A stretch of 47,323 nt of DNA, taken from the NCBI GenBank assembly GCA_903851655.1, contig CAINOV010000045.1:1-47323 (forward strand), read 5' to 3'. The stretch is from an uncultured Caulobacterales bacterium. Its GTDB lineage: Bacteria; Pseudomonadota; Alphaproteobacteria; Caulobacterales; Caulobacteraceae. The notes under the pieces were generated by a model. The model saw only the letters and a program-made list of their open reading frames with translations. It was not told the origin of the DNA and did not search any database. Made by a program: the position numbers and the translations under genes. Positions 1 to 47,323 of this stretch are shown piece after piece. Position 1 is the first letter of the stretch, and the number at the start of each line of letters is the position of its first letter.

Positions 1-3000
1 CGGAGGGCGGGGCCGACACTCTGGACGGCGGGCGGGCGGCGGATACGATCGACGCTTCGCAGGGGCGCAATGTGATCATCGCGGGCGTGGGCGGCGGCCT
101 GGTGATCGCCGGCTCCGGCGCGGACACGCTGAGCTTCGCCAACGCCCCGGACGGGGTGGTCGCGCGCCTGTCCGCGGGCGGCGGCGGCGCCACCGTGCCG
201 GGCGGCGCCTTCAGCCTGACCGGGTCGGTCCAGGGCCTCGTGGGAAGCGCGGCGTCCGACACCCTGACCGGCGCGCAGGGAACCGTGCTGCTGGACGGCG
301 GAACCGGGGGCGACGACCTGTTCGACCTGGGCGGCGCGGGGACGGCCCTGGCCCCGGTCACGGTGATCGGCGGTCGCAGCGGATCCGCCAACACCCTGAC
401 CTTCGTCGCAGACACCCTGGGCGGCGTCCGCGCCAACCTGTCGAGCGACGCGCTCACCCTGTCCGCCGGCGGCGTCTCCGGCGCGCTGGCGGCGGGGTCC
501 GTGGATGCGGGGGGCTATGGCTTCGCCCAGGTCTCGCAGATCCAGCGACTGATCGGCAGCGCCGCCGGAGGAGACTGGCTGGTCGGGGGCAAGGGCGTCG
601 TCTACCTGTCCGCCGGGGCGAGCGCGGCGGCGGACACCCTGGACGGCGGCGGCGGCGGAACCGACCTCGCACCGGAACAGGTGGTCGGCGCGGCGAACGG
701 GACCAGCATCCTGACCTTCGCCAGCGACACCGCCCCGTCGGGCGGCGTGGTGATCGATCTGGTGGCCGGCGTGGCCGGCGCGGCGGACCACGGGCACCTG
801 CTGCTGTCCAACATCCATCACGTGATCGGCAGCGCCGCTGGCGCGGACAGGATCATCGGCGACAATGCCGGAGACACCCTCCAGGCCGGGGGCGGAACCG
901 CCTCGATCATCGCCGGGACCGGCCATAACCTGCTGATCGGCGGGACCGGAGCGGCCACCATCGACGCGACGGCGGGGTCCAACCTGATCGACGGGGGCGG
1001 CGGCGACCTGGTCCTGCGCACCTATGGGGACCAGGCCAACGACACCCTGACCTTCGCCCGCGCCCCGACCGCCGTGACCGTCGACCTGCAGACCAGCCTC
1101 GCCAGCGGCTATGGCCGGATGCAGATCTCCGGCGGCGCCGGCGGGCTGATCGGGAGCGCCTTCGGCGACGTGCTCACCGGGGCGGCCTCCACCCTCATGA
1201 TCGACGGCGGCGGCGGGGCCGACACCATCGACCCCGGCGGCGGCGGCGCTCCCGGCCCGGGCCTGGAGGAGGTCATCAGCCTGGCCGCGGGATCGGCCGG
1301 GGTGGTGACCTACGCCACGGCGAGCCAGGGCGTATCCGTGGATCTGGCCGCCAGCATCGCCTCCGGCGCCGGCTATCAGCTGTTGCGCAATGTGACGCGG
1401 GTGGTGGGCGGCGCCTATGACGACACGCTGACCGGCGCCGTCTCCACCCTCAGCCTCGACGGGGGAGCCGGGGGCGATGACAGCTTCCGCAGCGGCGGCG
1501 GCGGCGCGGCGCCGGGCGAGGGCGCGGCGGAGAGCATCACCGGCGGGACCGGCGGGCTCAACACCCTCGACCTCTCGCCGGACAGGGTCCACGCCGTTGC
1601 GGGCAGCCTGCTGACGCCGGGCGCCTACACGCCCACGGGAACCCTGGATGCGGGGGGCGTGTCCGGCTACGGCTATCTCCAGGTCAGCAACATCCAGCGC
1701 CTGATCGGCAGCGCCGTCGGCGGCGACAGTCTGACCGGCGCGCCGGGGGTCCTGCTGCTGCAGGCCGGATCGGCCACCGCCCGCGACACCTTTGACGGCG
1801 GCGGCGGCGGATCGCCGGCGGCGCCGGAGCTGATCATCGGCGGGACATCGGCCATCGGCACGCTGACCTTCGCCAGCGACAGCGTATCCGGCGTCACCGC
1901 CAATCTCGCCGCCGGCTGGGTCAGCGGTTATGGCGTGGAGAGCGTTTCGGGCATCCAGCGGCTGTACGGCAGCGCCCATGGCGGCGACCTGCTGACCGGA
2001 CGCTGGGACACCCAGCTGCTGGCGGCGGGCGCGTCGAGCCTGGGCGACACCTTCGACGGCGGCGGCGGTCGTGCGGAAACGATCGTCGGCGCGAGCGGCG
2101 GCGCAGTGAACACCCTGACCTTCGCCAGCGACCCCGGCGGCGGGGTGTCCGTGGACCTGGCCGCGGGAACGGCCACGGGCTATGGCGCCTATGCGCTGCA
2201 ATCCATCCAGATCGTCATCGGGACTGCGGCGGGGGGCGATCTGCTCCGCGGCGGCCCGGGCGCCCTGCGACTGGCGGCGGGCGGCGCCGCGGCCAACGAC
2301 ACCTTCGACGGCGGCGGGGGCGGCACGGCCCTGGCGCCGGAACAGATCATCGGCGCGGCGTCCGGCGTCGGCGTGTTGACCTTCGCCCGGGACACGGAGC
2401 GGTCGGGCGGGGTTTATGTGGACCTGTCGGCGCCCACGCCCTACGCCGTCGCCACGAACTATGGCGACCTTGTCCTGTCCAACATCCATGACGTGATCGG
2501 CAGCGCGTTCGGCGCCGACACGATCATCGGCGACAACAGCCGTGACGTGCTGCAGGCCGGGGGCGGTCGCGTGAGCCTCCAGGCCGGTTTGGGGTCCAGC
2601 ACCCTGATCGGCGGCGGCGGGTACGACGTGTTCAACGCCGCGGTCGGGTCCAACCTGATCGATGGCGGGGGCGGTCCGGTGAGCGTGATCGGCTCGGCCC
2701 CCGGCCTCGGGGGCAGCGACACCCTGACCTTCGCCAACGCCGCGGGCGGCGTGACGGTCGACCTGTCCCCCCTCAACACCGGCGGCCTTGGCGCGGCGAC
2801 GGGCTATGGCGCCGCGACCATCACCGGCGGCGTGGCGGAGATCATCGGCAGCCGCTTCGACGACCGCATCACCGGCTCGCGGACCACCCACGCGATCCTG
2901 GCCGGCGGCGACACGGGAAACGACACGCTGGACGGCGGCGGCGGCGGGACGGCGGCGGCGCCGGAGACGATCACCGGCGCGCGGCTGGGCGCGACGACCC

Positions 3001-6000
3001 TGACCTTTGCCTCGATGCCGGTCACGGGCGGCGCCGGCGTCACCGCCAACGGCGTGAGCGGCCAGGCGACCGGCTATGGCGTGCAGAGCTTCAGCAACAT
3101 CCGGACGATCATCGGCAGCGGAAACAACGATGACCTGACGGGATCGGCGGGGCCGTACGGCGTGTCCACCCTGGACGGGGGCGCCGGGGGCAATGACACC
3201 TTCGACGGCGGCGGCGGCGGGGATTCCCTGACCGGCGCGGAGATCGTCCGCGGCGTGGCCGGGTTCGACAACACCCTGACCTTCGAAAAGGACGCGTCCC
3301 ACGCCGTGGTCGCCAGCCTGCAGACCGGCCTGGCCGACGCCGGCGGGGCCGGCGGCTATGGCTATGTCGCCTTTTCGAACATCGACCGCCTGATCGGCAG
3401 CGCGCTGGGAGGCGACCGGCTGAAAGGCGCGCCGACGACCCTCCTCCTCGGAAACGCCGGCGCCGCCAGCGGCGACACCTTCGACGCCGGCGGCGGCGGG
3501 CGCGCCGGACGCCTCGAGACCATCATCGGCGCCAGTCACGGGACCAACACCCTGACCTACGCCGCCGATACGGCGGGCGGAGTCACCGCCGACCTGGGCC
3601 TGGGGACCGTGTCGACCACCGGATACGGCGCCCAGGCCGTCTACAATATCCAGGTGCTGATCGGCAGCGCCCATGGCGGCGACCTGCTGACCGGAACCCG
3701 GGGGACCGTGGCCCTGACCTCGGGCAGCAGCCTGCTGGGCGACACGTTCGACGGCGGCGGCGGCGGCAGCTCCGGCGCTGCGGAACGCATCACCGGCAGC
3801 ACGGCCGGCGTGAACGTGCTGACCTTCGCCAGCGACACGGTGGCGGGGGCCACGGTGGACCTCAACCAGGGAACGGCGCGGATCACCGCCAACTATGGAG
3901 TCTACCAGCTCAGCAACATCCAGTCGGTCATCGGCAGCAGCCTGTCGGACTCCCTGCGCGGCTCGACCTCGACGCTGAGCCTGAACGGCGGGGCCGGCGG
4001 CGATGACACCTTCGACGGCGGGGGCGGCGGCTCGGCCGGTGCGGCGGAGACCATCACCGGCAGCGCCACCGGCGTGAACACCCTCAGCTTTGCCGGCGAC
4101 ACCGTCGGCGGCGTCGCCTTCAGCCTTCAGTCGACTGGCGTCTCGGCCATTGCGGGCTATGGCTGGTTGCAGGTCAGCGGCGTCCAGGCCCTGGTGGGCA
4201 ACGGATTCGCCGACACCCTGACCGGCGGGGTGTCCACGGTCCGACTGGACGGGGGGACCGGCGCCGGCGACGTGCTCGACCCCGGCGGCGGCGGGACGCT
4301 CGCCGCGCCCGAGACCGTGATCGGCGGGAGCGGCGGCGGGGCGACCCTGACCTTCGCCGCGGACACGGTCCATGCGATCCGCGCCGACCTGTCCCGTGCA
4401 GCGGGGGTAATCGACGCCGGCGGCGCCTCCGGCTACGGCTATGTCAGCGCCGGCAACATCGCCACCCTGATCGGCAGCGCCGTGGGCGGCGACACCCTGA
4501 TCGGCGGGCGGACCCTGTCGCTGACCGCCGGGTCGGCCCATGCGCTGGACACCTTCGACGGCGGCGGCGGCGTGATCCCCGGGACGACGGTGACCTTGAC
4601 CGGCGGCGCCAGCGTCGGGGGCGTGGTCACCTTCGCCGCCGACACCGTCGCCGGCGCCGCGGGCGGGGTGAATGTCGACCTCAATCTGGGCCAGGTGTCC
4701 GGCGGCTATGGTCTCGAGCGCCTGGTCAACATCCATCACGTGATCGGCAGCGCCCTCGGCGCCGACACCCTGGCCGGCGACAGCGCCAACGACACCCTGG
4801 AGGCGGGGGGCGGCGCCGTCCGGCTGATCGCGGGCACGGGCGCCAACCTGCTGGCCGCCGGCGCCGGCGCGGACACGGTGGACGCGACCCGGGGGACCAA
4901 CACCATCCTGGCCGGATCGGGCGCCCTCACCCTGCGGGTCGGAACCAATGCCGACACGCTGAGCTACCAGGCGGCGACGACGACGGTTCCCGGCGCCGCG
5001 GGCGTCACCGTCGACCTGGTCAACGGAGTGGTGAGCGGCCTGCGGACCGCCACCATCACGGCCGCGGCCGGCGGCGGGGTGCAGGGGGTGATCGGCTCGG
5101 CCTACAGCGACAGCCTGATCGGCGGATCCGCCACCCACTTCATGTCCGGCGGGACCGGCGGCGACGACACCTTCGTGGCCGGCGGAAGCGATGGAACCAT
5201 CGCCGGCTCGGCGACGGGCGCCAATCTCCTCAGTTTCGCCAATGACACGGCCCAAGGCGGCGCGGTCCGGGTGAATCTGGCCGAGGGCGCCGTCACCGGC
5301 GGCTTCGGCAACCTGTCGCTCAGCAACATCCACCAGGTGCTGGGCAGCGCCAACGGTGCGGACACGCTGATCGGCGATGGCGTGGCGGACATCCTGTCAG
5401 CGGGGGGCGGCGCGGCCTCCCTGGTGGGAGGGGCGGGCGGCGGCACCCTGAACGGCGGCGCAGGACGGGACACGATCGATGCGCGCCACGGGGCCAGCGT
5501 GATCAATGTGGCGGGCGCAGCAGCGACCATCCTGGCGGGCGGGGTCGGGAGCACCCTGTCCTTCGCCGGAGAGCAGGCGGGCGTCACGGCGGACGCCCGG
5601 AACCCGACGGCCGGCGCGGCGATCTCGTTGTCCGGCGCCTTCCGCGAGATCGATGGAAGCCGCTTCGCCGACGTCCTCCGCGGCTCGTCCGCGACCCTGA
5701 TCCTGTCCGGCGGCGGGGGCGCCGACACCCTGGACGGCGGCGGCGGCGGCTCGACCTCTGCGGCGGAGACGGTGATGGCGGCGGCCGGGTCCGGCGCCAC
5801 GGCCTCCTTCGCCGGGGATACGGCGGGCGGCGTGATCGTCGATCTGAGCCGGTCGGCGCAGCAGGCGACCGGCGCCGGTTACGGGGTCGAGACGCTGGTC
5901 AACATCCACAACATCATCGGCAGCGCGTCGGGCCGGGACACCCTGATCGGCGACAGCGCCGGCGACGTGCTGACGGCGGGCGCCGGCGCGACCCTGCTGG

Positions 6001-7829
6001 TGGCCGGGGCGGGCGCCAACACCCTCAATGGCGGCGCCGGCGCGGACACGATCGACGCCAGCCACGGGGCCAATCTGATCAACATCCTGGGCCCCTCCGC
6101 CACGATTCTCGGCGGCGGGTCCGGGGACACCCTGTCCTTCGCGGGAGCGTCGTTCGCGGCGCGGGTCGATCTGACGGGGAGCGCCGCCGGCGGGCAGATC
6201 AGCGTGACCGGCGCCATCCGTGAACTGGACGGAAGCGCGCAGAGCGACAGTCTCCGCGGCTCGACGGCCACCCTGCTGCTGACCGGCGGGTCCAGCGGAA
6301 ACGACACCCTCGATGGCGGCGGGGCGGGGGACAGGCTGTCGGGCGTGGCGGCCACCCTGCGGGGCGGCGGCGGGACGACCACCGTCACCTTCGCTGCGGA
6401 TTCCGTGCACAGCGTGTCGGTGGACCTGTCCCTGGGCGCCGGGAACGCCGATGCGGGCGGCGCCGGCGGCTATGGCTTCTACACCCTGCAGAACATCCAG
6501 AAGCTGATCGGCAGCGCCCACGGCGGCGACCTGCTGTCCGGAACCGCCAGCACCCTCTATCTCGGCGCGGCGCCGGGCGCGCAGGCGGCGGACACCTTCG
6601 ACGGCGGCGGGGGCGGCGCGGGCGGGGCGGTGGAGACGATCGACGGCGGATCCACCCTCGGCAGCCTGCTGACCTTCGCCCACGAGACGATGACCGGCGG
6701 AGGCGAGACCATCGATCTGGGCGCCGGGACCGCCACCGGGACCTATGGCTCGGAGCAGTTGCTGCACATCCACAATGTCACCGCCAGCCTCCACGGCGCC
6801 GACGTGATCCTCGCGGAGACCGGGACCGCAGACACCCTGTCCGCCGGGGGCGGCAGCGACACCATCCGCGCCACGGCCAATGACCTGATCAACGCCGGCG
6901 GCGGGCCGAGCCTGGTGGTGTCCGCCGCCGGGGGCGCCGACACGCTGAGCTTCGCCCACGATACGGCCCCGGGCGCCGGAGTGACGGTGTCCCTGGGCGC
7001 CAGCGGGTGGCAGGCCACCGGCTTCGGCTCCGTGAGCCTCAGCGGCGCCCTGACCGGCCTGATCGGCAGTTCCGGCGCGGACTCCCTGACGGGATCGGCC
7101 GCCACCACCCTGCTCAGCGGCGGGGCGGGGGGCGCGGACACCCTGGACGGGGGCGGCGGCGGCACGGCCGCGGCGCCGGAAACAGTGATCGGCGGCGCCG
7201 GCGGGGCGAGCATCCTGACCTTCGCCAACGACACGGTGGGCGGCGTGTCGGTCAATCTGAACCCGGACAGCGTCACCGGCTATGGCAGCGTCACTGGCTA
7301 TGGGGTCGAGCGGGTCAGCGGCGTCCACAACCTGATCGGCAGCGCGGGGGGCAACGACACCCTCATCGGCGACAATTTCGGCGACGCCATCACCGTCAAT
7401 GCCGGCGGGACCCGGGTCAGCTGCGGCGCGGGGGACGACACGGTCACCGCCGGCGCCGCCTTCGTGGCGTCCATGGTCGCGACGCCGAGCGGGTGTTCGG
7501 TGGACGGCGGCGGCGGGAGCAACACCCTGGTTCTGGACTGGCGGGGATCGTCGTCGGCGGCGAGCTTCGACCTCGGCTCGGTCTACAGCGCCATTCGCAA
7601 TGTCACGACCCTCGACCTGTCCAACAACACCAGCCGGGCGTCGACCTACACGATCAGCGCCGACGAGATCAACGCCATGACTGGCGGGGCGGCCCTGACG
7701 CTGAAACTGGGCGCCAACGACCATCTGAACTTCGCCCTGACGCTGGGGGAGTTCATCCAGGCCGGTCCGCAGAACACCACCTACATCGCCGACGCCACCC
7801 ATACGATTGCGACGCTGCATGTCACCTGA
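1..7829 (+). CDS. Giant glycine-rich RTX-like secreted protein, 5' truncated
   Basis: The reading frame is open from base 3 to the stop at 7827-7829, so the true start lies upstream; the GTG at 72 is only the first start-like codon. At least 2,600 residues are present. The protein is almost entirely tandem modules of roughly 90-100 residues. Each has a LTFAxDT-GGVxVDL strand, a GYG turn, an IGSAxGGDxLTG segment and a DTFDGGGGG loop. These resemble degenerate hemolysin-type calcium-binding repeats rather than regular nonapeptide arrays. The last 110 residues change character (DLSNNTS, then hydrophobic, ending TLHVT), as expected of a C-terminal type I secretion signal. I see only two cysteines, both near the C-terminus (about nt 7420 and 7496). 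The next gene, overlapping its stop, is a type I exporter. Likely a surface-layer, adhesin or matrix protein; that role is inference. Confidence 0.85.
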   Translation, partial: EGGADTLDGGRAADTIDASQGRNVIIAGVGGGLVIAGSGADTLSFANAPDGVVARLSAGGGGATVPGGAFSLTGSVQGLVGSAASDTLTGAQGTVLLDGGTGGDDLFDLGGAGTALAPVTVIGGRSGSANTLTFVADTLGGVRANLSSDALTLSAGGVSGALAAGSVDAGGYGFAQVSQIQRLIGSAAGGDWLVGGKGVVYLSAGASAAADTLDGGGGGTDLAPEQVVGAANGTSILTFASDTAPSGGVVIDLVAGVAGAADHGHLLLSNIHHVIGSAAGADRIIGDNAGDTLQAGGGTASIIAGTGHNLLIGGTGAATIDATAGSNLIDGGGGDLVLRTYGDQANDTLTFARAPTAVTVDLQTSLASGYGRMQISGGAGGLIGSAFGDVLTGAASTLMIDGGGGADTIDPGGGGAPGPGLEEVISLAAGSAGVVTYATASQGVSVDLAASIASGAGYQLLRNVTRVVGGAYDDTLTGAVSTLSLDGGAGGDDSFRSGGGGAAPGEGAAESITGGTGGLNTLDLSPDRVHAVAGSLLTPGAYTPTGTLDAGGVSGYGYLQVSNIQRLIGSAVGGDSLTGAPGVLLLQAGSATARDTFDGGGGGSPAAPELIIGGTSAIGTLTFASDSVSGVTANLAAGWVSGYGVESVSGIQRLYGSAHGGDLLTGRWDTQLLAAGASSLGDTFDGGGGRAETIVGASGGAVNTLTFASDPGGGVSVDLAAGTATGYGAYALQSIQIVIGTAAGGDLLRGGPGALRLAAGGAAANDTFDGGGGGTALAPEQIIGAASGVGVLTFARDTERSGGVYVDLSAPTPYAVATNYGDLVLSNIHDVIGSAFGADTIIGDNSRDVLQAGGGRVSLQAGLGSSTLIGGGGYDVFNAAVGSNLIDGGGGPVSVIGSAPGLGGSDTLTFANAAGGVTVDLSPLNTGGLGAATGYGAATITGGVAEIIGSRFDDRITGSRTTHAILAGGDTGNDTLDGGGGGTAAAPETITGARLGATTLTFASMPVTGGAGVTANGVSGQATGYGVQSFSNIRTIIGSGNNDDLTGSAGPYGVSTLDGGAGGNDTFDGGGGGDSLTGAEIVRGVAGFDNTLTFEKDASHAVVASLQTGLADAGGAGGYGYVAFSNIDRLIGSALGGDRLKGAPTTLLLGNAGAASGDTFDAGGGGRAGRLETIIGASHGTNTLTYAADTAGGVTADLGLGTVSTTGYGAQAVYNIQVLIGSAHGGDLLTGTRGTVALTSGSSLLGDTFDGGGGGSSGAAERITGSTAGVNVLTFASDTVAGATVDLNQGTARITANYGVYQLSNIQSVIGSSLSDSLRGSTSTLSLNGGAGGDDTFDGGGGGSAGAAETITGSATGVNTLSFAGDTVGGVAFSLQSTGVSAIAGYGWLQVSGVQALVGNGFADTLTGGVSTVRLDGGTGAGDVLDPGGGGTLAAPETVIGGSGGGATLTFAADTVHAIRADLSRAAGVIDAGGASGYGYVSAGNIATLIGSAVGGDTLIGGRTLSLTAGSAHALDTFDGGGGVIPGTTVTLTGGASVGGVVTFAADTVAGAAGGVNVDLNLGQVSGGYGLERLVNIHHVIGSALGADTLAGDSANDTLEAGGGAVRLIAGTGANLLAAGAGADTVDATRGTNTILAGSGALTLRVGTNADTLSYQAATTTVPGAAGVTVDLVNGVVSGLRTATITAAAGGGVQGVIGSAYSDSLIGGSATHFMSGGTGGDDTFVAGGSDGTIAGSATGANLLSFANDTAQGGAVRVNLAEGAVTGGFGNLSLSNIHQVLGSANGADTLIGDGVADILSAGGGAASLVGGAGGGTLNGGAGRDTIDARHGASVINVAGAAATILAGGVGSTLSFAGEQAGVTADARNPTAGAAISLSGAFREIDGSRFADVLRGSSATLILSGGGGADTLDGGGGGSTSAAETVMAAAGSGATASFAGDTAGGVIVDLSRSAQQATGAGYGVETLVNIHNIIGSASGRDTLIGDSAGDVLTAGAGATLLVAGAGANTLNGGAGADTIDASHGANLINILGPSATILGGGSGDTLSFAGASFAARVDLTGSAAGGQISVTGAIRELDGSAQSDSLRGSTATLLLTGGSSGNDTLDGGGAGDRLSGVAATLRGGGGTTTVTFAADSVHSVSVDLSLGAGNADAGGAGGYGFYTLQNIQKLIGSAHGGDLLSGTASTLYLGAAPGAQAADTFDGGGGGAGGAVETIDGGSTLGSLLTFAHETMTGGGETIDLGAGTATGTYGSEQLLHIHNVTASLHGADVILAETGTADTLSAGGGSDTIRATANDLINAGGGPSLVVSAAGGADTLSFAHDTAPGAGVTVSLGASGWQATGFGSVSLSGALTGLIGSSGADSLTGSAATTLLSGGAGGADTLDGGGGGTAAAPETVIGGAGGASILTFANDTVGGVSVNLNPDSVTGYGSVTGYGVERVSGVHNLIGSAGGNDTLIGDNFGDAITVNAGGTRVSCGAGDDTVTAGAAFVASMVATPSGCSVDGGGGSNTLVLDWRGSSSAASFDLGSVYSAIRNVTTLDLSNNTSRASTYTISADEINAMTGGAALTLKLGANDHLNFALTLGEFIQAGPQNTTYIADATHTIATLHVT
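60..7400 (+). repeat. Tandem protein-coding modules, two alternating types
   Basis: About 25 modules repeat at roughly 280-300 bp in the RTX-like gene. Type A carries an NIQxLIGSAxGGDLLTG segment and ends DTFDGGGGG. Type B carries NIHxVIGSAxGADTIIGD and then AGGG, a second AGxG turn and TIDAxxGSNLIDGGGG, so it is longer. Seven type B copies lie near 810, 2480, 4730, 5325, 5905, 6770 and 7325, the sixth degenerate. Runs of GGC/GGCGGC codons encode the five-glycine loops and repeat almost identically at DNA level, which should favour unequal recombination and slippage. Confidence 0.8.
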
Positions 7830-9498
7830 ACCCAAACCCGCCGCCGCCGCGGTCCGTCGACTGTCCGGGCTCCTGGGCGGACGTGCGCCCGAGGTGTTGA
7901 TCTGCACGCTGATCATCAATCTAGTGGGGCTGTTCTCCCCGTTCTTCTCGATGCTGGTGTTCGACAAGGTGATCGGCAACAACATCCCCGAGACCCTGTG
8001 GGGGCTGGCGGCGGGGATGGTGCTGTTCCTGGGCCTGGACTTCCTGATGAGGTTCATCCGTCTGCTGATCATCGAGAAGTCCGCCTATCGCGGCGACGCC
8101 GGGGCCGACCGGGTCGTGCTGCAGCGGCTGCTGGGGCAGAGCGGCGGGGCGGTGATCTCCACCGGCGCCCTGCTGGCCCGCTACCGGGAGCTGGCCGCCA
8201 GCCGGGACCTGTTGTCCTCCAGCTATCTGGTGGCCGCGGCGGACCTGCCCTTCGCCGTGCTGTTCCTGCTGGCCATGGGGCTGATCGGGGGGCCGGTGGT
8301 CCTGGCCCCGGTGGTCATCGGCGGGGCGCTGATCGCCCTGTCCCTGGCCCTGCGCGGCCCCATCGCCCGCCGCAACCAGGAAGCCCAGGCGATGGAAGGT
8401 CTGCGCCTGGGGCTGCTGGCCGAGATCGTGACGCATCTGGACCTGATCCGCACCAGCCGCCTGCGGGCCCTGTTCGACCGCCGGTGGAGCGCGCTGGCGG
8501 ACCAGTCTTCCGAGGCGCGCAGCCGGGGGCGGCTGCTCACCGGCCTCAACTATGCGGCCCTGTCAGAGGGGGCGATGCTGATCTGGGTGGCGGTAATCGT
8601 CATCGGCGCCCTGATGACCGAGGCCAACCTGCTGACCGTGGGCGGGTTGACCGCCTGCTCGATCCTGTCCAACCGGATCGGCGGACAGGTGTCGAGCCTG
8701 GTGATCCTGGTGGGGCGCTATGACGTACACCGTCGGGCGAAGGCGCGGTTCGACGAAAGCCTGGCCCCGGCCGCGGCGGCGACCGTGTCTCTGCCCCCCC
8801 GGGCCATGGACGGGGGATATCACGTGCACGGCCTGGGCTTCCGCTTTCCCGGCGACCGGCCGGCGGTGCTCGACCAACTCAGCCTGCAGATCACGCCGGG
8901 GGAGCGGATCGGCGTGGTGGGTCGCAACGGGTCGGGAAAGTCCACGCTGCTGCGCTGCCTCGCCGGGGCGCTGGCGCCCACGTCCGGCGCGGTGATGATC
9001 GACGGGGCCAACATCTCGGCCTTCGATCCCGCCTGGCGGGCCGGCTGGCTGGCCTACAAGCCGCAGGACCCGCTGCTGTTCGAGGGCACGCTGGAGCAGA
9101 ACATCGTGGGCGACGAGACCGCCTGGGATCGCCAGAGACTGCGCCGGGCCCTGCACCTGTCCGGTCTGGCCGAGGCCATCGCCCGGGGGGAGCTGTCGTT
9201 GGATCTGGCCGTGGCGGCGGGGGGCGCCAACCTTTCCGGGGGACAGCGGCAGTCCGTCGCCCTGGCCCGCAGCCTGATGGTCGAGGCCCGGGTGATGATC
9301 CTGGACGAACCCACTGCCGGGATCGACCACGAGCTGGAGACCCTGGTGGCCGGCCGGATCGCGGAGGCGTCGCGGGACTGCACCCTGGTGGTCGCCACCC
9401 ACAGCGTCAGCCTGCTGGGCCAGCTGGACCGGCTGATCGTGCTCGACCGGGGGCGGATCGTGGCCGATGGCCCCACGCGATCCATCCTGGTCGCCTGA
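7819..9498 (+). CDS. Type I secretion ABC transporter (permease-ATPase fusion)
   Basis: 559 residues from the ATG at 7819, which overlaps the RTX gene's stop; a TTG at 7807 is the alternative. The N-terminal half has membrane segments at about 25-50, 63-83, 140-180 and 250-300, with the FDKVIGNN motif typical of HlyB/LapB-type exporters. The ATPase half has Walker A GRNGSGKS (368-375), a Q-loop YKPQD (about 413-417), signature LSGGQ (472-476), Walker B MILDEP (494-499) and the switch His528. At this length there is no room for the N-terminal C39 or C39-like domain found in many LapB/HlyB proteins. It probably exports the adjacent RTX-like protein. The membrane fusion protein and outer-membrane partner are not in the window. 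Confidence 0.9.
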   Translation: MSPEPKPAAAAVRRLSGLLGGRAPEVLICTLIINLVGLFSPFFSMLVFDKVIGNNIPETLWGLAAGMVLFLGLDFLMRFIRLLIIEKSAYRGDAGADRVVLQRLLGQSGGAVISTGALLARYRELAASRDLLSSSYLVAAADLPFAVLFLLAMGLIGGPVVLAPVVIGGALIALSLALRGPIARRNQEAQAMEGLRLGLLAEIVTHLDLIRTSRLRALFDRRWSALADQSSEARSRGRLLTGLNYAALSEGAMLIWVAVIVIGALMTEANLLTVGGLTACSILSNRIGGQVSSLVILVGRYDVHRRAKARFDESLAPAAAATVSLPPRAMDGGYHVHGLGFRFPGDRPAVLDQLSLQITPGERIGVVGRNGSGKSTLLRCLAGALAPTSGAVMIDGANISAFDPAWRAGWLAYKPQDPLLFEGTLEQNIVGDETAWDRQRLRRALHLSGLAEAIARGELSLDLAVAAGGANLSGGQRQSVALARSLMVEARVMILDEPTAGIDHELETLVAGRIAEASRDCTLVVATHSVSLLGQLDRLIVLDRGRIVADGPTRSILVA

Positions 9499-9514
9499 GA
9501 CGGGAGCGCTGCGG

Positions 9515-10771
9515 TTGAAGATCCTGTTCGTCCACCAGAACTTTCCGGGCCAGTACAAGCATCAGGCGCGGATCTTCGGCGCCGATCCGACCAATGAGGT
9601 GGTCGCCCTGACCATGGCCGAGCCGGTCCAGATCCCCGGCGTGCGGGTAATCCGCCACGCCTGGAACCGCGCCCAGACCACGCCTCACGCCTTCATGGCC
9701 GACCTCGACCTGCAGGTGCAGCGGGGGCAGTCCGCGGCGCACGCGGCGGCGCAACTCAAAGCTGAAGGGTTCTCGCCGGACCTGATCCTGGCCCATCCCG
9801 GCTGGGGGGAGGCGATGTTCCTCAAGGACGTTTTCCCGGCGGCGCGGATGATCTGCTTCCAGGAGTTCTATTACAACCCCACCGGCAGCGACATCGACTT
9901 CGACCCGGAATTCCCTAAGGCCGACGCCAACCAGTTGTTCCAGCTTCGGGTGCGTAACGCCAACATCCTGCTGAGCCTGGCCTCCGCCGACGCCCATCTC
10001 AGCCCCACCCGGTGGCAGGCGGCGCAGTTTCCACCGCCCTTCCGGGAGCGGATCCGGGTGATCCACGACGGCATCGACACCGACGCCGTGCGCCCGGACC
10101 CGGACGCCTGGGTGGAGCTGGCCAGCGGCGGCCGGCGGTTTCGCCGGGGGGACGAGGTGGTGACCTTCGTCAACCGCAATTTCGAGCCCTATCGCGGGTT
10201 CCACAGCTTCATGCGCGCGGTTCCCCGGATCCTGAAGGCCCGGCCCAACGCCACCATCATCTGCGTGGGCGGGGACGATGTGAGCTATGGCGCGCGCCTG
10301 CCGCCGGGCCAGAGCTGGAAGGCGCATTACCTGTCCGAGGTGGCGTCGCAGGTCGATCCGGACCGGCTGCGCTTCGTGGGCAAGCTGCCCTGGTCCATCT
10401 ATCTGGATTTGTTGAAGGTTTCAGCTTGCCATGTCTATCTGACCTACCCCTTCGTGCTCAGCTGGTCGCTGATGGAGGCCATGAGCGCGGGGGGCGCCGT
10501 GGTGGGAAGCGCCACCCAGCCGGTGCAGGAGGTGATCCGCCACGGGGACAATGGCCTGCTGGCGGACTTCTTCTCGCCGGACGAGATCGCCGACCGGGTG
10601 TGCCAGGTGCTGGCGGGCGGGCCGGAGATCGAGGCCCTGCGCCAGCGCGCCCGGCAGACCATCATCCGCGACTATGACCTGACCCGGGTCTGCCTGCCCC
10701 AGCTGGCGGCGTTCTACGGCGAGGTGGCCGGCCAGTCTCCGGGACTGGGCGGCATGGCCGCTGCGGCCTGA
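9515..10771 (+). CDS. Glycosyltransferase family 4 (group 1)
   Basis: 418 residues if started at the TTG at 9515, which follows GGGAG by a good distance and gives the N-terminus LKILFVHQNFPGQ, normal for this family. The in-frame ATG at 9467 would lie inside the ABC transporter gene and add 16 unlikely residues. GT-B fold: the N-terminal domain begins with the KILFVHQNFPGQY strand; the C-terminal nucleotide-sugar domain has VTFVNRNFEPYRGF, then FVLSWSLMEAMSAGGAVV, the position of the family's acidic EX7E-type motif, of which the second Glu is clear. It directly follows the exporter, so it may glycosylate the RTX-like protein or build an exopolysaccharide. Donor and acceptor cannot be read from sequence. 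Confidence 0.85.
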   Translation: MKILFVHQNFPGQYKHQARIFGADPTNEVVALTMAEPVQIPGVRVIRHAWNRAQTTPHAFMADLDLQVQRGQSAAHAAAQLKAEGFSPDLILAHPGWGEAMFLKDVFPAARMICFQEFYYNPTGSDIDFDPEFPKADANQLFQLRVRNANILLSLASADAHLSPTRWQAAQFPPPFRERIRVIHDGIDTDAVRPDPDAWVELASGGRRFRRGDEVVTFVNRNFEPYRGFHSFMRAVPRILKARPNATIICVGGDDVSYGARLPPGQSWKAHYLSEVASQVDPDRLRFVGKLPWSIYLDLLKVSACHVYLTYPFVLSWSLMEAMSAGGAVVGSATQPVQEVIRHGDNGLLADFFSPDEIADRVCQVLAGGPEIEALRQRARQTIIRDYDLTRVCLPQLAAFYGEVAGQSPGLGGMAAAA

Positions 10772-10796
10772 GCGCGACCGGCGGTGGATCAGGAAT

Positions 10797-10964
10797 TCAC
10801 AGGCGGTCCGCCCACCCCCGAATGAGCCATATCACACAGACAAAGACGATCATCAGGCCCAAGAAGCCGGGTCCGAACGGGCGAAAGACGGAGAGGCTTC
10901 CGAGAATCCAGAAGACCAACAACGCCAGCATGGTGATCGCGTCAGGCCGGAGGAACCGCTTCAT
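10797..10964 (-). CDS. 55-residue membrane protein
   Basis: ATG at 10964, stop at 10797. A short basic N-terminus (MKRFLRPD) is followed by two hydrophobic stretches (about 10-24 and 30-48) separated by a Pro/Gly-containing turn, ending in RGWADRL, a small two-helix inner-membrane protein. A longer open frame continues upstream to 11378 in this frame, but that part is Arg/Ser/Pro-rich and antisense-like in composition, so only the last 55 codons look real. It is the third gene of a minus-strand group after the double-glycine peptide and the ClpP-like protease. An immunity role for a nearby bacteriocin-like peptide is possible but unsupported beyond position and size. Confidence 0.6.
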   Translation of the reverse strand: MKRFLRPDAITMLALLVFWILGSLSVFRPFGPGFLGLMIVFVCVIWLIRGWADRL

Positions 10965-11052
10965 CGCCGCTGAGCCCTGTCGCCGCCCTGACGCCAACCG
11001 GCCGGTTCGACGACGGGATCCTTCCGGATCTGCCGGACCTGCAGTATCCCCG

Positions 11053-11781
11053 TCATCGGGGTTCACCGCAGGACCGCGCGTTGACCACACCGGATCCGTC
11101 CAGACCCCCGCTGGTGAGGATCCACTCCACATAGGCCTCCGGCAGTTGACGCTCATGGACGATGATCGGGATCTCCTTGGCCGTCGGCCAGGTTCCCGCG
11201 ATATCCTTGTCCGGAAACGCGCTTCGATCCGGGATCCATCCGATGTAACGGGACTTGTAGTAGGGTGCGGGCAGGGGTGACGGCGGCGAACGCCGATCCT
11301 CGCCAGTATAGAAGCACACCGGCTCGAGGCGGGCCAAAGGCGCATAGAGCCAACGGCGGTCGATCCCCCATTCGGCATAGGCGTCCCGTTCCACCTTGGC
11401 GGAGGCTCGCAGACGCGGCCAATCCAGTTTGGCGCCGGGTTCCGCCGTCAGGAACGCGCTCAGAATCGAATTCGACGTATTGTGAAACAGCACGAGGGAC
11501 GACCGTTCCAGCACTACGGTCCGCGCTGGCAGGAACATGAACTGGGCGCAGGACGAGCCGCAGATCCCGCGAATGATCAGCGTGATATTGTTGTCGCGGA
11601 TCAGCCGACCGAAATAGACCCCGACGCGGGACTCGCCCCCGATGCTGCTGACGATCAGGGATTTGGGGGGCGGGCAGTGACGCAGATAGGCCTGCTCCGC
11701 TTCCATCCTGTCGTCCGTGAGTTCTCCCACCAGCAATTGCTGTTCGTAGCATGTGAGGGGCGGGGCCGGGTCAGGCAGCAA
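11053..11781 (-). CDS. ClpP/crotonase-fold predicted periplasmic serine protease
   Basis: 242 residues from the TTG at 11781, preceded by GGAG eight bases upstream. No in-frame ATG lies between it and the upstream stop at 11815. The segment IVSSIGGES matches the ClpP oxyanion-strand NSPGG region. CGSSCAQF supplies the candidate nucleophile Ser, and LVLFHN supplies a His 23-24 residues later, against 25 in ClpP (Ser97-His122). The SSCA-ylF pattern is typical of the predicted periplasmic ClpP-like proteins grouped as COG3904. With this start no signal peptide is evident, so either the true start is missed or the protein is cytoplasmic. It lies between a bacteriocin-like peptide gene and a small membrane protein on the same strand. 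Confidence 0.65.
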   Translation of the reverse strand: MLPDPAPPLTCYEQQLLVGELTDDRMEAEQAYLRHCPPPKSLIVSSIGGESRVGVYFGRLIRDNNITLIIRGICGSSCAQFMFLPARTVVLERSSLVLFHNTSNSILSAFLTAEPGAKLDWPRLRASAKVERDAYAEWGIDRRWLYAPLARLEPVCFYTGEDRRSPPSPLPAPYYKSRYIGWIPDRSAFPDKDIAGTWPTAKEIPIIVHERQLPEAYVEWILTSGGLDGSGVVNARSCGEPR

Positions 11782-11856
11782 AACACCAACTCCGCTGAAG
11801 GGAGCGGCTGAGCATCAAGGTCGACTTATGTCTATGTCGGGGGCTCACGACGGGCC

Positions 11857-12269
11857 TCAGGGTTTGCCGGGAAGCAGACATGTGACGCCCGTCTTCAACG
11901 GAGAACTCATGGCTGCGCCTGCTCCACCGATCGCGCCGCCCGCCGCGGCCCCGGGTATGCCCCCGACGCCTCCCAGGATCTCGCCCCCTGTGAAACCCGC
12001 GACGCCGCCGCCCAGCAGGCCTAACACGGTATCGTTCTTGAGGTTTATGGCGAAGTTGTCGGAATAGCACTGCCCAAACGCCTGGATATAGCCGCTGAAC
12101 CCCACGTGCGGCGTGGCATAGATGGTCCCGTCGTCACCGGCGGTGAGCGTTGTTCCGGTGCTGTCTGGGGGGCGAGGGTCGTGGCGCCCATGTCGAGCAT
12201 GGTGGGCGACCAACTGTTCAAATCGCCGCCGACCACAAGGCCCATTTCATGATCTGTCAGGAGTCTCAT
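11857..12269 (-). pseudogene. Double-glycine-leader bacteriocin-like peptide gene, frameshifted
   Basis: ATG at 12269 with a strong GGAGGG five bases upstream. The N-terminus MRLLTDHEMGLVVGGD is a textbook double-glycine export leader with Glu at -8 and cleavage after GG. About 34 codons in, the frame breaks at a run of six C (minus strand; six G at 12167-12172). One extra C, or a -1 slip there, gives one continuous frame to the stop at 11857; 413+1 bases is exactly 138 codons. The joined product would be 137 residues: leader, a Ser/Thr/Asp-rich stretch, then a Gly/Ala-rich hydrophobic C-terminal region (GLLGGGVAGFTGGE onward) with two cysteines (FGQC and GVTC). This is the architecture of class II bacteriocins and microcins. 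Whether the break is biological or a sequencing error cannot be decided here. Confidence 0.65.
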
Positions 12270-12272
12270 CAG

Positions 12273-12278
12273 CCCTCC
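12273..12278 (-). promoter_or_regulatory. Strong ribosome binding site of the double-glycine peptide
   Basis: GGAGGG on the minus strand, three to four bases before the ATG at 12269. It fixes the start of the leader peptide, and with the clean leader motif is the main reason to treat this short frame as a gene. The 60 bases upstream (12280-12340) are clearly more AT-rich than the surroundings, as expected of a promoter, but I see no convincing -35/-10 pair. Confidence 0.55.
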
Positions 12279-12376
12279 GAATGAATTTCAAGATTGCTTT
12301 AGCTCCCATCATTCACACGGAATTGTTGTATCGTCAGCGCCGGCTGGGCAAGCCGCGCAGCCTGCGGCGTAACGCC

Positions 12377-14416
<2,040 letters not shown>

Positions 14417-14514
14417 CCGGCGCCCATATTTTGGCGGGGTTGCAGTCGTATCTTGAGGTTCAGTCCGTCAGGGATCGTCGAAAAGCTTCAATGGAACTCA
14501 AGCGTCAGAGCGAA

Positions 14515-14543
14515 AATACACGTCATCCTAGAATGTAAGTCAA
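14515..14543 (-). promoter_or_regulatory. Candidate housekeeping promoter of the hybrid kinase
   Basis: On the minus strand TTGACT (14538-14543) is separated by exactly 17 bases from TGTATT (14515-14520). This lies in the AT-rich 262-bp gap between the divergent kinase and monooxygenase genes and would give a 5' leader of about 90 bases. No comparable pair is seen for the plus-strand monooxygenase. Confidence 0.35.
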
Positions 14544-14678
14544 CATGACCCCCGATGGAGCGGAATTCAGCTTGCTGCGCCGGGCGTTCCGCGGCGTCGC
14601 GTCCGAGAAACTTGTTGGCGCACGGCGGAGAGCGGGTGAAGATCGGGCAAAAGAAACGCCGGTGAGGACGCGACGCCC

Positions 14679-16499
14679 ATGACCCTGATCGACAATCCGC
14701 CCGCCAAGGGCGCCCGCAGCTTCGACAAGGACGCCCTGCGTCGGAAGTATGCGGAGGAGCGGGCCAAGCGTCTGCGCCCGGACGGCAACGACCAGTACCT
14801 GCAGATCAAGGGTCGCTTCTCCCACTATCTCGATGACCCCTACACGCCGGTGCAGCCCCGCCTGCCCAAGACCGATCACGTGACCTTCGCCTTCATCGGC
14901 GGCGGGTTCGCCGGTCTCGTCACCGGCGCGCGTCTGGTGGAGGCCGGGATCAAGGACGTGCGCATCCTGGAGAAGGGCGGCGACTTCGGCGGCACCTGGT
15001 ACTGGAACCGCTATCCCGGCGCCCAGTGCGACACGGCGAGCCTGGTCTACATGCCCCTGCTCGAGGAAACCGGGCACATGCCGACGGAGAAGTACGCCCA
15101 CGCCCCGGAGATCCTGGCCCAGTGCCAGCGGATCGGGAAGCAGTACGGTCTCTATGACAACGCCCTGTTCCACACCCAGGCGGAGGATGTCCGCTGGGAC
15201 GAGACCCGGCGCGTCTGGGTGATCCGGACCAACCGCGGCGACGCCTTCACCGCACAGTTCATCGGCATGGGCACCGGGCCGCTGCATGTGCCCAAGCTGC
15301 CGGGCATTCCGGGGATCGACAGCTTCCGCGGCCATTCATTCCACACCAGCCGCTGGGACTATGACTACACAGGCGGCGATCCGCTGGGCGCGCCGCTGGA
15401 AAAGCTGCGGGACAAGCGGGTGGCGATCATCGGCACGGGCGCCACCTCCATCCAGTGCGTGCCGCATCTGGCCAAGACCTGCGGCCAGCTCTACGTCATC
15501 CAGCGGACCCCGTCCTCGGTGGACGTGCGGGCCAATGCGCCCATCGACCCCGAGTGGTTCGCCAGCATCGCCACTCCCGGCTGGCAGCTGCGCTGGCTGG
15601 AGAACTTCACGGAGAACCAGGCCGGCGGGATCGCCGAGGTGGACCTGGTGCAGGACGGCTGGACCGACCTGTCCCGGCGCATCCGCACCCGCATCCTGCA
15701 GCTGCCGCCGGACCAGATGACGCCCCCCAACATGCTGGCGGCCTACGAGGATTCCGACTTCGAGAAGATGGAGGAGATCCGCGCCCGGGTGGACCAGATC
15801 GTGTCCGACGCCGAGACCGCGGACAGGCTGAAGGCCTGGTACCGCCAGCTGTGCAAGCGGCCCTGCTTCCATGACGCCTATCTGCAGGCGTTCAACAACC
15901 CCAATGTCCGGCTGGTGGACACCGACGGCCAGGGGGTCGAGCGGATCACCGAGACCGGCTTCGTGGTGGCCGGGGTGGAGTATCCGGTGGACTGCATCAT
16001 CTACGCCTCGGGCTTCGAGGTGGGGACGGAGCATCAGCGCCGGGCGGGCTTCGACGCGGTGGGACGGGGCGGCGAAAAGCTGTCGGAACACTGGGCCGAC
16101 GGCATGCGCACCAAGCACGGCATCCATGTGCACGGCTTCCCCAACGCCTTTCTGGTGCAGCCCACCCAGGGCGCCAACCTGATCTCCAACGTGCCGCACA
16201 ACCTGACCGAGTCCGGCCGGACCATCGCCATGATGGTCGCCCACGCCCTGGCCCACGGGCATCAGGAGATCGAGGTCACGAAGGCGGCCGAGGACGCGTG
16301 GGTGGCGCTGCTGCTGTCCGGCCCCGGCCTGCTGATCGGCTCCAACGAATGCACCCCCGGCTACTACAACAACGAGGGTCAGGATCGCGGGCCGGCGGCG
16401 AAGTCCTATGTGGGCTATCCGGCCGGGCCGGTGGCCTATTTCCGGTACCTGGACCGGTGGCGCAACGCCGGGACCTTTGACGGACTGGAATTCCGCTGA
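14679..16499 (+). CDS. Baeyer-Villiger-type flavin monooxygenase
   Basis: 606 residues from the ATG at 14679. Class B flavoprotein monooxygenase: an N-terminal extension of about 65 residues, FAD-binding GGGFAG (74-79), the FGGTWYWNRYPGAQCD block typical of BVMOs, the fingerprint FRGHSFHTSRWD (216-227, family pattern FxGxxxHxxxW), and NADPH-binding GTGATS (252-257). Such enzymes insert oxygen into ketones to make esters or lactones using FAD and NADPH. The N-terminal extension and the C-terminal VQPTQGANLISN block resemble the subgroup related to cyclopentadecanone and steroid monooxygenases. Substrate is not deducible. The following DMT transporter starts 75 bases later. Confidence 0.9.
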   Translation: MTLIDNPPAKGARSFDKDALRRKYAEERAKRLRPDGNDQYLQIKGRFSHYLDDPYTPVQPRLPKTDHVTFAFIGGGFAGLVTGARLVEAGIKDVRILEKGGDFGGTWYWNRYPGAQCDTASLVYMPLLEETGHMPTEKYAHAPEILAQCQRIGKQYGLYDNALFHTQAEDVRWDETRRVWVIRTNRGDAFTAQFIGMGTGPLHVPKLPGIPGIDSFRGHSFHTSRWDYDYTGGDPLGAPLEKLRDKRVAIIGTGATSIQCVPHLAKTCGQLYVIQRTPSSVDVRANAPIDPEWFASIATPGWQLRWLENFTENQAGGIAEVDLVQDGWTDLSRRIRTRILQLPPDQMTPPNMLAAYEDSDFEKMEEIRARVDQIVSDAETADRLKAWYRQLCKRPCFHDAYLQAFNNPNVRLVDTDGQGVERITETGFVVAGVEYPVDCIIYASGFEVGTEHQRRAGFDAVGRGGEKLSEHWADGMRTKHGIHVHGFPNAFLVQPTQGANLISNVPHNLTESGRTIAMMVAHALAHGHQEIEVTKAAEDAWVALLLSGPGLLIGSNECTPGYYNNEGQDRGPAAKSYVGYPAGPVAYFRYLDRWRNAGTFDGLEFR

Positions 16500-16573
16500 G
16501 CCGGGTCGAGGTCGAGGCGAACGCGCCGATCACCGCCGCAGAGCTGGATCCGCCCCGCCATGCGGAGGGGCAG

Positions 16574-17422
16574 GTGTTGCTGGGCATCGGCCTGCGGCTG
16601 GCGGCGGTCATCGGCCTGGCGGCGGTGTCGGCGGGGGTGAAGTGGCTGACGGCGGCGGGAACGCCCCTTTCGCAGATCATCTTCTGCCGCAACATCTTCG
16701 CCTTCATCCCGATCCTGATCATGATCAAGACCACGGTGGGCTTCGGCGCCCTGCGCACCCGGCGGCCGCTGCGCCACCTGACCCGGTCGGTGATCGGGCT
16801 GACGGCCATGGTCTGCACCTTCACCTCGCTGGCGACCCTGCCGCTGGTGGAGTCGGCGACCCTGGGCTTCACCGCGCCCCTGTTCATGACGGTGCTGAGC
16901 CTGGTCGTGCTGCGCGAGAGCGTGGCCTGGCAGAGGTGGCTGGCGGTGGTGGTGGGGTTCGCCGGCGTGGTGGTGGCCCTGCATCCCGGCGCCGTCCGGC
17001 CGACGGTGGGCGTGGCCTTCGGGCTGGCGGCCGCCTTCCTCACCGCCGGGGCCATGATCAGCATCCGCGGCATGCCGAAGAGCGAGTCGGGCCCGACCAT
17101 CGCCTTCTATTTCACCCTGGCCGGCGCGACCGCCAGCCTGATCGGCCTACCCTTCGGCTGGATCGCGCCGGATGCGACCACGCTGATGGTGATGATCGCC
17201 ACCGGTCTGGCGGGGGGCGTCGCCCAGCTGCTCCTGACCACCGCGGTGCGGCTGGCGCCCCTGCCGGTGCTGGCGCCCTTCGACTACAGCCAGCTGGTCT
17301 GGGCCAGCGCCTTCGGCTTTGTCCTGTGGGGCGAGCGGCCGGACGCCTGGCTGCTGGCGGGAGCGGCCATCGTCGCCGGCAGCGGGGTCTACATCCTGTG
17401 GCGGGAGCGGGGGCGGGGCTAG
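16574..17422 (+). CDS. DMT-superfamily (EamA) transporter
   Basis: 282 residues from the GTG at 16574, preceded by GGAGGGG; the spacing is tight, so the TTG at 16577 is an equal choice, and an in-frame N-terminal extension without ATG exists upstream. Ten hydrophobic helices form two EamA repeats. The first contains SQIIFCRNIFAFIP and LVESATLGFTAPLFMTVLS; the second contains AFDYSQLVWASAFGFVLWGE. These are typical of EamA permeases that move small organic metabolites. It follows the monooxygenase on the same strand. Its end is 10 bases from the convergent end of the TMEM175-family gene. Confidence 0.87.
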   Translation: MLLGIGLRLAAVIGLAAVSAGVKWLTAAGTPLSQIIFCRNIFAFIPILIMIKTTVGFGALRTRRPLRHLTRSVIGLTAMVCTFTSLATLPLVESATLGFTAPLFMTVLSLVVLRESVAWQRWLAVVVGFAGVVVALHPGAVRPTVGVAFGLAAAFLTAGAMISIRGMPKSESGPTIAFYFTLAGATASLIGLPFGWIAPDATTLMVMIATGLAGGVAQLLLTTAVRLAPLPVLAPFDYSQLVWASAFGFVLWGERPDAWLLAGAAIVAGSGVYILWRERGRG

Positions 17423-17432
17423 GACCGCGGCC

Positions 17433-18017
17433 TCAGGCGGACGGCGTGTCCAGATGGCGCTCGATCCGCCGGTCCGGAACCAGCCACATCAGCGCCACCG
17501 CCACATAGACGACCTGGGCCGCCGTCGTCGACAGGACGGACACCGCCATCCCGGTCAGATAGAGCAGGGGCGAGGCCTTGCCCTTCAGGTCCCGCCCCAG
17601 CGCCCGGGCCAGCGGCCCATCCCGGCCCTGGCGGCGGATCAGGGCCTGCTGCAGCAGGTAATAGGCGACAGCGGGGGCCAGCAGGGAGAGGCCGTACACA
17701 ACGTTGGGGGCCACGGCCCCGGGATGCTGTCCCAGCCACGCCGTCGCCACCGGGATCAGCGACATCCAGAACAGCAGATGGGTGTTGGCCCACAGGATGC
17801 GCCCGTCCACCTCGTCGGCCATCTGCAGCAGATGGTGATGGTTGTTCCAGTAGATGCCCACATAGAGAAAGCTCAGCACATAGCTGAGAAAGGTGGGGGC
17901 GATCGCCGCCAGATCGGCCAGCTGGTCCCCCGCCGGCGGCCGCAGCTCCAGCACCATGATGGTGATAATGATGGCCAGCACGCCATCGCTGAAGGCGGTC
18001 AGCCGTTCCGGACGCAT
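17433..18017 (-). CDS. TMEM175-family potassium channel
   Basis: 194 residues. The N-terminus RLTAFSDGVLAIIITIMVLEL carries the FSDGV motif of the bacterial TMEM175 (DUF1211) family, whose members form K+ channels. Six hydrophobic helices are visible, with the family's NHHH loop (YWNNHHHLL) after the second. The ATG (18017-18015) shares its A with the TGA of iorB, so it is probably translationally coupled to the IorAB oxidoreductase, an unexpected pairing. The protein ends just before the convergent DMT transporter. Confidence 0.87.
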   Translation of the reverse strand: MRPERLTAFSDGVLAIIITIMVLELRPPAGDQLADLAAIAPTFLSYVLSFLYVGIYWNNHHHLLQMADEVDGRILWANTHLLFWMSLIPVATAWLGQHPGAVAPNVVYGLSLLAPAVAYYLLQQALIRRQGRDGPLARALGRDLKGKASPLLYLTGMAVSVLSTTAAQVVYVAVALMWLVPDRRIERHLDTPSA

Positions 18018-20245
18018 CAGGCGGCCTTCACCCCGTCCGCACGGGCCGCCTGGATCCGCTCCGCCGTCATCGGCAGGGTCCGCACCCGGGCCCCGCAGGC
18101 GGCGAAGACGGCATTGGCCACCGCCGGGATCACCGGCGGCAGGGCCGGTTCGCCCAGGCCGGTGGGGGGATTGTCCGTCAGGTGGAAATGCACGTCCACC
18201 TCCGGCGCGGCGGACATGCGCATGAGGGTCAGGTCGTTCAGATTGGCCTGGGCGGCGCGGCCCTTCTCGAAGCGGATGGCGGTCAGCATGTGGCCGATCC
18301 CGTCGGTGACCGCGCCCTCCACCTGGGCGTGGGCCGTGGTGGGGTTGAGGATGATGCCGCCCACGTCGCCGACGACCCAGACCTTCTCCACCTTCCAGTC
18401 CCCGGACGGCGCCACCCGCACCTTCGCCACCTCGGCGAAATAGCCGCGGTGGCTGAAATAGGCGGCGACGCCCAGGCCGACGCCGGCGGGCAGGGGCGCT
18501 GTTCCCCAGCCGGACCGCTGGCGGACCAGCTCCAGCACGGGAATCATCCGGCGCACGTCATATTGCGGCTCCCCCTCCTCCGTCGGCGGCGCGACGGGCG
18601 TGCCCAGACGGGCGCGGAGATGGGCCAGCCGGAATGCGATCGGGTCCTGCCCGGCGGCGTGGGCCAGCTCGTCCCAGAAGCTCTCGTGGATGAAGGACAG
18701 GGCGTTGGACGCCGGCGCCCGCAGCCAGCCGGTGGACGCGATGGTGGGGATCAGCGACCGGCGCAGCCGCGAGCTCTCCGCCAGATGGCCGGGCGCGGCG
18801 TCCAGGTCGATCTCCCCCCCGTCCACCAGCTTGCCGTCCCGGGAGAAGCTGACCGCGTGGGTGTCATAGGCCGTGACCCGGCCCGCGGCGTCGAGGCCGG
18901 CGGTCAGGCGCTGATAGGTTCCGGGCCGGTAATAGTCATGGCCGATGTCATCGGTCCGGGTCCACAACAGCTTCACCGGGACCTTGGCCCGGTGCGCGAT
19001 CACCGCCGCCTCGACCATGAAGTCGTTCATGATCCGCCGGCCGAAGCCGCCGCCGCAGCGGCGCATGTGCACCGTGACGGCTTCCAGCGGCAGGCCGAGG
19101 GTCTTGGCCACCGCGTCGCGGCCGTCATTGGGGAACTGGGTCGGCGCCCAGATCTCCAGTCCCGCAGCCGTGGGGCTGACGGTGCAGTTCTGCGGCTCCA
19201 GCGTCAGGTGCGCCAGGAACGGCGCCTCATAGACCGCCTCCAGCCGCCGGTGGGCGCTGGTCAGCGCCGCGTCCACGTCCCCCTTGGCGCGCTGGACCTC
19301 GCCCGGGGTCTTCAGCAGCTCGGCGGCGCGGCGGTCATAGACCTCGCTGTCGTGGGCCGCGCCGAAGCCGTCGTCCCAGACCGCGTTCAGGGCCTTGCGC
19401 GCCGCGTTCGCCTGCCACCAGTTGCGGGCGACGATGGCGATCCCCGGCGCGATCCCGGGGGCGAGGCCGATCTGGGCGCCGGCGGGGGGCGCGATCCCCT
19501 CCACGGCGAACACCTGCTCCACCCCCGGCATGGACCGGGCGGCGGCGAGGTCGGCGGAGACCAGCTTGGCCCCGTAGACCGGCGACTTCACATAGACGGC
19601 GTGCCTCATCCCCGGCAGGACCATGTCGATGCCGAAGATCGGCTCTCCCGCCAGGATCGCCGGGGTGTCCACGCCGATGTGGGAGCGGCCCAGGATCGTG
19701 AAGTCCTTCGGGTCCTTCAGCTTCAGGGTCTTCGGGTCGGGCAGGGGCAGCCTTGCGGCCTCGGCGGCAAGGTCGCCATAGGCGAGGCTGCGGCCCGACG
19801 CCGCATGGATCACCCGGCCATGGGCGGTGGTCAGGATGGCGGGATCGACCTTCAGCCGGGTTGCGGCGGCGGCCACCAGCACGGCCCGGGCGGCGGCGCC
19901 CACCCGGCGCATGGGCTCCCAGTTGTCGGGGGTGGCCAGGCTGCCGCCGGCGTATTGCGACTCGAAGCGCTTCGCGTCGGCGGGGGCGAACTCCACCCGC
20001 ACCCGGTCCCAGTCCACGTCCAGCTCCTCGGCGATCAGCATGGGCAGCAGGGACTTGGCGCCCTGGCCCATGTCCGGATTGCGGGCGAGGAGGGTGACCG
20101 CGCCGTCCGGGGCCAGGGTGACGTAATTCCCCAGCGCCGCGCCGCCGCCGGCGGCGGCCTGGGTCCTGAGGCCGAAGCTCAACACCATCGCCCCGGCGGC
20201 CGTGGCGCCCAGGGACAGGACCAGTTCCCGGCGGGACAGGCTCAT
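18017..20245 (-). CDS. iorB: Isoquinoline 1-oxidoreductase-type molybdopterin subunit
   Basis: 742 residues from the ATG at 20245, which overlaps the TGA of the small subunit. The N-terminus SRRELVLSLGATAAGAMVLS is a Tat-type signal with twin Arg and a hydrophobic core, so the folded holoenzyme is probably exported. The molybdenum-cofactor domains include MGQGAKSLLPMLIAEELD, the GGGFGRR block, and GLGEPALPP, which holds the catalytic Glu of the xanthine dehydrogenase superfamily. These enzymes hydroxylate N-heterocycles or oxidise aldehydes, passing electrons to the 2Fe-2S subunit encoded upstream. There is no FAD subunit, as usual for the IorAB type. The true substrate is unknown; many homologues are annotated simply as aldehyde dehydrogenases. 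Confidence 0.9.
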   Translation of the reverse strand: MSLSRRELVLSLGATAAGAMVLSFGLRTQAAAGGGAALGNYVTLAPDGAVTLLARNPDMGQGAKSLLPMLIAEELDVDWDRVRVEFAPADAKRFESQYAGGSLATPDNWEPMRRVGAAARAVLVAAAATRLKVDPAILTTAHGRVIHAASGRSLAYGDLAAEAARLPLPDPKTLKLKDPKDFTILGRSHIGVDTPAILAGEPIFGIDMVLPGMRHAVYVKSPVYGAKLVSADLAAARSMPGVEQVFAVEGIAPPAGAQIGLAPGIAPGIAIVARNWWQANAARKALNAVWDDGFGAAHDSEVYDRRAAELLKTPGEVQRAKGDVDAALTSAHRRLEAVYEAPFLAHLTLEPQNCTVSPTAAGLEIWAPTQFPNDGRDAVAKTLGLPLEAVTVHMRRCGGGFGRRIMNDFMVEAAVIAHRAKVPVKLLWTRTDDIGHDYYRPGTYQRLTAGLDAAGRVTAYDTHAVSFSRDGKLVDGGEIDLDAAPGHLAESSRLRRSLIPTIASTGWLRAPASNALSFIHESFWDELAHAAGQDPIAFRLAHLRARLGTPVAPPTEEGEPQYDVRRMIPVLELVRQRSGWGTAPLPAGVGLGVAAYFSHRGYFAEVAKVRVAPSGDWKVEKVWVVGDVGGIILNPTTAHAQVEGAVTDGIGHMLTAIRFEKGRAAQANLNDLTLMRMSAAPEVDVHFHLTDNPPTGLGEPALPPVIPAVANAVFAACGARVRTLPMTAERIQAARADGVKAA

Positions 20246-20724
20246 GCCGCATCCCCCCGATGGTCCACGGGGGAGACCCCCGCCGCCGTCTTGATCGCCG
20301 CGCGGATCCGCTTGTAGGTGGCGCAGCGGCAGAAGTTCCCGTCCATGGCTTGGTCGATGTCCGCGTCCGTCGGCTTCGGCGTGGCGGTGATCAGCGCCGT
20401 CGCCGCCAGCATCTGGCCCGCCTGGCAATAGCCGCACTGGGCCACGTCCACGCTCTCCCAGGCCGCGCGCACGGCCCGTCCGGCGGGGGTGGCCGTCAGC
20501 CCCTCCACCGTCGTGATCCGCCCGGCGCCCACGGCCCCGACCGGGGTGACGCAGGACCGGATCGGCTGGCCGTCCAGCAGCACGGTGCAGGCGCCGCACT
20601 GGGCGACGCCGCAGCCGAACTTGGTTCCCTTGAGCCCGATCTCGTCTCGCAGCACCCAGAGCAGCGGCATGTCCTCCGGAACATCCACGGCGTGGGCCGT
20701 CTGGTTGATGGTCAGCTTGAACAC
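20242..20724 (-). CDS. iorA: 2Fe-2S subunit of IorAB-type oxidoreductase
   Basis: 160 residues from the GTG at 20724, with GGAAAGG upstream. The plant-type ferredoxin cluster is in GCGVAQCGACTVLLDG with a fourth Cys in IRSC. The second cluster is in the C-terminal helical domain (CGYCQAGQ and CRCATY). All eight expected cysteines are present. It has no signal peptide, so if the complex is exported it must travel with the Tat-targeted IorB. Its stop overlaps the iorB start, and it begins 33 bases after the sortilin-type gene, so these four minus-strand genes may be one operon. Confidence 0.92.
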   Translation of the reverse strand: MFKLTINQTAHAVDVPEDMPLLWVLRDEIGLKGTKFGCGVAQCGACTVLLDGQPIRSCVTPVGAVGAGRITTVEGLTATPAGRAVRAAWESVDVAQCGYCQAGQMLAATALITATPKPTDADIDQAMDGNFCRCATYKRIRAAIKTAAGVSPVDHRGDAA

Positions 20725-20757
20725 GGTGCGGCGCCTTTCCGGAGGGGTTCGCGGGGA

Positions 20758-23700
20758 CTACTTCGCGGCGATCTGGCGCCGCAGCTCGGCCAGGTCGCCG
20801 CCCTGCAGCGTCGTCCACAGCCCCAGTTGCGTCGAGAGCCCCGCATGCAGGGTCTGGTACATCTGCTGGTGCTGCCGGGTGGGCGGGGTGTCCGCGTCCT
20901 CCAGGGCTGCGGCGAAGCCGGCATACTGCTCGTTCAACATGCCGGGAAAGGCCAGATTGGCCTCGGAGCCCTTCATGTTCACCTGCATCAGCGCCTCTTC
21001 CAGCGCCTGGAGCCGGCGATCCACCGGGGCGACCTTGCCGCCCAGCGCCGGCTTCGCCTTGACCGCGGCGGCCAGCTCGGACCGGGCGCCGCGGATGGCG
21101 TTCACCGCCGTGTGCAGGGCGTCGATGTCGTGCAGCACCTTCACCGCCAGTTCGGTCTTGGCGGCGATGGCCGGCCCGGCGTCGGCCACGCGGGGGTCGG
21201 CCGCCACCTCCAGCGCCGTGGTGCGGGTCACCCCGCCCACCGACAGCTTCACCTGGTAGACGCCCGGCGGGACCAGCGGCCCCCGGGGGGCGGAGCCGGA
21301 ATAAAAGGCGCCGGGAATCTGCGCCGGGTCATCCATCCGGAGGTCCCAGACCAGCCGGTTCAGGCCGGCCTTTGCCGAGATCAGGTCGCTGGCCACGATC
21401 TGGTCCGGCCATTCCGGCGGCTGGATCACCTTGTTGGTCCGCGTGCTGGACAGATGCCGCATCACCCGGCCCTGGCTGTCGAGGATGTCGAGGGTCAGCT
21501 CCGTGGTCGGGGCCGTCTTCAGCACATAGTCGATCATGGCGCCCGCGGGCGGGTTCTGGCCGACGGGATGGCGGCTGTCCACGGAGTCCGGATAGTGCAG
21601 GCGCAGGGCCTTCTGCGGCGTCAGCAGGGCCACGTCCGCCGTCTCCGTCGCCTCGACCTGACGCAGGGGCGTGATGTTGTCGAGGATCCAGAAGGCGCGT
21701 CCGTGGGTGGCCACCACCAGGTCGTCGCCCTTGATCAGCAGGTCATGCACCGGCGAGGGCGGCAGGTTCTTCTGCAGGGACCGCCAGTGGGCCCCGTCGT
21801 CGAAGGAGACGAACACCCCCGTCTCCGTGCCCGCGAACAGCAGGCCCGGGCGCACCGGGTCCTCGCGCACCACATGGGTCACCGCGCCGTCCGGCAGGCC
21901 CGCCGAGATCGAGGTCCAGGTCTTGCCCGCGTCCAGGGTCTTCCAGGCGTGGGGGGCGACGTCGTCCAGCTTGTGCCGGTCCACCGCCAGATAGGCGCGG
22001 CCGGCGTCATGCGGCGACGGGTCGATCATCGACACCGTGCCCCATTCCGGCATGTCCTTCGGCGTCACATTCGCCCAGTGAGCGCCTCCGTCCGTGGTCA
22101 GCTGCACCCGGCCGTCGTCGGTCCCGACCCACAGCTGGCCCTTCTTCAGAGGCGATTCCGACAGGGCGAAGATGGTGTCGTAATATTCGACGCTGGTGAT
22201 GTCCTTGGTCAGCGGCCCGCCGGACGGGGTCTGCTTGGTCTTGTCGTTGCGGGTCAGGTCCGGACTGATCGCCCGCCAGCTCATGCCGTGGTCGTCGGAG
22301 CGGAACACCGCCTCGGCCGCGGCGTAGAGCACGTCGGGATCATGCGGCGACAGCATCAGCGGCGAGGTCCAGTTGAACCGGTGCTCCAGCTCGCTGGCCG
22401 GATGGCCGGAATTGTCCACGGGATAGACGCTGATGTCCTGGGCCTGCTGGGTGCGGTGGTTGAAGCGGGCGATCTGGTTCTCGGCGTCGGAATAGATGAT
22501 CTCCGGGTCCCGGGGATCGGGCACGACGAAGCCGGACTCGCCGCCGCCGGCCACATAGAAGTCCCGCGGGCCGATCACGCCCTCGTCGTCGAAGCTGGCG
22601 ACGGCCAGGTTGGAATTGTCCTGCTGCGCGCCGTACAGCCAGTAGGGAAAGCGGTTGTCCACGGCCACGTGATAGAACTGCGCCGTGGGCTGGTTGTCCT
22701 GGCTGGACCAGGTGCTTCCGCCGTCGAGGGAGATGCTGGCGCCCCCGTCATTGGCGTTGATCAGCCGCTTCGGATCATTGGGGTCGATCCACAGGGCGTG
22801 GTGGTCCCCATGGGTGGCGGAGACCAGGTTGAAGGTCTTGCCCCCGTCGGTGGAGCGCAGCATGCCGGTGTTCAGCACATAGACCGTGTCCGGCGACTTG
22901 GGATCCGCATAGGTCTTGGAGAAGTACCAAGCGCGCTGGCGGATCCGGCCGTCGTCATTGATCCGCGTCCAGCTCTCGCCCCCGTCGTCGGAGCGGAACA
23001 GGCCGCCCTCCTTCGCCTCGACCATGGCGTAGATGCGCCGGTGATCCGCGGCGGACACCGACACGTCGATGCGGCCCAGCACCCCCGCAGGCAGGCCGTG
23101 GCCCTTCAGTTCGGTCCAGCTCTCCCCCCCGTCGGCGGAGCGGAACAGGCCGCTGCCGGGGCCGCCGCTGGCGAACCCCCAGGGCTGGCGGCGCACCTGC
23201 CAGAGGGCGGCGTAGACGATCTTGGGGTCGGTCGGATCATAGGTGACGTCCACCGCGCCGGTGTTCTCGTCGCGATAGAGGACCTTCTTCCAGGTCTTGC
23301 CCCCGTCCAGGGTGCGGAACACGCCGCGCTCCGCATTGGGGCCGAAGGCGTGCCCGAGGGCGGCGACCAGCACATGGTCGGGGTTCTTCGGGTCGATGAT
23401 CAGCGCGCCGATCTGGCGGGTGTCCTCGAGCCCCACATGGGTCCAGGTCTTGCCCCCGTCGCCGGAGCGATAGACCCCGTTGCCCCAGGTGATGTTGCCG
23501 CGCAGGGCGCCTTCGCCGCTGCCCACATAGATCACCTTCGGATCGGAGGGCGCCACCGCCACCGCGCCGATGGACGAGACCGGCTGGCTGTCGAGGATCG
23601 GCGTCCAGTTGGCGCCGGCGTCGGTGGTCTTCCACACGCCGCCGGCCGCCGCGCCGAAATAGAAGGTGTTCGGGTCGCCCGGCGATCCGGCGACCGCCAG

Positions 23701-23889
23701 GGCCCGGCCGCCGCGGAACGGCCCGACATTGCGCCAGGCCAGGTCTTCGAGATGCGGGTCCGACGGCGCCGGGGCGGCGAGGGCCGCCGGCCCCAGGGCG
23801 GACAGGCCCAGCACGGTCGAGAGGAGCAGGCTGAGGGTCAGGCGTGAGGGCAAGGTCGGGTCTCCGGATGCGTGGGGGGCTGGAACCAT
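20758..23889 (-). CDS. Secreted VPS10/sortilin-type Asp-box beta-propeller protein
   Basis: Up to 1,043 residues. The ATG at 23889 has no ribosome binding site; the TTG at 23853 is preceded by GGAG and gives a compact signal peptide (PSRLTLSLLLSTVLG... ending ALAAPAP), so it may be the real start. Around ten Asp-box (BNR) repeats of the SxDGGxTW type are visible, including TTDAGANW, SGDGGKTW, TLDGGKTW, SADGGESW and SLDGGSTW. They form a large beta-propeller, followed by a C-terminal region with a beta-sandwich-like part (PPGVYQVKLSVGG) and helices. Homologues are annotated as glycosyl hydrolase or sortilin, usually without demonstrated activity. Probably periplasmic or outer-surface. Confidence 0.87.
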   Translation of the reverse strand: MVPAPHASGDPTLPSRLTLSLLLSTVLGLSALGPAALAAPAPSDPHLEDLAWRNVGPFRGGRALAVAGSPGDPNTFYFGAAAGGVWKTTDAGANWTPILDSQPVSSIGAVAVAPSDPKVIYVGSGEGALRGNITWGNGVYRSGDGGKTWTHVGLEDTRQIGALIIDPKNPDHVLVAALGHAFGPNAERGVFRTLDGGKTWKKVLYRDENTGAVDVTYDPTDPKIVYAALWQVRRQPWGFASGGPGSGLFRSADGGESWTELKGHGLPAGVLGRIDVSVSAADHRRIYAMVEAKEGGLFRSDDGGESWTRINDDGRIRQRAWYFSKTYADPKSPDTVYVLNTGMLRSTDGGKTFNLVSATHGDHHALWIDPNDPKRLINANDGGASISLDGGSTWSSQDNQPTAQFYHVAVDNRFPYWLYGAQQDNSNLAVASFDDEGVIGPRDFYVAGGGESGFVVPDPRDPEIIYSDAENQIARFNHRTQQAQDISVYPVDNSGHPASELEHRFNWTSPLMLSPHDPDVLYAAAEAVFRSDDHGMSWRAISPDLTRNDKTKQTPSGGPLTKDITSVEYYDTIFALSESPLKKGQLWVGTDDGRVQLTTDGGAHWANVTPKDMPEWGTVSMIDPSPHDAGRAYLAVDRHKLDDVAPHAWKTLDAGKTWTSISAGLPDGAVTHVVREDPVRPGLLFAGTETGVFVSFDDGAHWRSLQKNLPPSPVHDLLIKGDDLVVATHGRAFWILDNITPLRQVEATETADVALLTPQKALRLHYPDSVDSRHPVGQNPPAGAMIDYVLKTAPTTELTLDILDSQGRVMRHLSSTRTNKVIQPPEWPDQIVASDLISAKAGLNRLVWDLRMDDPAQIPGAFYSGSAPRGPLVPPGVYQVKLSVGGVTRTTALEVAADPRVADAGPAIAAKTELAVKVLHDIDALHTAVNAIRGARSELAAAVKAKPALGGKVAPVDRRLQALEEALMQVNMKGSEANLAFPGMLNEQYAGFAAALEDADTPPTRQHQQMYQTLHAGLSTQLGLWTTLQGGDLAELRRQIAAK

Positions 23890-23946
23890 CCGGCGCCGCG
23901 CGGGCCACAGTAGCAGGGATATCTCCGCTGCAAAGCGCCGGCGCGC

Positions 23947-23976
23947 GGCCCGGCCCGGCCCGGTCCGGCCCGGCCC
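23947..23976. repeat. CCCGG pentamer tandem repeat
   Basis: About 30 bases of repeating cggcc/cccgg units fill much of the gap between the homocysteine methyltransferase and sortilin-type genes. The repeat is nearly self-complementary and may act as a weak hairpin; there is no U-tract. Confidence 0.4.
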
Positions 23977-23985
23977 TGGGGGGCG

Positions 23986-24873
23986 TCAGCGGCGCAGCGC
24001 GTCGGCCAGGGCGCGGATATGCTCCGGTCCGATGCCGCAGCAGCCGCCGATCACATCCGCCCCGGCGTCCCGCCACTGCTGTGCAAAGACCGCATAGCGG
24101 ACCGGGTCCAGGTCCGCGCGGATCGGATCGAGGCCGTCATTGGCCACCGCGTCCGGCCGCTGGGGCGGAAAGGCGTTGGCGTAGACCCCCAGCTGCAGGG
24201 CGGCGGACCCGATCTCGACCCGGGCCGCGGTCAGCGCCGCCAGCATCACCTCCGGCTGGCTGCAGTTGAACAGCAGGGTCTCGGCCCCGATCTCCAGGGC
24301 GGCGCGGGCCGCCAGGGCCACCGGCTCGCCGGAGCGAAGCGCCGCCGTCCCCGGTTCGCCGTCGTCCAGCAGGGTGAAGGACACCCACAGCGGCTGCGGC
24401 CGCGCGCCCAGCACCTGGCGGACCAGGCGGGCTTCGGCCACGGCGCTCAGGGTCTCGGCCAGCCACAGGTCCACATGGGGAGCAAGGCCCGTGATCAGCG
24501 TCTGCAGAAGGGGCGCAGCCGTCGCCGCATCGAACAGGTCCGGGCGGTAGGAGCCCAGCACCGGCGGCAGGGACCCGGCCAGTCGTCCCGGCCCCTCGGC
24601 CACCGCGGCGCGTCCGACCCGTCCGGCCCTGTCCGCCAGCACGTCCCCCTCCGCCGCAAAGCGCGCCGCCCCGATGTGGAACGGGGTCAGGGCGTAGCTG
24701 TTGCTGGTAATCACATCCGCCCCGGCGGCCAGGTAGGTCTCGTGCACCCGCTGCACGGCGTCCGGCGCCTCCATCAGCGCCAGGGCCGACCATTCCGGCT
24801 GGCGGAAGGGCGCGCCCACCCGGTGCAGCTCGCGGCCGGTGCCGCCGTCCAGCAGGGTCAGGGGTCGGGACAT
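23986..24873 (-). CDS. Homocysteine S-methyltransferase family protein
   Basis: 295 residues from the ATG at 24873 (MSRPLTLLDGGTGREL); the longer in-frame extension to 24936 is not family-like. TIM-barrel methyltransferase with the zinc ligands expected for this family: a Cys in LLFNCSQPEV and the Cys pair in GGCCGIGPEH. The N-terminal GGTGREL block and TSNSYALTPF are also characteristic. It would transfer a methyl group from S-methylmethionine or a related donor to homocysteine, or act on another small thiol. It stands alone, with no folate-binding or cobalamin domain, so it is the short MmuM/BHMT-type protein rather than MetH. Confidence 0.87.
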   Translation of the reverse strand: MSRPLTLLDGGTGRELHRVGAPFRQPEWSALALMEAPDAVQRVHETYLAAGADVITSNSYALTPFHIGAARFAAEGDVLADRAGRVGRAAVAEGPGRLAGSLPPVLGSYRPDLFDAATAAPLLQTLITGLAPHVDLWLAETLSAVAEARLVRQVLGARPQPLWVSFTLLDDGEPGTAALRSGEPVALAARAALEIGAETLLFNCSQPEVMLAALTAARVEIGSAALQLGVYANAFPPQRPDAVANDGLDPIRADLDPVRYAVFAQQWRDAGADVIGGCCGIGPEHIRALADALRR

Positions 24874-24955
24874 GGTCGGCGGGCTCCTGAGGGATCGGAC
24901 AGCCTGTCTGTGCCCGCGCGCCGCGGCCGGAGGCAAGCCCCCTTCGCCCCGCCGC

Positions 24956-26794
24956 TCAGGACGGGACCCGTTCGCAGGGCAGCAGCCCCCGGGCGCTGTT
25001 GCCCAGAAACACCGCCTCGGCCGTGTCCAGGTCCTCGAGGGTCAGGCTCCGCGCCACGGCGACGCCGGTCTCGAGCAGCTCGCTGCGCAGGACGCCCGGC
25101 AGCACGCCGTCGCTCACCGGCGGCGTCACAAGGCGTCCGTTCAAGCTTACGAACAGGTTGAAGCGCGTGGCTTCGGTCAGGGCGCCCTCCCGGTTGACGC
25201 ACAGGGCCTCGTCGGCGCCCAGGTCCTGGGCCCGCTTCAGGGCCGTGTCCCAAAAGCCGCGCCGGGTGGTCTTGCGCCTCAGGAAGGGGTCGGCCCGGTC
25301 CACGGGCGCATCATGCAGGATCACCCGCAGCGGCCCGGGGGACAGGGCGACGAGGGGTCCGTGGGTCACGGTCAGGGCGCCGTCCCGACGCAGCTCCAGC
25401 CGGATCCGCAGATCGCCCCCGTCGGGGTCGCGGGTTCGGACCAGCCCGGTCACGCGCTCTCGCGCCCGGTCGGCGTCGAAGGGGAAGTCCAGCTCCCGGG
25501 CGGACTGCGCCAGCCGCTGCAGGTGCCGCGCCAGTCGCGGGATTTCGCCGGTCCGGAGCGCGGTCAGGGTCTCCACCAGACCGTAGTCCTCCGCCAGCTC
25601 TTCCAGGACCCGGCCCTTCAGCAGGCATTCGCGATACTCGGCCCCCGGGTCGGAGTCCGCCACCACCCCGCTGCCGACGCCGTACCGGCCCGCGCCGTCC
25701 GGCCCCAGCACCGCGGTGCGGATCGCCACGTTCAGCCGGACCTGGCCCCCCGGCGCGATCTCGCCGATGGAGCCGGTATAGACGCCGCGGGGCGCGTCCT
25801 CCAGCTCGCGGATGATCTCCATGGCCCGCACCTTGGGCGCGCCGGTGATCGAGCCGCAGGGGAACAGCGCCGCCAGGGTCTCGCCCAGACCGACACCCGG
25901 GGTCAGGACGGCCGAGACGGTGGACGTCATGGCGTGGAAGGTGGGGTAGGTCTCCACCTGAAAGGCGTCGCGGACCCGCACCGAGCCCGGGGCGCTGATG
26001 CGCGACAGATCGTTGCGCATCAGATCGACGATCATCAGGTTCTCCGCCCGCTGCTTGGCGTCGGCGGCGAGGGCGCAGCGGTTGCGGCGGTCCCCGTCGG
26101 CGTCCGCGCCGCGGGCGATGGTGCCCTTCATCGGCCGGGTGGCGGCGACCCCGTCGGCGATCTCCAGATGCAGCTCCGGCGAGACGGACAGGATCACCGG
26201 CCCGCCCAGGCTGACCACCGCGCCGTGCGCCACCGGCTGGCGCGCGCGCAGGGCGGCGAACAACGCCAGGGGGTCGCCCCCGTACTGGAAGTCGAGGGGA
26301 AAGGCCAGGTTCACCTGATAGACATCGCCGGACCGGATGTAGTCCGCCAGGCGCCGGAAGCGGGCGTGGTAGGCGGCCTCGTCCAGCTGCGGCGTGAGCT
26401 CACGGATCGGCGCGGGGGGCGCCAGCGCCGCGAACAGAGGGTCGGCCTCCTCCCCGGTCAGGCGCAGCGGCGCGTCGAACAGGCCGAACTGCAGCAGGGG
26501 CCCGGCGACGGCGCGCCGCCGCACCCGCGGCTCGAAGCCGCCGTTCAGCTCATAGGCCAGCACCCCCGCCGCGTAGCGTCCGCCGGCGACCTGGCGGGCA
26601 ATCTCCTCGAGGCCGTCAGCCACGTCCTCCGGCGCCGCGCAGGTGATGATCGCGGAGGGATTGCGGAACAGGCGCACGCCCGCGCCTGGCGCGGTGCGGT
26701 CGTCGAGGAGGACAAACGGCTGTGACCCCAGGTCGCGCAGGAGGGTGGGCTGCGCCTTGGGAACCGTCGGGATTGCATGGGGGTCCGGGGCCAT
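24956..26794 (-). CDS. pabBC: Aminodeoxychorismate synthase I fused to 4-amino-4-deoxychorismate lyase
   Basis: 612 residues from the ATG at 26794 (MAPDPHAIP); the GGGAG lies directly against this ATG, so the start is not certain. The N-terminal two thirds is a chorismate-utilising PabB domain: YQVNLAFPL, RPMKGTIARG, ENLMIVDLMRNDLS, FPCGSITGAPK and GVGSGVVADSDP are all present. The C-terminal third is a class IV aminotransferase-fold lyase with the probable PLP lysine in RRKTTRRGFWD and the NLFVSLNGRLVTPP substrate block. Together they make p-aminobenzoate for folate. The glutamine amidotransferase (PabA) is not in the window. Fused PabB-PabC proteins are common in alphaproteobacteria. Confidence 0.92.
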   Translation of the reverse strand: MAPDPHAIPTVPKAQPTLLRDLGSQPFVLLDDRTAPGAGVRLFRNPSAIITCAAPEDVADGLEEIARQVAGGRYAAGVLAYELNGGFEPRVRRRAVAGPLLQFGLFDAPLRLTGEEADPLFAALAPPAPIRELTPQLDEAAYHARFRRLADYIRSGDVYQVNLAFPLDFQYGGDPLALFAALRARQPVAHGAVVSLGGPVILSVSPELHLEIADGVAATRPMKGTIARGADADGDRRNRCALAADAKQRAENLMIVDLMRNDLSRISAPGSVRVRDAFQVETYPTFHAMTSTVSAVLTPGVGLGETLAALFPCGSITGAPKVRAMEIIRELEDAPRGVYTGSIGEIAPGGQVRLNVAIRTAVLGPDGAGRYGVGSGVVADSDPGAEYRECLLKGRVLEELAEDYGLVETLTALRTGEIPRLARHLQRLAQSARELDFPFDADRARERVTGLVRTRDPDGGDLRIRLELRRDGALTVTHGPLVALSPGPLRVILHDAPVDRADPFLRRKTTRRGFWDTALKRAQDLGADEALCVNREGALTEATRFNLFVSLNGRLVTPPVSDGVLPGVLRSELLETGVAVARSLTLEDLDTAEAVFLGNSARGLLPCERVPS

Positions 26795-26894
26795 CTCCCT
26801 GCCATATCCGTCGCGCCTGCGGGTGACAACCGCGCGGTTCCGAGCCTGTGCGGCCACGCCTCGACAATCCCGGCGGATCGGGCAGACTGGGCTC

Positions 26895-27290
26895 ATGGAT
26901 CCGCTGTTCCGATTTCCCGGCGCCCTGTCCCGCGACCCCGCGGTCGAGGCCTGGTTCGCCTCGGACGACCCCCTGCGGCGCTTTGTCCAGCCGTGGTTCG
27001 ACGCCCTGCGCGCCTGTGGCCCGGATGTGCGGGAGCTGATGCATGACCATCACCCCACCGCCTGCATTGGCGAGGCGGCCTTCGCCTATGTGGACGCCTT
27101 CACCGCCCACGCCAATCTGGGCTTCTTCTTCGGCGCGGAGCTGGCCGACCCCGCCGGGCTGCTGCTGGGGACGGGGAAGCGCATGCGGCATGTGAAGCTG
27201 AACCCCGCCGCGCCCCCGGATGCCGCCGCCGTCCAGGCCCTGATCCTGGCCGCCGCCGCCGACATGCGGACGCGTCTCGCCGGCGGCTGA
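26895..27290 (+). CDS. DUF1801 family protein
   Basis: 131 residues from the ATG at 26895. The YVDAFTAHANLGFFFGAELADPAGLLLGTGKRMRHVKL stretch, here cited in parts (ANLGFFFGAELADP; GKRMRHVKL), is the conserved core of DUF1801 proteins, small soluble proteins of the YdhG/Frataxin-like fold with no settled function. The gene is divergent from pabBC with about 100 bases between starts, and ends just upstream of the palindrome-controlled operon. Confidence 0.75.
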   Translation: MDPLFRFPGALSRDPAVEAWFASDDPLRRFVQPWFDALRACGPDVRELMHDHHPTACIGEAAFAYVDAFTAHANLGFFFGAELADPAGLLLGTGKRMRHVKLNPAAPPDAAAVQALILAAAADMRTRLAGG

Positions 27291-27304
27291 CGCCCCCGCC
27301 GTCG

Positions 27305-27332
27305 TTGACTCGAAAATTGGAACATGTTCCAA
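27305..27332 (+). promoter_or_regulatory. Perfect 16-bp palindrome overlapping a promoter
   Basis: TTGGAACATGTTCCAA at 27317-27332 is a perfect inverted repeat in an AT-rich pocket, 12 bases downstream of a TTGACT -35-like hexamer (27305-27310). It sits where the spacer and -10 would be, 20 bases before the ribosome binding site of the first operon gene. The last gene of the operon is a TetR regulator, and TetR operators are usually palindromes of this size in promoter spacers, so autorepression is the natural reading. I see no second copy in the window. Confidence 0.6.
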
Positions 27333-27365
27333 ATGATTGAAACAAGCCTTTGGGAGGATCAGGAC

Positions 27366-27596
27366 GTGGGCGATCTGTCGCGGGTGCGCAAATCCATCCT
27401 GCCGCAGCGGGGCGACGGCTGGGCCGAGATCGCCCGGCGGGAGCTTCCCGACCTGGCGGAGGCGGACGCCGTGGCGCGGCTGCAGAGCTGGAACCTGCAC
27501 GTGTACATGCGGGCCAGCATGCGCACCTGCGGGCCGGGCAATCCGGTGCTGCCCAGCGACGTGATCTTCGTCGAGCCGCCCCTCGCGCCGGCATGA
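27366..27596 (+). CDS. Small LysM-like protein, first gene of operon
   Basis: 76 residues from the GTG at 27366, eight bases after GGGAGG (27352-27357). The ATG at 27324 lies inside the palindrome and would need another ribosome binding site. The sequence reads like one LysM-type motif: DGWAEIARRELPDL, then LQSWNLHVYMR, then VLPSDVIFVEPP, matching the W-x-IA, WN and GDxIxV positions of LysM but with longer spacing. No signal peptide is evident, so peptidoglycan binding outside the cytoplasm is doubtful. Its stop overlaps the next ATG (ATGA), implying coupling. Function unknown. Confidence 0.7.
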   Translation: MGDLSRVRKSILPQRGDGWAEIARRELPDLAEADAVARLQSWNLHVYMRASMRTCGPGNPVLPSDVIFVEPPLAPA

Positions 27597-27856
27597 CCGC
27601 CGCGGTGATCAGCCGGGTCCAGTTGGGCGCCGCCCATGACGGGGCGGCGGAGATGGTGTTGACCCTGCGCTACGACAATGGCGGCGAGACCCTGGTGGCC
27701 CTCGACGCCCCCGCCGCCGACCACCTGATGACCGCCTGCCGCGCGGCGGACGCCGCGGAGCTGGTGGGCGAGGGCTGGGAGCGGGTCCGCGACGCGCTTG
27801 AGGCTTCGTCGAACAGATACGCGGCCGCCAGACCCGGCGGGCCGGACAACAGATGA
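27593..27856 (+). CDS. Small conserved-looking hypothetical protein
   Basis: 87 residues from the ATG at 27593, overlapping the preceding stop by four bases. Soluble, with a predicted beta-rich first half (AAVISRVQLGA, AEMVLTLRYDNGGETLVAL) and a helical second half ending in a basic tail. I do not recognise a family. Tight coupling on both sides (22 bases to the amidohydrolase) says it belongs to the operon, perhaps as a partner or substrate-binding accessory. Confidence 0.7.
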   Translation: MTAAVISRVQLGAAHDGAAEMVLTLRYDNGGETLVALDAPAADHLMTACRAADAAELVGEGWERVRDALEASSNRYAAARPGGPDNR

Positions 27857-27877
27857 ACAAGGGCAGGAAACACGGCG

Positions 27878-29548
27878 ATGTATGACCTCGTGATCAGGAA
27901 CGGACGCGTCGTGGACGGCTCGGGCCTTCCGGCCTATCGCGCCGATGTGGCGGTGCAGGACGGGCGGATCGTCCGGATCGGCCATGTGACCGGGGACGCC
28001 CGCCGGGTGGTGGACGCGGCGGGGAAGGTGGTGGCGCCGGGCTTCATCGATCCGCACACCCATTTCGACGCCCAGCTCCTGTGGGACGGCTGCGCCAAGC
28101 CGGCCCTGTCCCATGGTGTCACGACCATCGTCCCGGGCAACTGCTCCCTGTCGCTGGCCCCCCTGCGGGCGGAGCACCGGATGAAGCTGGTCGGCATGTT
28201 CAACCAGATCGAGGAAATGCCCCTGAAAGCCTTCCGCGAGGGGGTCGTCTGGGACTGGGAGACCTTCGCCGAATACATCGCCCGGATCCGCAAGGGGCTG
28301 GCGATCAATGTGGCGCCCCTGGTCGGGCACAGCGTCCTGCGCCTGTGGGTAATGGGCGACGCGGCCATGGACCGCACGGCGACGGACGACGAGATCGCCG
28401 GCATGCAGGCGGTGCTGCGGGAGTGTCTGGACGCCGGCGCGGCGGGCCTGTCCACCAGCTATGTGGACATGGACGAGCGGCTGCTGCCGGTGCCCAGCCG
28501 CCACGCCGATCCGGCGGAGGTGGACGCCCTGGCCGCGGTGCTCGGCGAGTACGGCCGCATGCTGCAGATCGTGCCGGAATTCTATGACGCCGACCTGACC
28601 ATCGCCCGGCTCGACCAGCTGGCGGAGCTGTCGATCCGCCACAGCATCCCCACCACCTTCTCGCCCCTGTTCGTCAACGCCGACAATGTCGCCGCCGTGG
28701 ACCGGGTCATGCGCCGGGTGGATGAGCAGTTCGCCCGGGGCGCCCGGGTGTGGCCGCAGGTGCAGACCCGCCCCATCGACATCAGCTTCTGCTTCGCCGT
28801 GCCGAGCCTGCTGTTCATCCGCTTCCCCGGCTGGTACCGGATCATGCGCTTCGGCGCCCATGAGGAGATCCTGGCGGCCTTCCGCGATCCCGACACCCGG
28901 GCGAAACTGATCACCGAGGCCGCGCCGCTGGCGGGCCTCTGGCCGCGGCTGGTGCTGCGCCACGTGAAGACCGACGCCAACCGCGACCTGGTGGGCAAGA
29001 CCCTGGGGGAGATCGCCGCGCTGCGGGGCGTGTCCCCGGTGGACGCCATGATCGACCTCAGCCTGGAGGAGGACCTGGACGCCCACTTCCTGGCCGCCGG
29101 CATGGGCCACAATGACGACGCCCAGGTGGGCCGGCTGCTGGCCCATCCCCGGGTGCATGTGGGCGCCAGCGACGGCGGCGCGCACATCCTGTCCTTCTCC
29201 ACCTATGGGGACACCGGCTATCTGCTGGGTCACTTCGTGCGGGAGGTGAAGGCCCTGACCCTGGAGGCGGCGGTGAAGAAGGTGACGTCCGACACCGCGG
29301 CCATCTGGGGGATTCCCGAGCGCGGACGGCTGCAGCCGGGCTATGTGGCCGACATCGTGGTGTTCGACCCCGCCACCATCGACCGGGCGGGGGAGGACTT
29401 TGTCGGCGACGTGCCCGGCGACGGCTTCCGCTATGTCCGGGCCTCCACCGGCGTGGACTCCGTGTTCGTCGGCGGCGCGCTGGCCTGGTCGGCGGCGGAG
29501 GGCTACCAGCCCGCCCAGGGCGAGATCCTGCCCGGGCTGGCGGCGTGA
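27878..29548 (+). CDS. N-acyl-D-amino-acid deacylase-type amidohydrolase
   Basis: 556 residues from the ATG at 27878. Amidohydrolase family 3: N-terminal beta-sandwich start YDLVIRNGRVVDGSG, metal-binding His60 and His62 in GFIDPHTHFDAQ, Cys89 in VPGNCS (the D-aminoacylase subgroup's metal-bridging Cys position), GHSVLR, and the late SDGGAHI block containing the catalytic-type Asp. The C-terminus GRLQPGYVADIVVFDP closes the beta-sandwich. D-aminoacylases release the acyl group from N-acyl-D-amino acids; many relatives act on other amides or cyclic imides. The link to an FAD oxidoreductase and a LysM-like protein suggests catabolism or detoxification of a specific amide, not identified. Confidence 0.87.
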   Translation: MYDLVIRNGRVVDGSGLPAYRADVAVQDGRIVRIGHVTGDARRVVDAAGKVVAPGFIDPHTHFDAQLLWDGCAKPALSHGVTTIVPGNCSLSLAPLRAEHRMKLVGMFNQIEEMPLKAFREGVVWDWETFAEYIARIRKGLAINVAPLVGHSVLRLWVMGDAAMDRTATDDEIAGMQAVLRECLDAGAAGLSTSYVDMDERLLPVPSRHADPAEVDALAAVLGEYGRMLQIVPEFYDADLTIARLDQLAELSIRHSIPTTFSPLFVNADNVAAVDRVMRRVDEQFARGARVWPQVQTRPIDISFCFAVPSLLFIRFPGWYRIMRFGAHEEILAAFRDPDTRAKLITEAAPLAGLWPRLVLRHVKTDANRDLVGKTLGEIAALRGVSPVDAMIDLSLEEDLDAHFLAAGMGHNDDAQVGRLLAHPRVHVGASDGGAHILSFSTYGDTGYLLGHFVREVKALTLEAAVKKVTSDTAAIWGIPERGRLQPGYVADIVVFDPATIDRAGEDFVGDVPGDGFRYVRASTGVDSVFVGGALAWSAAEGYQPAQGEILPGLAA

Positions 29549-31053
29549 CCGAGACCGTCGTCATCGTGGGCGCGGGCATCGGCGGCCTGTGCGCCGCCCT
29601 GTCCCTGGCCCCTACGGGACGCCGGATCCTCCTGATCGACCGGGACGGACCGCCGCCGGGGGACGATCCGGACGAGGTGTTCCACAGCTGGAAGCACACG
29701 GGCGTCGGGCACCTGCGACAGAGCCACGCCTTCCTCGCCCGCCTGCGCTCGATCCTCAAGACCGAGCATCCCCGCCTGCTGGAGCAGCTGCTGGCCCTGG
29801 GGGTGCGGGAGCTGCCCTTTGACGCCTTCCTCACCGACAGCCAGAAGGCGGCCTATCAGCCCGAGCCGGAAGACGCGGAGCTGACCATCATCACCAGCCG
29901 CCGCACGACGCTGGAGCTGGCCATGCGCCGCTATGTCCAGACCCTGGAGAATGTCACCCTGCGGTCCGGCCTCCACGCGCGCCGGCTGATCACCGCCCGG
30001 GGGGACGACGGGGTGATCACTGTCTCCGGCGTGACCGCGGACGAGGGCGGGTCATCGGTCGAGCTGGCCGCCGATCTGGTGGTGGACAGCTCCGGCAAGA
30101 GCGGCTTCCTGATCGAACAGCTGATCGAGGAGGGGGCCCCCATCCGCGAGGAGGGGGAGCCCGCGGGCATCCTCTACTTCACCCGCCACTACCGCCTTCG
30201 TCCCGGTCAGGCGGAGCCGCCCCGCACCGGCGCCGCCCCGGCCAGCGGGGACCTGGGTTTCCTCAAGTTCGGCGTGTTTCCCGGCGACAACGGCTGCTTC
30301 TCCATCACCCTGGCGGTCCCCGAGGTGGAGGTGGAGCTGCGCAAGGCGGTGGTCGACCCGGACCGCTTCCACGCCATCACCCAGCAGCTGCCGGGCCTGG
30401 CGCCCTGGACCGATGCCGGCCGCGCCGAGCCGGTGGGCAAGGTCTACGGCATGGGCGACCTGATCAGCCGCTGGCGGGATTTCGTGGTCGAGGACCGGGT
30501 CGCCGTGCGGGGCTATTTCGCCCTGGGCGACCTTCTGGTGCGGACCAATCCCCTCTATGGCCGGGGTTGCAGCTTCGCCGCCGTGGCGGCCCAGGCCCTG
30601 CGCCAGGCCCTCGACCAGACGCCGGACCCGGCGGGACGGCTGATCGCCTATCACCAGCGGGTGACCGAGGAGCTGCGTCCCTATTACCTCAACCAGCGCG
30701 CCCAGGACCGGGCGGCGGTGAAGCGGGCGCGACAGGCCCTCACCCCTGGCTATCGCAAGAGCCTGCGCCGCCGGCTGCTGGAAGGCTTTTTCGACGACGG
30801 GGTGCGCATCGCGCTGCGCAGCGACGTGGCCCTGCTGCGCCAGGCCCTGCGCGGCTTCCACATGCTGGAGCATCCGGACCGCTGGCTGGGCAAGCCGAAG
30901 AACCTGGCCGTGGTGCTGGGCTACTGGGCCCGGGGCCGGCGGCGCAATGCGCAGGCCTATCCGCCGAAGCTGGGCCCCGACCGGGCCGAGATGCTGCAGG
31001 CCCTGGCCATCGACGCGCAGGCGGACATGCGGCCCCTGGCGGACGCGGCCTGA
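29545..31053 (+). CDS. FAD-dependent oxidoreductase (halogenase/hydroxylase-like)
   Basis: 502 residues from the GTG at 29545, overlapping the amidohydrolase stop (GTGA). Rossmann FAD motif VVIVGAGIGGLCAAL at the N-terminus, SRRTTLELAMRRY, DLVVDSSGKSGFLI (the DG/DSSG NAD(P)H/FAD region), and RGYFALGDLLVRTNPLYGRGCSFA, the GD-motif that binds the FAD ribityl chain. This pattern belongs to the p-hydroxybenzoate hydroxylase/halogenase/geranylgeranyl-reductase superfamily. A basic helical C-terminal tail of about 120 residues follows. It is the penultimate operon gene, so it probably acts on the same compound as the amidohydrolase. Hydroxylation or halogenation cannot be told apart here; I do not see the WxWxIP motif of tryptophan halogenases. 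Confidence 0.85.
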   Translation: MTETVVIVGAGIGGLCAALSLAPTGRRILLIDRDGPPPGDDPDEVFHSWKHTGVGHLRQSHAFLARLRSILKTEHPRLLEQLLALGVRELPFDAFLTDSQKAAYQPEPEDAELTIITSRRTTLELAMRRYVQTLENVTLRSGLHARRLITARGDDGVITVSGVTADEGGSSVELAADLVVDSSGKSGFLIEQLIEEGAPIREEGEPAGILYFTRHYRLRPGQAEPPRTGAAPASGDLGFLKFGVFPGDNGCFSITLAVPEVEVELRKAVVDPDRFHAITQQLPGLAPWTDAGRAEPVGKVYGMGDLISRWRDFVVEDRVAVRGYFALGDLLVRTNPLYGRGCSFAAVAAQALRQALDQTPDPAGRLIAYHQRVTEELRPYYLNQRAQDRAAVKRARQALTPGYRKSLRRRLLEGFFDDGVRIALRSDVALLRQALRGFHMLEHPDRWLGKPKNLAVVLGYWARGRRRNAQAYPPKLGPDRAEMLQALAIDAQADMRPLADAA

Positions 31054-31057
31054 CCCC

Positions 31058-31762
31058 GTGGACGGCGGCGTTCTGATCCCCCCCGACGGCCTCGAGTCCG
31101 GGCGTCGCGAACAGGCCAAGGCCGAGCGGCGCTCGCGGATCGTGCGGGCGGCGCGGGACCTGATCCGCGAGACCGGCGACACGGACCTGTCCATGCGCAT
31201 GATCGCCAGGCGCGCCGGGGTCAGCCTGACCACGCCCTACAACCTGTTCGGATCCAAGCGCGCCGTGGTGCTGGCGGTGTTCGAGGACGAGCGGGACTTC
31301 GTGGTCCGTTTCGGCCGGCTGCAGGCGGCCAACGCCCTGGACCGGATCTTCGACGCGCATGACCTGGCCATGCGCTATTTCATCGAGGACCCGGAGTTCT
31401 ATCGCACCCTCTGGAAGGCCCTGCTGAACACCCACGGCGCCGACTCCACCGGCCTGGCCACGCCCGAGCGGCTGGAGCGCAACCGCGCCGCCTGGCGGGC
31501 CCTGCTGGAGGCGGCGCAGGCGGAGGGTCTGCTGGAGCCGACCCTCTCCTCCGATCTGCTGGAGCGGAGCCTCTCCAGCTTCGCCAACGGGACCCTGCTC
31601 GCCTGGGCCATGGGCGCCCTGTCCACCGTCGCCCTGGGGCCCAGCACCGCCCTGGGCTATGCGCTGGTCCTGCGGGGGGCTGCGACGCCGGCGGGAGCGG
31701 AGATCCTGCGCAGCCAAATCCGCAAGGGCCAGGACGCCCTGGCCGGGCTCGATCCCGTCTAG
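31058..31762 (+). CDS. TetR-family transcriptional regulator
   Basis: 234 residues from the GTG at 31058, four bases after the oxidoreductase stop. The N-terminal helix RREQAKAERRSRIVRAARDLI leads into the helix-turn-helix SMRMIARRAGVSLTTPYNLFGSKRAVV, with the TetR recognition-helix pattern TPYNLFGSK. The C-terminal ligand domain is helical. As the last gene of the operon it probably controls the palindrome at 27317-27332, with the ligand likely the substrate or product of the amidohydrolase/oxidoreductase pair. Its stop is immediately followed by a copy of the stress element. Confidence 0.88.
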   Translation: MDGGVLIPPDGLESGRREQAKAERRSRIVRAARDLIRETGDTDLSMRMIARRAGVSLTTPYNLFGSKRAVVLAVFEDERDFVVRFGRLQAANALDRIFDAHDLAMRYFIEDPEFYRTLWKALLNTHGADSTGLATPERLERNRAAWRALLEAAQAEGLLEPTLSSDLLERSLSSFANGTLLAWAMGALSTVALGPSTALGYALVLRGAATPAGAEILRSQIRKGQDALAGLDPV

Positions 31763-31801
31763 GTGTTTTCCGCCGCTGGCCGCGGTCGGACCGGGGACTA
31801 G
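31763..31801 (+). promoter_or_regulatory. Bipartite stress element, copy G (36-base spacing)
   Basis: GTGTTTTCCG (31763-31772) with CTAG centred 36 bases on (TAG at 31799-31801), 74 bases before the ATG of the RcnB-like gene. It is a weaker match to the GTAG-n-TTCCG half but keeps the CCGCTGG block and the TAG half. Confidence 0.45.
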
Positions 31802-31874
31802 GCTGACCGCTTTCGCGTGCGGGCCCTGCGAAGGGCGCCGGGACGCGACCGCAGTTCCAAGTCCCGGAGTCTCC

Positions 31875-32648
31875 ATGACGCGCATGAGCCTGATGTTGTC
31901 CGCCGCAGCGGTCCTTGTCGCCCTCTCGGCCGCGCCAACGATCGCCGCGGCGTGGCAGGAGCAGCGTCCGGAACATCCCGGAGGCGGCGGCGGACGCCCG
32001 TCCGAGCCGCGGGCGCAGCCTCAGTCCCGGCCGCAGCCTCAGGCTCAGCCCCGCGCGGCGCCGCAGGCCCGGCCCCAGCGCCAGGGTCCGCCTCAGCGCC
32101 AGGGTCCGCCTCAGCGCGAGGGCGGTGATCCGTCCCGGACCCCGCCGGCGCCCGGTGCGACGAGGCGGGACAATGCTCCCGCGGCCCAGATGCACGCCGG
32201 TCGGGATCGCCCCGCGCCCTCTGGCCCCCAGCGTGCGCCGCCGCGGCCCATGCCCGGCTGGACCCATGGGGCGTCGCCGGCGGAGCGTGACACGGCCGGC
32301 CGCGACTGGCGCGCGTCCCAGGCGGGATGGGATCGCCAGACGGTCTGGGGACGCAATCCCAACTGGTGGCGGACCGATCGCGGGTTTCGAGGCTATTCCG
32401 GCGCGCGGGCGGGGTTCTTCTTCATTCCCGAGCGGGGCTATGTGGCCGCGCCCCCCGCCTATGAGCGCCATTACTGGCCGCCGGGCGACATCCTGCCCAG
32501 CTGGTACTGGGACTATGGGATCGAGGACTATCAGCGCTATGACCTGCCGACGCCGCCGGACGGCTGCCGCTGGGTCTGGGTCGATGACGACGTCGCCCTG
32601 ATCGACGGGGACGGCTACATCCTGGATGTGGTGCGCAACGTCTGGTGA
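31875..32648 (+). CDS. RcnB-family periplasmic protein with Pro/Gln/Arg-rich linker
   Basis: 257 residues from the ATG at 31875. A signal peptide (about 1-26, ending IAAA) is followed by about 105 low-complexity residues rich in Pro, Gln and Arg, including a tandem QRQGPP repeat, and then a C-terminal RcnB domain: LPSWYWDYGIEDYQRYDLPTPP, CRWVWVDDDVALID and GYILDVV (about 205-255). RcnB proteins are periplasmic and in E. coli affect nickel/cobalt homeostasis; alphaproteobacterial paralogues are numerous and mostly unstudied. It is convergent with a second RcnB-like gene. Confidence 0.85.
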   Translation: MTRMSLMLSAAAVLVALSAAPTIAAAWQEQRPEHPGGGGGRPSEPRAQPQSRPQPQAQPRAAPQARPQRQGPPQRQGPPQREGGDPSRTPPAPGATRRDNAPAAQMHAGRDRPAPSGPQRAPPRPMPGWTHGASPAERDTAGRDWRASQAGWDRQTVWGRNPNWWRTDRGFRGYSGARAGFFFIPERGYVAAPPAYERHYWPPGDILPSWYWDYGIEDYQRYDLPTPPDGCRWVWVDDDVALIDGDGYILDVVRNVW

Positions 32649-32651
32649 GGA

Positions 32652-32691
32652 CGACCAACGCCCCCCGCGCCACCGGGCGGGGGGGTGGTCG
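32652..32691. terminator. Hairpin between convergent RcnB-like genes
   Basis: CGACCA plus a C-run pairs with a G-run plus TGGTCG across a short loop, giving a long GC-rich stem with one bulge. It lies in the 51-base gap between two convergent genes and could terminate both. There is no T-tract on either side, so intrinsic activity is uncertain. Confidence 0.5.
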
Positions 32692-32699
32692 CGCGGGGA

Positions 32700-33068
32700 T
32701 CAGCGCTGGTTCAGCAGCACCGAGGCGATCAGGCCGGTGGCCACGGCGACCATCACATAGTTGCCGTTGTGCTCGCGCCACTCATAGCCGGCCCGCGGGC
32801 GGCGCAGATGGTGCTGGCGGTAGTCCACCACCGGGGCGTTGGAATAGTCGTTGTAGCCCATGCGCTCGCCGCGCCGGTATCGGTAGCCGCCGCCCCGGTC
32901 GGCGCCCCAGCCGGCGTGCTGGCCATTGTCATGTCCGCCGTCGTGATTGCCGCCCCGGTCGGGCTGGGCGAAGGCCGCGCCGGTGAGGGCGCCGGCCAGC
33001 GCCGTCGCCGTCAGCGCGCAGAGCATCACCCGGCGCAGGCCGGTGACGCGGGGAGTGTGCGGAATCAT
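32700..33068 (-). CDS. Small RcnB-family protein
   Basis: 122 residues from the ATG at 33068. The signal peptide spans about 1-34 (ending GAAFA), a short His/Gly/Asp-rich linker follows (NHDGGHDNGQHAGW, possibly metal-binding), and then the RcnB core: GERMGYNDYSNAPVVDY, HHLRRPRAGYEWREHNGNYVMVAVATGLIASVLL. A textbook minimal RcnB protein of periplasmic location. It is divergent from the DUF4398 gene at 33300, and both have a copy of the stress element in the shared 231-bp gap. Confidence 0.87.
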   Translation of the reverse strand: MIPHTPRVTGLRRVMLCALTATALAGALTGAAFAQPDRGGNHDGGHDNGQHAGWGADRGGGYRYRRGERMGYNDYSNAPVVDYRQHHLRRPRAGYEWREHNGNYVMVAVATGLIASVLLNQR

Positions 33069-33107
33069 GGGGAGTCCTTTCGAGGATATCGGTTGAGGGC
33101 CGCAAGC

Positions 33108-33147
33108 CTAGGTCTGCGGTCGATCCCGTCCGATCCCCGGAATGTAC
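33108..33147 (-). promoter_or_regulatory. Bipartite stress element, copy B (exact spacing)
   Basis: On the minus strand GGGTACATTCCG (core 33147-33138) is followed 27 bases later by CCTAG (TAG at 33110-33108), 39 bases before the ATG of the small RcnB-like gene. It sits back to back with copy A for the divergent gene. Confidence 0.6.
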
Positions 33148-33192
33148 CCATCCGCGATCCCGCGCACGGACACGGCCCGCCGTCCGCCTGGA

Positions 33193-33232
33193 GTAGATTC
33201 CGAGGCCTGTGCAGGACGGCCGTCGCGCCTAG
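33193..33232 (+). promoter_or_regulatory. Bipartite stress element, copy A (exact spacing)
   Basis: GAGTAGATTCCG (core 33193-33202), then 27 bases, then CCTAGACA (TAG at 33230-33232), 67 bases before the ATG of the DUF4398 gene. One of the best matches. Confidence 0.65.
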
Positions 33233-33299
33233 ACATCCGGTCCGGGGTCGTCCGTCGTTCGCAGAGACCCCGCCATTCACAGAAACAAGGGAATTTGCC

Positions 33300-33713
33300 A
33301 TGAGCGGGTCCGCTCCAGCGTGCTTTGACTTCATCCGGGGACGCGCCCTGGCCCTGGCCGGCGCGGCCGTGCTGATGATGACGCCGGTGATCCTGACGCC
33401 CGGTCTGGCCGCCGCCAGCCAGCCGGCGGCGGAAGCCGCCATCAGCCGCGCCGGCGCCCGGATCGAGATGGCCGCCCGCCAGTCCGGCGTCGCCGGCAAT
33501 GACGGCGACCAGAGCTACAACATGGCCCGCAGCCGACTGGACGCCGCCCGCGCCGCCCTCAAGGCCGGGCATGACGACGAGGCCCAGTCGCTGGCGGACG
33601 AGGCCTCGCTGCTGGCCGAACTGACCACCGAAAAGGCCAAGCTGGCCGCGCTGCAGACCAGCCGCGACCAGGTCGCGGCGTCCGTCGCCGCCTCCACAAC
33701 CGTTCAGCCATAG
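33300..33713 (+). CDS. DUF4398 domain envelope protein
   Basis: 137 residues from the ATG at 33300, preceded by AAGGGA. A signal sequence (about 14-41, ending LAAA) is followed by a helical repeat region SRAGARIEMAARQSG, YNMARSRLDAARAALKAGHDDEAQSLADEAS, quoted in parts, which is the DUF4398 core. It ends 10 bases before the OmpA-type lipoprotein, whose own N-terminal region has the same kind of helices, so the two are co-transcribed and probably act together at the cell envelope. Confidence 0.82.
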   Translation: MSGSAPACFDFIRGRALALAGAAVLMMTPVILTPGLAAASQPAAEAAISRAGARIEMAARQSGVAGNDGDQSYNMARSRLDAARAALKAGHDDEAQSLADEASLLAELTTEKAKLAALQTSRDQVAASVAASTTVQP

Positions 33714-33723
33714 GCGACCCCAC

Positions 33724-34605
33724 ATGTTCGATCTTCGTCACCCCCGCATCCTGACCCGCGTCCTGCTGGTCGGCGCCGCTGCGGCCGCCCTGTCGGCCTG
33801 CGCCTCCATTCCGCCGAACCAGGGCATCATCGACGCCCAGACCCGGCTCGCCGCAGCCTCCAATGACAAGCTGACGGCCGAACGCGGTCAGGGTGATCTG
33901 GCCAACGCCCGCACCGCGCTCGGGTCCGCCGAGACCGACTGGAGCCATGGGGAGCGGGCGCGCTCGGACCACCAGCTGACCATGGCCGTCACCTATCTGG
34001 ACCTCGCCGAGACCCGCGGCCGCCAGGCCGGGGTGGAGCAGGAAACCGCCCGGCTGTCCACCGACGCGCAGATGGCCGCCAAGAACCGGACCATTGCCGT
34101 CAAGGACCGGCAGATCGCCAATCGCGACGATCTGGTGGCGGCGCAGAACCACGAGATCGCCAACCAGAGCCAGACCCTGGCGTCCCGCGACGCGGACCTG
34201 GCGGCGGCCCGGGCGCAGCTGCGGGACTCCGACATGAAGGTCAGCGACCTGGGCTCGACCATGGTGCTGCAGGACGTCAGCTTCGAGACCGGCAAGTCGG
34301 TGCTGCTGGCCGGGGGAGTGAACCGGCTGCAGTCGCTGATCAACTACCTGCGGCTCAGCCCCAACTCCCGGGTTCGCATCGAAGGCTTCACCGACAGCGT
34401 CGGCGGCGCGGCCTTCAACCAGCAACTGTCCCTCGACCGGGCCAATTCCGTGCGCGCCAGCCTGACCGGCGCCGGCATCGACGGCGCCCGGATCGAGACG
34501 GTGGGCTCGGGAGAGACCAAGCCGGTCGCCTCCAACGCCACCGTGTCCGGGCGACAGTCCAACCGGCGTGTGGAAATCACCCTGCTGAAGGAGGCCGGGC
34601 TCTAG
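33724..34605 (+). CDS. OmpA-family lipoprotein with DUF4398-like helical region
   Basis: 293 residues from the ATG at 33724. The lipobox LSAC places the acylated Cys at residue 26. Residues about 35-165 are alanine-rich coiled-coil or helical hairpin (AKNRTIAVKDRQIANRDDL and similar heptads). The C-terminal OmpA-like domain (about 175-290) has FETGKSVLLAGGVNRLQSL, RVRIEGFTDSVG and LSLDRANSVRASL, with the Asp and Arg that bind the diaminopimelate of peptidoglycan (FTD and NRRVEI). It tethers the outer membrane to peptidoglycan. Its TAG overlaps the convergent stop of the flavin oxidoreductase gene. Confidence 0.9.
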   Translation: MFDLRHPRILTRVLLVGAAAAALSACASIPPNQGIIDAQTRLAAASNDKLTAERGQGDLANARTALGSAETDWSHGERARSDHQLTMAVTYLDLAETRGRQAGVEQETARLSTDAQMAAKNRTIAVKDRQIANRDDLVAAQNHEIANQSQTLASRDADLAAARAQLRDSDMKVSDLGSTMVLQDVSFETGKSVLLAGGVNRLQSLINYLRLSPNSRVRIEGFTDSVGGAAFNQQLSLDRANSVRASLTGAGIDGARIETVGSGETKPVASNATVSGRQSNRRVEITLLKEAGL

Positions 34606-35891
34606 CCGGCTCGGCGCGCCTTCAGCCAGGCGGCGCCCGTGCGCTGGACCTGCTGCAGGGCGGCGAACGGTGAGATCCCCGTGTCCGGTCGGCCGGACCG
34701 CGCCAGGGCGTCGATCTGGGCGTAGTACCAGTAGCTGACGGCGAACCCCTCCAGGGTCTGGACCAGCTTCAGCCGGTTCAGGACCCGGAGCGCTGGCGGC
34801 AGCAGGCGTAGCCGTGTCTCCCACCGCTCCAGGCTCTCCGCCCCGGCCAGCAGCCGGGCCGGCCCGCCGGGGTCGGCGCACAGGGGGCGGCCCAGGCCGA
34901 TCATGTCGGCGGCGCCGCTGTCCAGCGCTGCGGTCATGGCCGCCCGGGTGCGGAAGCCCCCGGTGACCATCAGCGGCAGGGTCAGGGACTGGCGCATGGC
35001 CCGGGCGAAATCGACGAAATAGGCCTCCCGCGCAGCGGTGGAGGCCTTCACCACGGGCATGTCCCGGGGCTCGATCCCCTCCAGGTCCATCATCGCCGGC
35101 TGTTCATAGGAGCCGCCGGAGATTTCCAGCAGATCGACGCCGGCGTCCTGCAGCTGGCGGGCCACGACCAGACTGTCCTCGAAGTTGAAGCCGCCCTTCT
35201 GGAAGTCCGCCGAGTTCAGCTTCACGCTCACCGGGAAGCCCGCGCCGACCCCGCGGCGGACCCGGTCCACCACCCGCATCAGCATGCGGGACCGGTTCTC
35301 CAGCGATCCGCCCCAGGCGTCGGTCCGCCGGTTCGACCGGGGGCTCAGGAACTGCGACAGCAGATAGCCGTGGGCGGCGTGGATCTGCACGCCGGTGAAG
35401 CCGGTCTCCCGCGCCACCTCGGCTGCGGCGCCGAAGCGCTCGATCAGGTCAAGGATCTCCGGCTCGGTGAGGGCCACGGGGGCGCCGAACTGGTTGCCGG
35501 GCAGGTTCACGGCGACGGCGGACGGCGCCTTGGGGTGGGGATTGACCGTCGCCTGGGTCTGGCGGCCCGCATGGCTGATCTGCATCCACACATGGCCGCC
35601 CCGGCGCGTTGCCGCCGCCGCCATGGACGACAGCCCGGCGAGCGCCGCCGCATCCGGCCGGCCGCTCAGGATCACATTGCCGGGCCGCTCCAGATGGTCG
35701 CCGTCGATCTGGACATTGCCGGTAATCAGCAGACCGGCGCCACCGTCGGCCCACAGGCCGTAGAGCCGCTCCAGCTCCGGCGTCGCCCGGCCCTGCGGGT
35801 CGGCCAGCCCCTCGGTCATCGCCCCCTTGGCGAGGCGATTGGGCAGGACCGCCCCACAGGGGAGGGTCAAGGCGTCGGCGATGGCCGGCAT
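34602..35891 (-). CDS. Old Yellow Enzyme-family NADH:flavin oxidoreductase
   Basis: 429 residues from the ATG at 35891, nine bases after GAGGAG. FMN TIM barrel: LPNRLAKGAMTEGLAD near the start, MQISHAGRQT, the HAAHGYLLSQFLSP active-site block with the OYE His pair, and NRRTDAWGGSLENRSR. The C-terminal part (DMIGLGRPLCADP) binds the FMN phosphate. There is no iron-sulfur or second flavin domain, so it is a short ene-reductase-like member rather than 2,4-dienoyl-CoA reductase. Single gene; its upstream region has an AT-rich inverted repeat. Confidence 0.9.
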   Translation of the reverse strand: MPAIADALTLPCGAVLPNRLAKGAMTEGLADPQGRATPELERLYGLWADGGAGLLITGNVQIDGDHLERPGNVILSGRPDAAALAGLSSMAAAATRRGGHVWMQISHAGRQTQATVNPHPKAPSAVAVNLPGNQFGAPVALTEPEILDLIERFGAAAEVARETGFTGVQIHAAHGYLLSQFLSPRSNRRTDAWGGSLENRSRMLMRVVDRVRRGVGAGFPVSVKLNSADFQKGGFNFEDSLVVARQLQDAGVDLLEISGGSYEQPAMMDLEGIEPRDMPVVKASTAAREAYFVDFARAMRQSLTLPLMVTGGFRTRAAMTAALDSGAADMIGLGRPLCADPGGPARLLAGAESLERWETRLRLLPPALRVLNRLKLVQTLEGFAVSYWYYAQIDALARSGRPDTGISPFAALQQVQRTGAAWLKARRAG

Positions 35892-35909
35892 GGAATGGGC
35901 TCCTCAATC

Positions 35910-35947
35910 TTTACATTGATTGGATCCCATTGCCGCCGGCTTGTAAA
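35910..35947. promoter_or_regulatory. AT-rich inverted repeat upstream of the flavin oxidoreductase
   Basis: TTTACA (35910-35915) and TGTAAA (35942-35947) form inverted half-sites about 32 bases apart in the otherwise GC-rich gap between the oxidoreductase start and the SOD end. OYE genes are often controlled by redox- or electrophile-sensing repressors, so this may be an operator. No regulator gene is adjacent. Confidence 0.3.
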
Positions 35948-35959
35948 TCGCTCCCGGCG

Positions 35960-36607
35960 TCAGGCCGCGACGACGGACGGAAGGGGGTGACGCCAGGGCG
36001 ACCCACCGCTGACCGCCGCCTGGAACTGCGCGCCGGCGAAGGTCCAGTCGATCAGGCCGTCGAACCACGCGGCCAGGAAACCGGCCCGGTCGTTCTGGTG
36101 GTCGAGATAATAGGCGTGCTCCCACAGGTCGCAGACGATCAGCGGCGTGCGCCCGGCGTCGGCCAGGGCGTTGTGGGCGTCATGGGTCGACGAGACAGCC
36201 AGCGCGCCATTGGCGTCGGCAGTGAGCCAGACCCAGCCCGAGCCGAAGTGCCCGACGCCCTCGGCGATGAAGGCGGCCCGAAGGCCGGCCAGGTCGCCGA
36301 ACGACCGCGCGATCTGCGCCGAGAGGGCGGCGTCGGGGGCGGTGCGGCGCTCGCTCATGCTCAGCCAGAAGAAGCTGTGGTTCCAGCACTGGGCGGCGTT
36401 GTTGAACAGCTTGGCCTCATGGGCGGCCGCGGCGGCGGCGATCACCTCCTCGAGGGAGTGGGCCGGGCCGGGCTTCGCCTCCAGCAGGGTATTCAGGGTG
36501 CGCACATAGCCAGCATGGTGCTTGCCATGGTGAAATTTCAGGGTTTCCGCCGAGATCACCGGGGCGAGGGCGGTATCCGGGTACGGCAGGGACGGCAGTG
36601 CGAACAT
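35960..36607 (-). CDS. sodB: Iron superoxide dismutase
   Basis: 215 residues from the ATG at 36607, with GGAG seven bases upstream; the longer frame to 36628 adds an unneeded leader. All four metal ligands are present: His26 (KFHHGKHH), His77 (QCWNH), Asp160 and His164 (CDLWEHAY). The gateway residues His30, Tyr34 and Tyr167 are intact, and Gln73 in AAQCWNH is the position typical of iron enzymes. No signal peptide: cytoplasmic. It aligns without gaps with the paralogue at 37763. Confidence 0.93.
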   Translation of the reverse strand: MFALPSLPYPDTALAPVISAETLKFHHGKHHAGYVRTLNTLLEAKPGPAHSLEEVIAAAAAAHEAKLFNNAAQCWNHSFFWLSMSERRTAPDAALSAQIARSFGDLAGLRAAFIAEGVGHFGSGWVWLTADANGALAVSSTHDAHNALADAGRTPLIVCDLWEHAYYLDHQNDRAGFLAAWFDGLIDWTFAGAQFQAAVSGGSPWRHPLPSVVAA

Positions 36608-36830
36608 GGGGAGGTCTCCGAGTGACAAGTGAACAGTGATCCGAATACAGCCGACGACTTTGGCGGAACGCCGAATGGACTTTCGTCATATCAAAAACAG
36701 GACGCACCGGAGGGTCAGGCCCGGACGGACGGTGTGTCGTCGGACGCCACCACGCCGATGCGTGCCACGCCGGAGATGCGTATGGCGGCTGGGGAATACA
36801 ATATAAACACAGCGAAAATCGCCCGACTGC

Positions 36831-36840
36831 GTAGTTTCCG
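36831..36840 (+). promoter_or_regulatory. Stress element half-site, copy J (exact 10-mer, no TAG half)
   Basis: GTAGTTTCCG, identical to copies C and E, in the gap between sodB and the small minus-strand gene at 36904. No TAG at the expected distance and no plus-strand gene downstream. The 296 bases from 36608 to 36903 contain no other feature I can support. The stretch at 36793-36815 is AT-rich (aatacaatataaacac) and could be a minus-strand promoter toward sodB. Confidence 0.4.
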
Positions 36841-36903
36841 ATGGCGTGGACCCCTGTCGGATCTGCCCACGACGTCCGGTCCGCGGCGGCTCCGGCCCTC
36901 CCG

Positions 36904-37164
36904 TCAGCCGACCATCATGTCGATGGCCAGCAGCAGCATTTCGAGGGCGCCCAGCTCCCGCTCCAGCAGGGCGACCAACAGAACGCCGGACCGATGCGCG
37001 CGCCCCCGGGCCCCGGGCGGCGGATCACCGAACACGTCCACATTGTCGATCAGATAGGCGACGGCGCGCAGTTCCTGCACGGTGGCGATGGCGTCATTGA
37101 CGGTTTTCCGCAGGGTCCCGTCCGCCCCGTGGTCATCGAGGGTCGGCGAACCGGGCCCGGTCAT
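36904..37164 (-). CDS. Hypothetical 86-residue protein
   Basis: ATG at 37164, 36 bases downstream of the XRE regulator's stop on the same strand. Sequence: a short flexible start, then helices LRKTVNDAIATVQELRAVAYLI and LLVALLERELGALEMLLLAIDMM around a Pro/Gly/Arg loop. Balanced composition suggests a real protein rather than an antisense shadow. I do not recognise a family. Probably co-transcribed with the regulator. Confidence 0.5.
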   Translation of the reverse strand: MTGPGSPTLDDHGADGTLRKTVNDAIATVQELRAVAYLIDNVDVFGDPPPGARGRAHRSGVLLVALLERELGALEMLLLAIDMMVG

Positions 37165-37200
37165 GACCGGGGTCGCCGCGCACGGACGCGCGTCGACGTC

Positions 37201-37620
37201 TCAGACCACTGTCTCATTCTCTTCCATTTCGTCGATTTTCGCCAGGGCCTGCACGAAGGTCAGGGCCGTTCGTCGAAGCAGGCGCTTGCGGATACTGGCA
37301 TAGGCGCTGAGAAGAGACTCCGCATCCTCGGCCGGGGCGCCGGGCCGACCCCGGTCGCGATCCGCCGCCGGGACCGGCGTCGCCGCGCCGGCGTCGAGCC
37401 CGGCGATCATCTGCTCCACCGGCAGGGCCAGGGTGCGGCACAGGGCGGTCAGGGTGGAGAAGCTGACGCGATTGACGCCCCGCTCATACTTCTGGATCTG
37501 CTGGAAGGTCAGGCCGACGGAGCGCCCGAGCGCCGCCTGGCTAAGGCCCAGCGCCCGGCGACGCCGCCGAATGCGGTCCCCGAGGGCCGAGTCGAGAGTG
37601 CAAGCGAGATCTTCATCCAT
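37201..37620 (-). CDS. XRE-family (Cro/CI) transcriptional regulator
   Basis: 139 residues from the ATG at 37620; the frame continues upstream to 37764 but the AT-rich promoter-like bases at 37621-37670 argue for this start. The helix-turn-helix is clear: [44 protein letters not shown]. This SinR/HipB-like type is common in Caulobacterales. The C-terminal half is helical ([19 protein letters not shown]) and ends in acidic EMEENETVV. It lies back to back with the SOD-like gene at 37763 and may regulate it. Confidence 0.88.
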
Positions 37621-37629
37621 ACCCGAAAC

Positions 37630-37656
37630 ATTATACCCGGATAGCGTGTATGCCAA
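37630..37656 (-). promoter_or_regulatory. Consensus -10 promoter placing the XRE transcript start at its ATG
   Basis: On the minus strand a perfect TATAAT (37635-37630) lies nine bases before the ATG at 37620, with TTGGCA (37656-37651) 15 bases upstream as a -35. Transcription would start about three bases before the ATG, giving a leaderless or near-leaderless mRNA; no Shine-Dalgarno is present. ATACCCG occurs twice, 14 bases apart (37619-37625 and 37633-37639), across the -10 and start, which may be the regulator's own binding site. Confidence 0.45.
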
Positions 37657-37686
37657 GACGTCAAAAGCGCACAATACGTGCGCCGC

Positions 37687-37726
37687 GTAGTTTCCGATCC
37701 TGCCGGGGCGGGGCCGGTCGCGATAG
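37687..37726 (+). promoter_or_regulatory. Bipartite stress element, copy C (exact spacing)
   Basis: GCGTAGTTTCCG (core 37687-37696), ATCCTGCC, then TAGGGT with TAG at 37724-37726, 36 bases before the ATG of the SOD-like gene. Confidence 0.65.
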
Positions 37727-37762
37727 GGTCCCGATTGTCCGAACCCCTGTTGGAGGGCGCTC

Positions 37763-38410
37763 ATGTTTCTGTTGCCGGACCTGCCCTATGCGGCCGACGC
37801 CCTCGCGCCGGTCGTTTCAGCGGACGCCCTGCGGCTCCATCACAGCCGGCTCCACAGGGGCTATGTGACCCAGCTCAACACCCTGCTGGCGGAGCTGCCT
37901 GGGGTCTGCGGCCCGCTGGAGTCCGTGATCGACGCCGCTAGCGCGCTGGCGGACCCGGCCCTCGGGCGAAGCGCGGGCCAATGCTGGATCCACAGCCTGT
38001 CGTGGGAGTGCATGAGCCCTGTCCCCACCACGCCCGCCGCGCCGCTCTCCGCCGAGATATCCGCGCAGTTCGGCGGCCTTCCGGGCCTGCGGTCCGCCTT
38101 TGTCGCCGCCGGCGTGGCGCAGTTCGGGTCGGGCTGGGCCTGGCTGGTGTCCGACGGCCAGGGCGGGCTGAAGGTGGCGACCACGGCGGACGCCCGACCG
38201 GTTCTGGTCGCGGCAGGGCAGGTGGCCCTGCTGGTCTGCGACCTGTGGGAGCACGCCTATGATCTCGACCACCACGATGACCGCGCCGCCTATCTCGGCG
38301 GCTGGTTCGACCAGCTGGCCAACTGGACCTTCGCCGGTCGCCAGCACGCGGCCGCGATCCGCGGCCAAGGCGCCTGGCGCCATCCGCCGCCGGTCCGGCT
38401 GGCGGCCTGA
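37763..38410 (+). CDS. Divergent Fe/Mn superoxide dismutase paralogue
   Basis: 215 residues, the same length as SodB and alignable without gaps. Metal ligands His26, His77, Asp160 and His164 are kept, as are Tyr34 and the GSGWAWL tryptophans. However, His30 is Leu, Asn76 is Ile and Tyr167 (E. coli FeSOD Tyr163) is Asp. His30 and Tyr163 are the hydrogen-bonded pair that bridges the dimer and gates the active site, so both partners are lost together. The protein probably still binds metal but may have low SOD activity or another role. A stress element lies just upstream, and the small gene at 38447 follows. Confidence 0.87.
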
Positions 38411-38446
38411 ACCCGTGGCGCACCCCCGCTCCTCGCGAGACCTCAC

Positions 38447-38644
38447 ATGTACCTGACCCCTGACGAGTTCCAGCTGCTGGAGCGCCTCATCTACGCGACC
38501 CGCCCCGTGGAGATCGATCCGGCGGCCGCGGATCACGCTGAAACGCTGCAGGAGCTCGGTCTCGCCCGCCGCACGCATGCGAGCTGGCGGGCGACAAGCT
38601 ACGGAATCGCCCGCTGGCGCGCCCAGGACGGCCTGCAGTCCTGA
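38447..38644 (+). CDS. Hypothetical 65-residue protein
   Basis: ATG at 38447, 36 bases after the SOD-like gene, with only a weak GAGA upstream. Helical (YLTPDEFQLLERLIY, AAADHAETLQELGLARR) with a basic aromatic C-terminus (ASWRATSYGIARWRA). The pattern resembles a small winged-helix-like domain (helix, helix, then LxxxGLA). No family recognised. Probably co-transcribed with the SOD-like gene. Confidence 0.6.
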   Translation: MYLTPDEFQLLERLIYATRPVEIDPAAADHAETLQELGLARRTHASWRATSYGIARWRAQDGLQS

Positions 38645-38648
38645 CGCC

Positions 38649-39353
38649 TCAGACGACGGTCCCGAACAGGGCGCCGACGCCCGATGTCACCCCCATGGCC
38701 GCCGCGCCCCATAATGCGGTCCTGAGGCCGCCGGTCACCATCCGCGCGCCCCCGGCCCAGGCCGCCAGGGCGCCCAGGGTGGCGAGGCAGGCCAGGGAAG
38801 CGACGGTCAGCGCCACGGGGATGGACGGGGCCGGCGCCGCCGCTGCGACGATCACGGGCACCAGGGCCCCGGCGGCGAAGCTGGCCCCCGACGCCATGGC
38901 CGCCTGCACCGGGCGGGCGCGGGCGGTCTCGGTGATGCCGAGCTCGTCCCGGGCGTGGGCGTCCAGGGCGTCGTGCGCCATCAACTGCTGCGCCACCTGC
39001 CGGGCAAGCTCCGGGTCCAGGCCGCGGCCCACATAGATCGCCGCCAGCTCCCGGTGTTCGCCGTCCGCATCGGTGCGGAGCTCCTCCCGCTCAAGGGCGA
39101 GGTCCGCGGCCTCGCCGTCGGCCTGGGAGTGGACCGAGACATACTCCCCTGCAGCCATCGACATGGCGCCGGCGACCAGGCCCGCAACACCGGAGATCAT
39201 CAGGCTGTTGCGGTCGCCATGGGCGGCGGCCACCCCCAGCAGCAGGCTGGCGGTGGACAGGATGCCGTCGTCCGCGCCGAGCACCGCCGCCCGCAGCCAG
39301 CCGGTCTTGGCGATCCTGTGACGCTCCATGGCGGGGGGCCGGGTCCGGCTCAT
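38649..39353 (-). CDS. VIT1/CCC1-family membrane protein
   Basis: 234 residues from the ATG at 39353, six bases after GGAG. The VIT signature is plain: LRAAVLGADDGILSTASLLLGV, then MSMAAGEYVSVHSQAD, with the acidic loop (ALEREELRTDADGEHRE) that binds metal in these vacuolar iron transporter relatives. The C-terminal three helices complete the five-helix fold. Predicted iron/manganese transporter that moves metal out of the cytoplasm, consistent with the SODs nearby. It ends four bases from the small gene at 38447. Confidence 0.9.
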   Translation of the reverse strand: MSRTRPPAMERHRIAKTGWLRAAVLGADDGILSTASLLLGVAAAHGDRNSLMISGVAGLVAGAMSMAAGEYVSVHSQADGEAADLALEREELRTDADGEHRELAAIYVGRGLDPELARQVAQQLMAHDALDAHARDELGITETARARPVQAAMASGASFAAGALVPVIVAAAAPAPSIPVALTVASLACLATLGALAAWAGGARMVTGGLRTALWGAAAMGVTSGVGALFGTVV

Positions 39354-39376
39354 CTGGGTCTCCGTGGCTGACGCGC

Positions 39377-39407
39377 GACCTAGCCCTCCTGGGCGTTTCG
39401 CCGTCAA
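39377..39407 (-). promoter_or_regulatory. Candidate housekeeping promoter of the VIT gene
   Basis: Minus strand TTGACGG (39407-39401), 16 bases, then GCTAGGTC (39384-39377). This fits the published Caulobacter housekeeping consensus (TTGaCgS and GCtANAWC). The start would lie about 20 bases upstream of the ATG. Confidence 0.45.
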
Positions 39408-39437
39408 GGCCGGATCGGCCCGCCGGACGGTCCCTGG

Positions 39438-39447
39438 GTAGAAGCCG
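39438..39447 (+). promoter_or_regulatory. Stress element half-site, copy H
   Basis: GGGTAGAAGCCG with the AACCTGCCGG continuation seen in copies C and D, 96 bases before the DUF3775 gene; no TAG at 37 bases (ATGATCC there). Confidence 0.35.
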
Positions 39448-39543
39448 AACCTGCCGGCGCTCGCCGCCGGATGATCCAACGGCGAGCGTCCTCGATCGGC
39501 GCCGATCCGGCGGCGGTCGTCCGCGCTGCGCAGGAGCCTGCCG

Positions 39544-39936
39544 ATGCCGTCGCTGACCCTTTCCCCTGACACTGCCTTCGCCATTGTGCAGAAGGCGCGA
39601 CAGTTCGACGTCAAGGTCGACCAGACCGATCCGGACAGCGGCTCCAATCCCACCGACGACACCAGTGTGGACGCGCTGGAGTTCGGCGCCGCGGATGACA
39701 CGCTGCACGAGTTGACCACGGTGATCCGTGACCTGAACGACGACGAGCAGCGGGATCTCATCGCGCTGATCTGGGTGGGCCGGGGCGACTTCACCCTCGA
39801 CGAGTGGGCCGAGGCGCGCACCGCCGCCATGGACGTCAGCCGCGCGCGGGTCCCGCGGTACGTGACCGGCATTCCCCTGGTCAGCGATTACCTCGAAGAG
39901 GCTCTCTCCCAGTTCAACCTCAGCGCCGACGCCTGA
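39544..39936 (+). CDS. DUF3775 family protein
   Basis: 130 residues from the ATG at 39544. Matches the DUF3775 pattern: AFAIVQKARQFDVKVD, then DSGSNPTDD, the core LNDDEQRDLIALIWVGRGDF and the C-terminal YVTGIPLVSDYLEEALSQF. Small acidic soluble protein, common in Alphaproteobacteria, of unknown role; frequently seen near stress genes, as here. Confidence 0.85.
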   Translation: MPSLTLSPDTAFAIVQKARQFDVKVDQTDPDSGSNPTDDTSVDALEFGAADDTLHELTTVIRDLNDDEQRDLIALIWVGRGDFTLDEWAEARTAAMDVSRARVPRYVTGIPLVSDYLEEALSQFNLSADA

Positions 39937-39952
39937 GCGGGCGGCGATTTGA

Positions 39953-39992
39953 GTAAAGTCCGATCCTGCCCCCGGCGCGCGCCGGTGGGTAG
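39953..39992 (+). promoter_or_regulatory. Bipartite stress element, copy D (exact spacing)
   Basis: GAGTAAAGTCCG (core 39953-39962), ATCCTGCC, then GGTAGCGT with TAG at 39990-39992, 100 bases before the BON protein's ATG. The 5' half is imperfect but the spacing and ATCCTGCC block match copy C. Confidence 0.55.
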
Positions 39993-40092
39993 CGTCTGCG
40001 AAGTCGGCGCACGGTCGGCGGACCCCGCAGGCCGGACACTCCCGGCGCCGGCGGGGCCGCGGCCCGCGTCATCCCCGAAAATGGAGACACCC

Positions 40093-40740
40093 ATGTCCAA
40101 TGACGCCAAGCTGAAAGACGCCGTCCTGGCCGAACTGGCCTGGGAGCCGTCCGTCACCGCCGCTCATATCGGCGTCGCGGCGCAGGACGGGGTGATCAGT
40201 CTCTCCGGCCATGTGCAGAGGTTCTCGGAAAAGGCGGCGGCCCAGTCCGCGGCCCTGCGCGTGATGGGCGTCAAGGCCGTGGCCGAGGAGATCCAGGTCC
40301 AGCTGCCCTTCGACACCCAGCGCAGCGACGAGGACATCGCCCGCGCCGCCATCGACCGTCTGGCCTGGGATTCGTCCCTGCCGCTGGATGCGGTCAAGGT
40401 CGCGGTGCAGAACGGCTGGATCACCCTGTCCGGCGAGGTCGGCTGGCGCTTCGAGCAGGACGCCGCCACGGCGGACGTCCGCGGCCTGTGGGGCGTGCTG
40501 GGCGTCAGCAACCAGATGAGCCTCAAGCCGCGGGTCAACACCCAGGACCTGAAGGGCGATATCTCCAAGGCGCTGCACCGGTCCTGGTTCGAGCCGGACG
40601 GGATCAAGGTCACCGCCGAGGGCGGCAAGGTCACCCTGACCGGCCATGTGACCTCGTGGCGGGAGCGCGAGCTGGCCGGGGACGCCGCCTGGGCCGCGCC
40701 GGGCGCCACCGCGGTGGAGAATGCGCTCACCGTCGCCTGA
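40093..40740 (+). CDS. Triple BON-domain protein
   Basis: 215 residues from the ATG at 40093, five bases after GGAG (the in-frame ATG at 40081 is less well placed). Three BON domains (about 5-70, 80-147 and 150-215), each with the VxxxGxVxLxGxV pattern: [18 protein letters not shown] and [11 protein letters not shown] domains are associated with osmotic/envelope stress proteins (OsmY, Kbp). No signal peptide, so cytoplasmic, unlike OsmY. The oleate hydratase gene starts 67 bases later. Confidence 0.9.
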
Positions 40741-40807
40741 CCGCGCCCGCCCGTCGCCCCGGCGACCGTCTCCTCCGCTGACCCGCTCCCGCAAAGGCTG
40801 TTGCATC

Positions 40808-42436
40808 ATGTCGAGCCCACGCACTCCCCGGCGCCGCGCGGATCGGCCGGCCCCGGCGGACACCCGGGTCGTTCTGGTCGGCGGGGGGATCGCGTCCCTC
40901 GCCGCGGCGGCGTTCCTGATCCGCGACGGCGACATTCCCGGGTGCAACATCACCATCCTGGAGGAACTGGCGGTGATCGGCGGCAGCCTGGACGGTTCCG
41001 GCTCCGCCGAGGACGGCTATGTGCTGCGCGGCGGCCGCATGCTGGAAAGCAAGTATCTCTGCACCTTCGACCTGTTCGCCTCCATCCCGACCCTGGACGA
41101 CAGCCGGACCGTGACCCAGGAGATCCTGGCCTGGAACGAAACCCTGAAGACCTCGTCCAAGTCCCGGCTGGTCCGCGACGGACAGCGTCAGACCGCCCCG
41201 AAATTCGGCCTCAGCGAGGCGCACATCCTGACCCTGGAGCGACTGGTGCTGCTGCCGGAGGGTCTGGTGGGGACCGGCGTGATCTCGGACCAGTTCGACG
41301 CCGCCTTCTTCACCACCGACTTCTGGTTCATGTGGTGCACCACCTTCGCCTTTCAGCCCTGGCACAGCGCGATGGAGTTCCGCCGCTATCTGGTCCGCTT
41401 CGCCCACATGGTGGCGGGCTTCGACCGGCTCGAGGGCATCCTGCGCACGGTCTACAACCAGTATGACTCCCTCGTGCGCCCCCTGCAGCGCTGGCTGGAG
41501 CAGCGGGGCGTGCGGGTGGAGCTGAACACCCGGGTGACCGACCTGACCTTCGAGGAGACCGAAGGTGATGCTTCTGTCACCGCCGTGGCCTTCGAGCGGG
41601 ACGGGACGCCGGGGGAGATCGCCGTCGGCGCCGACGACCTGCTGCTGCTGACCCTGGGCTCCATGACCGAGGCGTCGAGCCTGGGCGCCATGGACCGGGC
41701 GCCGGAACAGCTGGGCAAGTCCGATGGCGGGGCCTGGTCCCTCTGGGAGACCCTGGCCGCCGGGCGGCCCGAGTTCGGCCGGCCGGAAGCCTTCGATGAC
41801 CATATCGGCGAGTCCCGCTGGGTCTCCTTCACCGCGACCCTGCACGATCCGACCCTGCTGCGACTGATCGGCGAGCTGACCGGCAATGCGCCCGGAGAGG
41901 GCGGTCTGATCACCTTCCCGGACTCCGGATGGCTGCTGTCCATCGTCGTGCCGCACCAGCCCCACTTCATCGGCCAGCCGGCGGATGTGGAGGTCCTGTG
42001 GGGCTACGGCCTGTCCGTGGACAAGCCGGGGGATTTCGTCGGCAAGCCGATGTTCGCCTGCACCGGCGCGGAGCTCCTCACCGAGGTGCTGGGCCATCTG
42101 CGGATCCGGGCGGAGGCGGCGAGGATCCTCGACACCTCCATCTGCATTCCCTGCCTGATGCCGTTCATCACCAGCCAGTTCCTGCGGCGGGTCAAGGGCG
42201 ACCGCCCGCAGGTCCTGCCCCGGGGCGCCCGGAATCTGGCGGTGATCGGCCAGTTCTGCGAGCTGCCGGACGATGTGGTGTTCACGGTGGAGTATTCGAT
42301 CCGCTCCGCCCAGACGGCGGTCTACGCCCTGCTGGACCTGAAGCTGAAGCCCCCGGCCGTGTACCAGGGCAAGTACGACCCGCGGGTGATCTTCCGCGCC
42401 TTCCGCGCCCTGCACGGCGTTCGCAACGGATCCTAG
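40808..42436 (+). CDS. ohyA: Oleate hydratase
   Basis: 542 residues from the ATG at 40808. The FAD-binding motif VVLVGGGIASLAAAAFLIRDG (in parts) and ELAVIGGSLDGSGS begin the fold. Family hallmarks are GYVLRGGRMLESKYLCTFDLF (parts), the WCTTFAFQPWHSAMEFRRY block holding the catalytic Tyr, and VEYSIRSAQTAVYALL at the C-terminus. Oleate hydratases add water to the cis-9 double bond of free oleate to make 10-hydroxystearate using FAD as a structural cofactor. They are linked to fatty-acid detoxification and membrane stress. Its place in a stress island fits that role. Slightly shorter than the 570-640 residues common in the family. Confidence 0.92.
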   Translation: MSSPRTPRRRADRPAPADTRVVLVGGGIASLAAAAFLIRDGDIPGCNITILEELAVIGGSLDGSGSAEDGYVLRGGRMLESKYLCTFDLFASIPTLDDSRTVTQEILAWNETLKTSSKSRLVRDGQRQTAPKFGLSEAHILTLERLVLLPEGLVGTGVISDQFDAAFFTTDFWFMWCTTFAFQPWHSAMEFRRYLVRFAHMVAGFDRLEGILRTVYNQYDSLVRPLQRWLEQRGVRVELNTRVTDLTFEETEGDASVTAVAFERDGTPGEIAVGADDLLLLTLGSMTEASSLGAMDRAPEQLGKSDGGAWSLWETLAAGRPEFGRPEAFDDHIGESRWVSFTATLHDPTLLRLIGELTGNAPGEGGLITFPDSGWLLSIVVPHQPHFIGQPADVEVLWGYGLSVDKPGDFVGKPMFACTGAELLTEVLGHLRIRAEAARILDTSICIPCLMPFITSQFLRRVKGDRPQVLPRGARNLAVIGQFCELPDDVVFTVEYSIRSAQTAVYALLDLKLKPPAVYQGKYDPRVIFRAFRALHGVRNGS

Positions 42437-42471
42437 ATCCCGCGCCTCCCATACCCCAGAGGACAACCGAC

Positions 42472-43236
42472 ATGACCGCGCCCCGGACCGACGACACGCT
42501 CGACGCCCCCACCCTCGACACCCGCAATCGCCATGCGCAGAGCACCGGGGCGGAGCAGCGCACCCTGGCCGCGATCTTCCGCCACCCCCTGGCGCACAAC
42601 CTGGCCTGGCGGGAGGTCGCCAGCCTCTTCGCCGCCATCGGCAGCATCGACGAGCGCCACAGCGGGGAGTTCCTGCTGACCGCCGGGGACCAGACCCATG
42701 TGATGAAGAAGCCGCATCACAAGGACCTGACCGGCGACGACGTGATGGAGCTGCGACACTTCCTCGCCCGCGCCGGCTGGTCGCCCGAGGCGAAGCCGTC
42801 CCTCGACGCCGACGCCACCGCGCCGGACCCTGCTTTCGTCGTGGTCATCGACCATGCGGGCGCCCGGATATACGCCCTGGACCGGTCCATCGACGCCGTC
42901 CAGGGCGCGCCGCCGCCGGAGCCGAAGCACGTGACCCACCATGTGGAGGCCAAGCACCAGGACGCCGATCGCGACGAGACCTATCCCGAGGACACCCATT
43001 TCTTCGACGCCGTCGCCGAGGCCGTGAAGGGCGACGGAGAGATCGTGGTCATCGGTCACGGCGCCGGCCAGAGCAACGAGGCCGACCACCTCACCGCCTA
43101 TCTCGACCGGCATCACAAGCCGGTGGCGGCGCGGATCGCCCGCCAGCTTACCGCCGATCTGCCCCGCCTGTCGCCGGCGGAGCTGGTCGATCTGGGCCGA
43201 CGGGCCATCGGCTCGGCGCACGACCGGGCCGAATAG
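42472..43236 (+). CDS. Two-part protein: HicA-like fold plus eRF1-related C-terminal domain
   Basis: 254 residues from the ATG at 42472, with GAGG upstream. Residues about 35-105 (FRHPLAHNLAWREVASLFAAIG, HVMKKPHHKDLTGDDVMELRHFL in parts) resemble a HicA-type double-stranded RNA-binding fold. Residues about 120-250 (FVVVIDHAGARIYALD, DTHFFDAVAEAVKGDGEIVVIGHG, SNEADHLTAYLDRHH, ARIARQLTADLPRLS, in parts) resemble the last domain of eRF1/Pelota-like bacterial proteins (baeRF class). This pairing would suit an RNA or ribosome-linked stress factor, but both assignments are by pattern only. It follows oleate hydratase by 35 bases and is likely co-transcribed. Confidence 0.75.
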   Translation: MTAPRTDDTLDAPTLDTRNRHAQSTGAEQRTLAAIFRHPLAHNLAWREVASLFAAIGSIDERHSGEFLLTAGDQTHVMKKPHHKDLTGDDVMELRHFLARAGWSPEAKPSLDADATAPDPAFVVVIDHAGARIYALDRSIDAVQGAPPPEPKHVTHHVEAKHQDADRDETYPEDTHFFDAVAEAVKGDGEIVVIGHGAGQSNEADHLTAYLDRHHKPVAARIARQLTADLPRLSPAELVDLGRRAIGSAHDRAE

Positions 43237-43268
43237 GCGGCCAGGGTCCGCAGCATTCCGCCGTCTGA

Positions 43269-43308
43269 GTAGTTTCCGCCGGTGGTCCCCCGTCTGTCCG
43301 AGGCCTAG
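43269..43308 (+). promoter_or_regulatory. Bipartite stress element, copy E (exact spacing)
   Basis: GAGTAGTTTCCG (core 43269-43278), then CCTAGCGG with TAG at 43306-43308, 67 bases before the receiver gene's ATG. Confidence 0.65.
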
Positions 43309-43375
43309 CGGAGGGGGTTGCGGTCTCGCGTCCGGCGGGCCCCCACGACGTCTATGCAGAATGAGGATACGGGCC

Positions 43376-43828
43376 ATGGCGCCGAGTCTGAAGGTCATGA
43401 TCGTCGAGGACAATCTCATGCTCGCCGATCTGCTCGAGGAGATCCTCGTCACACAGGGTCACACGGTCTGCGGCATCGCCCGCACGGCGGAGGAGGGCGT
43501 CGCCCTCGGCCGGCAGGCCTGTCCCGACCTCGCCATCATCGACGTGCGCCTGGCCGACGGCGGCTTCGGACCCGAGGTCGCCGAGGCGCTGGCCGACCTG
43601 ACGGACATGGGCGTCCTCTACGCCACCGGCAACCTCGACATGGCCGTCGTCCTCGACGCCCGCGGGCAGGGATGTCTGGTCAAGCCGTACCGGATCGAGG
43701 ATCTGGTCCGGAGCATCGAGATCGTCGAGGAGCTCAGGCGCTTCGGCCGGACGACGGGACCCACTCCGCGCGGCTTCCACGCCCTGCGCAGCCGCCCGTC
43801 GGCCCGCGGGGACGCGGCCAATGGATGA
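43376..43828 (+). CDS. Single-domain response regulator
   Basis: 150 residues from the ATG at 43376, nine bases after GAGG; an in-frame ATG at 43361 is upstream. Receiver domain only: acidic pair Glu11-Asp12 (MIVEDN), phosphoacceptor Asp56 (AIIDVRLADGG), Thr in YATGN, Lys in CLVKPY. No output domain. The stop overlaps the start of the histidine kinase gene, so they are a pair. Single-domain receivers of this kind next to HisKA_2/HWE kinases act in the alphaproteobacterial general stress response phosphorelay. Confidence 0.9.
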   Translation: MAPSLKVMIVEDNLMLADLLEEILVTQGHTVCGIARTAEEGVALGRQACPDLAIIDVRLADGGFGPEVAEALADLTDMGVLYATGNLDMAVVLDARGQGCLVKPYRIEDLVRSIEIVEELRRFGRTTGPTPRGFHALRSRPSARGDAANG

Positions 43829-45002
43829 CCGCGAGCGGGTGCTCAAGCTGCTCCGGCAGCAATCCGCCATCGCCGGCTTCGGCAGCTTCGCCCTGCGCCA
43901 GACCGACCTGCAGGCGGTGCTGGACGAGGCCGCCCGGGCCTGCGCCAAGGGGCTGGACGTCACCTTCTGCAAGATCTGCCGGTTCCAGCCGGAGAGCGAT
44001 GACCTGCTGGTGGTCGCGGGCGTGGGCTGGCGGGAGGGCGTTATCGGCCACGCCGTCTCGAAGGCGGACGCCACCACGCCCCAGGGGCGCGCCTTCACCA
44101 GCGGAGATCCGGCCATCGCCCGGGACCTGCGGATCGCCACCGGCTATGTCCTGCCGGCCTTCTATGCCGCGCACGGCATCATCTCCACGGTGGATGTGGT
44201 GATCAAGGGCGCCGCGCGGCCGTATGGCGTGCTGGAGGTGGACAGCGACGTCCAGCTCGATTTCGACCCCCACGACATCGACTTCCTCACCGGCTTCGCC
44301 AATGTGCTGGCCGAGGCGGTCTCCACCTCGGAGCGGACGGCGGTGCTGCAGTCGGCGCTGGCCGCCATGCGCGCCCTGGTGACTGACAAGGACCTGCTGC
44401 TGGAGAAGACCCGCGTCCTGGCGCAGGAACTGCAGCACCGGGTCCGGAACAATCTGCAGCTGATCTACGGCATGCTCACCAACCAGATGGTCGGCCTGAA
44501 TTCGGAGGTGGCGGAACGGGGGCTCAGCGCCATCGCCCGTCGGGTGTCCACCCTGGCGCAGGTCTATGACCATCTGATCGGAGCCGACATGGCGGAGACG
44601 GTGGAGGCGGGGGCGTTCCTGCGCTCGCTGTGCGTCGCCATCGCGACGGTTCAGGCGCAGGACCGGATCCGGCTCGACTGCGTCACGGCGCCGGTGTTTC
44701 TCGATCTCGACACGGTGACGGCGCTGGGCATCATCACCACGGAGATCGTCACCAACTGCTACGAGCACGCCTTTCCCGAGCATGTGGGCGAAATCCGAGT
44801 GGACCTGCGCCGCGTCGCGGACCACCCGGATCTCTGCCAGCTGACCCTCAGCGACACCGGCCCCGGCTTTGTCGCGGCGCCCCTGTCGAAGCGGCACGGG
44901 ATCGGTCTTGTCCGTCGGCTGGCCGAACAGATCGGCGGAACCGCGACGCTCTCGGGGCCGCCGGGGGCCGTCTGGACCATCGTCTTTCCTGCCGCACCCT
45001 AG
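43821..45002 (+). CDS. GAF-domain HisKA_2 histidine kinase
   Basis: 393 residues from the ATG at 43821, overlapping the receiver gene by eight bases. A GAF domain (about 25-170: FCKICRFQPESDDLLVVAGVGW, GYVLPAFYAAHGIIST, YGVLEVDSD, in parts) is followed by the HisKA_2 dimerisation domain with His206 in QELQHRVRNNLQLIYGML. The HATPase (about 300-390) has ITTEIVTNCYEHAF as N box, LSDTGPGF and HGIGLVRRLAEQIGG. No membrane segments. HisKA_2/HWE kinases feed PhyR-type stress regulators in this class of bacteria. It probably phosphorylates the receiver encoded just before it. Confidence 0.92.
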   Translation: MDDRERVLKLLRQQSAIAGFGSFALRQTDLQAVLDEAARACAKGLDVTFCKICRFQPESDDLLVVAGVGWREGVIGHAVSKADATTPQGRAFTSGDPAIARDLRIATGYVLPAFYAAHGIISTVDVVIKGAARPYGVLEVDSDVQLDFDPHDIDFLTGFANVLAEAVSTSERTAVLQSALAAMRALVTDKDLLLEKTRVLAQELQHRVRNNLQLIYGMLTNQMVGLNSEVAERGLSAIARRVSTLAQVYDHLIGADMAETVEAGAFLRSLCVAIATVQAQDRIRLDCVTAPVFLDLDTVTALGIITTEIVTNCYEHAFPEHVGEIRVDLRRVADHPDLCQLTLSDTGPGFVAAPLSKRHGIGLVRRLAEQIGGTATLSGPPGAVWTIVFPAAP

Positions 45003-45009
45003 ACGCAAG

Positions 45010-45039
45010 GACCCCGCCGTGGAGGTCAGCGGCGGGGTC
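45010..45039 (+). terminator. Perfect 10-bp hairpin after the kinase gene
   Basis: GACCCCGCCG (45010-45019) pairs exactly with CGGCGGGGTC (45030-45039) around a 10-base loop, starting eight bases after the kinase stop. No T-run follows, so it is a terminator-like or mRNA-stabilising hairpin. Confidence 0.5.
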
Positions 45040-45108
45040 GAAGCGGCAGGGAGCTGGTCGGTTCCGGCCGAGGGCCCGGACTGGGACTGGGGCCCGGACT
45101 CGGACTAG
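45019..45108 (+). CDS. Possible 29-residue acidic micro-ORF
   Basis: GTG at 45019 with AAGGA seven bases upstream (45007-45011), stop at 45106-45108. The product has no basic residues and ends GPDWDWGPDSD. It overlaps the hairpin and, by four bases, the convergent gene at 45105. It may be chance in a GC-rich region; listed because the ribosome binding site is good and nothing else explains the segment. Confidence 0.25.
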   Translation: MEVSGGVEAAGSWSVPAEGPDWDWGPDSD

Positions 45109-45356
45109 GGCATGTCCATCAAGGGCGTGGCGTCGGCCGAAATCCAGTGGGCGGTGATGGTGGCGTCGAAGGCTTCATTGCACTTGGTATGGGCCCGGGA
45201 GACCTGGGTCAGCGCCTTGCTGTTGTTCAGCCGGCGATGAAGCTCCGCGGCTTCGCGATGACAGCGCGCGACTTCTTCGTGAAGGTCTGCCGCGATCAGA
45301 TTACAAGAGATCGCGTTCGAAATGTCGTCTTCGTTGGTATCGAGCTGGCGCCGCAT
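45105..45356 (-). CDS. Hypothetical 83-residue helical protein
   Basis: ATG at 45356, eight bases after GGAAGGGA. Helical and hydrophilic (SCNLIAADLHEEVARCHREAAELHRRL, KALTQVSRAHTKCNEAFDATITAHW, in parts), with three cysteines and several His, so metal binding or redox sensitivity is conceivable. No family recognised. A stress element half-site lies 93 bases upstream on the same strand. Confidence 0.65.
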   Translation of the reverse strand: MRRQLDTNEDDISNAISCNLIAADLHEEVARCHREAAELHRRLNNSKALTQVSRAHTKCNEAFDATITAHWISADATPLMDMP

Positions 45357-45449
45357 CGTCTGGATCCCTTCCTTGCTGATCGGACCGGAGGGCTCATCGG
45401 TCTCCGGACGGCGACCATGACCTCATGATTACCCTCGGCGGAGCAGCGC

Positions 45450-45459
45450 CGGAATCTAC
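45450..45459 (-). promoter_or_regulatory. Stress element half-site, copy I
   Basis: GAGTAGATTCCGGCGCTG on the minus strand (core identical to copy A), 93 bases before the ATG at 45356; no TAG at 37 bases. Confidence 0.45.
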
Positions 45460-45541
45460 TCAGTAACCATGACCCGTTCGACTGATACCCCTGCAGCCGA
45501 CGCGCTCTGTCCGGCGTCCCGCACCCCAGTCAAGCCGGTGG

Positions 45542-45580
45542 GTACTTCCCGACGCTGGTTCCGGGCGGGGATTCTTCTAG
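45542..45580 (+). promoter_or_regulatory. Bipartite stress element, copy F (36-base spacing)
   Basis: GGGTACTTCCCG (core 45542-45551), ACGCTGG, then TCTAGCGT with TAG at 45578-45580, 161 bases before the ATG at 45742. Confidence 0.45.
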
Positions 45581-45741
45581 CGTCCGCGCGTCGCAATGAC
45601 TTCAGGTTTTCCGTTGAAAACAACAGCTTTGCGGCAAACGACCCGTCACGGAAATGCGGGTTGAAGTGTCAGTCACGGGCGACCTCCCCCTCCGCACGGG
45701 CGCCCCGGAGATTCCTGCGGAGGCGCATGTCAGGACATCCC

Positions 45742-46338
45742 ATGAGAGCCGAACGGGAGCTTCAGTTTGTCGGTCCCCAGCACGCGAACGGCGCCGTGAT
45801 CGTCACTGTCTCGTTCGAGACCGGCGACCGCGCCGGGGCGGACGGTGGCGAGCGCGCCCCGACGGCGCGACGGGGCGGCGGTCTCGCCGGCCTCGCCGTG
45901 GTCGCCCTGGCGGTTATCGGTTTCGCCGGCTGGACCGCCCTGACGGCGCGGCAGGACGCCGAGGCGGCGCACGCAGCGATCGGCGCCCCGCAGGACGTGC
46001 AGACCGTGCGCCGGGCTGGCGCCGCGCAGGACGCGTCCGACATGAAGGTGCTCGACGCCTACCGCCTGTCCGGCGGCGGGGTCGCGGACGTGGAGGGCGA
46101 CATGGCCTGGCTCGCGCAGAACAAGTCGAACCCCGCGGCCGTGACCCGCCTGTCCTGGACCCGCGGGCGGATGGTGGTCGTCGGACCCTATCCGACCTCG
46201 CCCTTCCGCGCCGGCGACCGGCGGATCACCCCGGCGCCCGAGTCGGGGCCCCCGGGCCAGCACGCCTATGTCGTCGCGCCGCGGCCTTCGCCGGCCGCGC
46301 CGACGGGCCCGGCCCTCGCCGGCCGGGAGGGACGCTGA
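45742..46338 (+). CDS. Membrane-anchored protein, PilN/GspL-like topology
   Basis: 198 residues from the ATG at 45742, six bases after AGGA (an in-frame ATG at 45727 has GGAGG too close). About 48 cytoplasmic residues, one transmembrane helix (GLAGLAVVALAVIGFAGWTAL), a helical stretch with QDAEAAHAAI, and a small domain ending TRLSWTRGRMVVVGPY, which is how PilN and GspL periplasmic domains finish (sLsw-xxg-l-l-xG). A Pro/Ala tail follows. It lacks the actin-like cytoplasmic domain of full GspL and the INLLP start of PilN. Assignment is by topology and short pattern only. Confidence 0.6.
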   Translation: MRAERELQFVGPQHANGAVIVTVSFETGDRAGADGGERAPTARRGGGLAGLAVVALAVIGFAGWTALTARQDAEAAHAAIGAPQDVQTVRRAGAAQDASDMKVLDAYRLSGGGVADVEGDMAWLAQNKSNPAAVTRLSWTRGRMVVVGPYPTSPFRAGDRRITPAPESGPPGQHAYVVAPRPSPAAPTGPALAGREGR

Positions 46339-46339
46339 C

Positions 46340-46846
46340 ATGTCGCGGCGCAATCCGGTGCTGACGGCCTCGGTGATCCTGGCGGTCGGGCTGTGCGCCA
46401 TGCTGGCCACGTCCGAGGCGCTGACCCGCCTCGCCGCTCCGCCGACGCCGTCCGACCCTCCGCCCGCCGCCGCGCCGGAGACGTCGGGGGCGTCGCCGCT
46501 GAAGGCGGCGCTCATATCCCCGCAGACCGGACTCGTCTGCCGCAGCCCGCCCGCCGTCGCCGCCAGGGCGCTGAAGCTCAGTCTCGGCGGCCTCCTGGCG
46601 CGAAGCGGCGCGGACCCCCGCGCGTTGGTGGTGGCGCCGGCGCCGGCCAACAGTCGTTACCCCGCCACCGCGCCGATCGGCTTCACCCTCTCGGCCCTGA
46701 TGCGACCCGAGGCCTTCCTGCGTATCCTGGCGCGGATCCGCACCGAGCGGCCGGACATCGTCCTCGAGCATTTGGAGCTCGAATCCCGCGCTGACAATGT
46801 TCGGGTGGATCTGGCCGGGGAGATCGTGTGTTGGGTCGGCGCCTGA
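46340..46846 (+). CDS. Membrane-anchored protein, PilO/GspM-like
   Basis: 168 residues from the ATG at 46340, two bases after the previous stop, with GGGAGG upstream. N-terminal helix (PVLTASVILAVGLCAMLA), a Pro/Ala linker, then an alpha/beta domain with IGFTLSALMRPEAFLRILARI and IVLEHLELESRADNVRVDLAG, in parts. The order strand, helix FLxxLxxxxPxIxLExLxL, strand is the ferredoxin-like fold of GspM and PilO. Likely interacts with its neighbours to form an inner-membrane assembly platform piece. Confidence 0.65.
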   Translation: MSRRNPVLTASVILAVGLCAMLATSEALTRLAAPPTPSDPPPAAAPETSGASPLKAALISPQTGLVCRSPPAVAARALKLSLGGLLARSGADPRALVVAPAPANSRYPATAPIGFTLSALMRPEAFLRILARIRTERPDIVLEHLELESRADNVRVDLAGEIVCWVGA

Positions 46847-47202
46847 GCCTCGCCCTGGCGGCCGTTCCCGTGGGCGGGGCCCTCGGCGCAGCTCTGTGGC
46901 TGGCCGGCGGCGGGGCCAATCCCACCCGGGCGCCGGTCCCGACCGCCCCCGCCGTGGCCGCCGGCTCGCCCCTGTCCGTGGCCGGGCTGTGGGAGCGGGT
47001 CGGCGGACTTGCGCAGCGGGTGGAGACGGTTTTCCGCGCGCCGCCGCCGCCGCCGCCGCCACCGGTCGTCGCGGAGGCGCCGCCGGTCCCGACCCCCGGA
47101 TCGCCGACCACAGCGTCCGCCAGACACAACGGAAGGCCGGACCCGGCCCCGGCCGCCGGTCCCAGCGGCCTGTCCATCCGGCTGGTCCAGAAGACGCCCT
47201 GA
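46828..47202 (+). CDS. Membrane-anchored proline-rich protein, GspC/PilP-like position
   Basis: 124 residues from the GTG at 46828 (or TTG at 46831), overlapping the previous gene by 19 bases. One transmembrane helix near the N-terminus (SLALAAVPVGGALGAALWLAG), a short helix (VAGLWERVGGLAQRVETVF), then an octaproline run and a Pro/Ala-rich tail ending LSIRLVQKTP. In type II secretion and type IV pilus loci, the gene after M/O encodes a TM plus Pro-rich linker protein (GspC or PilP) that reaches the secretin. The folded end domain of those proteins is missing here. Weak assignment. Confidence 0.55.
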   Translation: MLGRRLSLALAAVPVGGALGAALWLAGGGANPTRAPVPTAPAVAAGSPLSVAGLWERVGGLAQRVETVFRAPPPPPPPPVVAEAPPVPTPGSPTTASARHNGRPDPAPAAGPSGLSIRLVQKTP

Positions 47203-47274
47203 CCACCCGGGGACCTTCCGTCTGGCGCATCCGGACCGTCGCACCCCGTGGCGAGTTTCGGCCGGGCCAATCCG

Positions 47275-47284
47275 GGGAAACTAC
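47275..47284 (-). promoter_or_regulatory. Stress element half-site, copy K
   Basis: GGGTAGTTTCCC on the minus strand, 73 bases after the last stop. No TAG half and no minus-strand gene follows within the window; on the plus strand it would precede whatever gene lies beyond 47323. Confidence 0.35.
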
Positions 47285-47323
47285 CCAGCGGTGCGGTGCG
47301 GGGCGGGGCCGACGGGACGACCC

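Follow-up and report, generated by a model that had tools for sequence, protein, structure and literature searches.

A FixJ-operator-like box before stress-type genes of an uncultured Caulobacterales bacterium and a FixJ-like clade as its candidate reader

The box and its neighbouring genes

The window, the whole stretch of 47,323 nucleotides that was analysed, comes from an uncultured Caulobacterales bacterium and carries in its last part repeated copies of a box with the layout TRRGTARWTTCCGNNNCT, followed by TAnnnT about 37 bases further on. The copies were scored with a matrix derived from 62 sites in other genera (GTA[AG][AT]TTCC with either T at -3 or CT at +13) and with a model, R1, which started from 60 distinct GTAGNTTCCG sites; those in 11 loci judged to be coding and in 8 judged unlike promoters were dropped to give 41, and four more to give 37. 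The boxes and the genes beside them were as follows.

31760..31777, + strand: weaker box GTGTTTTCCG, matrix 10.5, -10 TAGGCT at 31799; overlaps the putative start, as translated, of ORF 31680-32645, which has RcnB at its C-terminus
33133..33150, - strand: weaker box GTACATTCCG, matrix 7.9, -10 TAGGCT; upstream of the RcnB-domain gene 32700-33068(-)
33190..33207, + strand: box, matrix 18.5, R1 E 9.2e-5, TAG at 33230; precedes ORF 33300-33713, which has no family, and the OmpA gene 33724-34605
36828..36845, + strand: box between two SOD genes, matrix 20.7, R1 E 0.09, without recognisable -10
37684..37701, + strand: box, matrix 24.6, R1 E 1.3e-6, -10 TAGGGT at 37724-37729; upstream of the SOD paralogue 37763-38410 (SOD domains)
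39435..39452, + strand: weak box GTAGAAGCCG, matrix 14.9, no -10; near the DUF3775 gene 39544-39936
39950..39967, + strand: box GTAAAGTCCG, matrix 24.2, -10 TAGCGT at 39990; ahead of the BON and oleate hydratase genes
43266..43283, + strand: box, R1 E 5.5e-4, TAG at 43306; precedes the receiver-kinase operon
43361..43828, + strand: single-domain receiver, weakly similar to PhyR-type receivers, under NCBIfam cut-offs
43821..45002, + strand: GAF-HisKA_2 kinase whose best match in NCBIfam, PhyK, is far under the cut-off
45445..45462, - strand: box with the top score of the window, matrix 29.6, R1 E 2.7e-4, no clear -10; upstream of the 83-aa gene 45108-45356(-)
45539..45556, + strand: weak box GTACTTCCCG, matrix 13.2, -10 TAGCGT at 45578
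47270..47287, - strand: box equal to the FixJ SELEX core GTAGTTTCCC, matrix 8.5, without CT and -10

A direct check of the letters found all 11 positions of the initial annotation as described and each quoted sequence in place, with GTAGTTTCCG at 36831, 37687 and 43269, GTAGATTCCG at 33193 and 45459(-), and GTACATTCCG at 33147(-). TAG stood 37 bases from the first base at 33193, 33147(-), 37687, 39953 and 43269, and 36 bases at 31763 and 45542. Among the 11 window boxes, TAG at 34-39 was not found for 36831, 39438, 45459(-) and 47284(-), and the strict TAnnnT was satisfied by 5. The window held 5 copies of GTARWTTCCG where 0.06 would be expected, and none of 100 shuffles reached 5. The matrix ranked the 11 positions first to eleventh in the window, with 10 sites scoring at least 8 (0.5 expected from 60 simulated windows) and 6 scoring at least 15 (0.017 expected). 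The best site outside the 11, at 11476(-), scored just 6.2, which upheld the claim that the first 31 kb holds no good copy; the R1 model gave a single weak match there (7149-7183(-), E 2.4). The box signal before many stress genes is real.

The domain search recovered most of the proposed targets, namely two RcnB domains, OmpA, SOD, BON-oleate hydratase and receiver-kinase, and the types of target gene agreed with the earlier reading of a stress-type regulon. The 'PilNOP-like' set was not recovered, with no family found for 45654-46364 and 46268-46846, and the DUF4398 match in the OmpA target was sub-threshold. Orthologous targets retained the box, a check that the initial annotation had called for in relatives: BON homologues in another contig of the same genome (66%) and in G017 (55%) and a 52% homologue of the 83-aa gene in G004 were boxed, and in G001 and G002 the receiver orthologues had boxed promoters. 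Relatives of the SOD paralogue from a contig search (80 loci, 885 kb) were just 38-51% identical, and these loci held 6 GTARWTTCCG matches, a chance-like number.

Promoter geometry and spread of the box

The -10 columns of R1 were biased because its rows had been chosen by eye, partly on a missing -10; the -10 was therefore assessed on 33 independent sites of other genera outside R1, several of whose regions had been retrieved through R1 matches. The bases before the box, given earlier as GnG, were indeed conserved, and their actual pattern was T-[GA]-N, with T at -3 in 33/33 sites. The following CTG proved to be CT at +13/+14 (30/33 sites), not CTG. The second half was likewise a TA(G)-type -10 at near-fixed spacing, in which TAG is the beginning of TAnnnT. 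TAnnnT at +36 to +38 was found at 16/33 sites against 0-2 in 23 control windows, and this strict form was missing from half of the independent sites. The geometry at these sites agreed with the idea of a promoter- or activator-type site with a nearly constant spacing. The box is predicted to be a site of activator type next to a sigma70-like promoter, and would span about -52 to -40 if TAnnnT is taken as the -10.

An alternative sigma factor of ECF or EcfG type that reads both halves would suit the general-stress-like targets and the ECF sigma gene that is itself boxed. However, about 26 bases separate the end of the conserved first half from TA, too distant for an ECF -35/-10 such as GGAAC-N16-CGTT (given in passages of PMC7083833), and the EcfG motif was unenriched in the window, where GGAAC-N16-CGTT with at most one mismatch occurred 10 times against 7.0 expected. 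Exact copies with N16-18 were not found. This reading is extremely improbable, and an EcfG promoter (GGAAC-N16-17-CGTT) was rejected on sequence and spacing, as the initial annotation had held.

The regulon extends past this window. Genome-wide, the R1 scan of the own genome, which scored 150 of 8682 first-look candidates, gave 23 matches at E<=0.1, 19 of them R1 training sites. In the suggested genome scan, GTAGTTTCCG was found 17 times against 2 for the control and GTAGWTTCCGNNNCTG 9 times against 0; the core alone, GTAGNTTCCG, was not enriched, with 28 against 32 for the reversed control. Among the other five genomes of this genus, GTAGTTTCCG was not clearly enriched (box/control 9/11, 6/4, 4/4, 5/20 and 2/34). 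Targets included an ECF sigma factor gene, which has a PhyR_sigma2 match, and a FixJ-like regulator gene itself, and those of G017 added cytochrome bd and Usp. Gene calls by script followed a crude rule of GC by codon position, with errors.

Candidate reader of the box

The FixJ consensus published from SELEX is GTAGTTTCCC, and passages of PMC4999443 place FixJ footprints at fixK at -69/-44 and -57/-31. Identity to this core was 9/10 for the GTAGTTTCCG copies, 8/10 for the GTAGATTCCG copies and 10/10 at 47284. The element had been called undescribed; because of the 9/10 match (10/10 at 47284) to the consensus as given in that source, it is a box of known kind. With the SELEX consensus and the fixK operator TAAGTAATTTCCCTTA of Sinorhizobium FixLJ, taken from the same passages, it shares the core GTA(G/A)-W-TTCC and a T three bases 5', and at its predicted position it would likewise overlap or abut the -35 region. 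It differs in ending CCG rather than CCC and in having CT at +13. Moreover, the box stands at many stress promoters, whereas fixK was reported in PMC4999443 as the sole consistent FixJ target in Caulobacterales. The passages of PMC7078487 and PMC3073932 contained no FixJ motif.

Ordinary FixLJ, with canonical FixJ reading the box under oxygen control by FixL, could be expected from a consensus that was derived using FixJ itself (passages of PMC4999443), and on contig C264 of the own genome the gene for a FixJ above its cut-off (266 bits, cut-off 255) adjoins that for a FixL-like kinase, which scored 549 bits against a cut-off of 850. Yet G003, G005 and G026, each with a FixJ above the NCBIfam cut-off, had 0, 1 and 0 boxes (E<=0.01). 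GTARWTTCCG was absent from the 17-19 kb fixJ stretches of these three genomes and the own genome, and GTAR.TTCC occurred once, in G005. A FixJ-type protein (E<=1e-45) was present in 154/199 family genomes and any box in just 28. Canonical FixJ was set aside as the binder because the boxes did not track its presence, and this reading is unlikely.

The initial annotation left the controlling factor open; a candidate is now offered by a clade of FixJ-like proteins that co-occurs and co-localises with the box. Its members are REC-GerE response regulators, with a receiver and a LuxR-type HTH, that are FixJ-like over their full length (Pfam; FixJ 5xso, E 2.4e-39). The clade was distinct by score (at least 266.9 bits in 18/199 family genomes, next best 209.1) and by a tree of frames ended at the first stop, which set it apart with support 0.999. 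Five clade proteins scored 163-209 bits, below the FixJ equivalog cut-off of 255 in NCBIfam. The clade's helix, SQRTVENHRAxIM in its longer form, had SQRTVENHR in 33/39 members read and one-letter variants in the other 6, whereas ordinary FixJ-type proteins have SPRTVE[VI][YH]R or similar; the clade helix was absent from the 80 SOD loci. Some members were fused to CheB-CheR or HWE-type kinases. The own genome has one member on contig C273, which is boxed upstream like its G002 relative, and another on contig C396, where it forms the C-terminus of a hybrid with the layout CheB-CheR-PAS-HK-REC-REC-GerE. The window kinase was 57% identical to a G078 kinase that adjoins a FixJ-like regulator gene. 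The receiver at 43361-43828, whose mutant the initial annotation had proposed for comparison, was set aside as the binder because no DNA-binding domain was found in it by Pfam; it may sit upstream in the relay and is unlikely to be the binder itself.

Among family genomes, the clade was found in 12/15 with at least two boxes against 6/184 others (p 1.3e-12; the genomes are related and not independent), and in 8/10 against 6/183 (p 3e-9) once the six genomes that had contributed to the training sites or profile rows were taken out. At class level it was found in 11/17 boxed genomes against 12/367 others (p 2.4e-11, with the same dependence among related genomes). The protein and box counts are lower bounds because few candidates were scored per genome (15 or 7 for the protein, 28 or 14 for the box). 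No clade gene was detected in 3/15 boxed family genomes (G001, G138 and G143; fragmented, 83-90% complete) or in 6/17 boxed class genomes, where about 4 chance boxes are expected per 385 genomes at E 0.01. Conversely, 6/18 clade-bearing family genomes had fewer than two boxes, and 12/23 profile-bearing class genomes had no box at E 0.01.

Box and regulator shared a contig in 8/11 class genomes having both. By hand count, with the own genome left out, 18/62 boxes lay no more than about 30 kb from a clade gene, with roughly 1 expected (from 1.5%, taking approximately 60 kb out of 4 Mb), and 9/44 without the training genomes. In G017, seven boxes were spread over a 20-kb stretch with the regulator (0.06 expected). 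It is very improbable that the FixJ-like gene is just a linked passenger and the box is bound by some different transcription factor encoded in the island: island linkage alone would yield identical co-occurrence, the islands may hold a further DNA-binding protein, and the clade is not present in every boxed genome, but the box independently fits the FixJ consensus, and the linkage holds in genomes of other families, where the distance between regulator and box ranges from 28 bases to about 24 kb. The little-studied FixJ-like sister clade, not ordinary FixJ, is the most likely reader.

Proposed working and relation to known systems

From the box, its geometry, its conservation and its linkage to the clade, a mode of binding, activation and signalling can be proposed. 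The element is probably, and we think with good reason, a FixJ-type operator, TRRGTARWTTCCGRNNCT, plus a weak sigma70-type promoter, read by the FixJ sister clade. A kinase module of PAS, GAF or HWE type would sense stress or low oxygen and would phosphorylate the FixJ-like receiver, directly or via the single-domain receiver. The FixJ-like regulator would then bind the box, which at about -52 to -40 would abut the -35, the customary place of a class II activator, and recruit sigma70 polymerase. The regulon would comprise genes for the envelope, oxidative stress and metals, joined in G017 by micro-oxic ones, as well as an ECF sigma factor that is possibly EcfG-like.

The PhyR-NepR-EcfG general stress response has similar target types, the window kinase and receiver distantly match PhyK and the PhyR receiver below cut-off, and the boxed ECF sigma gene carries the PhyR_sigma2 match; however, the boxed promoter is not GGAAC-N16-CGTT and its -10 is sigma70-like. 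The G017 island has a universal stress protein, dehydrogenases and cytochrome bd, like the Burkholderia lxa locus and DosR-type dormancy regulons. This is a likeness of gene content only, and the lxa regulator is a CRP/FixK-type protein (passages of PMC6127331). The metal-stress motif m_5 of Caulobacter UzcR, CATTAC-N6-TTAA (PMC8963506, in part), is also an activator site, 43 or 53 bases 5' of the start; it is a different motif, with 0 occurrences in the window at up to two mismatches.

No description of such a regulon was found among the open-access papers listed, with subscription journals and preprints mostly outside the coverage; this is weak evidence of absence. Many alphaproteobacterial families may share an undescribed global stress regulon, in which the FixJ sister clade would be wired to CheB-CheR or HWE-type kinases and not to FixL, the haem sensor, would often lie together with its own targets in stress islands, would be autoregulated, and would feed the general stress response via an EcfG-like sigma; we regard the chances of this as evenly balanced. 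An anonymous motif becomes a testable regulator-operator pair, and an 18-base search pattern predicts the regulon across genomes of several alphaproteobacterial families. These results suggested that FixJ-type operators, known from fixK and nifA, have been reused for a broad stress programme tied to HWE-type kinases and an ECF sigma factor.

Box copies and anatomy of the element

The window is contig C45 of the draft genome G000 (3.85 Mb in 419 contigs). The box positions and spacings quoted in the initial annotation were checked in the window sequence and all were correct, and its 11 positions took ranks 1-11 in the window with a matrix from 62 foreign sites. The core GTARWTTCCG was found five times, every copy past 33 kb, compared with 0.06 in shuffled sequence. 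R1, a sequence-only model built from 37 sites, detected 23 places in the own genome at E<=0.1, including 19 training sites and five places in the window contig. Genome-wide enrichment depended on the form of the box: it was absent in the own genome for the core with any middle base (28 vs 32 for the reversed control), but present for the core with middle base T (17 vs 2) and for the core with downstream CTG (9 vs 0). In the five other genomes of the genus (G001-G005), the middle-T form gave 9/11, 6/4, 4/4, 5/20 and 2/34 (box/control), so enrichment was not clear there, and the CTG form gave 2, 3, 0, 4 and 0 vs 0, 1, 0, 0 and 2. A real cis element is strongly supported.

The aligned sites agreed outside the searched core, with YTG on its 5' side and CTG on its 3' side. 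Among 33 independent sites from other genera outside R1, counted from the first base of the core, all had T at -3 and G or A at -2, 30 had CT at +13/14, and 16 had TAnnnT beginning at +36 to +38, vs 0-2 in 23 control windows. The consensus was T-R-R-G-T-A-R-W-T-T-C-C-G-R-N-N-C-T, with TAnnnT after about 22 bases. If TAnnnT is a sigma70-type -10, the box would lie at about -52 to -40 and CT would mark the beginning of a poor -35. Counted from the box, one target had its ATG at +51 and another at +48, at the place of the presumed start site, which fits leaderless messages.

A FixJ-like candidate regulator

In the own genome, a box was located upstream of a REC-GerE protein gene on contig C273. 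The best solved relative of this protein was FixJ (5xso, E 2.4e-39), and its FixJ equivalog score was 175 bits, under the cut-off of 255; true FixJ (266 bits) was encoded on C264, adjoining a FixL-like kinase (549 bits, under its cut-off of 850). In a 30-protein tree, the C273 protein was grouped (support 0.999) with G002:C71 (REC-GerE-PAS-HisKA_2), G017:C2 and the C-termini of the hybrids G000:C396, G002:C121 and G004:C137. The two hybrids scanned (C396 and C137) were CheB-CheR-PAS-HisKA-HATPase-REC-REC-GerE, each a single chain of about 1,460 aa that runs from CheB, CheR and PAS through a histidine kinase and a pair of receivers to a FixJ-like DNA-binding domain:

L194:1389-5792, hybrid of G000:C396
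L199:6638-10999, hybrid of G004:C137

The recognition helix of the clade was SQRTVENHR in 33 of the 39 members read and a one-letter variant in six; ordinary FixJ-type proteins have SPRTVE[VI][YH]R or similar. The clade protein is the likely binder of the box.

PMC4999443 gives the FixJ consensus motifs GTAGTTTCCC and GTAMGTAG from SELEX work cited there, the fixK site TAAGTAATTTCCCTTA, FixJ footprints at -69/-44 and -57/-31, and fixK as the sole FixJ target consistently found in Caulobacterales; PMC13327599 gives GTACGTAG for R. palustris fixK. Compared with these, the box is of the same known type, but extended and in far wider use. It is probably a FixJ-type operator of the FixJ sister clade.

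Distribution of box and clade

The clade profile reached at least 266.9 bits in 18 of 199 family genomes (next score down, 209.1), and boxes at E<=0.01 numbered at least two in 15 genomes, with any box in 28. Clade and at least two boxes coincided in 12 genomes (Fisher p 1.3e-12), and after removal of six training-site or profile-row genomes the clade was present in 8/10 boxed vs 6/183 others (p 3e-9), kin genomes being counted as independent in both comparisons. At least two boxes without the clade were detected in G001, G138 and G143, all fragmented and 83-90% complete, and the clade with fewer than two boxes in G160, G127, G085, G172, G108 and G072. Within the genus, G002 and G004 had both clade and boxes; G003 (0 boxes) and G005 (1 box) had FixJ and no clade member.

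Among 385 class genomes, the clade profile matched 24 (E<=1e-62) and the box 18 (E<=0.01), with both in 12, or 11 minus the own genome (p 2.4e-11, kin genomes counted as independent). The lowest five of the 24 (G590, G380, G428, G399 and G525; 214-224 bits) had a helix of ordinary FixJ type; when they were not counted, the clade was present in 11/17 boxed genomes vs 7/367 others (p 6e-13, kin genomes again counted as independent). At E 0.01 about four chance box matches are expected among 385 genomes, and chance may lie behind much of the six box-only class genomes. Because few candidates were scored per genome, the family and class counts are lower bounds.

In part of the genomes the two also lay close together. 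G017 had seven boxes within a 20-kb stretch containing the regulator (0.06 expected), and all five boxes of G068 were on the regulator's contig, at most 20 kb away. Across 11 clade genomes, 18 of 62 boxes were on the same contig and within about 30 kb of the clade gene (about one expected), or 9 of 44 without training genomes; no box was found on the clade gene's contig in G086, G087, G099 and G128. In the class, a box was on the clade contig in 8/11 genomes with both (G570, G545, G349, G273, G282, G484, G257 and G559), at 28 bases to about 24 kb, and was not in G466, G491 and G497. GTARWTTCCG was absent from the 17-19 kb around fixJ in G000, G003, G005 and G026. In L355, L352, L354, L375, L277 and L281 (loci from several genomes), a box was just past the end of the clade-gene match, probably in the gap before the next gene.

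Targets and proposed upstream signal

Among the window targets named in the initial annotation, family matches bore out SOD, OmpA and both RcnB domains, as well as BON together with oleate hydratase and the operon of receiver and kinase. The closest named relatives of a window SOD were from Caulobacteraceae and other MAGs (<=51% identity), and the organism therefore most likely belongs to Caulobacteraceae. Further boxed genes of the own genome encoded the C273 regulator, BON, an LTXXQ protein, a gluconate-dehydrogenase subunit, a nitroreductase, an RcnB/glycine-zipper protein and an ECF sigma factor that matched PhyR_sigma2; several boxed genes had no family match. No EcfG model matched the sigma factor, which may be EcfG-like. 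Individual features were as follows:

Window 35960-36628 (-) and 37763-38410 (+), divergent Fe/Mn SOD genes with two boxes in the 1.1-kb gap
Window 38649-39872 (-), VIT1-family protein, N-terminal ~190 residues without Pfam match
Window 72-7829, 2,585-aa open frame, sole match a sub-threshold RTX calcium-binding repeat
G000:C50 (L196:525-1121 -), boxed gene of an ECF sigma factor; MFS transporter and type III polyketide synthase as neighbours, no phyR or nepR seen on this 4.4-kb contig

The box was retained at orthologous targets: the receiver (73% and 71% identical), the nitroreductase (69%), the LTXXQ protein (61%), a protein of 73 aa (73%), one resembling a lipoprotein (79% and 56%) and a BON orthologue of another genus (55%). 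One boxed oxidoreductase pair had only 30% identity, and the homology of one boxed pair compared was not convincing (E 0.045). In G017, boxed genes encoded cytochrome bd, aldehyde and alcohol dehydrogenases, a CHASE3 hybrid kinase, Usp, a metal ATPase and BON, and the island also contained phosphoketolase.

A kinase and receiver pair beside the FixJ-like regulator in G078 was 57% identical to the kinase (43821) and 47% identical to the receiver (43361) of the window, and in G002 an HWE-type kinase was fused to the FixJ-like regulator of that genome. These relationships suggest that kinases of the 43821/HWE type drive the FixJ-like regulator, and the boxed receiver-kinase operon would then close a positive loop. 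Cytochrome bd among the targets points to low oxygen as a possible stimulus in some genomes.
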